Positions 1 through 64,000 of a stretch of DNA of 64,000 nucleotides are shown one piece after another. A program made the translations under genes and the position numbers. The first letter of the stretch is position 1; the number at the start of each line of letters is the position of its first letter. The notes beneath the pieces were generated by a model. That model was not told where the DNA came from. It did no database searches and saw only the letters and a list, made by a program, of their open reading frames with translations. Source of the DNA: Macrocystis pyrifera. Its lineage: Eukaryota > Sar > Phaeophyceae > Laminariales > Laminariaceae. The stretch spans positions 10,190,087 through 10,254,086 of the forward strand of contig JASSKH010000024.1 of NCBI GenBank assembly GCA_031763025.1. The letters run 5' to 3'.

Positions 1-655
1 GGCTATCTACACCCAAGCGTGTAGCTTATCGATAGCTCCACACAGGTCTGATATATACCGAAAGGTAGTGTCTGTGGAACTTACACGCTTTTAAACGACA
101 AAAGATACCGTTGACTGACGAAGCAAGCGCAGGCGTGCCAATGATATGTGGGCCATAGGGAATGCCAGGGACTGAGAGTAGGGCCGATGCGATGCGATTG
201 TGGGCGTGTAAAATGGTGCGTTTGGGGGTCCGGACGGTGGGGGTGGGAGAGCGAAGAAAAAATTGGCGAGGTAGGTAGAGGGAAGTGATCGGTTAAAGGG
301 TGCTTCATAAATCGTATACGGAGTACCAGGTAGGATTTTCATTAAAAAGCGCATACTTGCAGAGAGGTTGCTTCAAACGTCGTAGAGGAATATTGGTTCA
401 TTGGAGTAATCGATGTTTTTACCCAAGAGGAAAACCGAAGAGCGAACTCTTGAGAATTTGTTCGTGGTAGGCCTGTTCGTGCATCTACGACTTCATGGAT
501 TGCCCGTAGTCGTGCACACAACTGGTTCTTACAGTAGTACCAGGTACCGGATACGTAGACTCTGTTTAGAGATAGCCCTGTTATTCTTCTATTTTGTCGA
601 TCTACACTATTGATACGTACTCGTCTGACTCGTAGTCTCTATTAGCCGGAACGCT
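1..655. other. Intergenic, no gene seen
   Basis: I see no exon with coding character here. Short open frames on both strands look like chance. Two exact copies of the dispersed palindrome TACCWGGTA lie at 324-332 and 538-546. Confidence 0.5.
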
Positions 656-722
656 GTACGTGTAGCTCAGCGGGAACCCAACACTTTCCGGTTCTCTCTT
701 AGGTTCGATCCTCACCCCCTAT
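656..722 (+). repeat. tRNA-like remnant (A and B box)
   Basis: TAGCTCAGCGGG matches a pol III A box and AGGTTCGATCC a B box, about 40 bases apart as in a tRNA. The D stem and the acceptor stem do not pair, so this is not an intact tRNA gene. It could be a tRNA-derived SINE head or a tRNA pseudogene. It lies about 110 bases upstream of the TLC gene start. Confidence 0.3.
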
Positions 723-831
723 CCACCATGTTTTGGTGTTTGAATCATGACACATAATTCTAATCGATCAGACAAATTCATTGCGCCCAACCCCATCGGC
801 CAGGTGCCGGGAACAAAGGTTGGGCGGGGCT

Positions 832-1749
832 ATGAGCAACGAAGATGTGCTGTCGCTAAGGCGAGGATGGATACCAAGCGCCATCGCCCTAGGTCTATGC
901 TTTGTGCCCCTCAGTTCTGTCGGACTCGAAGCTTTCGATAAGGGATGGGCACGAGGATTGGCGACCTTCATCGCTTTGGAGGTGGTGCGGGTGGGGGCAG
1001 TGGTACTACTCCCTTACTGGTGGAGAGAGATAGCAGGCAGGACGGATTTGCTCACGGATAGGAGCCGCGAGCAGTTTGGGGGGCAGCTCACGTCGCTCCT
1101 GCTGTCCAGCTACCTGACTTGGAGTATCATTCGGTGGGACTGGCAGCTGACGACCAAGCTTCCTTTCATCCAGACGGTGGGGGAAGATCACACGGGCGTG
1201 GTTTTCAGCCTGATGGCGATGATGCTCGCATACATCGTGCACGACACCTGGCACCTGCTGAGGTCATGGCGAGTGAACCGCAACCGAGTGATGCTGATTC
1301 ACCATGCCGTATTTGCCGTGATCAGCATCATGGGGATGCGGTTCATGCAGCTTCCGATACACATGCGCATCCACTTCATCATGTTTTCGGCCGAAATGTC
1401 CACGCCGCTTCTAAACGGGCGCTGGCTTCTTCGTCACATCGGCTTAGTGCACAAGTCGCACATGGTCATGATCGTGATATCTTCCTCCTTTCTTGTGCTA
1501 TTCCTGGTGACGCGGATCCTCATGTATCTCTTTATGATACTCGACATCATCCAGCTGCATGCGGAGTTGATAATGCCGCTGCCGTTAAAGCCGTTGTTCC
1601 TTCTGGCGGTGGTCATCTCGTATGTCGTGAACCTGTATTGGGCGTCGCTCATTGTGGGTGCGTTGCTAGGGAAGGAGGGCGGGGGGAAGCGGAGGGGGGG
1701 ACCAACACTGACGGTGAATCACCCTGACACCCAGAAGAAGTTGGCTTGA
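832..1749 (+). CDS. TLC-domain multi-pass membrane protein (TLCD4/TMEM56-like)
   Basis: One uninterrupted frame of 305 residues from ATG 832 to TGA 1747-1749. The same frame stays open upstream to a TTG at 781, but 832 is the first ATG. About eight hydrophobic segments are visible, near residues 11-33, 41-62, 84-102, 122-140, 152-170, 178-190, 212-237 and 254-278. The TLC (TRAM/LAG1/CLN8) signature shows in order: YIVHDTWHLL at 134-143, the HH pair at 157-158 (LIHHAVFAV), AEMSTPLLNGRW at 187-198, TRILMYL at 227-233 and NLYW at 267-270. The E-x-STP-x-x-N-x-RW pattern points to the TLCD4/TMEM56 branch rather than ceramide synthase, and I see no ceramide synthase Lag motif. Such proteins sit in the ER or other endomembranes; their reaction is not settled. 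The tail is rich in Gly, Lys and Arg. An upstream non-coding or coding exon cannot be excluded. Confidence 0.85.
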   Translation: MSNEDVLSLRRGWIPSAIALGLCFVPLSSVGLEAFDKGWARGLATFIALEVVRVGAVVLLPYWWREIAGRTDLLTDRSREQFGGQLTSLLLSSYLTWSIIRWDWQLTTKLPFIQTVGEDHTGVVFSLMAMMLAYIVHDTWHLLRSWRVNRNRVMLIHHAVFAVISIMGMRFMQLPIHMRIHFIMFSAEMSTPLLNGRWLLRHIGLVHKSHMVMIVISSSFLVLFLVTRILMYLFMILDIIQLHAELIMPLPLKPLFLLAVVISYVVNLYWASLIVGALLGKEGGGKRRGGPTLTVNHPDTQKKLA

Positions 1750-4700
1750 CTTTAATTATCACGCACACGGAGTTTTTGGGTTTTTAAGGATTTGCACTAA
1801 AGCTTAGGGATTTACGCCAGAGTTTCCGGTAATCCTTTTTGTCGACATACCAGGTGCTACCGTGTTTGCCCGAACTGCATTGAGGGGGACAAAAAGAAAC
1901 CGGTGGGAGCCCCCTCCCCTGTGTACATACTCTGGAACTGCTGTAACCGTCGGTCTAGAGGAGGGTTGAGTAATTCTGGCGTAGATTAGCCGCCACAGGT
2001 TTTGAACTTACAATGTATTAATACGGGCCAGGGTATACTACAGTGCATGGAGTCGGTTCTTGTGTATCGGGCAGAATCGCGCGAGACTTGACGCGAAAAT
2101 TTCGATATTTCAGGGGCATGGTGTGCATGCACGAGATATACTACGGTACTGTCGAATAGTATTAAAGCAGAAGCTCTCATGCGCGTAGTGTAACGCTTGG
2201 TAGGCCTGTAACTCTACCCCTTGTGTGTTACCAGAAAAAAAACGCTGAGGTGCAGGATCTGGTTGGCTGTGCCCACCATCCCCCCGCCCCCTTTGTACGT
2301 ATGACATAGCCAAAGCGAATGTATTTGGATTAATTGGAGGAGTTAGATCGCTGCCTACTTTTATAGACTGCTGTGGCGTTGTCTGCACCAATACCTGCGT
2401 ACCGAAATGGTTCAGTGCACGTGTCGGCCTAGGATGGCCTCCACCAGGCGTTGCTTGTGCTTGATTCATGGGCTCGTCACATCCCTTCGCTTTTGCAACC
2501 CCTCCCTCGGGGTTTGGGTGCGCATTGCATTATTATTATGCTGGGAGAAGCTCCATATAGTCTACGAATCTCCGCACATTAGAGTGTTTGCGATTTTTTT
2601 TCTTCTTCTTTCACTTTCTCCAAAAATTCTCCCGAGGTAATTTGAAAAAAAAAACGGCCCAAAAGTACTTTAGCGAAGGCAGAATTTCATCAAAAGTTGC
2701 GGTAACTTTTGTCTCTCTGTTTCATTGGCCTACAAGCACCGAGCATTTTCCCAACGCAGAACGCATCTCAAAGGATCAAAACACGAGCGTCTTCCATCCC
2801 GCACCATGCTGCTTGCTGTACACATCACGACAACCGCTGGGAGCACAGAGGCTCGAGAGGTGTAGCTGGAGTATAGCGCGGACGACCGGCGTTGGATTGT
2901 GCCAGCGGGCCGCCGCCGCTGCTACGGTACACGCTTTCGCCATCTTGGTGACGACATGTAGGATGCGTCGTCTCTAAAAAAGGACTCGTGCTCATACCGC
3001 CTTGCTTGTACAGCGCGACAGCATACAGCTCGTGTATCATTTCGATTTCACCTTAAACTGCGGCAGCAGCAGCGAGCAGCGGCCGCGGTGGAGCGGAGCG
3101 CGCCGGCGATGTGGCCTGCGTAGGCCGAGCGCAACAGCAGCAGCAATCCCAAAGTGGAAGCTGGTTGGTGCTGGTGCTGACGCTGTTTATTTTTGTCGCT
3201 TAAACTGATGCTGCCTCTATTAATAGCAGCGGCTAGCGCTAGCTAGCTGCTGCTTGCAGTTGTGGGATGGCAGTGGTGGCACCGCGATCAATTCTGCCGC
3301 CGACACCGTTGCTGGGTTGCCGTTGCTACTCGCACACTGCTGTTTTGTTGTTTTTCGTTCTTTTTTTTGTTTGCCGCGTTGCCTCACCTCTCCACTTCCC
3401 TTCTTATTTTCGGAGGCGTCGCCTGCAGGATTTGGTTTACCTCACTTGAAAACACACCGAAATCAGGAAGGGAATGACATTCACTTTTTCTTCGGAAGTG
3501 AAGTTTTTTTTTTTTTTTTTACGTCTGTCGCAGACACTCTATTGATCGCGAACATCGCCTTTCATTTGCCACGTGCCTGGTACCAAATACCTGGTACCGG
3601 CTATGTCATACGTGTTTGGTGTTGCTGCCGTACAGCAGCAGGATAGTTGCCGCGAGCTCTCAACTACTCGCAGACGCCCCTGTCTCTAGACCAATATTAT
3701 CATGTGATGAAGCAGTGCACTCGCGTCAACTACAGCGGCACTCGAACTCGGCAGGAGAAGCTCATATTAATAATATTTGAGCGCGAGACCATTTCTTGCT
3801 TTTTGGCAAACAAGACCCTTCAGTGCGGGGTGCGCATAGGCTTCGATTTTATTTATTTTGTCTTCCCGATTGTCTATCTACTGTGTCGCCTACTTGGTAC
3901 ATACTTGCGACGAGAGGAATCGACGTACGGGCCGCTGTCCGCAGTTCTAAGGACCGTCTGTGAGTATTCAAATTATTATCAAAGCGGTCTTATGTTTCCC
4001 TCTGGAAATAAAAGGCTCAGATACCGGTATAATAGCAGTCAGTGGTGGTTACTATTAATACTGCCGTACCTGGTGCTACTACTGTAGCTGTATATACGAG
4101 GCATGCCATACTTGTATTATACCGCTGTACGCGTACCTGGTCACAACAACAGCAGCAGCAGTAGTAGCAGCGTACCGGTCCGCTCGTGCACATCCAATCT
4201 TGAAAATAGAACGTCTACGTAGGGAAAAGCAGGCCAACAACATCCATTGGCGCTGCAGTATGAGCAGCGGAAAGGTACGGATCATATCATACCACATACC
4301 ACCCATCTCATCATACAGAATCAGATGGTAAAAAATGCTCTACGAGTACGATATATTATTATTTCCCAGTCGGTGTCAAGTGCAAATGACAAAGTCAGAG
4401 TGTTGGCCTGCCGTCCTGCCGTCTGATTTCGCCAAGAAAGGAAAGAGGCTCGGCAATGTCGGCCGTATCAACGCAATCAGATATTATACCCAAACACCGC
4501 GACATCTATATACAAGAAGACACAAAGATGCCAGGTACTAAAAAAAGCTGTTGTTGCTGCTGCAGAGCGCAGAGAAATAATATCCTTTAATCCGTATGAG
4601 TAGATGATGCCACCTTGCCACATCCAACCTGGAGCACCCACCGATGGACGAACGGTCGGATAACAGGTACGTATAGTATTACTGTACATCACAGCAGGAG

Positions 4701-6700
4701 TAAGTACTCGTTGTACCGCGGTACTCGTAGCAGGGGGGTGACGCTGGATCAGATATCTGCCTGCTTCATCTTTTTTCAAATTTCGTGTGAAGACCCCCCA
4801 TTCAGAAAAAGCCGTTACACGGTTCATAACGCCCATAACCCACAAACACCAAAACTTTTCCCACATATGGCTTTTGGTCGCGAAATTCGAGTGCGTATAC
4901 ACACCAGAATATCGAGGTGGGGACGTGCCAACCGCTGGGTTGACGTCTAAAAGCCATGCAGTCAATGGGACTCATTCGACGAGGAATTTCTTCCACCAGG
5001 TAAGCTCAAAAGCTGACGTCAAACATCCCTGCTGACATATGTGTACTGGAACAGCAGTAGAAGTTACAGGAAAGTCCTGTGGTTGCGTCGCGTTATACAC
5101 AAGGGTTCACTCCTGTACTGCTACAGGCAGCTGTGCTGTAGAGGTGTGCCCGTCACAAACGGGTACTCGGATAATTCTGAAAGTGAAGCCCGAACCCGTC
5201 GCGGGAAGGTTTTGAGACGAAATCAGACGGGTGCAATGAGTACTCGGGTAACCCGAGTACTCGGACAACCCGCTTTCGTTCACTGTCATCGAGTGGTATC
5301 ACAAACGGAAGACAGCAAAGCATACCAGGTACGTACCAGGTACCAACTTTTTGATGTCGAAACAAGACCAGCAACCATCAAACAACAATAACAGCGCCCC
5401 ATACCGGGTCTTCAAGAATAAAAATCAAACTAGAAGTATACATACAGCAGTAGAAATAAGATACTGGCAAATGCAATCGGTCAGCCTCTTGCTGTCATGC
5501 GTCGTGCATGTTGTACATACATACCTAATACACACGTACTCGTACTTACCTGATACTGCACAGCTGCACAACACGAGTAAACGCACGTACCGATGTAGAG
5601 AGATGTCGTACCAGGTATGACACGAGTAGTGGCGTGCGGGGTATGTATGGTTGCGCACGAAGAAGCAGATACCCACACCTCTCTATGCCCCTGAACTGAG
5701 CATACACTCAGGTAGCGAAATACAGATTGACGTAACGTACACCATAGCAAGTAGGTGGCATTCCCAGGTCTCCATGGCGGGCAGGCGTCATGGCGCGAGT
5801 TGAAGAAATAAATACCTACGAGTATGCATTGGTAGTAAACGCCCAGGATACCGAAGATAGTAGCATAACAGGCACGCGTCTGAAAATAATCAGTGTGAAT
5901 CCCCTGTGAAAACCGTGCAGAAGGCATGGATGGGTATTCTGCTCTGAAAATTGGACAGTACCTCTGGGGCCTGGGGACCCCGTTTTGTGTCGATTTGAGA
6001 GGTTATTAGATATCGTGTTAGACAAACTAAACGGGGAACATGTCAAACATACGCGCAGCCGGGTACTCAAACCCGCCGAGTACCCGGGTTTTGTTCACCC
6101 CCCAAAACCCGCGGTTTCAAGTCAAACCGGGACCTGTCACGGGTTTTGCCCGTCCGGGTTGTGCCCACCGAGAAACGGGGTTTCGATCAACCGGGGTACA
6201 CCTCTGCTGTGGTGTACGGGTGTCTGCCCACAAGCCGCAACAGCGAGCAACAGCCGCGAAGTCGAGCACCAGTCTCTTATGTGATGTGTGATTGGAGCAC
6301 TACGCTCTAAACGTCCGTCGTCGCGGGCAACAGACATGGTGGAACCGACTGGTAGTGTGGTATGTGGTTGCCTGTGTATGCTAGATTTTTTGTGAGGGGA
6401 ATGAGGCACAGCAAGCGGCCAAAGGTTGCCCGCGACCCGACCACAGCTCGAGTGACCTGCAGGTCGTAGGGACAAGCGGGTTGTAAGAACGATCGACTGG
6501 TGACAAGCACAAACATGCCATCTGGTACATGCCGCTTGGCTCGGGATACGGCGTTTTCTCGCTCATCACATCGTCTGAAAGAAACGTGCGAATTTTTCGT
6601 TTTCCGGGGCCGCCGAACGTTTGTGCACAAAACAAAATCAGCATACCGGGTATGAAACGGAGGCATTTATTATAGTGAATGTATATACGTATACTACGGT
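1750..6700. other. Intergenic, repeat-rich; no supported gene
   Basis: About 5 kb without a convincing exon. It holds T-rich tracts near 2597 and 3505, CAG/CTG-rich stretches and a cluster of the TACCWGGTA palindrome (3588, 5323, 5334, 5609, plus one-mismatch copies). A 25-base perfect palindrome lies at 5238-5262, and a block near 6050-6190 is dense in CCCGGGT/ACCCGGG motifs. A minus-strand frame at 2110-2469 (119 residues from an ATG, rich in Pro, Gly and Gln) has mildly protein-like composition but no recognisable domain or splice support. Confidence 0.5.
5238..5262. repeat. 25-bp perfect palindrome (CCCGAGTACTC arms)
   Basis: Two 12-base arms, GAGTACTCGGGT and its exact complement, flank a single A. 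The surroundings repeat pieces of the arm (gggtactcgg at 5160, gagtactcgggtaac). The related ACCCG/CGGGT words recur near 6050-6190. Confidence 0.8.
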
Positions 6701-6813
6701 GAGTTAGCTTGATTTCGGACTGAATACTGAGCAATAAATTATGGTCATATTTTGAATCGGGTCACATCACGGGAGGACTTGCGATTCAGTCGGCGTGTGA
6801 ACGTGGTACAACG

Positions 6814-6825
6814 ATGGTAGAATGA
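6814..6825 (+). promoter_or_regulatory. Minimal uORF overlapping the mL45 start codon
   Basis: ATG GTA GAA TGA begins 8 bases before the proposed mL45 ATG (6822), and its stop overlaps that ATG as ATGA. Both ATGs have A at -3. It matters only if transcription starts upstream of 6814, which cannot be seen here. Confidence 0.4.
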
Positions 6826-9800
6826 CATTGCGAACAAAATCTAACGCTTTCGCATGGCTTTCTGCAACTCGTCCGTACAGGGGACTGCGGGGAGAGGTGC
6901 GCAGCTCCGGTAGTATATTTGATCCGTACGTGTATCGAGGTAAGGGTAGTCCGGGGCTCCCGCCGATGATGACCCAGGACGGGCTGAAGACACGCTGGGG
7001 AATCGTGCGAGGTCATGTCAAGTCAGGAATGTGCGCAGGCGTCATTCAGGCAAGATACTAATCAGGAACAAAAATGCCTCCGACTACCGATATTGGAGGG
7101 TGCATGCGGTACATTGCTTCACTACGGTACTACTTACTGTAGTATATAAATATAATGTTTCCCCCTGTCCACCTGGTATGATGGACAGATGCGGTCGACG
7201 TGGGAACTTCAAAACGACTGATGAATGTCTCAAGTGCTACTAATTCCAATTATCCCCTTCGTGACTGTGTCCAACAGACGTATCTCCATTCCACTCCGAA
7301 GTCCCTGGTATAGATCGTGGCGGTGAACATGCGCAGACTTCTTCTGGAATCCACCTGTCCATGAGGTCTGCCACTTGACGTAACTGTCCTGAAAACACTG
7401 GTTCCCTGCAAAATTCTGGATCGCGAAAAAACCCAACCCCATCAGGGCATATCGATCATCAACCGGCGTCAAGGAAAGGATGTGTTATTTTCCTCCTTCA
7501 TTCGCCTCCTCCAAACCTCGCCGCCCCCGACCCGCTCTCGTCATGATACGCTAGCTGTCGCACAATCTGTTCAAGTGGATGAATCTCGAGGGGCGAGCTC
7601 CGTGCTCACCACGGGTCATTTTTACGCCGTTTTTGTTTCATATCTGAAAACAGCGTTGGGCCGTTGGCTAGCACGGGACTGTAGGTGCCGGTAAGTTGCT
7701 ACGTTCCTAGCTTGAACCTGACCCCCTAAACAGAATCAAGGGGGGGCGTACTCATTTTGTTGCTTGCCTTGTTCGTTTGACCATTGACCACGCATCCCCT
7801 CTCGAGACGGAGCAGAGTAGGGGGGGTGTACTCGATAGGAGAGATGTACTCGATCTCATGCATGGCCGTAGTCGTATGACCATAGACCCTCGCATCCCTA
7901 CAATGCCGGGACGGAGCATGTCGGGTTTTCACCGACCAGGCAGACATTGCTTGCACCAAGCGCGAAGCGCCGTGAGGTGTCCGGCGAGTCGCATGAAGGG
8001 TGAGCTGCATCCTACTAAGAACCGCTTGTGAGGCGGACTTGCATATGGATGACAGCTTCAATGAGTTAGTTTAATTTCCGGTGTGGCCACTTCCAGAGAC
8101 AGCAATGGGAGTACTATGTAACTGCCTCTTGGGTGCCGTACCTTGAACACTACGTGATACGATCAATTCCCTTGTGCAGAGTAAAGGTTCTTTACTTCGC
8201 ACAAATGATCTAACTAGATGACCAGCTGTGGGCGACCGCCAAAAAAAAAAAAAACGGTACCCTGGATGTCTAGCTCATGTAGTGAGCGGCATGTTTTACA
8301 GCGTCGTTGCCAACCGACGCCAACCCAACCCATATATATAGTAGGGGGGGGGTGTAATCATGACATGCATAGCTGACATGCATAGCCGTAGTCGTAGGAC
8401 CTTATACCCCCGCATCTCTATAATTCCGGGCTGGAGCATGTCACCGACCTGGGAGACATTGTTTGCACCAAGCGTGAAGCGCCGTGAGGTGTTCGGTGAG
8501 TCGCATGAAGGGTGGAGCTGCATACTACCAAAAACCGCTTCTGAGGCGTACTTTCTTGCATATGCATGGCAGCGTCGACTTAATTTTTTTGTGTTCTAGT
8601 GTGGCCACTTCTAGAGGCAGCGATGGGTGTACCAGGTACGATGTAACTACCTCGTGGGCGCTTACCATATACCAGTACCTGGTGCACAACACGTGATACA
8701 ATAATTCCCCTTGAGCGGAGCTTAGGTTCTCCACCCTGCACAAACTATCTAACTCGACCGCCAGCCGTGGTAACCGCCAAAGAAATAGAAGTAAAACGGT
8801 GCCCTGGTTGTCTAGCTCACGCAGTGGTTGACGTGGTTTACAGCGCCGTCGCCAACCGACAACCCAGCCTGTGTTGGTGCGTATCATACACACATATATG
8901 TATATATATGCGGGGGGGTGATCAAGTCGCCGATCGTTTTTGCGCATGTTGAGCGTGACCGGCCTTTGTTCATTGATTGTTGGAACTCAGGAGCCCGAAG
9001 GCGCCTCGCATTTCTGCATATATTAAACGGTGCGAGTGCAAGTGGGAAATCCGGCCCGATAGGAAAAGAAGCACAAGCCAAACCGACGTGTACAGCGAGA
9101 ACTATCTATACTAACCGCCAACCGCGATTCGGAAATACGTATGACCTCCGTTCTGCCGCTTGTCGCTGTCGTTCCGCCACCCCGCCCCGTACTCTAACCG
9201 TTTCGACTCGATCAGAAACACGTCCCGGACTTCCATGCGTCCAAGTTCCCTCCCGTGGCGAACAAGGTGTTCAAAGCTTTTATCGAGGCGCACCGAAAAG
9301 GGGACATGCACGCGCTTGCGGGGCTAACAACGGAGGAGCTCTATGCCTCCCTGAAGGTAGAGTTTAGCGTGTCGCCACCAGCATACTTTCCTCGCGTGCC
9401 AGATTCGAGTAGTATCGGCGCGGGTTGTGTACGAGACGGTTCTACCTCGAGAACAAGAGTCAGGACAGCCCTCTTTTTGGGATGCCACTACTGTAGCAGA
9501 AGACCGGGCGTGCTCCGCTCAGCCGGGTGACTACATGCTACATGCAGGCTTTTGTCCTTTGGAGAAGTTGCCACTCCACGCGTCGAAATGTTGAGGCGTA
9601 AGAGATTCAACATCTTTGCAGGCAGGAAGGGCGCCCGACCCTGAGCCTTTTTCGAAGCTTGAACGGCATCTCATACTCCATGCTCGACCCCTTTCGATGA
9701 CCTAGAAAGCCGGCTTGCGGGTCGGTAAACAAGAGTAGCAATACCAATGGATGCGAAGAGGGTAAGCTATCTCCCAAGTGTGGTGAGAGGGGAAAGTCCA

Positions 9801-11417
9801 AAAATCGCCTTCGTACGCAGATTGAGTTTGACAACTGATATCACCACTAGTGGCACCTGTTATATCAAACCACTCTGTTATTGGATGCTCTGCCCATGGC
9901 ACGTGGGGGCGAAACATCATAGTAGCGCACCACGTTTTCCAAACGCATGTGGTTCCGATCAATAGACTTAGGCCTATGATGCCCTCAAAGACACGGCAAA
10001 ACTCCCTTGGTTTGTCGTGGGCGCTTTGTTCTCCCTTACTGGTTCCAACGTGTTTGGTTTATATCCCCTCGACGAATGCTTCAGGCCGAGATAAAAAACG
10101 CGAAAAACAAGGGGCTGCGGCGAGTGGCTTTCCGCTTGTCAGACTTCAAGGAACCTACACAGGTGCTACAAATGAGGGTAGATCGCAAGAAGCACATCTC
10201 TCCGAAGGAGGGATGGGGTCAGGCGAGTGCATCGCTCTTGTTGGAGTGCTGGCCGTTGTCGGTTATAACGTCGGCACTGACGGGAACACAGCTGGACTGC
10301 AGTTGAAACGACTCCTATGCGTCGTTGATTCCGTGTTGTTCCGGGTGGGTTCCTTTCCCTCACAGTTGTGCTCACCATGCCGATTCTGTTGAGTTGACAG
10401 CACTTCGAGTGTGTTGTATTGTACCGCTACTCGTGCTATTCTTGAACAACTATTCGGGTTCCATGAAGCATCGCGCGTTACGTTATCTCCAGTCCGGGTG
10501 ATTGGATTCACGTGGTGCTTCGTTGGGACGATGCCGAATACCCGGTATACCTTACGCTTCTCCAGAAAGTCAAGGACCGATCTAAATAAGAAAGTTTGTG
10601 GTCGTGTACGAGGATAGCTAACTAGACTACGTACACACTTGTTGCATGCACCTCCGTGCAGGTGACGTGTAGATTGTGCACCGAACGAGAATTGGTCTCG
10701 GTAGATGCAAACGGGAAGGAGCTGCGGCGTCCAGAAGACGAAGAGAGGGCGAAGGCACAAAATGTCACGATAGGTATGTCGCGCAAACTGTGAGGGCCTG
10801 TGCTCGGCTACTACCGATACCCTTGCCTGTTGTTTGCGACCTTCAATACTAAAGACAGCTTCGGTCACTCGCCCTGTTGAGACAACGGAGGTCAAAGTTA
10901 TTAATGATGCAAAGCTCTTCATTTGATACTTCGAAGTATTTGGTTGAGCGTGGTGCCCTTTCCTTCATCATAGGAACGAGAATAGCCACGATATGTGTGC
11001 AACTGCGGAGTTTGCCTGCGCTGACCAGCACCGTTGAAGGGTTCGGTAGTTGCCGAGCAGGTCCCCTCAACCCTGTGTTGAAAAAATGATGTCTGGACTC
11101 GAAATCGAGTTGAGGAACAACGGAACGTATCGATAGTCAGACATGGCACGGTACTACGACAATCCGTTGTGGTAACCGGACTCGTATGGACATCAAACCT
11201 CCTTCTCGATGATGGCAGGGGTACTGGTGCACGCCGAAAACGTTATTGTTTTCACATCTCCGACCTCCACGACCGCCCCCGCTTTTCTGTTTTAGGCACG
11301 TTCGAGGTTTTCTTTGGGGATACTGCGGGAAGATGGAGAATAGCGCTGATGCGAGAGTCAAGCGTGGTCCCGGCAAGCGCTATTACTGAGCCGGGGAAAG
11401 CGCTACATCAAAAATAG
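6822..11417 (+). CDS. MRPL45: Mitochondrial ribosomal protein mL45 (MRPL45), Tim44-like domain, five exons
   Basis: I join exons 6822-7049, 9216-9356, 10085-10177, 10662-10773 and 11296-11417 (696 nt, 231 residues, stop TAG). All junction phases agree (0, 0, 0, 1). Introns 2-4 start GTAGAG, GTAGAT and GTATGT and end CAG, CAG and TTTTAG. Intron 1 starts GCAAGA, a GC-AG intron. The first 30 residues are Arg-rich with a single acidic residue (MTLRTKSNAFAWLSATRPYR), as in a mitochondrial presequence. Exon 1 carries LPPMMTQDGLKTRW, exon 2 KFPPVANKVFKAFIEAHRKGD and then LTTEELYASLK, exon 3 VAFRLSDFKEPTQVLQMR, exon 4 ERELVSVDANGKELR, exon 5 FEVFFGDTAGRWRIALM. This order of motifs is what I know from mL45: the FP..A..F.EAH...D...L..L.TE helix, then R...F..F.EP..V.Q.R, then a D..GK strand, then FE...WRI. 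The role is in the mitochondrial large subunit near the exit tunnel. The protein is shorter than the human one (about 300 residues), mostly at the N terminus. Identification is by remembered family pattern, not a search. Confidence 0.75.
7817..8910 (+). repeat. Tandem duplication, about 0.5 kb x 2, inside mL45 intron 1
   Basis: Unit 1 (about 7817-8342) and unit 2 (about 8343-8910) share long blocks: the G tract, GCCGTAGTCGTA, GCGCCGTGAGGTGT, GTCGCATGAAGGGT, GTGTGGCCACTTC, GACCGCCA/AACCGCCA and GCCAACCGAC. Each unit ends in a TATATA-rich stretch followed by a G tract, and a third unit may begin at about 8911. The copies differ by scattered substitutions and by insertions carrying the TACCWGGTA palindrome in unit 2. 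Part of the same sequence (about 70 bases around CGTAGTCGTATGACCATAGA) recurs in inverted orientation at 56945-57018. Confidence 0.85.
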
Positions 11418-11518
11418 AGCTTAGGTGGTGCCGAGTTTCTGGAAGTACCTCTTGGTCTCGTGTTCGAGACTGCCAGATGAGGCAGAGGGAACGGCAACGT
11501 ACACAAACACTCCGCGAG

Positions 11519-11755
11519 CGGATAAAGTCCGAACTCCTCAACGTTTGTTGCTAGTATGTGAAGGGAAGTCGCGAAGCAGCTGGGTCGGCTGCGCCGCAAG
11601 CGATCCCCGTGAACTCACATACAATCGCTTCGCGATCAGATGAAGTCCTGACTCCCGCACGTTTGGTGCTGGTATGCAAAGGAAAGTAGCGAATCAGCTG
11701 GGTCGGAGGTGCCTCAAGCGATCCCCATGGGATGGGTGGCATTGCGTGTTGCCGG
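11519..11755 (+). repeat. Tandem duplication, 117-bp unit x 2
   Basis: Two diverged copies (about 11519-11636 and 11637-11755) share AAAGTCCGAACTCC/GAAGTCCTGACTCC, CAGCTGGGTCGG and CAAGCGATCCCC. The block lies just past the mL45 stop codon and may overlap its 3' UTR. Confidence 0.75.
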
Positions 11756-12059
11756 GTATTTTTTCTTCATAGTCGTATAGTATTGCTGTGCAAACCCTGC
11801 TCAAAATAAGCCTTCACACGTTGGTTCTTCACGTGATAGGCGGGCAACATTCAAACGTTGCGCAAGGTGCTGAAAGCGGCTGGCCTTGCGGTCCCCGTGT
11901 TTCTTTTGGTAAACATTTATATCCATTGGAACGAAAAGCCACCGAAGATATGCCCTGAGTTGCGGAAAGCATACGCAATGCCTCTGTCATCGAGCCGTCG
12001 GCTTGAAGACCTTGCTTAAGGCAACGTGGGGGTGGGGATACATATACATGTCGACAGAA

Positions 12060-12640
12060 AAACTCCGCAAATCTATCCGGCAGCAATTCCCCACAACGAC
12101 TTCGATCGCGTGGACGTCGATCGGTATTAAGTTCCAAGAGCGGAAGCTACCAAGGGAAACGCTTACACGCAAGAACACGCCACACCGTCTCGTCCTACAG
12201 ACGTTGTCATAAGCCTTCCCAACGTTACGCAGGATAGATGAATGTAGTACACGTAGTTTCAGAGCAGCGACGACGTCTCCGCGCAACGACATAAATCGCA
12301 TGAACGCCGGTCGGTATTTAGTTCCGAGAGCGGAGGTAAAATCAAACGAAAGGCTCACACGCAAACCAAACCGTTTTGTTATCAAACAGAAGTCAACCCT
12401 CCCCAACCTTCACCTTATGAGTGCCGGTTGCCGGTATAACTGCGGTACGCGTAGATTCAGAGCACCGACATCTCTTCGCAACGACTTGAGTCGCGTGGGC
12501 TTTGGTCGGAAATAAGTTCCAAGAGCGGCAGTGGTCAAAATAAACGATCATACTCAAGAAAACGCCACAATATCTCGTCGTCCGGCAGAGGCTAAGCCTC
12601 CGGATCGATGGTAAATAGTGTGTACGTAGACTTCATCAAG
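12060..12640 (+). repeat. Diverged tandem repeat, unit about 190 bp x 3
   Basis: The core TCGGTATTAAGTTCCAAGAG recurs near 12120, 12309 and 12504 with substitutions. Each copy is followed by GCGG, an ACACGCAA- or ACTCAAGAA-like stretch and a CTCGTC/TTGTTATC segment. Short open frames across it are by-products. Confidence 0.7.
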
Positions 12641-13010
12641 AACACAATAATGCGCCTGGTCCAACACCTTCCAAACTACCAGGAAATAAGTATTCGACCC
12701 CGACACCACGCAGTGGGTGGTTGAGCTCGTGCTTTACCCCTTGCGACCACGCCATTCCCCCCACTTACCCAATAAATACCTGTACCACCCCAACTGAACT
12801 GCGAAAGAGCGCAATAAATCAGACTTTGTATTCGTATGACGAGGAAAACAATCTCGAGCCAGCACAGAAAAAAACATAAATAATGAAAACTTTACCCTCC
12901 CGGATCGCGGAACAACGCACCAAATCATGACAAAAAAATCATAAAAAAGCTGCTGTTAATAGTAGCTTGAAATCGTCATTTACCGTGATACCACCAGGAA
13001 TACGGACCTA

Positions 13011-13521
13011 ACCGTGAGATGGTTCCCAGTAGAAACTACCAAACGAGGACGTTATTACTTCGAGCGAACGCAGGTGGAGTAAACCTGCGTCCTAATACAA
13101 GGGCAAGAGTCTGCCTCCGCGATTTGCCTGCTGATTGCTGAGAGGTCGCCGACAAATCAACAACTAAGAAACTCGTCCATGACCGTGAGATGGTTCCCAG
13201 TAGAAACTACCAAACGAGGACGTTATTACTTTGAGCTAACGCAGGTGGAGTATAACTGCGTCCAAATACAAGGGCAAGAGTCTTCCTCCGCAATTTGCCT
13301 GCTAAAGCTGAGAGTTCGCCGACAAATCAACACCTCAGAAACTCGTCCATGACCGTGAGATGGTTCCCAGTAGAAACTACCAAACGAGGACGTTATTACT
13401 TCGAGCGAACGCAGGTGGAGTATAACTGCGTCCTAATACAAGGGCAAGAGTCTGCCTCCGCGATTTGCCTGCTGATTGCTGAAAGTTCGCCGACAAATCA
13501 ACACCTCAGAAACTCGTCCAT
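13011..13521 (+). repeat. Minisatellite, unit about 170 bp x 3, with internal hairpin
   Basis: Three near-identical units (13011-13181, 13182-13351, 13352-13521) begin ACCGTGAGATGGTTCCCAG and end AACTCGTCCATG. Each has ACGCAGGT, a 7-base loop, then ACCTGCGT (unit 1, perfect) or AACTGCGT (units 2 and 3, one mismatch), a potential hairpin. The high identity suggests recent amplification. Confidence 0.9.
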
Positions 13522-13539
13522 GATGCCCATTCATGCCAT

Positions 13540-14100
13540 GTTTCATTTTCGTAGATCGAAGACTTGTATACAACATTAACAAAATACTCTTATTGCGCAT
13601 ACATTCACGTACGATATATGCACATTTGTATACACTACAGGAAAATTATCATACCTATGATACCGGGTATGTGTAACATGAAGGAAGGAAACAAGGACAG
13701 GGAATAAATACACCGACTATAGACCCTAGTCTACACTGGGAAAAACGAGTACGAAGTGTACTTGGAAGTCTTGAAAGCAAATACACAATGCAAAGCCTGG
13801 TACACAGGTTCCACCTATCGTAAATAATAGCTGGAGGACTCACTTGCATCATAGAGCGCACTTTAATGTACGCTACAGAGTAGTAATAGAGATGCTCCAC
13901 CATTCAACCATGGCTAATAATGTTCATGACATTTTCACGGCATGAAATATTGTCCTCCCCCTTGGAGTGTCGAAAATACGCCATAGACGTCCCTGTCGGT
14001 CCCTTCTCAACCAATCCTCTGTCCACCAGGAAATAAATACAGTTGAAAACTGAATGACTTCCGCGCGACGTAAGGGTTCTTGAACCCTTGTTTGGGGCAA
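13540..14100. other. Spacer without a supported gene
   Basis: AT-rich spacer between the minisatellite and the FNIP gene. No exon with coding character was seen. It probably contains the 3' UTR of the FNIP gene, which ends at 14106. Confidence 0.4.
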
Positions 14101-14105
14101 AAAAG

Positions 14106-15511
14106 TCAAAGGAGCCCACTGTGGTACCAGCAGCGATAGGCTCCGGTAGAGTAGCAGTCGGCATACTGGCAGTAGTTGTAGATCTCTACTCCGGTAGGCA
14201 GAGCGATGGCCTCCGACCCTAGCCGACATCCCACAGTAAGCCGTTTCAGGCTAGTCGGCCAAGCGATTCCAGCAAGAGAATGCTCATAGTTGCGGCTAGG
14301 ATAGAAGAGAAGCGTCAACTCTGCCAGAGCAGATGGCCAGCTCTTAACGCCCTGCAGCGAATGGTTAAACACGCATCCCAGGGTCAGGTACTGAAGGGAG
14401 GTCGGCCACACGACCTTGTCCACAGCTTGGTTGAAGCACGCGCCGAAAGTTAACTGCTGCAGCGAGGTAGGCCAAACAACCTTGTCGATGACCTGATTAA
14501 ATTCGAAACCGAACGCCAGGTATTCCAGGGAAGGAGGCCAAACGACTTCCTCAATAGGCCAGTCGAAGCATGCGCCGAACGTCAACCGTCGCAGCGAGTT
14601 TGGCCAGACCACTTTGCTAATGAGTTGGTCGAAGTAGTACCCGAACGTCAGCTGCTCCAGTCCGCCAGGCCACTTGACCTCATCTATCGGCTGGTTGAAA
14701 TGGCTCTTAAATGTCAGCCGGCGCAAAGACACTGGCCATACCGCCTTGTCAATGGGTTGGTCAAAGCAGTTCCCGAAGGTCAGCTGCTGGAGCGAGGAAG
14801 GCCACACAACCTTGTTTATGGGTTGGTTAAACGCGACGCCGAACGTCAGCCGTTTCAACGGCGGGGGGCGCTTCATGTTCTCGATCTCCTGGTTGAAGCC
14901 TCCCACAAACGCTGCATACTGCTGAGCGGTTGGCTTCAATAAGTTGGCTACAGGCTTGTTGAACAGGTGTCCGAACGTGAGCTGCTGCAGAGAGCGAGGC
15001 CAGGCCACTCCGTCAATAGCTTGGTTGAAACTCCAGCCGAAAGTCAGCTCCCGTAGGGATTCTGACCACGATATCCCATGCACGGGCTGGTCAAAACGAT
15101 GCCCGAACACCAGCCGCTCCAGCGTCTTCGGGAAAACCAACGCGTGCACTCCATCGTTGTTGAACTCACGACCGAAAATAAACCACTTCAATCCCTTCAC
15201 AAGCTCATAGTTCTCGAACAGATCTTGCGGCAGAGTCGGCAGTTCCCATGTGACTACACGTGCTCGCAGCGCGGGCACCCGTGCAACAGCGGCTTGCTGC
15301 CGTCCCGGGGGGTCGTCCTCCGCCTCGGCAGCAGCCCAGATACGGCGTGGCGTATCAGTCTTGATCTGGATATGCCACGAAGCCACATCGCGGCAAACGA
15401 CACAGAATTGGAACGACGCCAACTGCAGGTTCTTCGTAGAGTCAAACCACATTTGGCCCCTGCAGGCCTCGTTGAGCGCGACGGTGAAGGCATCTAAGCA
15501 CAGCCCGCGGC
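14106..15511 (-). CDS. FNIP-repeat protein (3' exon, partial 5')
   Basis: One long exon on the minus strand, stop TGA at 14106-14108. The frame stays open to 15566 but has no ATG after the upstream in-frame TAG. A strong 3' splice site (ctgatttcttgttcag) ends at 15512, so the exon probably starts at 15511 and one or more 5' exons are missing. About 105 non-repeat residues are followed by 13 or so copies of a 22-residue unit with the pattern L..LTFG..FNQPID.VVWP.S, the FNIP/IP22 type of leucine-rich repeat. Units near residues 160-200 are degenerate (AAFVGGFNQEIENMKRPPP), and the last two are irregular. FNIP repeats form curved LRR-like solenoids and often sit with F-boxes in amoebae, algae and giant viruses. 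I see no F-box in this exon. The role is probably protein binding, possibly as a ubiquitin-ligase adaptor. Opposite-strand open frames here mirror the repeat. Confidence 0.85.
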
Positions 15512-15599
15512 CTGAACAAGAAATCAGCAAGAGGCGACGCGGAAGTGGCTCATCATGATTGAGAACGTGTCGCTAGTGATGTACGAATAGTTGGCGGTG

Positions 15600-17690
15600 C
15601 TAGTTTTCACCTCAACGCTAGAAAAGTGAAACTGGGTTTAACGTTTTCAAGACTCGAACCGAAAAAAGGGATTTAGCGTGTCTGTGTCACATGCCGAGTG
15701 TGAAGGGCTCTGCGATCCGCAAGAGTTTTGAACAGGCATCCAAGCATATAGAAGTATTTTTTCGCCAACAAGTAGATTTTCGACATTCAGCGCAGGCAAA
15801 CAACAGCGAGATCGACCATTCAACAAGTACAAAAGCAAAGACTGTAAGCACACGTTCAGTACACAGGAAGGAAAAAAACGGCACCGGCAATATACCAGCA
15901 TGGCAACGCACCGTGTACCGGAGACGGACCGAACAAGCAAGACAAGCGGTGCTCCAAAAACATGGTGTGCTTGCGTACAGTTTCGAATCGAACCCACAAC
16001 TCAACGTACGCGCTCAGCTCATGGCTTGGGCTTCAGAGGGGCGATTATCGTCCAAGGTGCAGAAAACAGGGGCGTTTTGTTTTTGATCCAATACCACCCC
16101 AAAGGTTTTGGGGCATGAGCCATGAGTCATAAAGTTGACAAAGAGGACAGCAGTGATGCGATAAGACCAGCACGGCCTCTTGCTGCATTTTCACTTTCCC
16201 TCGTTTCGTGGAGTGATTTATGGCCCAAGAAGAGCTACACGGGATTCGCTGTGTGTATTTATGAGTACATCGTATCCTGATGGGCTTCTGACATGATAAC
16301 TACCGGTCTGATACCGCTAGCGACTGGGTTTTCGCCGCATAAAGAAATGCCTCAACAGCACATAAAAAAAAACTTCAAGGCGTCTGCGTATGTCGCCGAA
16401 GGTACGGCAAGCTTGTGCACCCGGGTGGGCAACCGTTCACCCACCAGCCCAAAAGGGAGGGTGATACTCTTGGTTAATCGAGTAGGGAAGTCACCGTTGG
16501 TTTCACACATCGCTCTACACAACTTCCAAGTCAGCAGTGGAAATATGAGCCACACTGTTGAGGCACATGGGTCTTACATCTTGTGTTCCTCTCAATCGAC
16601 GTTGGTTGACGACATTAGATAGGTGGTTTTATGTACAGATTGAGTATTTTTCTCTTTCCATTGGACTCCCATGGGACCTTCGTGGGACTTCAATGAAAGC
16701 CCCGAACACGCAACCATTAAATAAAAAAATGCATCATAGTGTGAATGTATGGAGTCCTGTCGACGAGCCTTTTATTAAGGTATCATTCTGTTGGGTTACT
16801 GGTAAAAACTTTACTGAATACCGAACCAAACTACAGTAAGCCTTACAACTTACAACTTGCATAGCGGGGTCTTTGGTCTTTGTACGGGGCCAACGAACCT
16901 AGTCCGAAGTTCTCAACGATCTCTGATGACCCAGGGAGTGTTTGTCAGATTATTGACATTAAACACAGTTTGCCTCAAAACGCGTATTCACGGTGAACGT
17001 GAGATTCGAATTCACGACCAACACCACAAGTCTTGCCGACCATATTAGTCTGTTGGGTTACTGGTACAAGGCTGACCGAGTTCCTGCCCAAACTAAGCCT
17101 TATAACATTATAACAGTACCAAAAAGAGGCAGCGCGTTTCCCTTCGCCGCCAACTGCATCATCAGCGGTCAGACCAACCAGGTATCAGGTACTCACATAG
17201 GTCCACCGCGAGCAGGTGTGAGCGGAAAAAGTTAGGGGTGCCAGCAAGGTGCAGTTTCACCTTGTAAAGCCCAGTATCTACAAATTCGGCTCAGCTCACA
17301 GCCATGATATGCCGTATTTGCAACATTTACGTTTGCGAGTTATACGAATCAGCGCGAGGCCAACCTAGAAATAGGCAGCCACTAAAGAACATCGACCAGG
17401 TTGGTTGTGGATAAAATCACAGCTGACGTATTTCTGTGAAATTTGGAACTAAAAAAGAACGGTAAACAAACCGTGTCAAATAACTGCGATAGTAATACAT
17501 TGATACTGCCCAAGTCATGGATGCTCTTCCCTCGAAGCGAGTTATGTAGACAAGGCTCCGTTTGCAGAGAGGTCATGATTTGTATTGGTAATGGTTTCCC
17601 CATGTGCAGCCGTCCTGTTCTGACTTCACAGACAAGGCGCCGTGTGTATAACATTATCACACGGGTGATAAAATAGCACACCCCCTCGGA
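15600..17690. other. Mostly non-coding; weak open frame at 15691-16086
   Basis: The plus-strand frame 15691-16086 (131 residues, ATG start, rich in Lys, Arg and Gln) is the longest here and has no domain I recognise. A second overlapping frame (15900-16118) looks equally plausible, which argues against both. A segment ending VDEPFIK at about 16779 is followed by a GTATCA donor-like site. Confidence 0.25.
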
Positions 17691-17694
17691 GTAG

Positions 17695-17801
17695 TTTCTA
17701 CGATGACTTCCTCGACAACGAGGAGGATGCAAACGCCGAGCGATACGACAGTCGATGGAAAGATATCCACGAGATGTTCCCAACACTGCCCTTCTTTCGT
17801 G
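17695..17801 (+). CDS. Candidate internal exon, unknown protein
   Basis: Between an AG acceptor (gagtag, 17689-17694) and a consensus donor (G|GTGAGT at 17802) lies a 107-nt frame reading FYDDFLDNEEDANAERYDSR, then WKDIHEMFPTLPFFR. The acidic and aromatic composition and the strong donor make a real exon likely. It starts with one base of a split codon and ends in phase 1. I do not recognise the family. Possible next exons begin at 17880 or 18361, but neither is compelling. The neighbouring two-exon gene runs the other way. Confidence 0.4.
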
Positions 17802-18599
17802 GTGAGTGCCCCCTTACGATACCTTCGGAAAAAAAAAAATGGGTGTGTCATCTTGATTGTAGGATACGGTATTCATTGACAAGCAGTGAAGATTCTGACC
17901 CTACGCGCGATATTTGAAGCCAGGTACCGGCGGGAGGGTGGAAGACACCTGCGACCACACTTTGTCCAGAAGGCAGCTAAGAGTAAAACCTCTCACGAGT
18001 TTAGCTGGAAAGTTAAAATGTTTACTAAAGCAAAAATGTTTAGGAATTGTAGGAAGCATGCGATATAAACATGTCACTCAGCTTGCAAAAATTGTGGATC
18101 GATCCGTTGGGTCGAGAACTCACAGTCGGGGTCCTAATAACACATCGAAAAAACTAAATCAATGGTGTTGGCCAATTAATATGGTACATCTGGTACAAGG
18201 TATCGGTACATGTTATTATCAATACGATATCTACGCTTAGTGCTGAATTCAAGGAGCTGTAATAGTGTACCAGGTATTGTATTTGAGCAGACCTGGAACT
18301 GCTATCATCAATACTGCAGTAGATCTCATCTATCCTTGGTGCTATATCCAAGAGTTTATTTAGTGTATTGGTATTATGCGAGTCAAGCAGAAGCCGTATA
18401 CATTTGTGACGCCGTTCGCAGCCAGCAGCAATCGAATACCGTACTTGACGCATCCTGATCTGGACGACTTCCTCGAGAGCGCTCGCTGACCAAATTTTCC
18501 CGCGGCGAGGTGGATCTAGTTCACCGGCAACCAATTTGGCAGGTCCCGATACTGTCGTGGCATCAAGGTCTTCAACCACGAGGCCAGGACGCGAAACCA

Positions 18600-19659
18600 A
18601 GCTTGTACTAACATCGTGCGGTCAGTAGCGATAAGCTTACGCGAAATAGTCTATTGAGCGGCCTGCTACAAGGCAACGGTGTGTCGTACAAGAAACAGGC
18701 CATACTGGAAACAGCGCTGCGATAAAACCACGACTGCGAGAGGCCGGCCGACCGAAGTGTACATACCGTGCGTATACAAGCAACATGTCATGTAGGCAAA
18801 GCCCCGCAACGCCCCGCATCTCACCGTCGGTGTTCAAGCTTCCGGTTTGAGAATGTCCACTAGTTTTGCTGCTGCAGCTGGAGCACATTGCCGATGTGGT
18901 ATCAAGTGAAAACGCAACGGAGCGTGGGTTTGAGGGACCGGTCATGGCTGGTGCCAAGGGAAAACGCGAGTAGTAGCAATCCAGATGTTGGAAAAAAAAA
19001 AAAAAACAGCCATCCATAAAATTCGCGCCTGGGAGGGAACTGCTGTACTCGGGTACGTGCACACCAAACCTTACGAAACTCGACAGGAAAAGCTTTGACG
19101 GTCAGGCGCAAAGCAAACATCCTACAACCCTCCTCACAGAAACAGAACGTGGGAACAGCCAGCTAATCGATTTTCTTACACGCAGCAATGCTGTGGTTGT
19201 CCTTCGTGAACGTCAAACGTGTGCAGCAGAGTCACGGTGCCCGCAACGCCACCTGCGCGAATTTCGCACTTGCCCCACTATAAATGATCTGCCTGCCCTA
19301 CAGAAAATACAGTACACGACATCAGAAAATATGAGCTGGTAACGCTTGTGCTCCCGCAGCACAATTTTGTCGATAAGCGTAACACCGTGATGTACGTCGT
19401 GAGCATATATTTTCAGCTCGTTGCGATAGAGTTGAGCGAAACAGCGTGGGTCGGACCTGAGAGCATACACAAGCTCATGAGCGCATCACCTACGAGACAG
19501 TTGACCGCCACGCAGGGCGTAGACGTAGTCGCTGTGATCGTGGCAGGAGGAGGATGGGATCGTTGCGGGCAGATACATAGCCCACGAAAACTACGAACCT
19601 ACATCGATTTCGTACCTGTCTCCGTCGTCGCGATGGCGCTTCTTCGCCATCTCTGACAT
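18600..19659 (-). CDS. Unidentified spliced gene, 5' end clear, 3' end uncertain
   Basis: Exon 1, 19659-19616, starts ATG TCA GAG ATG and encodes MSEMAKKRHRDDGD plus two bases of an Arg codon before the donor CAG|GTACGA. Exon 2 begins at 19456 after tgctctcag; the phases match (AG|G) and it reads SDPRCFAQLYRNELKIYAHD, then VHHGVTLIDKIVLREHKRYQ and LIFSDVVYCIF. Exon 2 may run to a CAG|GTGGCG donor near 19236. A phase-compatible exon 3 is 18871-18825 (SKTSGHSQTGSLNTD, donor G|GTGAGA). After that at least two acceptors (18734 and about 18720) give different endings, so 18600 is a placeholder. Basic N terminus, no signal peptide, no domain I know. Coding-like sequence continues to about 18440 on this strand (VVEDLDATTVSGPAKLVAGE). 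Confidence 0.45.
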
Positions 19660-19699
19660 CGAACCGAGTGCACACGCCGACCTGCCCATAAGCCGAGTT

Positions 19700-20070
19700 G
19701 TACAAAGATCATCGAGACGGCAATTATGGCAACGACAGCTGTATATATATATATAGTTCCATCCCATTTATTATCTTCGCCCTCCTTGCTCCTGTTCTCT
19801 CTTACTGTAGTCGTAACTTACATCCGGGGTCACTAAGTAGGCTCTTCTCTCCCATCCCCACTACGGTACACGTATCACTTATAGACGTATCGTTTTACTT
19901 CGAATACGAATAAGCTGAAACATCACATTTGTGGGACGCGCAATTGATCGAACGCACGGGTCTACAACCCCCGAAACAAAGCGGCGACAAGACTACTCTG
20001 TTGTCCTCAACGCTTTTTTAAGGTGCGCATCATCTCGTCACCCTGCGTCTCCTCGCTCGTTTTTTGGTTG
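19700..20070. other. Spacer upstream of the minus-strand gene
   Basis: No exon was seen. It would contain the promoter of the minus-strand gene starting at 19659. A short TA repeat is at 19741-19753. Confidence 0.4.
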
Positions 20071-20071
20071 C

Positions 20072-20303
20072 GGTAAAGAGCGTTGAGTTCGGTTTACATG
20101 AAGGAGTGCGATCGCTTTTCAGCGCTCGGTTTTTTCAAAACGGGAAGGTTGCCAGCACGGAACAAGTTGTTCTCGGAAAGACCTGATCGGGAGGAGCCTC
20201 CCGAAAACATTTTGTTCTACTGTTCTTTAGCACCCATACCGCTGTCGAGAAAACGAGCGCTGAACAACGATCGCACCCTTGTGCAGACTTGCAGCTCTTT
20301 ACG
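20072..20303 (+). mobile_element. Inverted-repeat element (MITE family B), copy 1
   Basis: The ends are complementary: GGTAAAGAGCGTTGAGTTC at the left and TTGCAGCTCTTTACGG at the right, with an inner pair GTGCGATCGCTTTTCAGCGC / GCGCTGAACAACGATCGCAC. Length is about 232 bp, with no transposase. The same structure recurs at 24169-24406. Confidence 0.75.
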
Positions 20304-20309
20304 GTACTA

Positions 20310-22230
20310 TTCTGGCACATTGACCTTCCCGACCAATATATCGGGGGGTAGCCAAAACAACGGAGGAGGTGCAAGGGTGAGATGACACTGCACCACTAAA
20401 CATTGTTGAGCGCAACAGAGTCGTGTCGCTGCTTCAAAAGTCGATAGCATCCGCAAGTTCAGCCAGAAGCTCAAGACTTCCGCATACTCGTAGCTCAACA
20501 GTCTATGCTGAGGCGTGCATGGACTTGTTTGTATGCCGACGTATCGTTACCCTAGCTACCTTAGCCTCGCTTGTGTTCAAAACGCATTGTATGATGTGCA
20601 ATCGGAGTTCGTACCTTTCGTGTCTCTGCTGCGGGTCTTGCTTGCGTTCAAAACGTTGTCATGCTGTGCACTGGGGATGTCGCACGTCAGGCATGTGTGA
20701 TGGGGGGGCATTCGATTGATGAGCGTTATTCATCGGATTGCACTATTCTTGTTGTCAAGGTCAGGCGCTGGGTACTAGTAGTACTACCGTAGTGACTTAC
20801 TATTAGTACTAATCACTTTACTAATAGTACTGCTGATGTACTAATAGAACTACTGACTTACTAATAGTATAGAGCTCACGTGATGAGCCCTACAGAAAAT
20901 TCTACAACATGATGCACCCGTATCGTATCATGCATCCCTGACACGTCACTTAACAGTCACACGTACTTCGTTCAGGGAGCCGCATCACGACGCAGCTATA
21001 ACCCAATGCCTGTAGAAAATAAGGACACCAGCCCGCGTACGTGCTACATGGCATACAGTTTGTACAGCTCACCACTTCACCCTTGTTTCCGCTGCAACAA
21101 TGACCCAACTCTAATTTCAAGCAGATTGTCCTCCAAGCGCGTGTTGCGCTTCTAAAGGGGTTAATAGGCTCTACCTGGTATTTTGGACCAGGCTTTTCCT
21201 ATATATGCGAGGCAGAGAGTGCCCAGTGCATCACTTCGACACTCGGTATCCACGACCAAAGCCAAACAACGTTTGCCGAATAGTATTCATCGATACAGTA
21301 CTGTAGGTTACAAAGTTTTGGTGGCCCGTCTGAAATTATAGGCGTCCTTGCTACTGCTGCAGGTGGACAAAAGTACGGTCTGTATGTCTGTCGCACACCG
21401 ACACGGAACGCGGAAAGAGCGGGTCGACGTCATAGCCAACCCGACGACATAAGGATATACAGAGGCGTCCGTCGTTGGATTTCGACTCCTTTTACACAAA
21501 AGGGTAAAGCACAAACCAGGGTGGCATCTCTCAGCATAAGGAGCCAGGAGTCGTGTCAAGGATCAGCGAAAAACAGCGCATTACCTGTCGATAAGGAATC
21601 TATTTTCGGGGGACCACGGTAAATAAAGATGAGACGCCAAGACGCCGTCCGTGTGATCCTATTTTATATACACAATCATAGGAGTACTGCTGTACCAAAA
21701 GTCCTTTAGTTTTACGTCGTATACCATGATCTATCATGGTTGGCTCTCTCCGCTCTCTGGGCGTAGCCCTGTGGCGCAAACACAACAAAGTCCTTAGGAT
21801 TAATCTGACTTGACAAAGCCTCTAGGTAGTAGTAAAGGATGCAAACATGCCCACAAAGATTCATTCATACAATTAATACATCATCGTTACAAACAGCGAT
21901 ACTGCTGAACCGCAGGCGCAGGGTGCCGTCTGCAAACATTGAGGAAAGCACAGGGCGACATGGCATTTCATGCCGTCCAAATTGTCGTAAACAGCGGGCT
22001 TGTCGAGGCAGATGACACGTACATACGCACATACCTGGTACGATATTACACCGATACAAGGTACTGGTATTAAGTTAATATCATATCTCTCGGGTGAACA
22101 ACAATACAGCTGTTGTACTTACGTACGTACAACCCGACAAGTTCTACACCGAACGGGCGGTGGTAATGCACTCCTACATGCAGCACAGGCTCTCTACGCG
22201 TTGCCCTTGGTTTTCACAGCCTAGACGTTA
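20310..22230. other. Spacer with short TACTAATAGTA repeats; no supported gene
   Basis: The stretch 20770-20870 is a tandem of TACTAATAGTA-like palindromes. At 21604-21629 there is a solo end of MITE family A (CGGGGGACCACGGTAAATA). A good acceptor (ctactgctgcag) ends at 21361 before a short open segment. Nothing is identifiable. Confidence 0.4.
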
Positions 22231-22241
22231 TTTACCTCCAG

Positions 22242-22494
22242 GAGAGGAGGAGGAGGAGGAGGTGTTGCGCAGTCGTTTTTCCAGTGGAGTCTGCAGCGCA
22301 GCTCGAACCCCACAAGCCTCTTGACCAGCGCGTCGCCCGATTGCAGCGCAAGCACAATCCAAAATCTCTGTGACGAAGACGGACGTCCACAAGTTGCCGT
22401 TTCCTACCTTCAGAACGCGATTCCCGCAGCGGCAACTTGGCTGGTTGCGGCAAAAAAAAAGGAAATAAAACACGCGGAAAGCGCCGAGAGATAG
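22242..22494 (+). CDS. Candidate terminal exon, unknown protein
   Basis: A strong acceptor (gttatttacctccag) ends at 22241. The frame that follows opens with a Gly run from GGA codons, then reads VAQSFFQWSLQRSSN, DEDGRPQVAVSYLQNAIPAA and TWLVAAKKKEIKHAESAER to TAG 22492-22494. Composition is protein-like. An overlapping minus-strand frame is less so. No family recognised and no upstream exon found. Confidence 0.35.
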
Positions 22495-22827
22495 ACCGAG
22501 GCGAAGCGGTTCAGGGAGAGCCACCAGTCAGAGGGTCGCGGGGAGAAAAAAACACGAGGGAGCACCCCGCGATGAAAATTCTCCTCGCTCAGACCTGCAC
22601 GAGAGCGTTGTGTCAGTGAGCCAAGGAATCAACAACGGGGACAAGCAAGCTAAAACAAAACTACCCCACCGGTGTAACACTACGTGTGATACAATATATA
22701 TATATGCATGCCGTAAGAATCGATTGCAAACATAATAATATCATGCAGATGGCAGTGCACCGGATATCGCCATAACATCATGCACGAATAGCGCGGCAGT
22801 GCTCTGGATATCGCTTGTACATCACGC

Positions 22828-23097
22828 ATGTACCACACACGAAGGGCGGCAGTGCACTGGATATCACCCTGCCGGGAAGGGAAATGGAGGCGCAAAGGGC
22901 GTATACTCTGTATAGATCCTCAAGCGCCATGCCCTACCTCTCATCTGGTTTTGGTCCAGCACGAACCCCTCTCGACATTGGTTCCGGGGCAAACCCAGTG
23001 TGCACAAATAATGGACGCCCTCGCGGCGATAGAAAGCTTCTGCAGACTAGGAGAAAAAGCTGGCCGCGTAGACCAAACTTATCGATTGCTCGATTGA
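22828..23097 (+). CDS. Candidate terminal coding segment, unknown
   Basis: A plus frame ends IMDALAAIESFCRLGEKAGR and VDQTYRLLD before TGA. Its last 100 bases follow a CAG at 22996-22998 and look like a C-terminal exon. It could belong with the segment at 22242-22494, but the phase cannot be tied. No domain recognised. Confidence 0.25.
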   Translation: MYHTRRAAVHWISPCREGKWRRKGRILCIDPQAPCPTSHLVLVQHEPLSTLVPGQTQCAQIMDALAAIESFCRLGEKAGRVDQTYRLLD

Positions 23098-23527
23098 CCA
23101 ATTACTGCTTGCCGTAATCCTTTTAAGGAAGCGAGTCAATACAATCGAAGCGGCATTATTTTGCCGGGCAATCGGGCTTGAAATATGACTGTACCCGTTA
23201 CTACTCCGTATAATTGCTGTGAAATGTTACTGCTTGTTTCCCTCCTGGAGAACATTCGAACTATCACAGAAACAACGCAGTACTGGCTGGTACGTATACA
23301 ACAGCAGCCGCAAGAGCACTACAATTTTCGGTCCAGTATTCCCGCCAACCAATTGAGCTTACCAGTCTTGCCTCGTGAATCAAGGGAGGGAGTACCAACA
23401 ACAACCACCCGAGGCAGCGAACTGATCGATGTTCGACGGGCACGTGCATAGGTCTGGCTGGGCAGGCTCCGACCAGGACAGAAGACGGCAGCCGACGGTA
23501 GCCTACACCTGATGTGCATGATATATT

Positions 23528-23766
23528 GAAACAATCCGAACAAGAATCCACACAAGGCCTCGGTCAACGGTTATTGGTCCTTAATCGCCGACATAGGTCT
23601 CGGCTGGCCACCAGTCATGAGAGTTGAAGAGGTCAACACAGCAGTCGTCCCGAACGGAAGTGTGTATTTGTGTGGCATGCAGACTCTGGTGTATGGTGCA
23701 CCCGGTAGCTGGGAAAAAAACCGAAGGCACCAAGAGAGCAGAGCATACGCAAACAGAGTGCCCTGA
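23528..23766 (+). CDS. Weak Kelch-like coding segment
   Basis: The plus frame from just after TGA 23525-23527 to TGA 23764-23766 reads VNGYWSLIADIGLGWPPVMR then VEEVNTAVVPNGSVYLCGMQ. The W, paired-hydrophobic and NG.VYL.G pattern resembles one Kelch blade. There is only one such unit, no start codon at the beginning and no clear splice sites. It could be a relic exon or chance. Confidence 0.2.
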
Positions 23767-24168
23767 AGTACGCGCCCGTATAAATGCACATGGTATATTA
23801 TACCGACCGAGTATATACCTGGTGCTGAATACTTGTACCGGTACACCTCGTACGGTAGAGTATATAAATATATATATATATATACCACAGGCATACCAGG
23901 GGAGCACGGAAAAAAAAAAAGAACGACACACTACACTTTTTCGAGAGCTAAACAGGGGGGGGGGGCACACTAAAGTAAAAACAAACCCTAAAAAAATAAG
24001 CAATTTTATCGATTCGTACAGAAATCCCAACGCTCTCATTTGTTTTTCATTTTGACCTTTCTAGGAGTGTGGCGTCTGGGATTCGGATCCGCGTGCTCGC
24101 CTGGGTATACCAAATAATAAAATAAATGCCAGGTACGAGTATGTATACGTACTCCTGCGTATGGATAC

Positions 24169-24406
24169 CGTAAAGAGCGCTGAGTTCGCTTTAAATACTG
24201 GGCTGCGATCGTTTTTTAGCGCTCGATTTTTCCAGAACGGGGAGGTTAAGGTTGCCAATACCGAATAACAAGATGCTTCCGGACATATCTGGTCGAGAAC
24301 CTTCCGAAAAAATCATGTTCGACTTCAGCACCTTTACAATTGTCGAGAGTACTATCAATAACGCTGAAAACGATCACACCCTGTGCGAACTCGAAGCTCT
24401 TTGCGG
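24169..24406 (+). mobile_element. Inverted-repeat element (MITE family B), copy 2
   Basis: The termini CCGTAAAGAGCGCTGAGTTC and GAACTCGAAGCTCTTTGCGG are complementary with a few mismatches, and the interior aligns with copy 1 (CGATCGTTTTTTAGCGCTCG, AACGATCACACCCTGTG). Length is about 238 bp. Confidence 0.75.
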
Positions 24407-24776
24407 TATGTGGTACATCAGATTTATCACTTTTGGCGCCCGAGATCCTCCCGTGGTCATTCACTCGTTCTTCGAGAATTTTGAGGCGGTACGCCAGCAA
24501 CAAACGGTAGAGCACGGCCTGCGCTAGCAGCAGGGCTCGCGGCGGTATTGGCAGCAGGGATGTTGGCAGCAACACCTGCGGCCGTCAAGAACGGATGGAT
24601 GGATGGGTGAACGGCTGTTCAACAGGGTTTTCAGTGAACTCGAGAGGCGTAGGCCGCTTGCCCCAAGGTCGTTGCCTCGCTTTGGTTCTGTACATATAAT
24701 GCGGGATATGTACTGCTGTATTGTGCGCCTGTATCAGTTATGGTCCGTAGAGTAGTGATAGACACCAGTAGTAGTT

Positions 24777-25020
24777 ATGTTTGTGGAATCTTCGTACTGT
24801 TTCGAACATATTTTTTCGCACGACCACTTTTTGCAAAAACGCCAAGTAGTCGACACGGGAAGCCCGGCCGGACACATTAAGGGTCCCAGCGCGATTTGTG
24901 CACTCTGGAGCGCGTGGCGGGCGCTCAAAGATTTTTTTCCAGCGGGAGTGGATAGGACGGTTTCCCTAGTTTCAGTACAAGAGGTCGTATTTTGTACGTA
25001 CGTACCGGAGAAATGTCATC
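24777..25020 (+). repeat. Dispersed 0.24-kb repeat, copy 1
   Basis: Aligns with 31347-31590. Shared blocks include GTCGACACGGGAAGCCCG, CCGGACACATT, CGGGAG(T/C)GGATA and TTTGTACGTACG. Both copies are followed by CAG-rich sequence with similar words, so the repeat unit may be longer. Confidence 0.75.
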
Positions 25021-25079
25021 GTTTTGCCCTTTCATGAGTGTGGTACGTACGTACCGGTGCCGTTTTTTTTTTTGCGTCT

Positions 25080-25520
25080 CAATACAGCACAGACAACAGA
25101 CAATACAGCAACAGATCAGATAGCGTGCTTACCTCCAGCTACCTGCGACACTACAACCCTGCCGTCCAGCAGCAGCAGCACATCGGGCGCCACGTGTGCG
25201 TATGGCGGGTCCACATGCGCGTAGGTCTCCGATGTACTGCTGTGGCTAGTTGCTTTGATCTGAGCCTGAGATCGATCATCCCGCAACGACACACGACCCC
25301 TCTCTCTGACGCTGTGCGCGATCGTGTGATAGTACATGTTGGCGCTATTACACAACAGTGCGACTCCGCAACAGACATCAACACCAGCAACACCAGCAGC
25401 TCGCAGAAAGCGTGCTAACCCCCAGCTAACTACAGCATCAACATCAGGCAGCACCATGCACGTGTGGTAGACCTGCGCTGTACGGCGGGTGGTTGCTCTT
25501 CTAGCCTGTGCGAGTAATCA
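25080..25520. repeat. CAG/CTG-rich diverged repeat block
   Basis: Two diverged segments (about 25110-25320 and 25400-25510) share CAGCTA(A)CT, GCGTATGGCGGG/GTACGGCGGG, TGGTTGCT and GTGTGTGAC-like words with blocks at 31640-32150 and 32340-32600. No coding support. Confidence 0.5.
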
Positions 25521-25608
25521 AATGACGTCCTGCTTGCTGTGTGTGACAACTATGTCAGGAAACAGAATTTTCACCCCTTGATGTGCCTTGACTGACACCA
25601 AACTACTA

Positions 25609-25650
25609 GGAACACTCGGCCCTACACCCTTGACAGCGCACGTTTTGCCA
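25609..25650 (+). repeat. Dispersed 40-bp repeat, copy 1
   Basis: GGAACACTCGGCCCTACA followed by CCTTGACAG(C/T)GCACGT recurs at 63908-63950 with four or so differences, in the same orientation. Confidence 0.7.
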
Positions 25651-26194
25651 CATATCTCCAAACATCTGTGGTGTGTGACGGCACGAATAGATTTCTACTG
25701 CTGCTGCTATGCTTTTCTTCTGCTTGCTATAGGTAGACAGCAGCAGAGTAACAGCAACAGCAGTGAAGCAGTAGTGCGATGCTCGCAGCAGCGGAGGGGC
25801 CAGCAGTCAGCAAGTATGTGTCTACGAGTACCTGTTGATCATTGTTGTTGCCATGTTGCCATGTTGGCCGCTACGCACCAGTCTGCAGGCATTTTTGGAT
25901 TTTTTTTTTTTTTCGCACCCAAGAAGTGAAACCGATCTCCCCCTCCCGTGCAAGCGTATATATGACATGTACATCGTTCGCACAATAATCCTACGAAGGA
26001 CTGATTGCTGTTTGCCCTACTGATGTTGCTGCTGTACACCACAGGCTTCTACAGAGAGCAGTAGTAGTAGCAGTGTGATTACTACAGTCTTCCGAAGAGT
26101 AGCAGTACACGTCCCTGTTGTTGTAGTCTTATCTTGCAATGCCGTCATACTACAAAATATAACTTTTTTTTGCCCGGCGGCGCGTTTTCGCTCC

Positions 26195-26950
26195 GCGGCC
26201 TCCCGGCCGGTGTCGTCGCCGTCGGGCTCGGCCGGCGGGGAATCGGCTTGGGCGCGCGCCCTCCGGGTCTAGCCCTCGCCCAAGGTCCGTGGCCGGCGCG
26301 GCGCGCTCGCAAAGTCGAAAAAAATAGAGTCTGTTTCACGGGGCACCCCGTCCCACTCGGCCGAGCCAAGCAGGGCATCGTGAAACTCGCTCTGCCAATT
26401 GTGTAAACGCAAGTCCCTTAGAAAAAAAAATCAGCGTATTCATGAAAAACGCCCCGCCTTCGTCACACCCTATGGATAACGAGCAACTTATTCTGTTTTA
26501 GCCGGCATATCAACTGATCTTGTCATGCCGACTTTTGAAGAGAGCATAAGGAACGAGCACGACACAAAGGGAGGGCATCGCACGACACATCGGGCATATT
26601 TCGAGCATTCGCTCATACAGCAGCAGCAGCGTGACCTCGTCGGGGCATATATATGTCGTCGTGTAGCACGGTGGCCTGATGGGTGTATCATGACATGCTG
26701 CTGCACCGTCAGGCAGCCAGGTCTGGATGGAACGCAATAGGCTATCGTTGCTCATCTCCCCGCAACCTCTTTTTTATCTCGTCGCCGCCGGGCTCCACGG
26801 GCGGGGAATCGGCCTGGGCGCGCACCTTCCGGGTCTCGCTCTCGCCCGAGGTCCGTGGCCGGCGCGACGCGCTCGCAAAGTCGAAAAAAGCAGTCAGTTT
26901 CAAGGAGTACCCCGTCCCACTCGGCGAGCCATGCAGGCAACGTGAAACCC
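26195..26950. repeat. GC-rich repeat, two copies about 0.55 kb apart
   Basis: Copy 1 (26195-26395) and copy 2 (26778-26950) share GGCGGGGAATCGGC(T/C)TGGGCGCG, GGTCCGTGGCCGGCGCG, CGCTCGCAAAGTCGAAAAAA and CCCCGTCCCACTCGGC. GC content is far above the surroundings. On the minus strand both copies read RRPRT.GE..TR..RAQADSPP.EP.GD, where most differences are conservative, so this may once have been coding. Copy 1 has an in-frame stop. I do not know the product. Confidence 0.7.
26525..26740 (+). CDS. Small hypothetical ORF between the GC-rich repeats
   Basis: Frame of 71 residues from ATG 26525 to TAG. It begins MPTFEESIRNEHDTKGGHRT and contains HSLIQQQQRDLVGAYICRRV. The composition is protein-like, but the opposite strand is open too and no family is evident. 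Confidence 0.2.
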   Translation: MPTFEESIRNEHDTKGGHRTTHRAYFEHSLIQQQQRDLVGAYICRRVARWPDGCIMTCCCTVRQPGLDGTQ

Positions 26951-27435
26951 GGGCTTTGTAAGTTTTATGTTTCATGTCCCGCAAATTCAGTTGCCGCACG
27001 CACGCACACATGGGACGTGAGGCACAGGGTACACGTCCGACAGCAGATAGGGGTCCACTCACGACGTAGCTCGGGCTACCGCGCCCGCTGGCGGGATGGT
27101 ATCGGAGCGTGGCTGCGCCTCTTTCGTGGTGCAACGGTATGACCAAATGGATGGGTGGAACATGAAGATGTGCATGCAGCGAAGCAAACGATCCCACAGC
27201 ACGCTCAACATATCGCGGGGCACGCAGAGTGGCCGCCGGAACGTGGTGACGCACGGCGATGAGATCTATTAATAGGCCTGGCTCCGTGCGAACTCGCGTT
27301 TGCATGTACTGGTCTGTTTTGGCTATGTTTTGGGTTCCTGTCTTTCTCAGATCCTCAGATACGTACGTATATGCGATACAGTGGCATCTACGGTTTAAGA
27401 GAGGGGTGTGCCATACCAAGAAAATCTCCCTTAAA

Positions 27436-28160
27436 ACCGACTTTCTATTATATCGGTTTTAGAGAGGAGGTTTTCTATTAAGGGTTGATCTTAACGACAC
27501 ACATTATTCGTTTTTTTCCTGAAATTTCGGCGTTTCCCCAAATTCAGCGAGGGTTGAATCTTTTCGAGTACGTGCCTCAGTTGGCTCGCGAAATAATCGT
27601 CCGCCCGGCAGAATCGTCGCTACAGCAACTGCGCTCGTGGAGCCCATCCGTGCGGTGGTCCCAGCCATCGGCCTGACTCGTAGGCAGGTGTCGGTGGCTT
27701 GGAGAGTGAAGTCCATCACCAACTCGTCACGCTCCACGCCCAACGCGACAAAGTTTCAGCTATTGCACTCACCGAGCTCAGCCGGTCGGCCACCTCGGTG
27801 CGGTCACCTTGTGAACCCGGCCACGAGAGCCCAGAAAACTATTGCGCCTTCTGCGTTCGGCCATGACTTGCGAATGACCTTGGCAACGACCCTTGTCAAT
27901 CTTGTGCGCTCGCGAGTGGTGGCACAGCTCGAGCGGTGGTGTTGCCCGATTCTCTATAGCCTTGTACCTAAATTTCCCGAAAAATCCTAAAAAACTTCAA
28001 GACGTCATTTTCGGGATCGGAGTTTTTCGGGATTTTTTTTCGGCTTTTCCTGAAAAAAAATCGTGAAAATACCGAGAAAAAAACTGAAAAACACTCCTCG
28101 TTAAGATCGGCCCTAAATGATTTAGTAGAGGTTTCTGTTATACCGGTTGAATAGAAAACC
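27436..28160. mobile_element. Nested inverted-repeat element inside the pogo-like element
   Basis: The left arm has TTTCTATTATATCGG, GAGAGGAGGTTTTCTATT and AGGGTTGATCTTAACGA. The right arm, on the complement, has TTTCTATTCAACCGG, AGAAACCTCTACT and AGGGCCGATCTTAACGA. The arms are diverged. Inside are A/T-run stretches (27990-28090) and no recognised gene. Confidence 0.5.
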
Positions 28161-28706
28161 TTTATAAACCGAATATATGGGCTTGAGACATCCCGTACGT
28201 GGAATCAAGAGGGATGGAAGAGACTCTTGTGTACTGGTGCCTAATCGAAGCGTTGAAAGAGCATGTTCTGTGTTGTTTACACATTGTTTTTGTACGTCAC
28301 AGGCCCCACACCCAGCACGATCCCTCCTCGTTTACGCATCATAGAGAAGAACACAACTATCTTTTGTGGTGTCAAAGGTATTCCAACATCTGAGCATAGC
28401 GGCCAACAGAACACAGAGACCAGGCGCATCGCACCCATCTTGGAAGCAACAACAAAAGGAAGAAGACAAAAAGAAAACCGCAAACAAGTGCTCTCACAGC
28501 AGTACAGCAGCACTACAAATCTCACAACCGGCGAAACTGAAGCACCTGCACCTCTCCTCCCGGCAACAGATCTTAATACGACAGCTTCTGCAACGTTACA
28601 CGAAGTCTGCGATGCATGTTTGCTTCGTTTTCCTTGACCCAACCTCGCTTATCCAGGCCAGCTTGACCTTACGAAGATGGTACGACACCTCAGCCATGTT
28701 GCACCG

Positions 28707-29009
28707 CTAAGCTACCCCTTCGACTTCCCCAACCTGCCCAGCTACGTCAGAGTATAGTGGCGGACGCGCATAGAGTACGGGCTGCGTGCACTGGCCGTCC
28801 TTGTCTACCGCCGTAGAATCGGCCTGGTCGTCATCCGACTCGTCTATGTTCAGTTGGGAAAGCGACATATCACAAAGTTCATCCTTCACATCTGCAACCA
28901 CCGCTCCCGCCACGTCGTCGCTTTCCTCTATGCCGAACCATGCCTCCACTGCATCCATCGAAGCCCGAGTTGGCTCTGCGCCAGCTGCCAACCCCAGATC
29001 TGCCAGCAC
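28707..29009 (-). CDS. Acidic open frame inside the pogo-like element, unknown
   Basis: About 100 residues on the minus strand, including MDAVEAWFGIEESDDVAG, VVADVKDELCDMSLSQLNID and ESDDDQADSTAVDKDGQ. The residue mix is strongly protein-like (acidic, little Cys). There is no ATG at the start; the frame opens just after a telomere-like TTAGGG run, and an AG acceptor at 29005 or so could start an exon. It could be an acidic tail of a lost transposase or a captured host exon. No domain recognised. Confidence 0.3.
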   Translation of the reverse strand: MLADLGLAAGAEPTRASMDAVEAWFGIEESDDVAGAVVADVKDELCDMSLSQLNIDESDDDQADSTAVDKDGQCTQPVLYARPPLYSDVAGQVGEVEGVA

Positions 29010-29018
29010 CCCGCCAAA

Positions 29019-29040
29019 ACCCTAACCTAACCCTAACCTT
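29019..29040 (-). repeat. Short interstitial telomere-like repeat
   Basis: CCCTAACCTAACCCTAACCT on the plus strand, i.e. about three TTAGGG-type units on the minus strand, with one unit short by a base. It lies inside the pogo-like element. Too short to mark a chromosome end. Confidence 0.6.
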
Positions 29041-29214
29041 ACTGCAGCTGCTGCTGTACGTACTGAGAGTTTTTCATTCTGGGCTACTGTACAAGAGCGG
29101 GGGGTTGTGGTGGGTTCGATTTAAGAGAGGGGTGTGCCAAGCAGTATTGACCTCTCTTAAACCGGCAATTCTCTTAAACTGAAATCTCTTAAACCGTAAA
29201 TGCCACTGTGTGCG

Positions 29215-31160
29215 AACACGATCTCAAAAGGCGGGGCAATTGGCTTTCGCTCTGGGAATGAGTACTGCACGGTGAACCGTGAACTCACACCCTTCTAGAT
29301 TTAACTAAACAAACGTGCTTTGCCGATTCAGTAGTAATTAAATAGCCAAGCGCCGTGCACCCACATACCAGTGCACGACAGCAGCCGTACAACCACAGTC
29401 CAGGCTTTGTGACAGCCACGGTGCTCCTGTGTGTGTTGTATGTAGTTACTGTAGTTGTGTGTGCAGCGTTCAGCTGGATATCTGACCACGGCCACATTAT
29501 TTCTAGGCAAAGCAAACACAGCTGCTGCTGTGGTTCGTATGATGTCCTACGCTACAGCAGTACACAGCACTACACAACAGCGGCCTGACAACAGCGGTCT
29601 TGGCTTTGTGACAGTAATCACGGCAATTTCGTGTTTGTGTTAATAGTAATTGTGTGTGTAGTGTTCAGCAAAATATCCAATCACGACCACATTCTCATGC
29701 AGAATCAAACACTATGATGTATGATATAATACGTTTGCAAGTTGTTGATGTCAGCGTTCAGTGTAAAAATTGATGTATATGTGTTCGACGTTTTCCCCGT
29801 CGGTTGGATCATGCTGTTGGTCTACTAGTTTGGCTCCGCCCGGATGATTGACTCCGCGTGACTGGTTATTTCATTCACTCCGTTGCTCGGCAGGCCAAGC
29901 CTGCCCTCATCCAGCTCTCAGTCATTGCAACAGGTGGCGCGGAAAAGCCAGCGGCAGCCAGCCAGCAGTTTGCTCGTACTGTGCGGGCTCAAAGCTGAAT
30001 GTCCCAAATCACCATCACTGGATCACTGCTGGATCACAGCGTCACTTCTTCAAAGTGCTGCTGCTTTACGTATGAATACGTGCACAGCAAGAAGGATCAT
30101 AACAGTGGTAACGCTTGCTACGGTGTACTGCAGAACTATGCTGCTGCGTCGCTGCTCGCCGCATGTACGAGTACTTATGCTGGTGCTGTACATGTATATC
30201 TCACACAACTACTACTACCTCTCTACTACTGCTGCTTGTTGTCGTAAGAATCTCGCGTGGCCGGTAATTTGAAACTCTCGCCAACTTGTGCGCGTTGATG
30301 GATCGTGGAAGGTAGTTGTTGTTCGTTCACAAGACAGAAGACAGGCTCCAATACATTACTGCTGTGGTCTACGAGTACTGCTGTAATTCTTCCGGGGTCG
30401 AACTCGAGGGGAATGAACATGCAATCAGGAACCATCATGAAACAAATGCATTCACAAAGTCGCGCGAAGTCAACTGGAAGAGAAACGAAAATCAATCCAA
30501 GACAACAGGTAGCATCAGCAGCATGGGGTGATGAACGAAATACGTCCACGCACCTGATGCAGCCGTGGTATCGAGGCTCAGTCCTAGCGTCGCCCTGAGC
30601 CTTTGGGCAGTCATGGGGGTTGTGGCCAGCTCGGTGTGGCAGCAGAGAGAAATAAAACAAAACGCCAACCCTGTCAGCGTACCGGCTGTGTACTGCAGCT
30701 GGTGCTGGTGCTGTTACGTTCAGAGGTAGGGTTTGCATAGCAGGAAGCACACGAGCGACCAGCAGAGCACGGCAGGAAAAAGCCCAGGCACCCGTTCCCA
30801 TGCGCAACAATGGGCTACTGCATATTCTCCCCGCCATGTCATAACACCGGATGGTCAAACAACCCTACACTTTTGTGCCGCTTCACGCAATGTTTGTTGT
30901 ATTCATGTCACCTCCGACCTGGAGCGGGGAAGAGATGGGGTTGCACATGCCCCTGCTCCCCGCACCTTGCGCCCCGCGCAACAAATACCTACGCGAAAAA
31001 CGAGAGGTTTGTTAAACTCCCAAGCTACACGCTCCTACTGCCTGGTGCAGTTTGGATGGGTCCCGCTGTGACCTGTGATACGTGATATCAATGTGCTGAT
31101 GCGACTTACGATCAACTAACTGCTGTTTGCGGTGAAACAAACCTCTCTAGGTGGCTCTGG
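29215..31160. other. CAG/CTG-rich intergenic sequence, no supported gene
   Basis: Many TACTGCTGT/ACAGCAGTA motifs (for example 29562, 30356, 30374) and trinucleotide-biased sequence. A minus-strand frame at 30226-30858 (210 residues) has no recognisable domain and low-complexity stretches. I consider it chance. Confidence 0.4.
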
Positions 31161-31346
31161 TGTGTGATGTTGTTTCGCTGCGATGTTTCGGGGATCACTG
31201 CGGTCGGGCGTAGATACAAGTTACCCATCAATTTCGAAAGGGGTCTGAATATTTGGCACGGTCAAAGGTATAAACGCATCTGCGGCATGCCAGCTTGCGT
31301 CACCACGAGGGCAACACCCCAGGCCGAAGGGGAGCCTTGTATTGAC

Positions 31347-31590
31347 AGTCATGTTTGTGATATTTTCGTAATTTTTCCAACATATCTCTTCGTACGAGCA
31401 CTTTTTGGCGAAACGCTAAGTGGTCGACACGGGAAGCCCGTCCGGACACATTGATCGAGGTCCGGGCGCGATACGTGCCCTCTGGAGCACGTGGCAAGCC
31501 CTCAAACTTTTTTTTGGGCGGGAGCGGATAAGACGATTTTCCTGGTTTCATTACGAGAGGCTTTACTTTGTACGTACGACGCACCGGTAA
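31347..31590 (+). repeat. Dispersed 0.24-kb repeat, copy 2
   Basis: Aligns with 24777-25020 over its full length, about 80 percent identical by eye, including GTCGACACGGGAAGCCCG and the downstream GTACGTACG. Confidence 0.75.
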
Positions 31591-31836
31591 CCAAAATGTT
31601 GTCTGTTTTTTACCCTAGGCTCCCATGAGCACACAGTCCAGATACACCCCATGTAGACACCAGACAACATGCACAGAGCACAACGTAACAACGCTGCCGC
31701 TTATACGCCGTGCGTGTGCGACACACCCATATGCGCTGTACTGCTGTGGCTGGTTGTATTTATCGGGGCCTGCGGTCTGTAATCCATCTACCTCTCTTTG
31801 CTGCTGCACTACGTGTGACACATCCACACACACTCT

Positions 31837-31900
31837 GGACGGAAATGTAAGGACCGTTTGGATGGAATATGAGTATCTCAACTGTCCTTATATTTCCGAC
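31837..31900. mobile_element. Tiny inverted-repeat element (family C), copy 1
   Basis: GGACGGAAATGTAAGGAC and, about 35 bases on, GTCCTTATATTTCCGAC form complementary arms. The same arrangement occurs at 34955-35018. Confidence 0.55.
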
Positions 31901-32339
31901 GTTTTGTGTTTCGCGCCCGAGGCATACCCCAGAAATCTAGACATCAGGCAACATGCGAAGAACACAAACGTTATCACCCCGCCTAGCAGCACAAGCAGCA
32001 GCGCACCACACCACGCGCGTGTCGCAGGTCTGCTGTGGTTATTAATAGTTACATTATCGGAGGCTGCGGTCCGTCATTCATCTGTCATCACCACCTCTCT
32101 CTCTTCTGCTGTGCTGCTGTGCATGTGTGCCAGGTGCCGTGCACTACGAAGAAAAATAACTCCCGGTACCAGGAATTAAGGATCTTTGTTAATTAGTAAA
32201 ACGGTCACGGCGTTCGATTTTGGACTTGAGGCGCTAATCCGATACTAGCAGAGATCATGTCTATTTTTTTTCACTTTTTTTCACTTTTTTTTTGTACTAT
32301 GTACGTAACCTCGACACACATACAGATAATAAGCAGCAC

Positions 32340-32600
32340 ATGAACAGTGCAGGGCGCATTCTACGACCAGCTGCCTATAACACTATACACGCCTGCCGCC
32401 CGCCAGCAGAGCAGGAAGCAACATCACGCCTGTGTGGCAGTTTGTCCGCGCTGTTTGTTGTGGCTTCCTATTGATACTCGATTTTTTGTCGGACCCTGCG
32501 ATCCGCAGAGCTGGGGATTTCTCTCTGCTGTTGTGCGATACATGCATGCTGCCACAGCAGTCACAACAACACCTCTGCTGCTGCTGCAGTGCGATTTTCG
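32340..32600. repeat. CAG/CTG-rich diverged repeat block
   Basis: Shares word order with the blocks at 25080-25520 and 31640-32150 (a CAG-rich run, then GTGTGGCAGTTTG, TTGTGGCTTCCTATT and GGACCCTGCGATCCGCAG). Several open frames on both strands have no domain. Confidence 0.45.
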
Positions 32601-33375
32601 TCGGCAGCCAAGTGTGGTCAAGAGTTCCAGTCCCTTCTTCGGTGCATCCTTCTCTATTTCTGTGAATATTATCCCACCACTGACTGTACTGCTGTGTTCC
32701 GTGGGCCACGCGTGTATGTGCGGTGTGTGCCGCGTGTCGCGCGTGGGGTGCTTCCAAACCTTTTTTTGTCGGCAGTCCTCGGTTTCGTGCGGAAGAGGCG
32801 TTCTTCGCCGTGAGCGCCACAACAAAGGCACGCATTAATATACTGACAAATATGATACGATGCTTGGCAGCATCATGAAGAAAATCTATGAAAGCGGTTC
32901 AGTCAACAATTCCTCACTACCTCCATCTATGTTTGTCCCCCAAAAAACAGGCGCAGTTCTAAAAGGGTCTACTGACGACTACTGCTGCTGTACATGTCTG
33001 TACGTATAGCAGCAATGGGCAGATATTTCACAACGTCATAATACTGTACAATATGCGTATTAATATGACATGCATGTTGTACGTATCGTTTTGAAGTCGT
33101 TCTTGCGCCACTCCCATAGGTACATCCCGAGGGGGAACCTTGTAAATATTATTGTTTCGCGAATCTCTCTATAGTACGGCATCTGCCATGTACTATTGCA
33201 GCTCTGTCTCGTAGTGTATCACCGCAGAGCTTGCATGCACCAAGTACCTCTCTACTGCTGTAGGATGACCAATCACTACGGACACTGACTGTGATGGATG
33301 TCGAAAGAACAAGAGCGTAACAGCAGTACATATACTTGATACAATATATACTACCATTATAGATACATATTTACA

Positions 33376-33377
<2 letters not shown>

Positions 33378-33407
<30 letters not shown>

Positions 33408-33409
33408 CC
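33378..33409. repeat. Poly-T tract
   Basis: About 30 consecutive T, followed by CCATCACTTTTAC. It could be the A-tail of a minus-strand retro-copy, but no coding body is visible beside it. Confidence 0.8.
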
Positions 33410-33642
33410 ATCACTTTTACTTCCCAGCCCACTCGTACGAGGTTTTTACCCTCGACGATCTTCTGGACAAGCCGTGGTCACAGGTGTCGTCCCTTCTCCC
33501 CCCCGGTACGTGCCTTTATTTTTTGTCGCGCATAGGGTTCAGCATTCCCGCTGCTCGTCGATTTTCATCGAATGTAGCCAACTCACGCTTTCGCGCTTTC
33601 CGCTTATCAATTTTTTATGCAAGAAAAAGTCCCTATGAGCAT

Positions 33643-33716
33643 GCACTCGGTGGGACTTGAACCCACGAAATTGATCTTGACAGGCACGCGGACCACCTAC
33701 CAAGCCACCGGGGACG
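33643..33716 (-). repeat. tRNA-like sequence (Asp-like loop)
   Basis: On the minus strand GTGGG-TTCAAGT-CCCAC forms a perfect T arm, preceded by TGTCAAG, which would hold a GTC (Asp) anticodon, and by TGGCTTGGTAGG as a near A box. The acceptor and anticodon stems do not pair, so this is a tRNA pseudogene or SINE head rather than a working tRNA. Confidence 0.4.
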
Positions 33717-34177
33717 CCGGCACTGCTTGTATATGTATGTTCTCACATCCCGAGATAGCGACAAAAACACTAAATACAACGATAAATTTATTGTAGCGTT
33801 ATCATGTGTCCACGAGAAGCGTGAGGGCTCAGAAGTACGAGTAGGAACATATAGTGCCCGTGGTGTACCAATCCTTGCATCGTAACTTGGGAACCAATAT
33901 AAATATACCAGGTATATTATAATATATCATCCTCCAATTATGAAGCGACCGTCGCTAAATCGTCACGTCTCATCGCCAATGTTCCGCTCTGAATTCCCAA
34001 GAGGGCCACAATGGAGTCTGTCGTCGCAGGACAGGCTCCGGCTCCAATAAATGATAACTGAACTCTGGAGTTGAACATCAATTTATTTGTTCAGCCTCCG
34101 AGAAAGGAAAAGTAGAAAACAACACAAGTACCTGGTACCACACACATACTGCTGTCTTGCCACCAGGTAATAACTAT

Positions 34178-34288
34178 TTACGGGGGATCATAGTAAATAG
34201 GACCTACGGGTAAAGACGAAAACCTGTATACTATTAATACCTACTTTTAGAAACAATGTTTGGTCCTATTAACTATGGTCCCCCGTAA
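34178..34288 (+). mobile_element. MITE family A, full copy (111 bp)
   Basis: The termini TTACGGGGGATCATAG..AATAGGACC and GGTCCTATTAACTATGGTCCCCCGTAA are inverted repeats of about 27 bp. The interior carries AAAACCTGTATA and AGAAACAATG. No TSD is clear. A TACCWGGTA-type motif sits just outside (34161-34169). Confidence 0.85.
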
Positions 34289-34459
34289 CATAAAACATAC
34301 TGGTACACACCAGGTACTGCTGCTGTACCAGACAAAAACAAAAAGTGAGATATATACGATAAGATTACCAGGTGTATCATACGATATGTATATATAGTAC
34401 GTACGTACCGGTATATAGTAGCGCGCGATAGTGCGTCGGTATACCAGCGCGAAACAGAT

Positions 34460-34723
34460 GTGGTACGCCGGGCTGTCAAACGCACTGACGCACTGGACAG
34501 GCAGGTGACCGATGCATCCGCCACACAGCAGAGTTCGACTGGGCACGCAGACAAAACACAGCCAAAAGCACTCACCCTCGCGAACCAATTACTCGGGTGC
34601 AGTCAAGTCGATGACCTCAGCGAGGAACTGAGGAACCTGGTCCAACGCGAGCACGGACAGCTGGCAAGCAGTACCAGACCGGAGCTGTCAAGGCACGGCG
34701 AGCACGGCAGCACCAATATATGA
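34460..34723 (+). CDS. Coding-like segment, possible coiled coil, unknown
   Basis: The plus frame reads VRRAVKRTDALDRQVTDASA, ALTLANQLLGCSQVDDLSEE and LRNLVQREHGQLASST, ending at TGA 34721-34723. It stays open upstream to about 34380 without an ATG. Leu/Val spacing suggests helices. The minus strand is Cys- and Tyr-rich and less plausible. A second frame starting ATG 34729 follows at once. No family recognised. Confidence 0.3.
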   Translation: MVRRAVKRTDALDRQVTDASATQQSSTGHADKTQPKALTLANQLLGCSQVDDLSEELRNLVQREHGQLASSTRPELSRHGEHGSTNI

Positions 34724-34728
34724 TACCA

Positions 34729-34848
34729 ATGCTGAACGGGGAAGACACCCTAGATAGCTGGCGGCGGACACCTACCCTCTCGCACAGCAACGGAAAGCAC
34801 CCAGCCGGAGACCGCTCCAGCAGCACTGAAAGCCCCCTCTCGATCTGA
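34729..34848 (+). CDS. Coding-like segment directly after the previous one, other frame
   Basis: ATG 34729 to TGA 34846-34848, 39 residues (MLNGEDTLDSWRRTPTLSHS, NGKHPAGDRSSSTESPLSI), Ser-rich and hydrophilic. With 34460-34723 it may be one reading frame broken by a small indel, or two exons, but I see no intron signals in the 5-base gap. Confidence 0.25.
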   Translation: MLNGEDTLDSWRRTPTLSHSNGKHPAGDRSSSTESPLSI

Positions 34849-34954
34849 TTGGGGGCACTACCCCGTCAGAGTCTTTACTGTTCTTTCCAACCCGCGGAGG
34901 GCGTTTTTTGCGTTGGTCTCAAATATAATATCAGTGTCTACGTGTCCAACACTC

Positions 34955-35018
34955 TGTCCGGAAATCTAGGAACTATTATGTCACTCTTGGTACTGACTTA
35001 CAGTCCTTGTATTTCCGG
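34955..35018. mobile_element. Tiny inverted-repeat element (family C), copy 2
   Basis: GTCCGGAAATCTAGGAAC and GTCCTTGTATTTCCGGGC face each other. Same layout as 31837-31900. Confidence 0.5.
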
Positions 35019-35493
35019 GCATATTTTACGGGTCTGTCTCGGGCCGGGGACGGGGGTTTCGAGGTTCCAACCAGATCAGGCGGCCCTTCTGGACCCACGT
35101 CTGGTCTGGGACAATTTTGGCAGCACTACAAGAGTTAATATCGTGGAAGCCGAAAGCTGATCGTTTACGATACTTCAGCAATAGTACATACTGCAGCAAT
35201 ACCACAAACTGCTGCAGCTGGCTCGAGGGTGCTTCTATTCTGTTTTGCTGTGCTTCGGTTGGCCTGTTTTTTTTTGTTGCGTCGTCATACTCCCATTGTA
35301 CCGGTCGTTTATTTTCTTGTTTTCGTGTCATCTGCCACATCTCCTTCTGAGAGGCACGATTTTTTTTGTTTTTTTTTTTCGCCGAGTTATTATTTTCATC
35401 TGTTCACTGCAATGTTTCTCTCTTCTATAGAATGTAGAAGTACTGTCTGTGGTATCGAGTGTGTGTATTCTTCACAATAAACCATTATTTTTA

Positions 35494-35582
35494 CCCGTCG
35501 ACTTCCAGCACAACCCAGCAATGTCCGTGCCGAATCTTCAATCCTGATAGATAGACACAAACAAGTTCTGTGGTCGCGAAAC
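35494..35582 (+). repeat. Dispersed 90-bp repeat containing GTCGAC..CAGCACAAC
   Basis: CCCGTCGACTTCCAGCACAA, GTCCGTGCCGA and AAGTTCTGTGGTCGC recur at 48886-48980 (same strand) and in part at 36931-36985 (inverted). Weaker matches are at 33240-33310 and 37690-37795. Confidence 0.65.
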
Positions 35583-35870
35583 TAACGCCACAGAGATACT
35601 ACACTCTTGTTATGCAATAAGCAGAGTATACAATGTGAAGAAAACAACAATGTAATGACGTGTGGATAGACAGCTAGACAGCAGGGATTAGTGGTCCGGT
35701 GTCTGCTGCGCGCAAAAAATTGCGATATATGCGCGAATATATGCCCGAAAACCAAGGAACAAAGTGCGTTCAAACGCCTCCCGAACCTCGAAAAGGCGTG
35801 TATCGGGATCAAAACCTTTTCATAATTTGCTTTTGTTTTACTACATACAGGCGAATAGAAATAGGGCCTA

Positions 35871-35958
35871 TTACGGGGGACCATCGTAAATAGGACCTAC
35901 GGTACACACAAAAACCTATACATTTCCCCATGTTTACTAACGAATTCAAAACGGGGGC
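35871..35958 (+). mobile_element. MITE family A, truncated copy
   Basis: The left terminus TTACGGGGGACCATCGTAAA and the following AGGACCTACGGTACACACAA match the full copies. The right part is reduced to ATGTTTACTAACGAATTC and ACGGGGGC. Confidence 0.7.
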
Positions 35959-36494
35959 TAAAAAAAAAAAGTCGCCGAAGGCGATTTTGCATAATAATGT
36001 TGAATAAAATATTTCGCCCACGGCGAACAAAAAAGGCCGCAACATTTTCTTGGCCTGCAGCCAAAGAAATTGCGCACCCAAAATCACGTGTTGCGCTGCG
36101 CGCAACCAGGCCCTCCCTCCGCGGCTGTTGCGGAGAACGGCTATTGTGACCAAAATGTTGCGCTGCGCAACAGCGCAGCTAATTATATCCCTGATATATA
36201 CGTGGACAGGCACGACATGCACATTATATGAAAGAGGGAAAACAAGAGAAACAAAATCAAAGAAAGAAAAAAAAACAAATCGAAAGAGAACAGGTAAAAT
36301 ACAAGAAAAAACTGGTCGTGCGGAGGTGGCGGACACTCGAAAAAGAACGAGCTACTTTAGAAACAACACCACTACATATTGAACCGAGGGAAATAACAGG
36401 CCAACCGAACCACAACAAAGCTGTGCAACAGCAGCAGTGTACGTACTGCTGTATCTGTTTCTACTCGTGCAGTAGGTAGCAACCACAGACTCTA

Positions 36495-36925
36495 TCACGG
36501 GAGTCCAGTTAATGGGACCAAAAAATTGTTAGTAAAAATAGGTAAATATGTGAGATGGGTGTATCTCAGGTTCGACCTGGGTCTGCAGCAAGCTTCTCTT
36601 TCGGTAAGGTATAGCGTGGAGGACACGCCAGGTATAGGTGAGGCTCGGCACGGTCAGCCGAGCAGAAGTGATCATGAAACATGACGCAAGTCATTTCACA
36701 TGACAGTCATCAGCAATTACTTGGTGATGGAGGCTGGTAATTCCCCCGCCTCAACTATCATCAGATCTACGGAGATCTGCGGCCACTTTTAGTACAAGAG
36801 TCAATATCCACGATAACGGATGAACCACTGACTGCTGTAGAGTAACGACCTGAGACTCTCAAATATATAGGTTTTTATGTACACCATAGGTCCTACCAGG
36901 TACTAACTACTATGGACCTCCGTTA
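36495..36925 (-). mobile_element. MITE family A, inverted copy split by a 0.3-kb insertion
   Basis: The left side (36495-36550) carries the right half of the MITE in inverted orientation, ACGGGAGTCC..GGGACC then TTGTTAGTAAAAATAGG. The right side (36866-36925) carries the left half, ATATATAGGTTTTTATGT, CCATAGGTCCTA and ACTATGGACCTCCGTTA. Between them lie about 310 unrelated bases that include AGGTTCGACCTG, a B-box-like word. The right terminus also contains an inserted CCAGGTAC. Confidence 0.7.
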
Positions 36926-37559
36926 TAGGATTGTATAATCGGCACGGACACTGGTTGTGCTGGATGTCGACGGGTAGAGAGAACGAACACACACTACGTA
37001 CAGCAGCAGCACAAGTACCCCACCAGCTCACGAGCGCATGGGCATACGCAGTACGTGCGTTGATTGAATTCGGCCCGCCGCTCCGTAGCAAGAACTCCAA
37101 CCATGGATATTTTCCATCGGCGAGAAAGGCCCAAAAAACAACTGATATTCATTCAATAGCCGCCATTCCTTGCTGACGAAATCGACGGAAGGCATGGCCG
37201 GCAGCAGCAGCAGCAGCGCGATGCCTCGCATTCTCGCATCGCTTTGATTGGTGGCATAGCTGAAGGGAAATAAATATACGAAACACTTAAAGTGAGCATA
37301 AATACGAAATACCCAAACGATAGATCCTTTAGTTTCGGTCCTGTGTGGTACACGGTACACGTCCAAACGTCAAAAACTACCCGAGGAACGCAAGGCTGTG
37401 ACCTGTGACTTGTGACCTGTGACCTATGAGGCCGACACCGCAGCCCCGAGAGCCAATCGAACGGCGAACGAAGCGTTAGCGACGGAACACGCTGGTCGGC
37501 ACTGACTTTCACCAGCGTAAAAAAGAGACTGTTTGCGGATCACCAGTAGCCAGAAGCGT

Positions 37560-38100
37560 GCCTAGCTTCACGCGCGGGCGACGACATGGGCCAAGTACCC
37601 ATGTGACGTGTTACATGTCCTCGGCTCTGGATCAAAATCGGTCTTGAAGCATCGACCAGTCGGATCCCATTGTTGTTGTTGTTGTTGTCTTCACATTAAA
37701 TCGTCGTTTCTACCCAGCTTCATCAGTACACCCTGTGTCCGTCCTGATTCCTTATCCTAGAGAGATACTGATTCCGTGGTCACAGACTGTGAGACAAAGG
37801 AAGACCAAAAATAAAAAATGATCGCAAATTCAAGTGTCAAGCAAGTGAAATGCCAGCGTACCGGGTACGAGAACACAACAACACAAGCAGGACCAAAAAA
37901 TAAGAGCAAAAAGACAATAAAACAAAAAAAAAAAAAAAAAAAATTGAAAAGAAAACAGAATACAAAGGACGCAAGGACTTCAGAAAGGCTGCCAGACGGA
38001 CAGCATACGTACTCAGGAAGGACAGATATCTGCTGCGCGGACGAAGCGACACGAAAGAGAGGGAGCTACAGGCAACAGTCTATAAGAGCTAGTCGAACCG
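37560..38100. other. Intergenic, no gene seen
   Basis: Contains TTG and A runs (A20 at about 37923-37943) and a diverged copy of the 90-bp dispersed repeat near 37690-37795. The 3' end of the LINE lies at its right edge. Confidence 0.4.
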
Positions 38101-38167
38101 ATACCTAGCCACCCGATCTATCATTTCGTTTCTGCATTCGTCGACAGCTGTATCAGTACGGCTGCCC

Positions 38168-38189
38168 TTCCCCCCCCCCCCCCCCCCCT
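38168..38189. repeat. Poly-C/poly-G tract in the LINE 3' coding end
   Basis: About 20 C on the plus strand give a Gly run near the C terminus of the LINE frame. Probably slippage. Confidence 0.8.
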
Positions 38190-38794
38190 CCCGTTGTCGC
38201 CGTTCTTGGCGTCCTCAGCTGCGTGGCGTAGCCGTCTCCTCTGTGCCTCGTCCCTGTGCCACCTCGCCATGAAACAATCCGCCGCGTCGACGACCCCCCG
38301 GTACGACTTCCCGCTCTTCTCAGCCGCCCTCGGCCATAACACCGTTTCTACTCCGAACAGCAGAGGGGAGCTTTCCGTGGACCCCTCGGTGGCTTGGAAA
38401 ACCCTGAGGTCGTCTGCTAGACATTGGGCCCAGGTCTTTTCCGGTCGGCCTGGTCCTGGGTTCTCCCCACCAGCCATCGTCCCAAACATCACCCGACGGG
38501 TCAGCCGCTCATTGGTCGCCCGCTGTACGGCCCCCGCAAAAAGGAGGCGTCTTTTGCGGATGGTCGTCTCAACGCTCTCGCATTGTGCTTTTTTGAGGGC
38601 CTTGGCGTACGACATGAGGTGGTCAGTGCGTTGCCGGCGCTGGAAGCCAATGACCCGTAGGAGGAGTTTGTGGTGTGCCGTTCGGAGTTCAGCGAAGTGC
38701 TCCTGACCAAGAGTCCACGTCACGCACCCGTATAGAAGGGTCTCCATTACCTCGGCCTTTAGCATGCGCACTTTTAGAGTAAACGGGGCATCCT

Positions 38795-39790
38795 TCATAT
38801 CATAGAGTTCCCGTTCGAACCGATTGTAGCATATGCCCATGCGAGTCGGATCCGTCGTGTGATCTCTGGCATAATGTCAGCGCTTGCGACAAGACCGCCC
38901 AGATACAAAAACTGCGTCGTCTGTCTATGTCTCTGTCCCGCCGCTTCGATGACGAGTGGTGAGGTCTGGGGTGCCTGATTCGGTGTCCGCAGCAGCATGG
39001 TCTCCGTTTTCTTTTCGGATACGGTGAGACCTGCTGCTTCGAAAACGGTCACAACGACGGTCATCATCTTCGCAAGGCCTTCCGCCGACTTAGACACAAT
39101 GCCTGCATCGTCCGCGTACAGCATACCCCATACTGCCCTCCGTACGCAAGTTAGTGGGTCAACCTTCACCCCGTCCTCGCCGAGGTCCTCCTCGAGGTGA
39201 ACCAAGTTCCTCAAAATATCTGGGTCTTCACTGAAGCGTACCAGCACGGCGTGAATCACAGCAGCGAAGAAGACATTGAACAGAAGTGGTGACAAGACAC
39301 ATCCTTGCCGCAGCCCCTGAGTGACGTCGAACCATTCCGAGTGCTCGCCGTCATCCGTACGCACGCGGGCTCGCATGCCTCCGTGGAATTGGTGGATAAC
39401 GGTTAGCATCTTCTCTGGTACGCCGAAGGGTGCGAGCACCACCCACAGCAGCTCGCGGTCGACGGAGTCATATGCTTTCTGCAGGTCGATGAAGCACATG
39501 TACAGGGGGATTTTTCTAGCTCGTCCGAGTTCTTGCAGTCGGCGCACGACGAACAGCATGTCGACCGTTGATCGTGCTAGGCGAAAGACGCACTGTTCCT
39601 CGGGGAGTATCCCTTCGGCCTCGCAGTAGTTACTGAGGCGGGACGCGACTATTTTCAGCAAAACCTCGCCTGAATGGGCAACAAGCGAAATCCCCCGGTA
39701 ATTGTTGCAATCAGAGCGATCCTTCTTTTTATGAAGGACCTTAATGATCGCATCTTTCCATTGCTGGGGGACGTCACCCGTTTTCCACAC
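38795..39790 (-). pseudogene. LINE reverse transcriptase segment
   Basis: 331 codons of uninterrupted reverse transcriptase frame in the degenerate LINE. In this frame the D of [13 protein letters not shown] is near residue 102, [15 protein letters not shown] is at 158-172 and the YADD box at 225-228, so the catalytic aspartates are intact. Frameshifts separate it from the endonuclease upstream and from the C-terminal domain downstream. Confidence 0.9.
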
Positions 39791-40190
39791 GTTGACAAGT
39801 AAGTTGTGAAAGTACCGAATGAATTCGGGGTGGTCGATTTTCAGTAACTCGGCCGGAAGGATTCTGGTCCCACCGCTTTCCAGTTTGGCATACCCCGAAT
39901 TACCGCCGTCATATCATCCATGGTCGGTTCATCTCCAAGCGATGGTGCCAACGGCCGTTGTGGAAATAAAGCGCTGATGGTTGAGTCAAGCTTAGAAGAT
40001 TTCGTGGTCAAGAGGGTGCCGAAAAACCTCGCCCACCGTTCAAGAATGCGCACCTTCTCCCTTAGTAGCGTGCCATCCTCGTCCCGGATGAACTGCTCAC
40101 TTCTCGCCTTTCGACCGTCCAATCCCACCGTGCCCTTCAAGTGTTTGTAGAAACCCCCGCTGGTCGTTGTCGGCGAGCAGTCTCTCCGTT

Positions 40191-41455
40191 TCAGCAAGGT
40201 ACTCTTCGAAGTAGGCGTGCAACGCTGTATCTATCGCCCTTCGCAGATTCGTGCACGCCGTCCTCAGCGTCTTCCACGCGGTTTTGTCCTTGTTGGTGTG
40301 CATGACTCGACGGGCATCCTCCCTCGCATCCCATGCGAGTTGTATGGCGGCTGAGGTTTCCGCGGTCTCGCACCACCCGGGTTTGTGTGTGTTTCGTGGT
40401 GGGGGGGGGTACGTCTTTCGTCACTGCATCAAGAATAACTTCCACAAAGGATTCAGCCATTTCGGAGATACCGTTCGGTTGCGAGGGAAGGAAGGGAAGC
40501 TTTGAAAGGATCCGCGCCACGACTCGCTGCCTGCAATCTCCGTCGGATCGAAACTTCTGGCGGTCGAAAGGCCGAATTTTGTTTTTCGTTCGTACGTGTC
40601 TGTTGGGTGTGAAACGACCGTTGAGGCGGACCATCGCATATACGATATTATGGTCTGAATCCGCCTTGGCTGGGGGCGGAGGCTGGGGGTGGACCTTAAC
40701 ATCATGCACGCGTTGTCGGTGTGCTTGGCGGGGTAGGATGTAGCCAATCTGTTTTTGGTCGTTGCGGCTGCTGATGCCGTTCAACGTATGGGATATTCCA
40801 CCCTTGCGAGCGCCAAAAAACGTGTTGGTGAGAGCGAGCTTATTGTCTGAAGCGAATGCCAGCAGGCGTTTGCCGTTTATTGTTGAGCTCATCACGTCCG
40901 TACGCTCCAAGCACCCTACCGTCACCGCACCCTTCCATCCTCTTTCCAGTCCGTGCGTTTGCGTCTGCCAGCACGAACAGGCATTCCTTCGTTGGAATCT
41001 GCTCAACCATGTGCCCCAATTTTTTCCAAAACTCCTCTTTCATCTGTATGTTGAGGTTGGCTTCCGTTGGGGCATAGGCAACAACTAGGTTGACCGCAAT
41101 GCTTTCGCCAGTCAGCTCGAAGCGCATAGACAGAAGGCGTTCGTCAATTAATTGGTGGGTATAAACAGACTTACGGCATGTCGTTTCTTTCACTGCCAAA
41201 CCAACTCCGTATAGTCCTTGCCCGCCATCCGTGTCTTCTTGCCCAGAGCAGAAAACCCGGTATCCTGCTGCAGAAAAATTCGGTCTTCCCGGGTCTCCTT
41301 GTTTCCTGCAGGCCAACGAAGTCACAGTCCAGTTGTCGGGCCTTCGTCAGCACACACTCGGCATGCCCGCACCCGTTCTTCCCTTTCACAGCCACGGTAC
41401 GCACATTGTAGGTCGCTACCGTCACGAGTGCCGCCTTCTGTCTCGCGTGCTGCAA
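40191..41455 (-). pseudogene. LINE APE-like endonuclease, frameshifted
   Basis: Three overlapping frames together cover the exonuclease-endonuclease-phosphatase fold. The N-terminal part (TYNVRTV, LQETRR) shifts into the middle part (AYAPTE, ADANARTG) near 41320, then into the C-terminal part (SDHNIVYA) near 41000. All metal and catalytic motifs are recognisable, but no single frame is complete. Confidence 0.8.
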
Positions 41456-42049
41456 ACTTTGCTAGCCGACGCGAAGTCCGACCCCTCCGTCTTTTCTGTC
41501 TTTTTCTCCTTATTTTTCTTTGTATCACGATGTAGGCTCTCTGTTTTTTAGCCCGGTGAGTGCCTTCGTTTCCAATGGCTGGGTTCAGCCGTCCCAGCCC
41601 ATCCCCACCCCGACACTCTCGTCTGCGCTGTCGTGGTGTTTGCTTACCCACGCAATGCCCAGCCTCTCCTCTCCCCATGCTGTACCCATTACGCTCTCCG
41701 CTGTGGCGATGCTCCTCCTCTGCTGTTGGAACGAACTCCGCGGCATTGGGGTTGAAAATAAAAGTCATCGCCACCACCCGGCGCCGCCAGTAGTTCACCT
41801 ACCAGACCGCACGGGGTTCCTCTCTACCGAGCGAGGCTGGGGCTCATATGACCACCGGCAGACCGTCGTAGGTTCCGATGGGCTCCGGCCCACCCCGAGG
41901 TCGGGGCAGGCCGAAGAGCATTGCCAACACATACCAATATTATTTTTTCCAACTCTGGTGTATACTAATGCGTGGTATATATAGCAAAAACAGCATACTA
42001 TAGTAATATTAATAATGCGTGGTATATACAGCAACAGCAGCATACTATA

Positions 42050-42980
42050 GCAACAATCGGTTTTTCGGTTGACGAAAGAAAGCGAAACCGGAAAACCGAC
42101 TCGGTTTTTTCCCCTGCCCCCTGCCCCCTACCCCAATAACGCCTTCCTATCTGTATGGAAACCCCTTTATTATGTATAGATACGACACACGCTACACAGC
42201 CAGCCCACAGCCCAGAGCCAGCACGCAGCCCACATCCCGCAACAGCATGGTAGCATAGCACGGCACACAGAAGCATCAATGGCAGCAGGCAGCACCAGTC
42301 GCACAGGGCACAGGGCACGGTGCGCCGCGAGACTGCGACGGATAAATCATGTCGAGTGCAGACGGCAGTGCTGGCTTTTTCGCCCCCTGAACTGTCGCAC
42401 TGTCGCCCTCTGCCTACATTAATACTTGTTCGCGCTCACAGCCTTCCCTTGAGCAACGTAGATTTCTTCATGGCGTTAGCTGTATGCTGCAAGTTGTGTC
42501 TTCATAAAATGCTACGTAGTTACGTAACGACACATTATGCCATCTATGCTATGACAACCCAGCCAAGTACCCTCGCACAATCCTAATATTTATAAAGGTA
42601 TTTTTATGGTATTAATAGCAACTAACTAACTGATGTATCTCGGCTGTACCTGTAGTTATTGTTTGCTGCAGAATATAAGCACGTCTGACGTACCAGTATG
42701 TATGATAACGTATGTCGGCCTGCACCGTGTGACGCAGCAGACGCAAATACTGCAGGAAGGCGAGCTACCATATGGTCAGTCACAGTATGCCAACACATGC
42801 ATACCGAACCCTTCGAAAGACTGACCCATTTGGTTGGTTTTGACGAGAACCGACCGAGAAATGTTCGGTTTCGGGTTCGTTTTTGTTCGGTTTAACCGAC
42901 CGAAACCGACCGAGTTTATCAGGAAAAACCGAAAAAACCGGCCGAGCCACTTTTCAATTTCGGTTCACAACACTAAAGGA
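42050..42980. other. Intergenic with CGGTTT/AAACCG-rich patches
   Basis: Near 42058-42110 and 42838-42965 the sequence is dense in CGGTTT, ACCGA and AAACCG words on both strands, giving many small fold-backs. No exon seen. Confidence 0.4.
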
Positions 42981-43397
42981 CGCCACGTGGTCCAGCGTCA
43001 GACACAAGGCGCAAGGTAGGTGTCGTTGTTGAAGTGGTTCAAAAGTGGCCTGCGGTCATCGAGATTTTTCCCTTTGGTTGGGTGCGCTCGCGTTTCCAAC
43101 TTGCGTCATTCGTTAACCCGCCTACAGTGGAACTGCATACCCGCGTGTTTGGGGATAAAACTACTTGAAATGAGTGCAGGATACTTTAGCAGCATTGGGC
43201 TAGGCAGCGCTCATGTAAAGCTAGCCAAGGCCAACGATCCGCCAATCCAACGATTTATGTTGTCGCGTAGACGTCTGAGCCCCTCAATGAATATACCTAC
43301 AATGACCCTCAGCCTTTGAAATAATGGAAAAAAAGCTCTCCGAAAAAATGAGCCTTATCCGATCCGTTTTCGGTGGGCGGATTCATCCCGCCTCTGA

Positions 43398-43720
43398 CCG
43401 TCTTTCCGCGCGGTTTCTTCGACGGGGCGTTTGCCCTCCACGCCTGAACCGCCTGGCGTCGGAGGATCCACCCGCTCAGCGCCGTGGCGCCTGTGCGAAG
43501 CCTTGACGTTGAGATCTACGAAGGAATCTCCGAAAATCCCTGCCCTATCAGTGTTTTGGGCCATGGTCTCTCGACAGAGTGTACGCATTCGCGTGGTTCT
43601 TTCCGGCACGTCCTCTTCGACCTCCGACCATTGGGGAGGGATACCTACCCGGCCGGCGTCGCCATTGTGGGGGCCTGCGCGGGTGGCTATATCTGGGACA
43701 TCGATCGAACGCCCCGATAG
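43398..43720 (+). CDS. Hypothetical ORF, strand uncertain
   Basis: The plus frame from about 43449 to TAG 43718-43720 reads VRSLDVEIYEGISENPCPIS, VLGHGLSTECTHSRGSFRHV and GVAIVGACAGGYIWDIDRTP. It is protein-like, with a hydrophobic VAIVGACAGGYI patch near the end. The minus strand is also open (43355-43723, 122 residues, Arg/Glu-rich). One of the two may be a real exon; I cannot say which. No family recognised. Confidence 0.25.
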
Positions 43721-44091
43721 CACATGCTACCCAGGCTGAGTTGACAACTGCCATCCATCAAAAATTATAATTGAGAGATATATCGCATGTCACCTACAGC
43801 CAGCAACACTTATGGTGTGTACGCTATCGTACAGCGGCAGCTGCAGTGGAGCTGTGCTACATGGCTGCGCAGATGTACAGCTGTAGCAGGACTCCTACAG
43901 CAGCTGCTGTGACGGCACCTTTCTACGGAGCTCCGCTGTGTCGGCCATAGCGTACTCCCTGAGTTAGAAGTTACACCGCCTTTGTTCGTTTATAAAGGTT
44001 AGACCACGGAGTACCTTTGGACTCGATACGGCCTCCCGCCGATAACATCCTCCGGGGTTGGTCAAGCCCCTAATCAGCGCCCGGTTTTTCC

Positions 44092-44583
44092 TTCATATTG
44101 TCCCCCCTCCCTAGTCGTGCGTTCTTTTACTCAAGGGGTTTACTCCACGTTCGACTTTCTGGTCGAGTGTTCTTTTATCGTGGTTCTCTCCACTTGATTT
44201 CTCTTTTTCTACCCACGACAGAAAAAGCGGAAATACGACGTCTGGCGGGACTCGAACCCCGGACTTCTTTTGTTCGAAATATAAACGATAAACCACTGAG
44301 CTACTAAGTAGTGTTCGAAATATAATTGATAAACCACTGAGCTGCTCAGTGGTTTATCCTTTATATCTACTGAGTAGCTCAGTGGTTTATCGTTTATATT
44401 TCGAACAAAAGAAGTCCGGGGTTCGAGTCCCGCCAGACGTCGTATTTCCGCTTCTTCTGTCGTGGGTAGAAAAAGAGAAATCAAGTGGAGAGAACCACGA
44501 TAAAAGAACACCCGACCAGAAAGTCGAAAGTGGAGTAAACCCCTTGAGTAAAAGAACGCACGACTAGGGAGGGGGGACAATAT
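44092..44583. mobile_element. Head-to-head pair of tRNA-derived SINE units (near-perfect inverted repeat)
   Basis: The arms 44092-44305 and 44370-44583 are complementary with only about four mismatches. Each unit runs outward as A box TAGCTCAGTGG, B box GGTTCGAGTCC (44375-44385 and 44420-44430 on plus; 44293-44303 and 44248-44258 on minus), then CGCCAGACGTCG and a 140-base tail ending GGACAATATG. The A-to-B spacing fits a tRNA, but the acceptor and anticodon stems do not pair. The spacer between the units contains two further A-box-like pieces (CCACTGAGCTGCTCAGTGG, itself a palindrome). Degenerate heads flank the pair at 43980-44010 and 44603-44640. Confidence 0.8.
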
Positions 44584-44639
44584 GAAGGAAAAAGTCAGCG
44601 GTGACTGAGTAGCTCAGTGGTCTATCCTTTATAAACGAA

Positions 44640-45140
44640 CAGCCTTCTAGGATTCCGCCGCTTTTCCGTCAATCGGCAAGTAATCGACCGCACTCTGCCG
44701 CCTTTTCGAACGTTCACCATGGAGTGTGGAGCGCAAAGCTCTCAATCTCTGGGCATCGAGCCTCAGCCTCCTCCTCTACAGTATACGCCCATCACGCAGG
44801 TTTGCGACCGGCGGCCGTCCAGGCCGCCGGCGTAGCCCCTTGTACCGTTCTATGAACGTCTGCTGAGCGCCAATTGCCAAAAAACATTCGTCGTCAAGAG
44901 CTTTTGAGACCTCCGGAGAAAGAAATTCGCCTGGTCTGCCCTGACATTCTGGCATCTAACCAGAGGTCTGCTTGGTTGGTGTGCTGTGGGGTCGTCGTGC
45001 TTGAAAATACTCTAGGTCGTTGTGCGGGCACAAAAAAGGATCGTACGTGCGCGGGCAGATTTACGAGAGTTCCTAAAAAAACATACTACAGTATGTATGA
45101 TATGTTTGTGAAGTGCTGTTCCCTCACCGGGAGCACTCGA
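44640..45140. other. No supported gene
   Basis: A plus frame at 44874-45188 (104 residues) has no recognisable motif. I see nothing else. Confidence 0.35.
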
Positions 45141-45145
45141 CGTCA

Positions 45146-45410
45146 TTACCACCAGCAAATAGAAAGACAATTTAAGTACTTATTGTGAGCCTCGGTCGCA
45201 AAGGCAGTCAAGCTGCCCCCGACAGTGTTGTGCGTAATCTCGATATCGTATACGCCTAAGTTCATGATATACATGTTGCGCGCAACTGTTATATTATGCG
45301 CAACTGTTTTCAACGAGTTATTGGCGGGTCGAACGTACCCGTTGCAGTAACCAAACTCGCGAGCGCCGACCAAGCTGCGGTCGGTTACAAGGTCGAGGAC
45401 GATTGCGTAT
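45146..45410 (-). CDS. Candidate C-terminal exon, unknown
   Basis: The minus frame reads SLVGAREFGYCNGYVRPANN, SLKTVAHNITVARNMYIMNL and GVYDIEITHNTVGGSLTAFA before its stop. A plausible acceptor (ccttgtaaccgaccgcag, with a TAAC branch-like word) ends near 45375. Composition is convincingly protein-like, rich in Asn, Thr and Val. No family recognised. Confidence 0.35.
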
Positions 45411-45969
45411 GGACGATTGCGTGAGGAACACAAGCTTAAGACCGACACAACATCAATCGGCACCGCAGTCGTCCTGTAGTAGCGATGAATGGCAACAATT
45501 GCAGCTCACATGCGCCGAAACAAATCGGCGAAACAACGTTGCTCGTGAAACGAGACGGCCTGGTAGAGCAGAGCCGCCGGACCCACATCGCTACAGAGTG
45601 ATATTACACAAACAAATCAAAGGTGATATGTAGGGTTTTTGTATGCGCCACAATACAGCCGCAAGACAGACGCAGCTGATACATTCACACGATTTCCAGC
45701 CGACAACCGCCTAAAATACGTCCGACCAGGTGGACACCATCTGGTCTGCCGATGACAATTAATAGAAGGTTCTAAGAGGACCGTTCGGTGTTCTTAATAC
45801 AACGAAACCGTACGAGGTCCACCACTCCAATCAAAGGCGTGGCCGATCTCGCGTTCGGGGTTGATCGAGGAGGTCACTTTGGCGGCAAGCATCCAAGTAC
45901 CGAGCTTCTTCCCGCACGTAGACCCGTCTTTTTCAATTAGATGGGGACGAAAGGTATGGTCTGGGCTTG

Positions 45970-46252
45970 TCATGCGCTTATGAGCTGTTCAGCGACGGCC
46001 TCCACTCCAGGCAACCCATCACATAACGACACGCTCTCTAGAAGATAGCCCACCTTCGCGAGGAGTGCTTCCGCTTTGCAAACCTCGCTGCAACAAGATC
46101 GATAAACCGATAAGTCGCGGATCACATAAACCACCGTCGGGATTCGATATGAGTCTAGACCGAGGACAACTCGGTTTTCACGAATCATAACGGTACCTGA
46201 TAGGACGTACCCCTCACGTTGCCCGCTGACTCTCGGTCTGCTGTTGCCCTTC
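45970..46252 (-). CDS. Candidate terminal exon, unknown protein
   Basis: A textbook acceptor (tatccttttttctgcag) ends at 46253. The exon from 46252 to TGA 45970 (93 residues) reads GYVLSGTVMIRENRVVLGLD, SYRIPTVVYVIRDLSVYRSC, CSEVCKAEALLAKVGYLLES and VSLCDGLPGVEAVAEQLISA. Two beta-like strands are followed by helices. No domain I can name. A possible upstream exon is the minus frame near 46934-46749 (TEVYPFSPGQHVTAFRLEEP). The splice site and composition make a real gene likely. Confidence 0.45.
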
Positions 46253-46446
46253 CTGCAGAAAAAAGGATACTGCTCAAGTGTTCGGGCGATCGAGGAAAAA
46301 CAGAATCTGCTGAGCGGGCGGGGGCGGGGGGGGGGGGGTGGAAGCGAGTTGGAGGATAGGGTGCCTGCGGACGACGCCTTCGGCCCATGAATTCCTCCAA
46401 GCTGCACGAATGGCAGAGACTACCGGTATAGCGCGAATAAACGTCC

Positions 46447-46707
46447 GTGGAGATCGAGGACAGTGCTAGCCGTGCAAAAGAACTAATCCGCGATTACGAG
46501 CTCGTAGGCGCTGGGGGGTTAACTTCAAGATCGAATCATCATGGTAGCGGCTGCGAAATGGGTGGTATCAACCCTACCGGCACCGAGAGCCCGCAAATGC
46601 GACACGAAACTCAGGCACCCAACCAGCCCGAGCTGGGGGACAGCTTCTCAGGGCGGTCGACAATGGAGGGCGCAGCTAGCGATCCAGAGATCGATCGGCA
46701 CATGTGA
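46447..46707 (+). CDS. Hydrophilic hypothetical ORF
   Basis: The plus frame (GTG first, no ATG at the start) reads EDSASRAKELIRDYELVGAG then SPQMRHETQAPNQPELGDSF, ending at TGA. It overlaps no clear exon on the other strand. A GT donor follows DYEL, so only the first 20 codons may be coding. Unknown. Confidence 0.2.
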   Translation: MEIEDSASRAKELIRDYELVGAGGLTSRSNHHGSGCEMGGINPTGTESPQMRHETQAPNQPELGDSFSGRSTMEGAASDPEIDRHM

Positions 46708-47354
46708 GAGGGCCATTCAATATCCGCTGGCGTCGTTTCTTTGGGGACCTAAGGTGTGTGACGTAGATAAACCGCCCGAATTTCAGAAGGTTCTTCAAGT
46801 CTGAATGCCGTGACATGTTGTCCCGGGCTGAACGGGTAGACTTCCGTGAAGTCTGCGACGTCGGTGGCCGTGGGAGATGAGATTGTCGGATGAAAGCATG
46901 TCCGGGCATGGGAAAGAAACTCGCTTGGCGACAAAGCGAAGAATAATTAGCGATTGGTGGCATTAGATCACAGCCACCGAAGCTGTGAACATGTTTTGGT
47001 CGGTCTTGCCGGCTCTCTCGCTCGCATGAGTTGACCTCCTGGCCAAGATTGCCGTAGGACACGATCTACCCATGCATTATCTACGTAGACGTGGACCGAT
47101 GATTGCTTCGAGCTGATCCAAAATTGCAGCATCGAGCCGTGCTACGTTGCATTTTAGAGTCCAAACGATTATCACCGATGAAGCTCGTCAACTGGGGACG
47201 TACCCAATACCTGGCAGATTTTACAACCGATTAGTATAATAGTTGACCCTATTCTTCGATAAATACCTACATACAGTAGTAGTCGCCCATTTCAAGGTGT
47301 GTCGGGGCTTAGCTTACGACTTTCAACTTTTCTCGAGGTCTGTTGCTGGGCGAG

Positions 47355-47436
47355 GAATATAGAGGCCCTACACTATAATCAAGTGAGGAGCCTAAAAAAA
47401 GTAGGTGCTACCGTTCCCCTACCGTAGCATGCGTCT
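47355..47436 (+). repeat. Solo piece of the 0.25-kb satellite-like repeat
   Basis: CTATAATCAAGTGAGGAGCC, GTAGGTGCTACCG and GTAGCATGCGTCTA match the end of the units at 54931-55450. Confidence 0.6.
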
Positions 47437-47639
47437 AACCGACTATTACGGGGGTCCATAGTTAATAGGACCTATGGTATACATAAAAACCTACATATTT
47501 ACCTGTTTTTAATGAGGCGCGCGAAGCGCGCAAAAAGCGGGCGAGCCTTTTTTTTCTTGGAATTTTCCAAGAAAAAAAAAAAGCCTCTTCATAGCGGCTC
47601 GGATACGAGCGTGGGGTGCCTTGTTTTGAGTTTTTCTGT

Positions 47640-47688
47640 ATGTGTGTGTGTGTGTGTGTGTGGCTGGGTGTGTGTGTGTGTGTGTGAT
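47640..47688 (+). repeat. GT dinucleotide repeat
   Basis: Two runs of (GT)n separated by GGCTGG. Confidence 0.95.
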
Positions 47689-48109
47689 TCAACATTTTTT
47701 TGGGCAACGTTTGACCACCGCCCTCGACGCACACCGCACCAATTCCAGTCCCGGCGGGCTCTGTGGACGCGCACACACAAAAGAGACCTCCTGGTGCTGG
47801 TGCGGTGGTAAGTCGTTCACAGTAGCTCGAGCTAGGTGTGGCAACGTGTGTAGGCACATGTTGGTGCTGGGCCATGTTGAAAAAACACAGAACCAACAAC
47901 ACATTATATTTTGAAACCCAGCTAGGTAGGCAGACTGTGCCTGTCCACAGCGACGAGCGTTCGGGCCATGTCCCCGAGACATGCTGCAGGCCCACCCTCC
48001 TGGTGATGAGGGGACTGAGAAGCAGGAGAGTATCTGCTGTATAATAGTTGTTGTACAGCAGTAGTAGTAGTGGTAGCACTGGTGGCACTGCTAGAAGAAG
48101 CTCTGCACG

Positions 48110-49075
48110 TCAGATTGTAGATTTTTCGTCTTCAACTATGAGTTCGGGACCAGGAAACACATGTACGAAGGGTTCACACACAAGCCGAGCGTACAGCGAC
48201 GCTGACCTGGCCTCGTGTGTCCTACTGCTGCTGCTGTTTTGCTGCTGGAGAAGCTCTGCTGTAGATGTCGTACATCATCAGTAGTAGCACCTGCTACCTG
48301 CTACGAGAAGTTCTCTCTTGGACAGAGCAGGTCGAGTGCAGATTTTTCGTCTTGAAATTATTATGCCGAATTTCGAGTTCAAAACCAACACAGGACAAAA
48401 TCGAGTACGTGTACAAAGGGTTCAAGGGTTTAGATTGACAAGCCGAGCGTACAGCGACGCTGACCCTGGCGTCGTGTGTCCTACTGCTATACTGCTGCTG
48501 CTGTTTTGTTGCTGGAGAAACACTGCTGCTGCTGTAGATGTGTACAAAGGGTTCAAGGGTTAGATTGACAAGCCGAGCCGCCGAGCGTACAGCGACGCTG
48601 ACCCTGGCCTCGTGCGGCCCACTACTACTGCTGCTGCTGCTGTTTTTGTTGCTGGAGAAACCCTGCTGCTGTATGTAGATGTCGTACATACATCAGTACA
48701 AGCAAGTAGTGGTGGCGAGAAAGAAGCGCCTTCTGTTGGACAAATATTTTCAGATGCAGATTTTTCGTGTTCAAATTAATTATGCCGAATTTCAACCAGA
48801 AAACACTTACTTGCTGTTGGAAAGACAGAAAAAGAAAAAATATGTATCAGGTGTGTGTCTATTTGTCGTCTTGTTCTTTCCACCCGTCGACATCCAGCAC
48901 AACCAGTCAGTGTCGGTGCCGATTCCTGAATTCCCGAGAGATACGATATGAATACAAGTAATAACTTCTGTGGTCACACAGCAGTAGTACATATTTTTCG
49001 TCTTCAAATTATTATGCCGGATTTCGAGGTGGAAATACCAGGATACACACGACAAAATCCAGTACCTGGTATTTG
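48110..49075 (+). repeat. Diverged tandem repeats with CTGCTG tracts
   Basis: Unit type 1 (ACAAAGGGTTCAAGGGTT, AAGCCGAGCGTACAGCGACG, a CTG tract, TTGCTGGAGAAA) occurs near 48155-48275, 48412-48545 and 48541-48685. Unit type 2 (CAGATTTTTCGTCTTCAAAT, TATGCCGAATTTCGAG, GACAAAATC) occurs near 48116, 48338, 48756 and 48990. The two types alternate. Confidence 0.7.
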
Positions 49076-49380
49076 TTACAGGTGTGTCCGTACTGCTGTG
49101 CTGTCTGTGTTTTTCAAGAGCAGGATATGATGCCAAGAATGTTTACGGTTATGAGAGTCACCAACGACGGCGTATAGGTAGTAGGTACAGCAGCAGTAGA
49201 TGTTCGTTCGTGTTGGTTCAGGACAAATGTTTTGCATGATGCATCGCAGATATGACTACTTCAGGTATTGCTGAGGTCGCGCCTCATTACCACCAATTAC
49301 TAGTACTAACAATATTCGGTCCTATTTACTATGGTCCCCCGTAATAATACCAATACTAATAGTCAGAATCTTCACCAACC

Positions 49381-49407
49381 CTCCCCCCCCCCCCCCCCCC
49401 CCCCCCC
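49381..49407 (+). repeat. Poly-C tract
   Basis: About 27 bases of nearly pure C just after the MITE-bounded block. Confidence 0.9.
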
Positions 49408-49807
49408 GCCTGTTTTCACCGACAAGTCCGGACAGATTGTTCATCAACAGACAAGTCCGCGCGGGGTGGAGCAGGTTGGTCGGACGCCCAACGCACTGCT
49501 ACCCGGAAGGAAGAGGATGACCCCGGGGGGCGCTGGCCTTACCGGGAAGCGGGTGGAGGCTTACTGGCTTGCCAATATGACACGACCGAGCATCGCGATC
49601 GCGGCTCTAGTTGCGGCGCGTCGCATTCTTTTTTAACGGCAAAGGACACTTGAACTCTGTGCTCAAGACTCGCTCGTTCTTCCGTGGTGCGAAAGAGTAC
49701 GCTTGCCAGGAAAGACGGACCAATCGACATGTACGTACAGTAGTTAAACATGCCAAGAGGCCAAACGGCAGTCATCTGCGGGGGTGGTTGTGAGATGGTG
49801 ATACTCT

Positions 49808-50116
49808 TTGTTTGAATTCAGCGACGCAGAGGTGCGTGACTCTATCCATCGCGGAGACTTAATCTGTGTATTGGGGGGGTGGAGATACGGAAGCACTGGC
49901 GGTTGCTTTGGGATTTGCAGCCGTACTTTAGACGCAAGCCACTCAATACAATGTTGTATCTCGAAGTATCATGCTACGGTCGTCGGAGTAAACAAACACC
50001 GCAGTCGGTGCCAATATTTGTTGGAGACTGGTCCTGATAATTACGTTTTTATACCTAGTACCACGTATAGTGGGGGGAAAATGCGAACGAGTCAACCGCA
50101 AAAGTTCGCACGCTAA
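49808..50116 (+). CDS. Hypothetical ORF, possibly an exon
   Basis: The plus frame of 102 residues opens with TTG; an acceptor-like tttgaattcag ends at 49821. It reads GDLICVLGGWRYGSTGGCFG, ICSRTLDASHSIQCCISKYH and YLLETGPDNYVFIPSTTYSG. The mix is protein-like and Cys-containing, and the opposite strand is less open. No family recognised. Confidence 0.35.
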   Translation: MFEFSDAEVRDSIHRGDLICVLGGWRYGSTGGCFGICSRTLDASHSIQCCISKYHATVVGVNKHRSRCQYLLETGPDNYVFIPSTTYSGGKMRTSQPQKFAR

Positions 50117-50173
50117 AACTGACAGCTGATTGCTCTAAGTTGCAAGCAGCGCGCTACTCTGTATTGCTCTATT

Positions 50174-50278
50174 ATTGCGGGGGACAATAGTTAATAGGTC
50201 CTATGGTACACACAAAAACCTATATATTTCCATGTTTTTACTAACAATATTTGGTCCTATTTACTATGGACCCCCGAA
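50174..50278 (+). mobile_element. MITE family A, full copy (105 bp)
   Basis: TTGCGGGGGACAATAGTTAA at the left and TTTACTATGGACCCCCGAA at the right, with interior GGTACACACAAAAACC and GTTTTTACTAACAATATTTG. Orientation is as in the copy at 34178-34288. Confidence 0.85.
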
Positions 50279-50793
50279 ATAATATTTTTTTTCTGGTACA
50301 GCAGTGAGTGTTCCGTGCGCCCAGCTCCTGCGGGGACACCGACCCGTACGTATTTGCTCTAGATATTCACAACCATTTGAGAGTGGCCGGGGCTCTCGTG
50401 TGAGCCAACCATAGTATGTATGATACCAGGTATGATTACTGATTACCGTGCATATCTATAGTAACATGGATGCGTGTTACCGGTCTCGATTCGCGAGCGG
50501 TTCGATAATCCATGTGATACAATGTGCGGTTTTCGGAAAAAGTGCGGTTCTAGAAGGTGTGGAAATCTATTGGTGGAAACAGCCCCTTTAGATAGAAGCG
50601 CCCCACATACGTTGGAAACCCCCCTTTGTACGTATTTTCGAAACGGGGTGATGGCGATCCACCCCGTACATACCGTAACGTTTAGCCGTAGAGGTGCTTC
50701 AGTGCGGTTCTCACAATTGCTCATTTTGAGGTACCAGTATCACCGATAGGTTCGCACTCTACATGGGCTACAGCAGTATGAGGGTGAACCCAT

Positions 50794-50871
50794 GAGGGAA
50801 AGTGAATAAAAAATCGTACCAGGGGGTGGTACGAGGGAAAGTGAATAAAAAATCGTACCAGGGGGTGGTAC
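50794..50871 (+). repeat. 39-bp exact tandem duplication
   Basis: GAGGGAAAGTGAATAAAAAA followed by TCGTACCAGGGGGTGGTAC occurs twice in a row without change. The GTACCA..TGGTAC part can fold back. Confidence 0.95.
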
Positions 50872-51193
50872 GATAGTAGGTCCGTATGAAAAGTGTTCGG
50901 TGCAAGCCAGAACCGTCAATTACTCAGACTCCAGGTCTCCGGACGTTGAACTTCACCTCCACAAACACGTCAAGCGGCCGGAGCATTTTCCCTATTTCGA
51001 TACTTCGTATAATGGTACTCGTATGAATATCAAGTCTAAAGAAATGGTACATGCCAGCAGTTTGTTGGCATGTTGGTATTAATTGTGCGGTGGGTTGATG
51101 TCATTGCTGTTGTTGTTGCCTTTGCTGTTATTGCTGTTCTACCACGAGTAATATCACTGCTGTTGTTCCACGATATACCACTCTGTACCATCT

Positions 51194-51240
51194 TATAAGA
51201 ACCGGTTTTTCACTAATTATTAAACCAAAAGGTTCTTATA
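51194..51240. repeat. 47-bp fold-back sequence
   Basis: TATAAGAACC and GGTTCTTATA flank GGTTT..AAACC. A miniature inverted repeat with about 27 bases between the outer arms. Confidence 0.75.
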
Positions 51241-51689
51241 TGTCGGGACAGCTTGGTATACTGCTTGTAGCCCGTGGTAAAAAACAACAGCATGTTGTCG
51301 ATCTGCCGGTTGCACTGCTGCTGTGCATTGTTGAAACAGCGACCGACCGTTGCACCGAGAACTGAACTAGAGGAACCGTTTTCTCGCTGATATATTACGC
51401 ACGGACTTGTGTCTTCTTCTATGAATATGACACACCACCACCAACCAGGTGCCGACGTACCAGCAGCAACAACAGCAGCAACTCGTACGAAGTCTTATCC
51501 ATTATCTACCGCCTACCTACCGCAGTCCGCAAATTAAAAAATCCAGCCTGGCCGAAAAAGTTACGTCCAACCCTGCACTGCTGTACGAGAGGGCTACAAG
51601 CTACAAACAAAATGGGGTCTACCAAAAGAGACAGAACTGCTGCAATAGTACATGTACCCCAGGTACTAAACTGACCTCTGACCTCGAGT

Positions 51690-51918
51690 TGATGTGGCAA
51701 CGACCAACTCATCGTCTTCCTCATCATCGGTCCGGTTGTTGCACGTTATAGTGCAGCGAATCTGAGGGAAATTGATGAGGCAAAGGGTGAGCTGGATGAT
51801 CCAGTAATTCCCGCTTTGCACACCCCCCTGGACACGCGGTGGTGCTGTGCGCTGTTGGCGTGTGGTGTGCCGGGGGACGTGAACCTGGAACGTCCAGCCT
51901 AGTCCACCAGGGCCATGA
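51690..51918 (-). CDS. Candidate exon, unknown; strand ambiguous
   Basis: On the minus strand, after an acceptor-like cttcgctttttttcgag, the frame reads HGPGGLGWTFQVHVPRHTTR, GVQSGNYWIIQLTLCLINFP and DDEEDDELVVAT, with a GTCAGA donor-like site at its end. On the plus strand the same DNA is also open with protein-like text (DQLIVFLIIGPVVARYSAAN, LREIDEAKGELDDPVIPALH). One is a shadow of the other; I slightly prefer minus because of the splice signals. Confidence 0.25.
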
Positions 51919-52449
51919 CCTCGAAAAAAAGCGAAGCTCAACATAGATTGGTTATGTTGTACCTTATCACGGGAGAGATAGTAACGCCTCACGCTATTTG
52001 AGGAACCTAATCTCCGAAAATAGAAAATAGAACACGTACGTGAGAATACGAGTGTACGAGTAGTATCAAAGAAACATATCCAAGAAATGAACAGACTGGC
52101 TGGTAGGTACGAGGATATCTATTGTTTTTCGCTCTTCAACGTTGGTTGGTTTGCAAAGTCATTCCCAACTGGTTTTACGTTTTACGTACGAGGTACTTAC
52201 CCAGCTACAGAGGGGTGCAGCACTACAGTAGTATGACACAAGTGCTACCGCTGTACTACATAAGTTGGTTTGCGGTCGATCGTGCACACGCAAGAAACGG
52301 ATAAAACACGGAGGAAGCACCGCAAGATCGGAAGCCATTGTCAGTTGCACGTAATAAGCAACTACTTACTACTCCAACTGCTACCGCCGCACAGCAGTGT
52401 ATACGAGCAAGTCCGGAACAAAGTACCCTGGTACGCGACAACAACAGCA

Positions 52450-52557
52450 ACAAATGGCAGCAGTAGTAGTAGTAGCAGTAGTAGTAGTAGTAGTAGTAGC
52501 AGTAGTAGCAGTAGTAGCAGTAGTAGCAGTAGTAGCAGTAGTAGCAGTAGCAGTAGC
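52450..52557 (+). repeat. Interrupted AGT/AGC trinucleotide repeat
   Basis: AGT units interspersed with AGC at roughly regular steps lead into the pure tract. Confidence 0.95.
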
Positions 52558-52915
<358 letters not shown>

Positions 52916-53199
52916 TTAATAGTATACTTGCTGCACGTATACGTACCCCAGGTAAAAAAGCAGTGCTAGGTGCAAGGTATAATATGCACGTACAGATCTT
53001 GTGGGTAAAGCTAACTCCCCCCCCCTGTTCTTCTGCTCCCCAGGCAAGGACTACAGGAATTGCGTGCTAATAATAAGTACCACTACGACGTACAAGTTGA
53101 CACTTACTAATAGTAGTGAGGGACACGGAAGACACATACGAACGGTATAATACGTGGGCGAGATAGCGTGGGGAGCCGGAGAGTCACTTCTTACTGTAC

Positions 53200-54900
53200 G
53201 TACAACAAGAAAGTATGTCAGTGGTGGAGCGATGTAAAAAGTGGAGGGATGGGTCAACATTTCTTCACTTTTTAGCGGCCCAGAAACCTGGTACGCAACA
53301 AGTCAATGGCCTCTCAGAATAGTACGCAGGACCCATAGCCACATTGAGCATAGAATGTCGACAGCAATCCTGTCAGGTCCGGCTTATGCTCACGCGCAAA
53401 GTATATTACTGCTTCGGGCGTGGGCTTTCACGATGATGGCAAATTCAAATTCCCTCGTTTAAGCTAGGCGCAGCCAGCGCCGACCATTTTATAGGATTTA
53501 ACTGCATTATTTTGTTCTACTCAATCAATCAGTCAACCTTGTGATGGAGTCCATACGTATAGATAAGAGAACGTATTGTGCGTGCTCAGGATTCTTACAA
53601 GAAGTGATGTCACACCTCTCAAATGGGGTGCACATCGTAGATTAGGGGAACCGCCATAGTCTGAGGTCGTGTCCCCATCTCTCTAGCACTGCTCCTGTAC
53701 CCCTATCTTCCGAGTCATCTAAGCCCTTGAATGGAGCGGGAGCGACAACAATGGAATGGACTTGAGAATATACTGTAGATAAAAATAATGAAGAACTATA
53801 CATATGTGATGGATGAGCAACTGTCAGTACCGACATCCATGCACCCCTAGGGTATGGTAACACCTTCACAACGGCAGAAGAGTTTCCCCCACCTCGCTGC
53901 CCGTGTTCTTCATTCCGTCAAAGAACCGGAACCTGTGCCTAGAAAAGAGTTTGCGCCGCACTGTTTTTTCTGGAGGGGGGGGGGGGGTCAGGGGCGAAGC
54001 AACGCCCTACTCGCTGTCCGTCCTCCTAGAAAAGTTTACGACGCAACCAGAAACCTTAGTATTTAATTACGTTTTAAGTTTTTGTTTTTGCGTGTGCATC
54101 ACTGCGTCACTCGCGGTTGGCCGTCTTGGTGGCATAGCCCCTGGTACGCCTAAGCTCATACCAGAACCTAGGACGCTGCCCCCATATCGTGCACTTGTAA
54201 CTAAAATAATCTTGAGGACCAGCCACGTTTTTTTTTATGATTTGCACTCTGTACCTTCTCCACCGCATTCGCTGACCCTTCGGTCGCGTCTTTCGTTGAT
54301 TTTGATGGCGCACCCGGACGTCTTCACGCCGTGGTTTACAATGTCCATTCCGAATTATTCTGTGTATGTTCGCAGTAACGCAAACAAGGCTCATTTCTGC
54401 CATGTTGTTGGCTTTCAGGGCGCTTTCCAGTATTGCAGCCCCTGCAATGAACTGCCTGAATAATTTCGTCCCACAACCCACAGCCTTCTGCGTCGGAGGG
54501 GAACTGCCCTTTTCGAAAAGGTCGCGTGAATGCGAGGGGGCATTCACATTCTACCATTACTCGCGGCAGTCCGACTCTTGAAGCAATTATATATCATGAG
54601 CATTGGCCAACAACATGACTCTGTTGACCCTTCCGTTCATCCCGCCCGGCGCTTTGGTCCGCTTTATTCGGATGGGGGGGTTCTTCTGCTGGTACACACG
54701 GTGATCCCACTTCGTGGATTCCACTGCTCATGCCTGCCACCCGCTCGCAAAACTTTCGAGATGACCGAGGCTGTTGCTTGGAACGCCAGGAACACTGCAT
54801 CCATTCAGGATTTGTCGGCACCCGCTCATTAGTGTTAGCGGCACCCTGAACCCTTATTTGACCTAGTCGGCGACAACGATAATCAGGTGCATATATATGC
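53200..54900. other. Open frames on both strands, nothing identifiable
   Basis: Plus 53903-54463 (186 residues) and minus 54107-54547 (146 residues) overlap. Neither has a domain or clean splice sites. The 54366-54560 interval has protein-like text on both strands. It could be an old repeat with lost coding capacity. Confidence 0.25.
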
Positions 54901-54930
54901 ATGGTCAGAATGTCATGGAAAGTCGCTTTA

Positions 54931-55450
54931 GACGCGTTCTACGGTGGTAGAGGTAGCACATTTCCGCTAAAAGCTTTTATGAATGACTTGGCTCCTTAGC
55001 CCAGAATCGTCGGAATGCCAATCTTGTTTCGAAAAATGATTTTTTGGTTTAATTGGGCCATGGGATTTATCCGTCGGGACGCGATTTGATTTTTGCTGAA
55101 GTCAGTTTTCGGGTGAGGTATGGAGCTCCTTAAGGTCAAGTGAGGAGCCTCAGAAAATTTAGGGTGAACCGCTATCGTAGACCGCCTCTTGAGACGCGTG
55201 CAACGATAGGGGTAACACATTTTGGGTATAAACATTTTTGATTGACGTGGCTTCTCAGCTGATGAACTACCCGCGGTAGCCCTTTTGTGTTGCATAATAT
55301 TTTCCTTGCAGCACCTACAGGCAGTGGGCCATGGGGTTTTTTATCGGGTTGACCCTACATATTTTCTCCAACGTCGGTTGTCAAGTGAGGTGTAGAGCTC
55401 CTATACTATAATCGTATGAGGAGACTCAGAAGAACAGGTGCCCCGCTTGT
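54931..55450 (+). repeat. Diverged tandem repeat, unit about 250 bp x 2
   Basis: The units share ACGCGTTCTAC/ACGCGTGCAAC, GGTAGCACATTT/GGTAACACATTT, GACTTGGCTCCT/GACGTGGCTTCT, GGGCCATGGG, GTGAGGT(A/G)T(G/A)GAGCTCCT and GAGGAG(C/A)CTCAGAA. A third partial copy is at 47355-47436. Confidence 0.65.
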
Positions 55451-55798
55451 TGTAGCACGCATCTGTCGCAGGTTGACCTTCGTGCTCGCACTCAAAGGTC
55501 TGTCGCGAGTAACAACACTCGTCCCGATCAGCGTAACGCTTGTGATACTCGCATTCGCGGGCTCATAACTAGCGCCCGTCTGGTCGACATGCCGAGAAGA
55601 GTTCTGTCACGGCAAGGGGTATCACTCCACGCCCAGCCATGATGAGCCACTCTCCAATCAGCAGCGCCGGAAATACGCCCCCTCCCCTTCTCCGCTAGTG
55701 TACACGGATTACGTTATGGTCGTTCGCAGAAGCCCAACGTGAATTTTATAGCCTGCCTCGTCACGATGCTTCTCGCGTAAATCAAAACTGAAGGCTCG

Positions 55799-56164
55799 AT
55801 GGCGCAGCGACTTCTATTCGGTGTTGATCACGCCGGCGCTCCAGGAACATTAAACTATTCCCTTCCCGTGAGATGCTCGTTTTTCGAGCCCGTCCCGCTT
55901 CTCGCGGTTCCTGCGGGACCTCACAGCCGCCCTACCTGCGTTGCCACCGCTTCCGCGCAACACGATTCCGCCTCCATGATTAGAAGTAGTATCGCTAATG
56001 CTAACGACGCGAAGGCCGTACTTATCGATCAGCCGCTGCATGGTGCTACACCCCCAGGTGTCTCCCCGCATGCCCTGTTCACGACGTGGCATCGCAGGAA
56101 ATATCGTCCTTGCAACAACACGGCGCCTGCGTCGTTGTTGACACGCGCTGCAGCAAAAACGTGA
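55799..56164 (+). CDS. Hypothetical ORF, low confidence
   Basis: ATG 55799 to TGA, 121 residues (MAQRLLFGVDHAGAPGTLNY, VLIDQPLHGATPPGVSPHAL). Minus-strand frames over the same DNA (55850-56295) are just as open, so coding strand and reality are uncertain. No domain. Confidence 0.2.
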   Translation: MAQRLLFGVDHAGAPGTLNYSLPVRCSFFEPVPLLAVPAGPHSRPTCVATASAQHDSASMIRSSIANANDAKAVLIDQPLHGATPPGVSPHALFTTWHRRKYRPCNNTAPASLLTRAAAKT

Positions 56165-56609
56165 GCACTGCCCTCGTTTGCTTCACCACTGCCCGTTGAG
56201 TGATGGCCTGCTTGCCCAACCCCATTTCCTAAACTGCTCCAGGCCACAGTTCGCCGCGCGCTACAGAGCTTCAGCCTGTCACGACCAGCGACCATAGGCG
56301 AGGACGCCGCCCAGAACTTTTGTCTTTCATTTCCCTTTTAGGTGGACCTAGTCCGAAGAGCAGCTCATGTAAAGTACTTTTTTTTTTCTTCTTCACGTTT
56401 TCCTTCCTTTATCTCTCCCTTTTAGTCGTAACTTAGATCCGGGGACACATCGCAGGCCCTCCTCCTCCCTCCACAGTATGGTTCGTGTTTTCATTTTTTT
56501 GCGCGAGAAGACTTCAACCGTTTCTTCCCTCATCGACTCGTGCCGAAATGCGCCTACTCACGCTACGCGCTCTCAGTAGTTGATTGCTTTCTTTCATTGT
56601 TGCAAATAA

Positions 56610-56645
56610 GCAAAATTTCATCACGATGGGATTTGAACTCGGAAC
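56610..56645 (-). repeat. B-box-like tRNA fragment
   Basis: On the minus strand GAGTTCAAATCCCATCG resembles a tRNA T arm. No A box or foldable tRNA around it. Confidence 0.25.
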
Positions 56646-56944
56646 CAAGCCTAGCAGCATTCGAGGGTACCGGTTGGAACGTTGGTATCGAAACCCCGAG
56701 TCAGTTAGTGAAGCTCAACTCCGGGATTCCTTGCTCAAGCGGAAACTTCCCTACACCCTACCATGTTTTCTAAGGAGTTCGCTCCGCTGCAACCGAGACT
56801 ACCTTGACAGCTGGCCGGGTGCATTCTTGAAGGTACATGCTTGTGGGCCAGGCTGCATGTGTCCTCGTGCGTGGTGACACGCCCGCACTCCTTTATAGCT
56901 GCTGTCGTATGTGACAGATCCCGCCGGACGAGCCTGCGGTGAAT

Positions 56945-57018
56945 CCCCCCCCCCGTAGGGATGCGAGCGTCTATGGTCATACGACTACGACCATGCATGA
57001 TATCGAGTACATCCCCCC
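56945..57018 (-). repeat. Fragment of the mL45-intron duplication, inverted
   Basis: The complement reads GATGTACTCGAT(A)TCATGCA, GGTCGTAGTCGTATGACCAT and AGACGCTCGCATCCCTAC, matching 7843-7900 closely and bounded by a G tract. Confidence 0.85.
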
Positions 57019-57736
57019 CGCGCGCGCCCTGACGGAAGTTTTCGGGAACGTTTGCGGTATGATTCGCGTATCTCGTCCAGAAGCAATAAGTTAGGGCACC
57101 GTAATAACCTTAGCGCTGTGCCAACGAGAGCAACCACGGCAATTTGTAGCGTTTTCGCCTCTCGGCATGAAACCATGGAACCAATCGGGCGTCTCCCTTT
57201 TTTTTTAAAGCTCTCACACCCTTGAGGATCTTGCTTGGTTTCGCGATGTCGCCACGAGCTTTCATCTCCAATGGAAACGGCGGTGTCGGACGCCTTAATC
57301 ACTCCATTGCGAAAATATTAATATTGACAACGGTAGCCAAGGCGACTGGGATGCCGAGCTCCCTTCCTTAGGATTAACTTGTAACAAGCGCTCGGTTCGC
57401 CCCTGTCAGGGTCCACCTCAAGGTCGAGTTCCCTGCCTCTCGCTTACTACTTCTCAACACGCGGGCATTGGCCGAAACCAGAACTTGAGTCGTGATCAGC
57501 TCGCGATTCGAGAGCTCACGGCGGATCGTCAGTCAGTGGCTCACGTACGGCTTGGTTCCCCAACAAAGTACTCACGATTCTAGCGTGACTAATTTGGATC
57601 CCGAGCGTATTGGCGTTATTATGCGAAAGCGTCCAGATTCACCGCCGCCGATTGAGTGTGGGTATCCAACATGGGCTGTCATCAGGATGATGGCCGGCAC
57701 AGGCGCGATAATGTGTCGAGGTTTAGATTTCTAGGG

Positions 57737-57985
57737 TAATCATTAATGTCCTCACGGTTGCCGGCTCCTCTTCTTCGGACGGAACCCCGAACGGCTTCCT
57801 TCTTGCCGCAAGGTTATATACATACTGTATGGATGTCCCCTGGGGCATGCCCGGCGAGAACGGGCATCGCATGGTCTCGGTGTTTCACTGCGAGCCCTGT
57901 GGTAGTTGTCGCGAAAGTGACGATATACCGGAGTATCCGTCCACCAGATGGACTCATCATTCCCCTGTGTCGAGTGCGTCTTGAA
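57737..57985 (+). CDS. Coding-like segment, unknown
   Basis: After an acceptor-like gatttctag at about 57735 the plus frame reads VIINVLTVAGSSSSDGTPNG, FLLAARLYTYCMDVPWGMPG and ENGHRMVSVFHCEPCGSCRE, stopping at TGA 57983-57985. Cys pairs (CEPCGSC) are notable. The minus strand is also open (57752-58174). Not recognised. Confidence 0.25.
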
Positions 57986-57999
57986 CGACTTTACTGAGA

Positions 58000-60900
58000 A
58001 GTCCACACCGGACCACGGCACACAATGGAATAACGTGTAGCAGGGATTCCGACGTCCCAACGAGCTCCTCAATGTCGTGGGTGCGAGGGGTTCGTCCAGT
58101 CCTGAACTGCAGTACACAAACGGATAATCCAGGTGTCTTAACTGTATACTTCGATGAATTTCAAGCTTCGACAATGATTTTCATGAGATATTGTCACCCA
58201 GGGTAGTATAGTCTCCGACCTACATCCCTCGCGAGGCCATACACCCCGTAACATTCGAGCTTGAAACATCACACGCAGCTCGTCAAAATGATTTTACACT
58301 ACATTTCCGATCTCACAGCTGAGGTGTCATAAGAATTTTTCTTTGATAAAAATATCAACCGCTCATGTACGACCCCACGAGGTAGCCTAAGTGACCTGGA
58401 AAATTTGGACTGTTGATAGCGACTCAGGTTACGAAGTGGTGCTCCTTTTATCACGTCGGCTCCTTCGAGATTTGGATCTCCTCGGGTGTAACTTTCCCCT
58501 GGCGATGTTCGGGGACGACGTGTATATATGAATAGGGGCACGCAACGGGACGAGGATTTTTTGTTTTGTTTTTTTCAGGGCGTACTGCATGTATTTCGTG
58601 TTTCGGCATGACCTACGAGTACTGTGTGTGATTGCTCGGTCTGATGAGAGAGAGGTACTGCAATAAAGAGGTGGAACAACCGATATCTCCAAGAGCCATT
58701 TGCAGCAAGAGTGAAGGAGAACAGAGTAGAGAGTTGTAATCATGCCGATTAGTCTATCAGGTCGAGCTCGCGCCTCCATCTTCGTTGTAGAGCTTGCAGG
58801 ACCACGCTTTGTGATCCAGCCTTCGTAAATGTACTCCCTCTTGTCTGAGATGGAGATCCAAAGAGCTTTAGGATCAAGTGTGCACCCCTCGTTAGCCTGA
58901 TAAAAACCAGACAGTGTTGCACTCGACGGTCATATTTCAGCCATTGCAGATGAATGCATATGGTGTGTTTGTCGTATACCAGGTATACATACATATATCA
59001 CGTACATCACGAAGAACAGAGGAGGTCACACACAAAAGGCCTGCACGATATGTAGCAAATACATCAAGACTTGAGCATCAAGAACCCGAGTATCAGGCCT
59101 GGGCTGGATCTCTGCTGATCTGCCACACATACATAGAGGGAGCATACTATCGTCACCAAGCATTGTTTACACAACAACAGCTTGCGAGTTCGTTGCGTAC
59201 GAAAACTGTCAGATTTCAATTTTGGAAGACAACTACGTAGACACTATCAATAAACGTACCTACAGTTAGTAATAAGTACGACAACCAAAACTACGTGAGG
59301 CTACATCCTGGGTTACTGTATAAAATAAGTAGTACCACGCGCGATTCAAGATGCAGAGATCGTTACATAAGGTGCGCCAAATAAGGCCTGCTTTATTTGC
59401 GCCTTAACCCCCGGAGTTCAGGTGAGACAGCGGAGGCTTGACAGAGACATCGTCTGTAAAAAATAGTTGATTGAGCGAGCTACGGTATGTTCCCCGTGCA
59501 AGTTGAAGCGTGACGGCTTTCAAGACGAAACAAAAAAAATGTCCCGTCACGCCGCTACAACACTACAACGTTACGATCGACAGCCGTCAACTTCTAGGAA
59601 ATTGTGCCGAAATGAGTCGCGAACTGCAACGAGTTTAGGCGCGACATATTTAGAATGCGTCGGAGGTCGGAGAAAGTACTCACTACATACATACGCAATA
59701 CGTGCAATCGATCAAGAAAAACAAAAGCGGAGAAATCGGGAGAAACCTAGAAACAAAATGGTAAAAGAAAATTTAAATAGCAATTAAGTTAACATTTGAA
59801 GTGTTTGTACAAAAACGCAAGGGCGCGCCCCACACGCGCTACAAAAAATGTTCGAAGCCTGAACCTCGAGTATCGCGGTGGACGACAAAACTGCATGCAA
59901 AAACATACCTGGTACAAGAACAGGGTATACGTCTAGACTATAGAGCTATCCATATGCTACGTGTACGGTTTCACGATCACTACGAGTACATGTACCGGGT
60001 GCATCCTTCTAGACGCAAAGCATAGATCAATCATCGATCAATCAACAAAAAAAACGTGACTGCGATTACAGGACCAGGGTTTCCCACGTAGCATGCATAC
60101 CGTGGAGGTCTCGAGCCGCAACAAATAAAATCAGCTGGCCGCTCCAAGCAAAAAACAAAACTGTTGCTCAACAAGTCGTCACCGGAAAGAAAATAACACG
60201 ACACGCACATCTCGGTATATCGAAGCTACATACTGTGGTAAACAACCTGTGCCAGATATTACTAGTTTTCTGAGGAACTGGATTATGAATACAACTAGGA
60301 CAAAAAATACGACTCTCCCCCGTATCAACAGCCTCCCGTGAGGAAACGAAACAGTGCGGACCTTGCCTTTCACACAAGCAAAGAGTGCGTACGATGTGTC
60401 TCGCGCAGTAGAAGCAGTCAACAAGTGAGGGGGGCCTCCGAAGCCCACATCCCTTTCGGCACCAGCAAGAAGAGCGTCGAAGCGAGCTACATCAACACGA
60501 CAGCAACAACAAACTCGAACGCTACACAAATAAAGCTGGAAAGGCAGGCACACCACCCCTTTCTGGGGGCGGGAGGTACGTATGCCTCCGCAAAGACAAA
60601 GAGCAAAACATGCAAAGTCATTAACATGCACAAAACGAAAAAAATGCAAAAAGAGATAGACGAGAAAAAAACGCATGCAATGCCTGGTCCGCAGACTGCC
60701 TGTCTACGTCATCTACGGGCTGAACTACTTCCCGAGCCTCATCGTGTGCTCAAGCAAGCAAGCGAAATCTACTGTTCCGTGAAGCAATCACTCACGTACC
60801 CCAAATCCTTACCGAAAAAATGTGGTTGTAGAAACCACCTTACGGAGTCTCCTTTACAGGCCCACTACACATTATCATCGTATGTGTGGAGTTTGCCTCC

Positions 60901-61700
60901 AGTGTGCTTGCTACCAGTGCTTGAATACTCGTTAGTATGCCTACAGCCAGCAACAACATGCGAAAACGCGTCCATCTCGTATTCGAATGCTTTCACTGGA
61001 GGACACTGATCTGTCAAGCCCGCAACAGTCAAGCCCACAAGAAAGCATGCAACCACTATCAACCGCCCCAACTACCAACGGCGAGACAGAACAAGGCGGA
61101 GCCTAAAGCGCCACGCGTCGTCGCCTCGCCTCTATACCCGTCCTACGGAGACCCAAGGAGACTACCTCGGTTTTTTTACCCGTGGGCGTCGGCGGCGACA
61201 GTAGTGCAACCAACCAACAAAAGCGCGACAGTGGTAGCCGCCGGCGACCGTGCTGTACGCCGCAACTTCTCCGGTCAATATCCAATAACTGGGCGTGAAC
61301 TGCCGTGCAAGTCAAGCCGCGCATGCCCACCTTGACCAATCAACATCGGCAAACATACGCCACTGTTTACAACCTTCACGATCTGTTCTTCCCTTCACAA
61401 TTCATGAAAAAAACAATGCACCCCACGCGCATGACGACGAGCCTGGTGCTTGGCTAGCGCACGCAACGTCCTCCCGTTCCTAGAGGGGTCGAGAGAAGAA
61501 GGTTGGGGCACAGGAACAAGGGAGGGCGGTAGAGGAAGCCTCGCTGAGTGTCGACCGCTGATAAAGTTAAGGGTAATGTCATAGATGCGGCGCCAGCGTC
61601 GAGGTCAGAGGAACTATGTCGCATGAAAAGCATGCGAAGCAGCTACCGCCGGCACCATCGAAGTTGACGTTTCCGTCGACATGTTCGCACGCTATCTATC
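58000..61700. other. Intergenic, no supported gene
   Basis: Contains TACCWGGTA at 58976 and 59908 and a 40-base fold-back at 59368-59407 (AAGGTGCGCCAAATAA facing TTATTTGCGCCTT). Open frames at 59467-59787 (106 residues, TTG start) and 60338-61009 (223 residues, GTG start) have no domain, and parts are low-complexity. Confidence 0.4.
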
Positions 61701-61780
61701 GGGCAAGTTTCGACTCAAGTACACGTACCAACCCTTCGTGCTGTTGAATAACAGTCGCCGCAAAGGATGTCTGACGCACC

Positions 61781-63207
61781 TTAAGCGGCAACGTCGTAAA
61801 CCGAGTGAACCTCGCTCGCCGCGCCCTTGAGCGAGTCGAGGAAGGATAAGGACAAGATCCCCTGAGTGTAGTCAAAATCCTTTAGCTGCACGACCTGGAG
61901 GTAGGCATTTTCGCCTCCTCGGAAAACTGCCGCGAAGTGAGTGGGCGCCTGAGGGTTAGCGGTAAGGACAGACAACAGGCGCGGGGACAACAGCATCGGC
62001 CGGAGGTAAGGTCGTGCATTCGAGAGGATGCGCCGATCGCCGTCGCTTTTAAGGGCGAAAAAATGTCGGTTAGGGTTGGGAAGGATAGACTGCATACAGC
62101 GCGCATTGCGCGATTGGGCGTGCATGCGACTGCTGATCTTTCGACGTCGAGTGTCGTAAAAGCCTCGTCAGGTTTGCGATGTATACATACAAACATTTTG
62201 AAGTTTTTGCCGCAAAAGCCTCATCAAGGCGTGAGTGCTTATTTATATGCAGAGAGGCTAGCGGACCCCGGCTGGCTCAACGCAAGCTTACCGTCGGCCT
62301 TCGGAAGTACTTGTCTGTTCCGGGCGAGCCAGTCCCCTTAAAGTCGTAGACCGTGGTGAACAACATGTCGTCGTATTTATTCCCGATCACAGCCTCCACG
62401 ATATCAAACTCCCCGCAGCCCCCGTTGCCGCCCATGCCTCGGCAGTTGCACCCGTACTGCGCAGTGCGTAACACCTGCAACACAGAGTAAAAGATATCAC
62501 GGGTGAAGTTGCAAAAAAAACATCGTCAAAGCCCGCGTTTGATTCGAACACTGCTGTCGAGTAGGTATTCGTCTTCGAGCGTTGTTGGATTTTAATAGTT
62601 TTTTACAAGCGAAGCGCGTTGCTAATTTACACGGCAGTCTAAAATGTAGGGAATGCCTCAATGCTTTACTTTTCACCTGGGTCAAGCCGGAGGCGCTACG
62701 GAAGGCCTAAAGCTGGAGGTCCGTACCGTCCGACCGAACATCTCTGTTTTTATTTTTATTTTTTTCTTGTACGCTCCACCAGCGCACAGAGTTGACGGCA
62801 ACTACGCACACACATCCACCAGAGCGAGTTTCTGGCGAAAGCTACGAACCCTCTTTCCTATCTACCTTGTTTCATACCATGATTTAGTTTTAGCTCGCTG
62901 GACTGAAGACGGCGGATGAAAAAAAAGAGGCTTTCCTAATTTCCAGGCGAGCGCTACGTACTCTCTAATGTACCTGGTACGTTGTTTCATGCAGTGATTT
63001 TAGTTATAGATCGCTGGACGGTAAGACGGCGAACGGAACAAATACGCCTCGCTCACCTTATCGTTGAGGGCCCAGACGGCGGGCCTGTTGTGGGTGCACT
63101 CACTGAAGCCCTCGGTGCCACAATGCGGCATGTCCGCTTCGAACACCATCACTTTCGTGCCTTCCCCGTCGCCCTTCCAGCCTTCCATCCCCGTGTTGCG
63201 GTAAAAT
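61781..63207 (-). CDS. GH16/TOS1-like cell-wall glycosidase (3' part, at least three exons)
   Basis: Minus-strand exons 63207-63057, 62474-62292 and 61948-61781 join in phase (one base, then 0, 0). Signals: acceptor tcatcctcgcag; donor AAG|GTGAGC; acceptor ttttactctgtgttgcag; donor ACG|GTAAGC; acceptor cgctaaccctcag. Stop is TAA at 61781-61783. Exon a reads YRNTGMEGWKGDGEGTKVMV, FEADMPHCGT and RPAVWALNDK. Exon b reads CNCRGMGGNGGCGEFDIVEA, FTTVYDFKGTGSPGTDKYFR and RP. Exon c reads THFAAVFRGGENAYLQVVQL, KDFDYTQGILSLSFLDSLKG. GEFDIVE fits the E-x-D-x-x-E catalytic signature of GH16 beta-glucanases. The Cys-rich CGEFD, MP.. nP-A-W-x-LN and YFxRPT order matches my memory of the TOS1-like (PF10287) family of fungal and oomycete wall proteins. 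It probably acts outside the cell on beta-glucan. The N-terminal exons and signal peptide are missing, likely beyond or near the window edge. Confidence 0.65.
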
Positions 63208-63299
63208 CTGCGAGGATGAAGCGAGTGCACCACCGACCACATAAACCATATTACGTGAGTTTCTGTCCGAAAAACGGAATTTCTCTCGGCCAAGGTGAA

Positions 63300-64000
63300 G
63301 GTTGTTTTCTTGGCCAAAACCGCCTCCTCTTTCAGTAAGCCTCATATACCATATACTTCTATAAGAACATACCTGGTACAAGTTACGTACTTCTTGTGTT
63401 GTGCTTTTTACTAGATCGTACTTATCAGGTACGACTCCATGTGTAGCTACTAATAGCTACCTACGTACCAGTTATTGTGTTGCAGTACTACTGTGTAATA
63501 TCGTACCATCACTTGGGTTGGTTTGTCTCCGATGGCGGGGTTTTTTAGTACCTGCGATTATTTTAAGGTACAAAAAAGCTTTGTTAGCTCCGACCGTACA
63601 AAGAAGCCAGACTATACACTAAACGATTACGCGCTTCGCACATTATCGTTCCCGGTACGCCCAGCTGTAACGGGGGAGGTGTAGAAGATGTGAAGCATTG
63701 TATACCCAGTAGATCCGGCTGGGCAACGCCATCCCGAAAAAAGTGCATCGCGTCACGAAGCCAGGATGGCAACACAACTTGCATCAAAGGCGTCTGGAGA
63801 CAGCACTGTCACCCCTGGACATGGCAGCAAATTTCCCTTCATTGCCTAGACATCAAATTGAACCAAGCGGTCCTTATAATTACGCCCGAGTGGTAGGTTT
63901 GAGTGTGGAACACTCGGCCCTACAACCTTGACAGTGCACGTGTTTTCCCGTTAGACAGATGGACCGACAGATCTCCTGGCGTACAACTCTTGGTATTCAT
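63300..64000. other. Upstream of the glycosidase exons; no further exon assigned
   Basis: Contains TACCWGGTA at 63370, GTACGTA-type words and copy 2 of the 40-bp dispersed repeat (63908-63950). A minus frame at 63584-63787 follows a gcccag acceptor-like site but does not resemble the expected N-terminal part. Confidence 0.35.
63908..63950 (+). repeat. Dispersed 40-bp repeat, copy 2
   Basis: GGAACACTCGGCCCTACA then ACCTTGACAGTGCACGTG, matching 25609-25650. Confidence 0.7.

Follow-up and report, generated by a model that had tools for sequence, protein, structure and literature searches.

A finished genome seldom shows where a cut-and-paste transposon has been excised. Pogo-like elements target TA, and the DDE_1 domain is typical of their transposases; among Tc1/mariner elements, the Minos footprint is CGAG, and the centre of the Sleeping Beauty footprint can be A or T via a mismatch. 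In passages of PMC8151067, the Sleeping Beauty footprint is given as CAG, a product of staggered cleavage that leaves 3' tails, followed by end joining, and footprints of the pogo-like element Passer measure 0 to 4 bp in passages of PMC9976928. Stowaway scars in grasses consist of TA plus 1–4 bp of terminal sequence, taken from a single end or from both (e.g., TACTCC...AGTA; passages of PMC1925063), and hAT elements (Ac/Ds) leave palindromic scars made from flanking DNA (passages of PMC4561436).

The palindromic word TACCWGGTA of the giant kelp Macrocystis pyrifera resembles several of these products. As in the Tc1/mariner group (Sleeping Beauty, Tc1, Mos1, and Minos), where a short filler from the element ends remains, TA is duplicated; unlike there, the kelp filler is 5 bp (CCWGG), exact copies number 121,279 in one genome, and a source element was not found in the sampled loci. 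This filler is longer than the Sleeping Beauty CAG and, by one base, than the 0–4 bp of Passer, as given in the passages cited (PMC8151067; PMC9976928). In Stowaway, several distinct footprints are seen at a single orthologous position, much as the kelp shows several states at one TA, but the element is known in the grasses and not in the kelp, where serial scars reach 5,620. The palindromic form is shared with hAT, whose footprints are built from flanking DNA; a hAT origin was rejected, as the kelp filler is constant and its flanks are unrelated. PIF/Harbinger, with its 3-bp duplication and mostly precise excision, was likewise rejected against a 2-bp TA with 5-bp filler. We consider TACCWGGTA to be, very probably, the excision footprint TA-CCWGG-TA of a TA-targeting, TA-duplicating cut-and-paste transposon of Tc1/mariner type. 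Footprinting itself is well known; what looks unusual is how many scars there are, how regular the 5-bp filler is, and that scars occur in series, and no description of such kelp scars was found in titles or abstract openings of the open PMC literature, where word-level matches were only to ACCWGGT.

The word was noticed in a 64-kb stretch of the kelp assembly (the window), where the first-pass annotation had counted at least 19 exact copies and judged them far above chance. Both statements held: there are exactly 19, against 0.41 expected from 100 dinucleotide shuffles (largest value 2) or 0.67 (0.34 + 0.33) from an order-3 Markov model. Thirteen of the positions it gave were right, five were 2 bases low (true starts 33906, 49063, 50424, 58977, and 62971), and one was 1 base high (true start 21172). 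These copies, with two further intervals of the repeat family compared below, are as follows.

324..332, no strand: TACCAGGTA, read as footprint TA-CCAGG-TA (sequence count)
538..546, no strand: TACCAGGTA, footprint-like (sequence count)
3588..3596, no strand: TACCTGGTA, footprint-like (sequence count)
5323..5331, no strand: TACCAGGTA, first member of the close pair TACCAGGTACGTACCAGGTA (sequence count)
5334..5342, no strand: TACCAGGTA, second member of the close pair TACCAGGTACGTACCAGGTA, with TA-CG-TA between the members
5609..5617, no strand: TACCAGGTA, footprint-like (sequence count)
7820..8800, + strand: stretch of repeat-family copies used for the empty/filled comparison
8630..8638, no strand: TACCAGGTA, with 7 bp missing here in four paralogous alignments
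8670..8684, no strand: degenerate double footprint TA-CCAG-TA-CCTGG-TG at site 1 of the repeat family
18268..18276, no strand: TACCAGGTA, footprint-like (sequence count)
21172..21180, no strand: TACCTGGTA, footprint-like (sequence count)
22032..22040, no strand: TACCTGGTA, footprint-like (sequence count)
33906..33914, no strand: TACCAGGTA, footprint-like (sequence count)
34129..34137, no strand: TACCTGGTA, footprint-like (sequence count)
36894..36902, no strand: TACCAGGTA, absent from both sample paralogues (10 bp total gaps around TA)
49063..49071, no strand: TACCTGGTA, footprint-like (sequence count)
50424..50432, no strand: TACCAGGTA, footprint-like (sequence count)
58977..58985, no strand: TACCAGGTA, footprint-like (sequence count)
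59906..59914, no strand: TACCTGGTA, footprint-like (sequence count)
62971..62979, no strand: TACCTGGTA, footprint-like (sequence count)
63370..63378, no strand: TACCTGGTA, footprint-like (sequence count)

The genome-wide count that the annotation had called for gave the 121,279 copies in the whole assembly (537,376,219 bases); the reversed control pattern occurs 2,421 times. The S-centred form TACCSGGTA occurs 12,109 times (control, 2,024), a W:S ratio of about 10:1. Copies with one mismatch, described as nearly as many as the exact ones, are in fact about twice as many in the window (36); a 246,586-base sample, counted outside loci L001–L004, holds 50 exact copies and 95 with one mismatch (47 expected). 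None of the 19 lies within the three Pfam-recognised frames, but as these total just 3,585 bases, this says little about the annotation's statement that the word is absent from recognised exons. Extension to GTACCWGGTAC, said to be frequent, is seen in 5 of 19 window copies and 9 of 50 sample copies, and R...Y describes the flanks better: both sides follow it in 38 of the 50 sample copies, compared with about 36% of all TAs. Such a palindrome with an R...Y extension, in very many copies, is what a protein-binding site (regulatory, insulator, or recombination hotspot) kept by selection or made by biased conversion might look like; beyond this RTAY context, which resembles a transposon target, the flanks are unrelated to one another, which speaks against binding. 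When the 40 non-overlapping sample sites were profiled (leaving out 10 overlapping copies), R preceded TA on 71 of 80 sides and A stood at −6 on 39 of 80 (20 expected), an A/T-rich TA context in which, the two sides being pooled, symmetry is imposed and base preferences alone are tested.

The explanation draws on related repeats that differ at a single TA. The copy at 8630 is filled in the window, and all four paralogous alignments in the sample are 7 bp shorter there. Relative to the empty copy L042, a position of the same repeat (site 1) holds exactly TACCTGG in four copies and TACCAGG in three, and copy L037 carries TACCTGG at another TA. Because the TA is empty in some copies and filled in others, TACCWGGTA is a 7-bp insertion, TA-CCWGG-TA; TA and filler are absent as a unit from the empty site, as in footprints of Tc1/mariner type. 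With positions 8480–8800 of the window as query, the genome yielded 3925 first-look candidates for the family, and in 39 aligned rows (L031, with two tandem copies, was left out) site 1 was read by eye and then coded as empty in 13, CCAGG in 5, CCTGG in 6, CCAG in 3, CCAGA or CCAGT in 3, double in 5, and other in 4. These rows are the best-scoring matches to a scar-bearing query, so that the share of filled sites cannot be taken as an unbiased estimate of frequency. The presence of five CCAGG and six CCTGG at one oriented site is what a palindromic filler with a mismatch resolved either way would give. Further TAs of the repeat are filled in L028, L035, L037, L049, L053, and the window, and 26 of 101 insertions of 3–20 bp in the family alignment have TA-X-TA form under the script's rule, a figure that misses some footprints placed differently by pairwise alignment.

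It is very improbable that the word is an ancestral motif that was multiplied as one repeat family, or a small number of them, copied itself. This family does bear the motif at favoured sites, and in 9 of the 39 rows the motif lies in a TATATA stretch (in one, in the neighbouring unit). Both centres and the empty state nevertheless occur at one site, unclustered on the family tree (19 changes against a shuffled mean of 20.3, on a poorly resolved tree). Moreover, of the 50 copies in the sample, only 5 fall inside a repeat that the sample itself reveals, and for three of these five the motif is missing from at least one relative; the motif at L021:8750 is clearly missing from just one of three relatives, that at L007:2446 is common to a near-copy, and presence or absence at L023:2066 is ambiguous. 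For window position 36894, a second paralogue family gave 39 other matches in the genome, none of them spanning the motif. The same comparisons bear on the binding palindrome, which we regard as very improbable: it does not account for TA-duplicating 7-bp insertions, for a single site being found empty, A-centred, T-centred, CCAG-filled, or doubled, or for the several unrelated TA-X-TA words that are likewise enriched or inserted.

The excision footprint, which we favour, could arise as follows. An element would insert at TA, favouring RTAY within symmetric, A/T-rich surroundings, and duplicate the TA. On excision, the transposase would cut one strand inside the element, so that each flank keeps a few terminal bases as a single-stranded tail beginning CC, probably 5'-CCAGG. 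When the tails pair during joining, the outer C/G bases would match, leaving A opposite A (or T opposite T) in the centre, a mismatch that would be settled as A or T. In this account the filler would derive from the element ends, and the length of the tails is inferred. The first-pass annotation had matched the word to no known transposon element and had offered a mobile or templated repeat, a binding palindrome, or fold-back repair. Exact gain and loss of 7 bp at TA in related repeats bears out mobility and a link to break repair, but the word is best explained as the remnant of a departed larger cut-and-paste element, not as the mobile unit itself; nothing observed requires a binding site, the flanks being free and the centre alternating between A and T at a single site.

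The TA of a scar would itself offer a new target, giving rise to serial scars. The double form TACCWGGTACCWGGTA occurs 5,620 times genome-wide, its reversed control not once. Among the first 50 doubles listed, 22 are A-then-T, one is T-then-A, and 27 are AA or TT; these come from small contigs, with 10 of the 27 on the possibly duplicated contigs C45 and C65. The doubles are therefore not a random mix, and simple independent re-insertion is insufficient without target bias or a two-ended join. Their 7-bp period and the AA/TT share could also reflect very small templated insertions or a short tandem process, in which polymerase or slippage adds TACCAGG at TA without any transposon, and the failure to find a source element in the sampled loci agrees with this. 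We nonetheless find such a process improbable, since 40 of the 50 sample copies lie outside overlapping pairs, palindromic A-then-T doubles are not products of slippage or a one-way template, insertions occur at TA in a symmetric transposase-like context, and another enriched word, TATTAATA, has its target context in common with a resident MITE.

That MITE, with ends TTACGGGGG, is preceded by TA in 26 of 31 cases (CTA in 16), and TATTAATA has C-G flanks in 14 of 49 cases, compared with 3.3% of TAs. Together they form a partial control for reading enriched words as scars, through target context and end letters only, as no single site showed both a MITE and a scar. Other TA-X-TA words are also in excess in the sample, namely those with TTAA (49 vs. 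4.8 expected), CGAG plus CTCG (41 vs. 11.3), and CAG plus CTG (80 vs. 41), and insertions relative to empty paralogues were seen for TATTAA (two places) and TACAG (one). We do not claim as scars TAGGACCTA (GGWCC), which despite its enrichment resembles an interior segment of the TTACGGGGG MITE, CAGCAG, which may be partly microsatellite, or CG, which occurs in runs of TACG. A comparison of 4-base scars is a weak test of end polarity, with TACCAGTA at 42,728 and TACCTGTA at 23,377 genome-wide (ratio 1.83, against a Markov value of 1.56 in the sample).

No convincing source element emerged from a scan of the sampled loci for TA-flanked inverted repeats starting CCWGG, CCA, or CCT, from large gaps between paralogues (63 groups inspected by eye), or from common 12-mers after TACC. 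Candidates set aside were two CCWGG-ended pairs (L023 and L021; 15 of 24 bases matching, taken as chance), a near-perfect pair starting CCGGG inside a larger hairpin of L014, three pairs starting CCT (in the window and L010) resembling internal segments of the resident MITE, and the repeated start TACCTGATTTTGGC, which on reading by eye belongs to an L006/L023 element with a 9-bp duplication. Paired half-site searches recovered no intact element at site 1 among exact-flank matches; among the left half-sites listed, seven were read by eye, of which six continue within the same repeat while L070 leads into different sequence. Motif pairs spaced about 400 bp apart on C1 (L001 and L003 inspected) are not joined by a repeat containing both copies. 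Profile searches of the genome gave no match to DDE_3 and none to Transposase_1, a profile that also failed in control genomes, so that its absence is not established. The kelp does have DDE_1 domains (39 matches), as pogo-like elements do, but, in contrast to Passer, no ends were found around the DDE_1 genes read: a look at four loci revealed no terminal inverted repeats. On C194 and C202, where the copies are 99.7% identical across all 13.5 kb read, no ends are visible because the duplication is large.

These results suggest a source that is now of low copy number or extinct. We regard it as possible, rather than probable, that the giant kelp preserves the fossil record of a single TA-targeting transposon lineage, once very active and by now rare or extinct. 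Its scars, regular and 5 bases long, would number well over 100,000 in readable form, frequently in series at a single TA, and its intact copies would be too rare to turn up in the sampled sequence; on a further reading, the cutting enzyme may be a domesticated host transposase. Reading the words as scars would account for a set of over-represented kelp palindromes that could otherwise be mistaken for regulatory motifs. If the words are scars, a simple k-mer count would report how many past excisions each transposon family underwent, along with target choice and repair outcomes, even after the element has been lost. Were this true, rates of cut-and-paste transposition across evolutionary time would be readable from one genome, and repair preferences could be tested on thousands of natural outcomes.

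The nine-base word TACCWGGTA (W = A or T), which the first-pass annotation had reported as occurring far above chance, is genuinely and strongly in excess: 19 exact copies lie in the window (C205:10190087-10254086; GC content 50.1%) against 0.41 expected, and 121,279 across the assembly (537,376,219 bases, 223 contigs) against 2,421 for the same pattern read backwards. With the centre swapped to C or G, 12,109 copies were counted genome-wide (control 2,024). The window and 19 other stretches, a sample of 246,586 bases, hold 50 exact copies with unrelated flanks, and the word is best explained as the excision scar of a cut-and-paste transposon, a 7-bp residue at a TA target. One-mismatch copies in this sample (95 versus 47 expected) suggest scars of mixed, partly old age; with roughly one excess decayed copy for each intact one, the real scar total probably exceeds the exact count. 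Apart from its centre the word reads identically on both strands, so A and T centres are distinguishable only where the flanks fix the orientation.

Among five long frames of the window that were scanned, three had Pfam support (TLC-domain, FNIP-repeat, and reverse transcriptase), the second being:

14106-15572, minus strand: FNIP-repeat open frame of 488 codons (Pfam, E 8.6e-49)

The window also carries an AGT triplet array (463 bp, 52462-52924), a 171-bp unit repeated three times in tandem (93% matches, 13011-13523), a near-perfect inverted repeat spanning about 490 bp (44096-44582) with exact or near-exact nested arm pairs, and a 39-bp unit, ending in GTACCAGGGGGTGGTAC, that is perfectly duplicated in tandem (50794-50873).

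Self-comparison of the sample placed five of the 50 copies in alignable repeats. The 7 bp at window position 8630 are absent from all four relatives, the copy at 36894 is absent from both of its relatives (with gaps totalling 10 bp around the TA), and that at L021:8750 is clearly absent from one of three; the copy at L007:2446 is common to a near-copy, and comparison gave no clear state for L023:2066. The repeat at window 8480-8800 has 3925 first-look candidates genome-wide, and 39 stretches, covering the 40 other places listed among these, were fetched; one stretch with two tandem copies was dropped, and the other 38 were aligned with the window. At the site between ACCATA and TACACACTACGTGA, the states of the 39 rows, coded by eye, were 13 empty, 5 CCAGG, 6 CCTGG, 3 CCAG, 3 CCAGA or CCAGT, 5 double, and 4 other. 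Pairwise comparison with an empty copy (L042) revealed exact TACCTGG beside the TA in L025, L034, L055, and L056, exact TACCAGG in L026, L030, and L043, and TACCTGG at another TA in L037. TACCWGG at TA is thus an insertion. Site states required 19 changes on the family tree versus a mean of 20.3 with shuffled labels (48 of 200 shuffles needed no more than 19), which fits the expectation under independent events on a poorly resolved tree (1 of 36 inner branches starred). By eye, the repeat copy in L070 ends directly after TACCTGG and gives way to different, coding-looking sequence.

When former targets were reconstructed by scar deletion (40 sites, two sides pooled), a purine preceded the TA on 71 of 80 sides, with A/T preferences six and seven bases out; RTAY flanks accompany 38 of the 50 motif copies, compared with about 36% of all TAs. 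Two scars with a common TA occur 5,620 times genome-wide (control 0). The first 50 listed, all on small contigs, comprise 22 A-then-T, 1 T-then-A, and 27 AA/TT centres, 10 of these 27 lying on contigs C45 and C65, which are perhaps duplicated; five pairs in the sample divide into two A-then-T and three AA/TT. A strong surplus of A-then-T over T-then-A would follow either from a left end CCAGG or from re-insertion favouring the TA after CCAGG. CCAG adjoins a full scar in L032 and the window, compatible with two separate events.

The A/T centre of the Sleeping Beauty footprint is attributed to mismatch. Two 5-base tails CCAGG would likewise pair at C, C, G, and G, leaving a mismatched centre that would be settled as CCAGG or CCTGG; alternatively, 3-base tails (CCA or CCT) with a one-base overlap would give the same product. 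Paired tails would follow the logic of known footprints: the cut that Tc1/mariner transposases make in the non-transferred strand falls a few bases within the element, and end joining leaves the resulting 3' tails as a footprint, CAG for Sleeping Beauty (PMC8151067). Stowaway sites in grasses retain TA plus 1-4 bp end fragments, with several footprints per site and new insertions adjoining old footprints (PMC1925063). Scars at such scale and in serial form found no description in the literature searched.

Further TA-X-TA words are in excess (X = TTAA, CG, CGAG, or CAG), and TATTAA and TACAG are present as insertions relative to empty relatives. A possible source of the TTAA word is a MITE:

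L021:1501-1609, L015:2536-2645, and L010:2027-2135: MITE about 105 bp long with ends TTACGGGGG; a TA lies outside the ends and is often preceded by C

TA precedes 26 of 31 occurrences of these ends (16 as CTA), and C-G flanks surround 14 of 49 copies of TATTAATA versus 3.3% of TAs, so the TA-flanked MITE and the TA-X-TA word have a common target context here. MITE and TTAA-type scar were not seen together at one site, which makes this control partial. Separately, an insertion of about 1.8 kb (window 47511-49297), absent from relatives in L010 and L008, has by eye ends ATGAGGCGCG and its inverse, with TA outside both sides; elements at L006:2569-3425 and L023:6881-7900 bear many GCCAAAATCAGG copies in both orientations, the former with a 9-bp target duplication (by eye).

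TACCWGGTA is read as working like a Tc1/mariner footprint and is a candidate member of that group. Inverted-repeat scans of sampled loci, half-site searches, and paralogue gaps yielded no convincing element with CCWGG ends, and genome profile searches and the flanks of four DDE_1 loci no transposase tied to the motif. Around one DDE_1 transposase-like gene, two chromosomes (L074, L072, and L075 versus L076, L073, and L077) are 99.7% identical over at least 13.5 kb, and similar genes lie on many small contigs. The missing source need not contradict the scar reading: scars accumulate with each jump whereas copy number does not, so that a small number of copies, active for long enough, could leave 100,000 scars.
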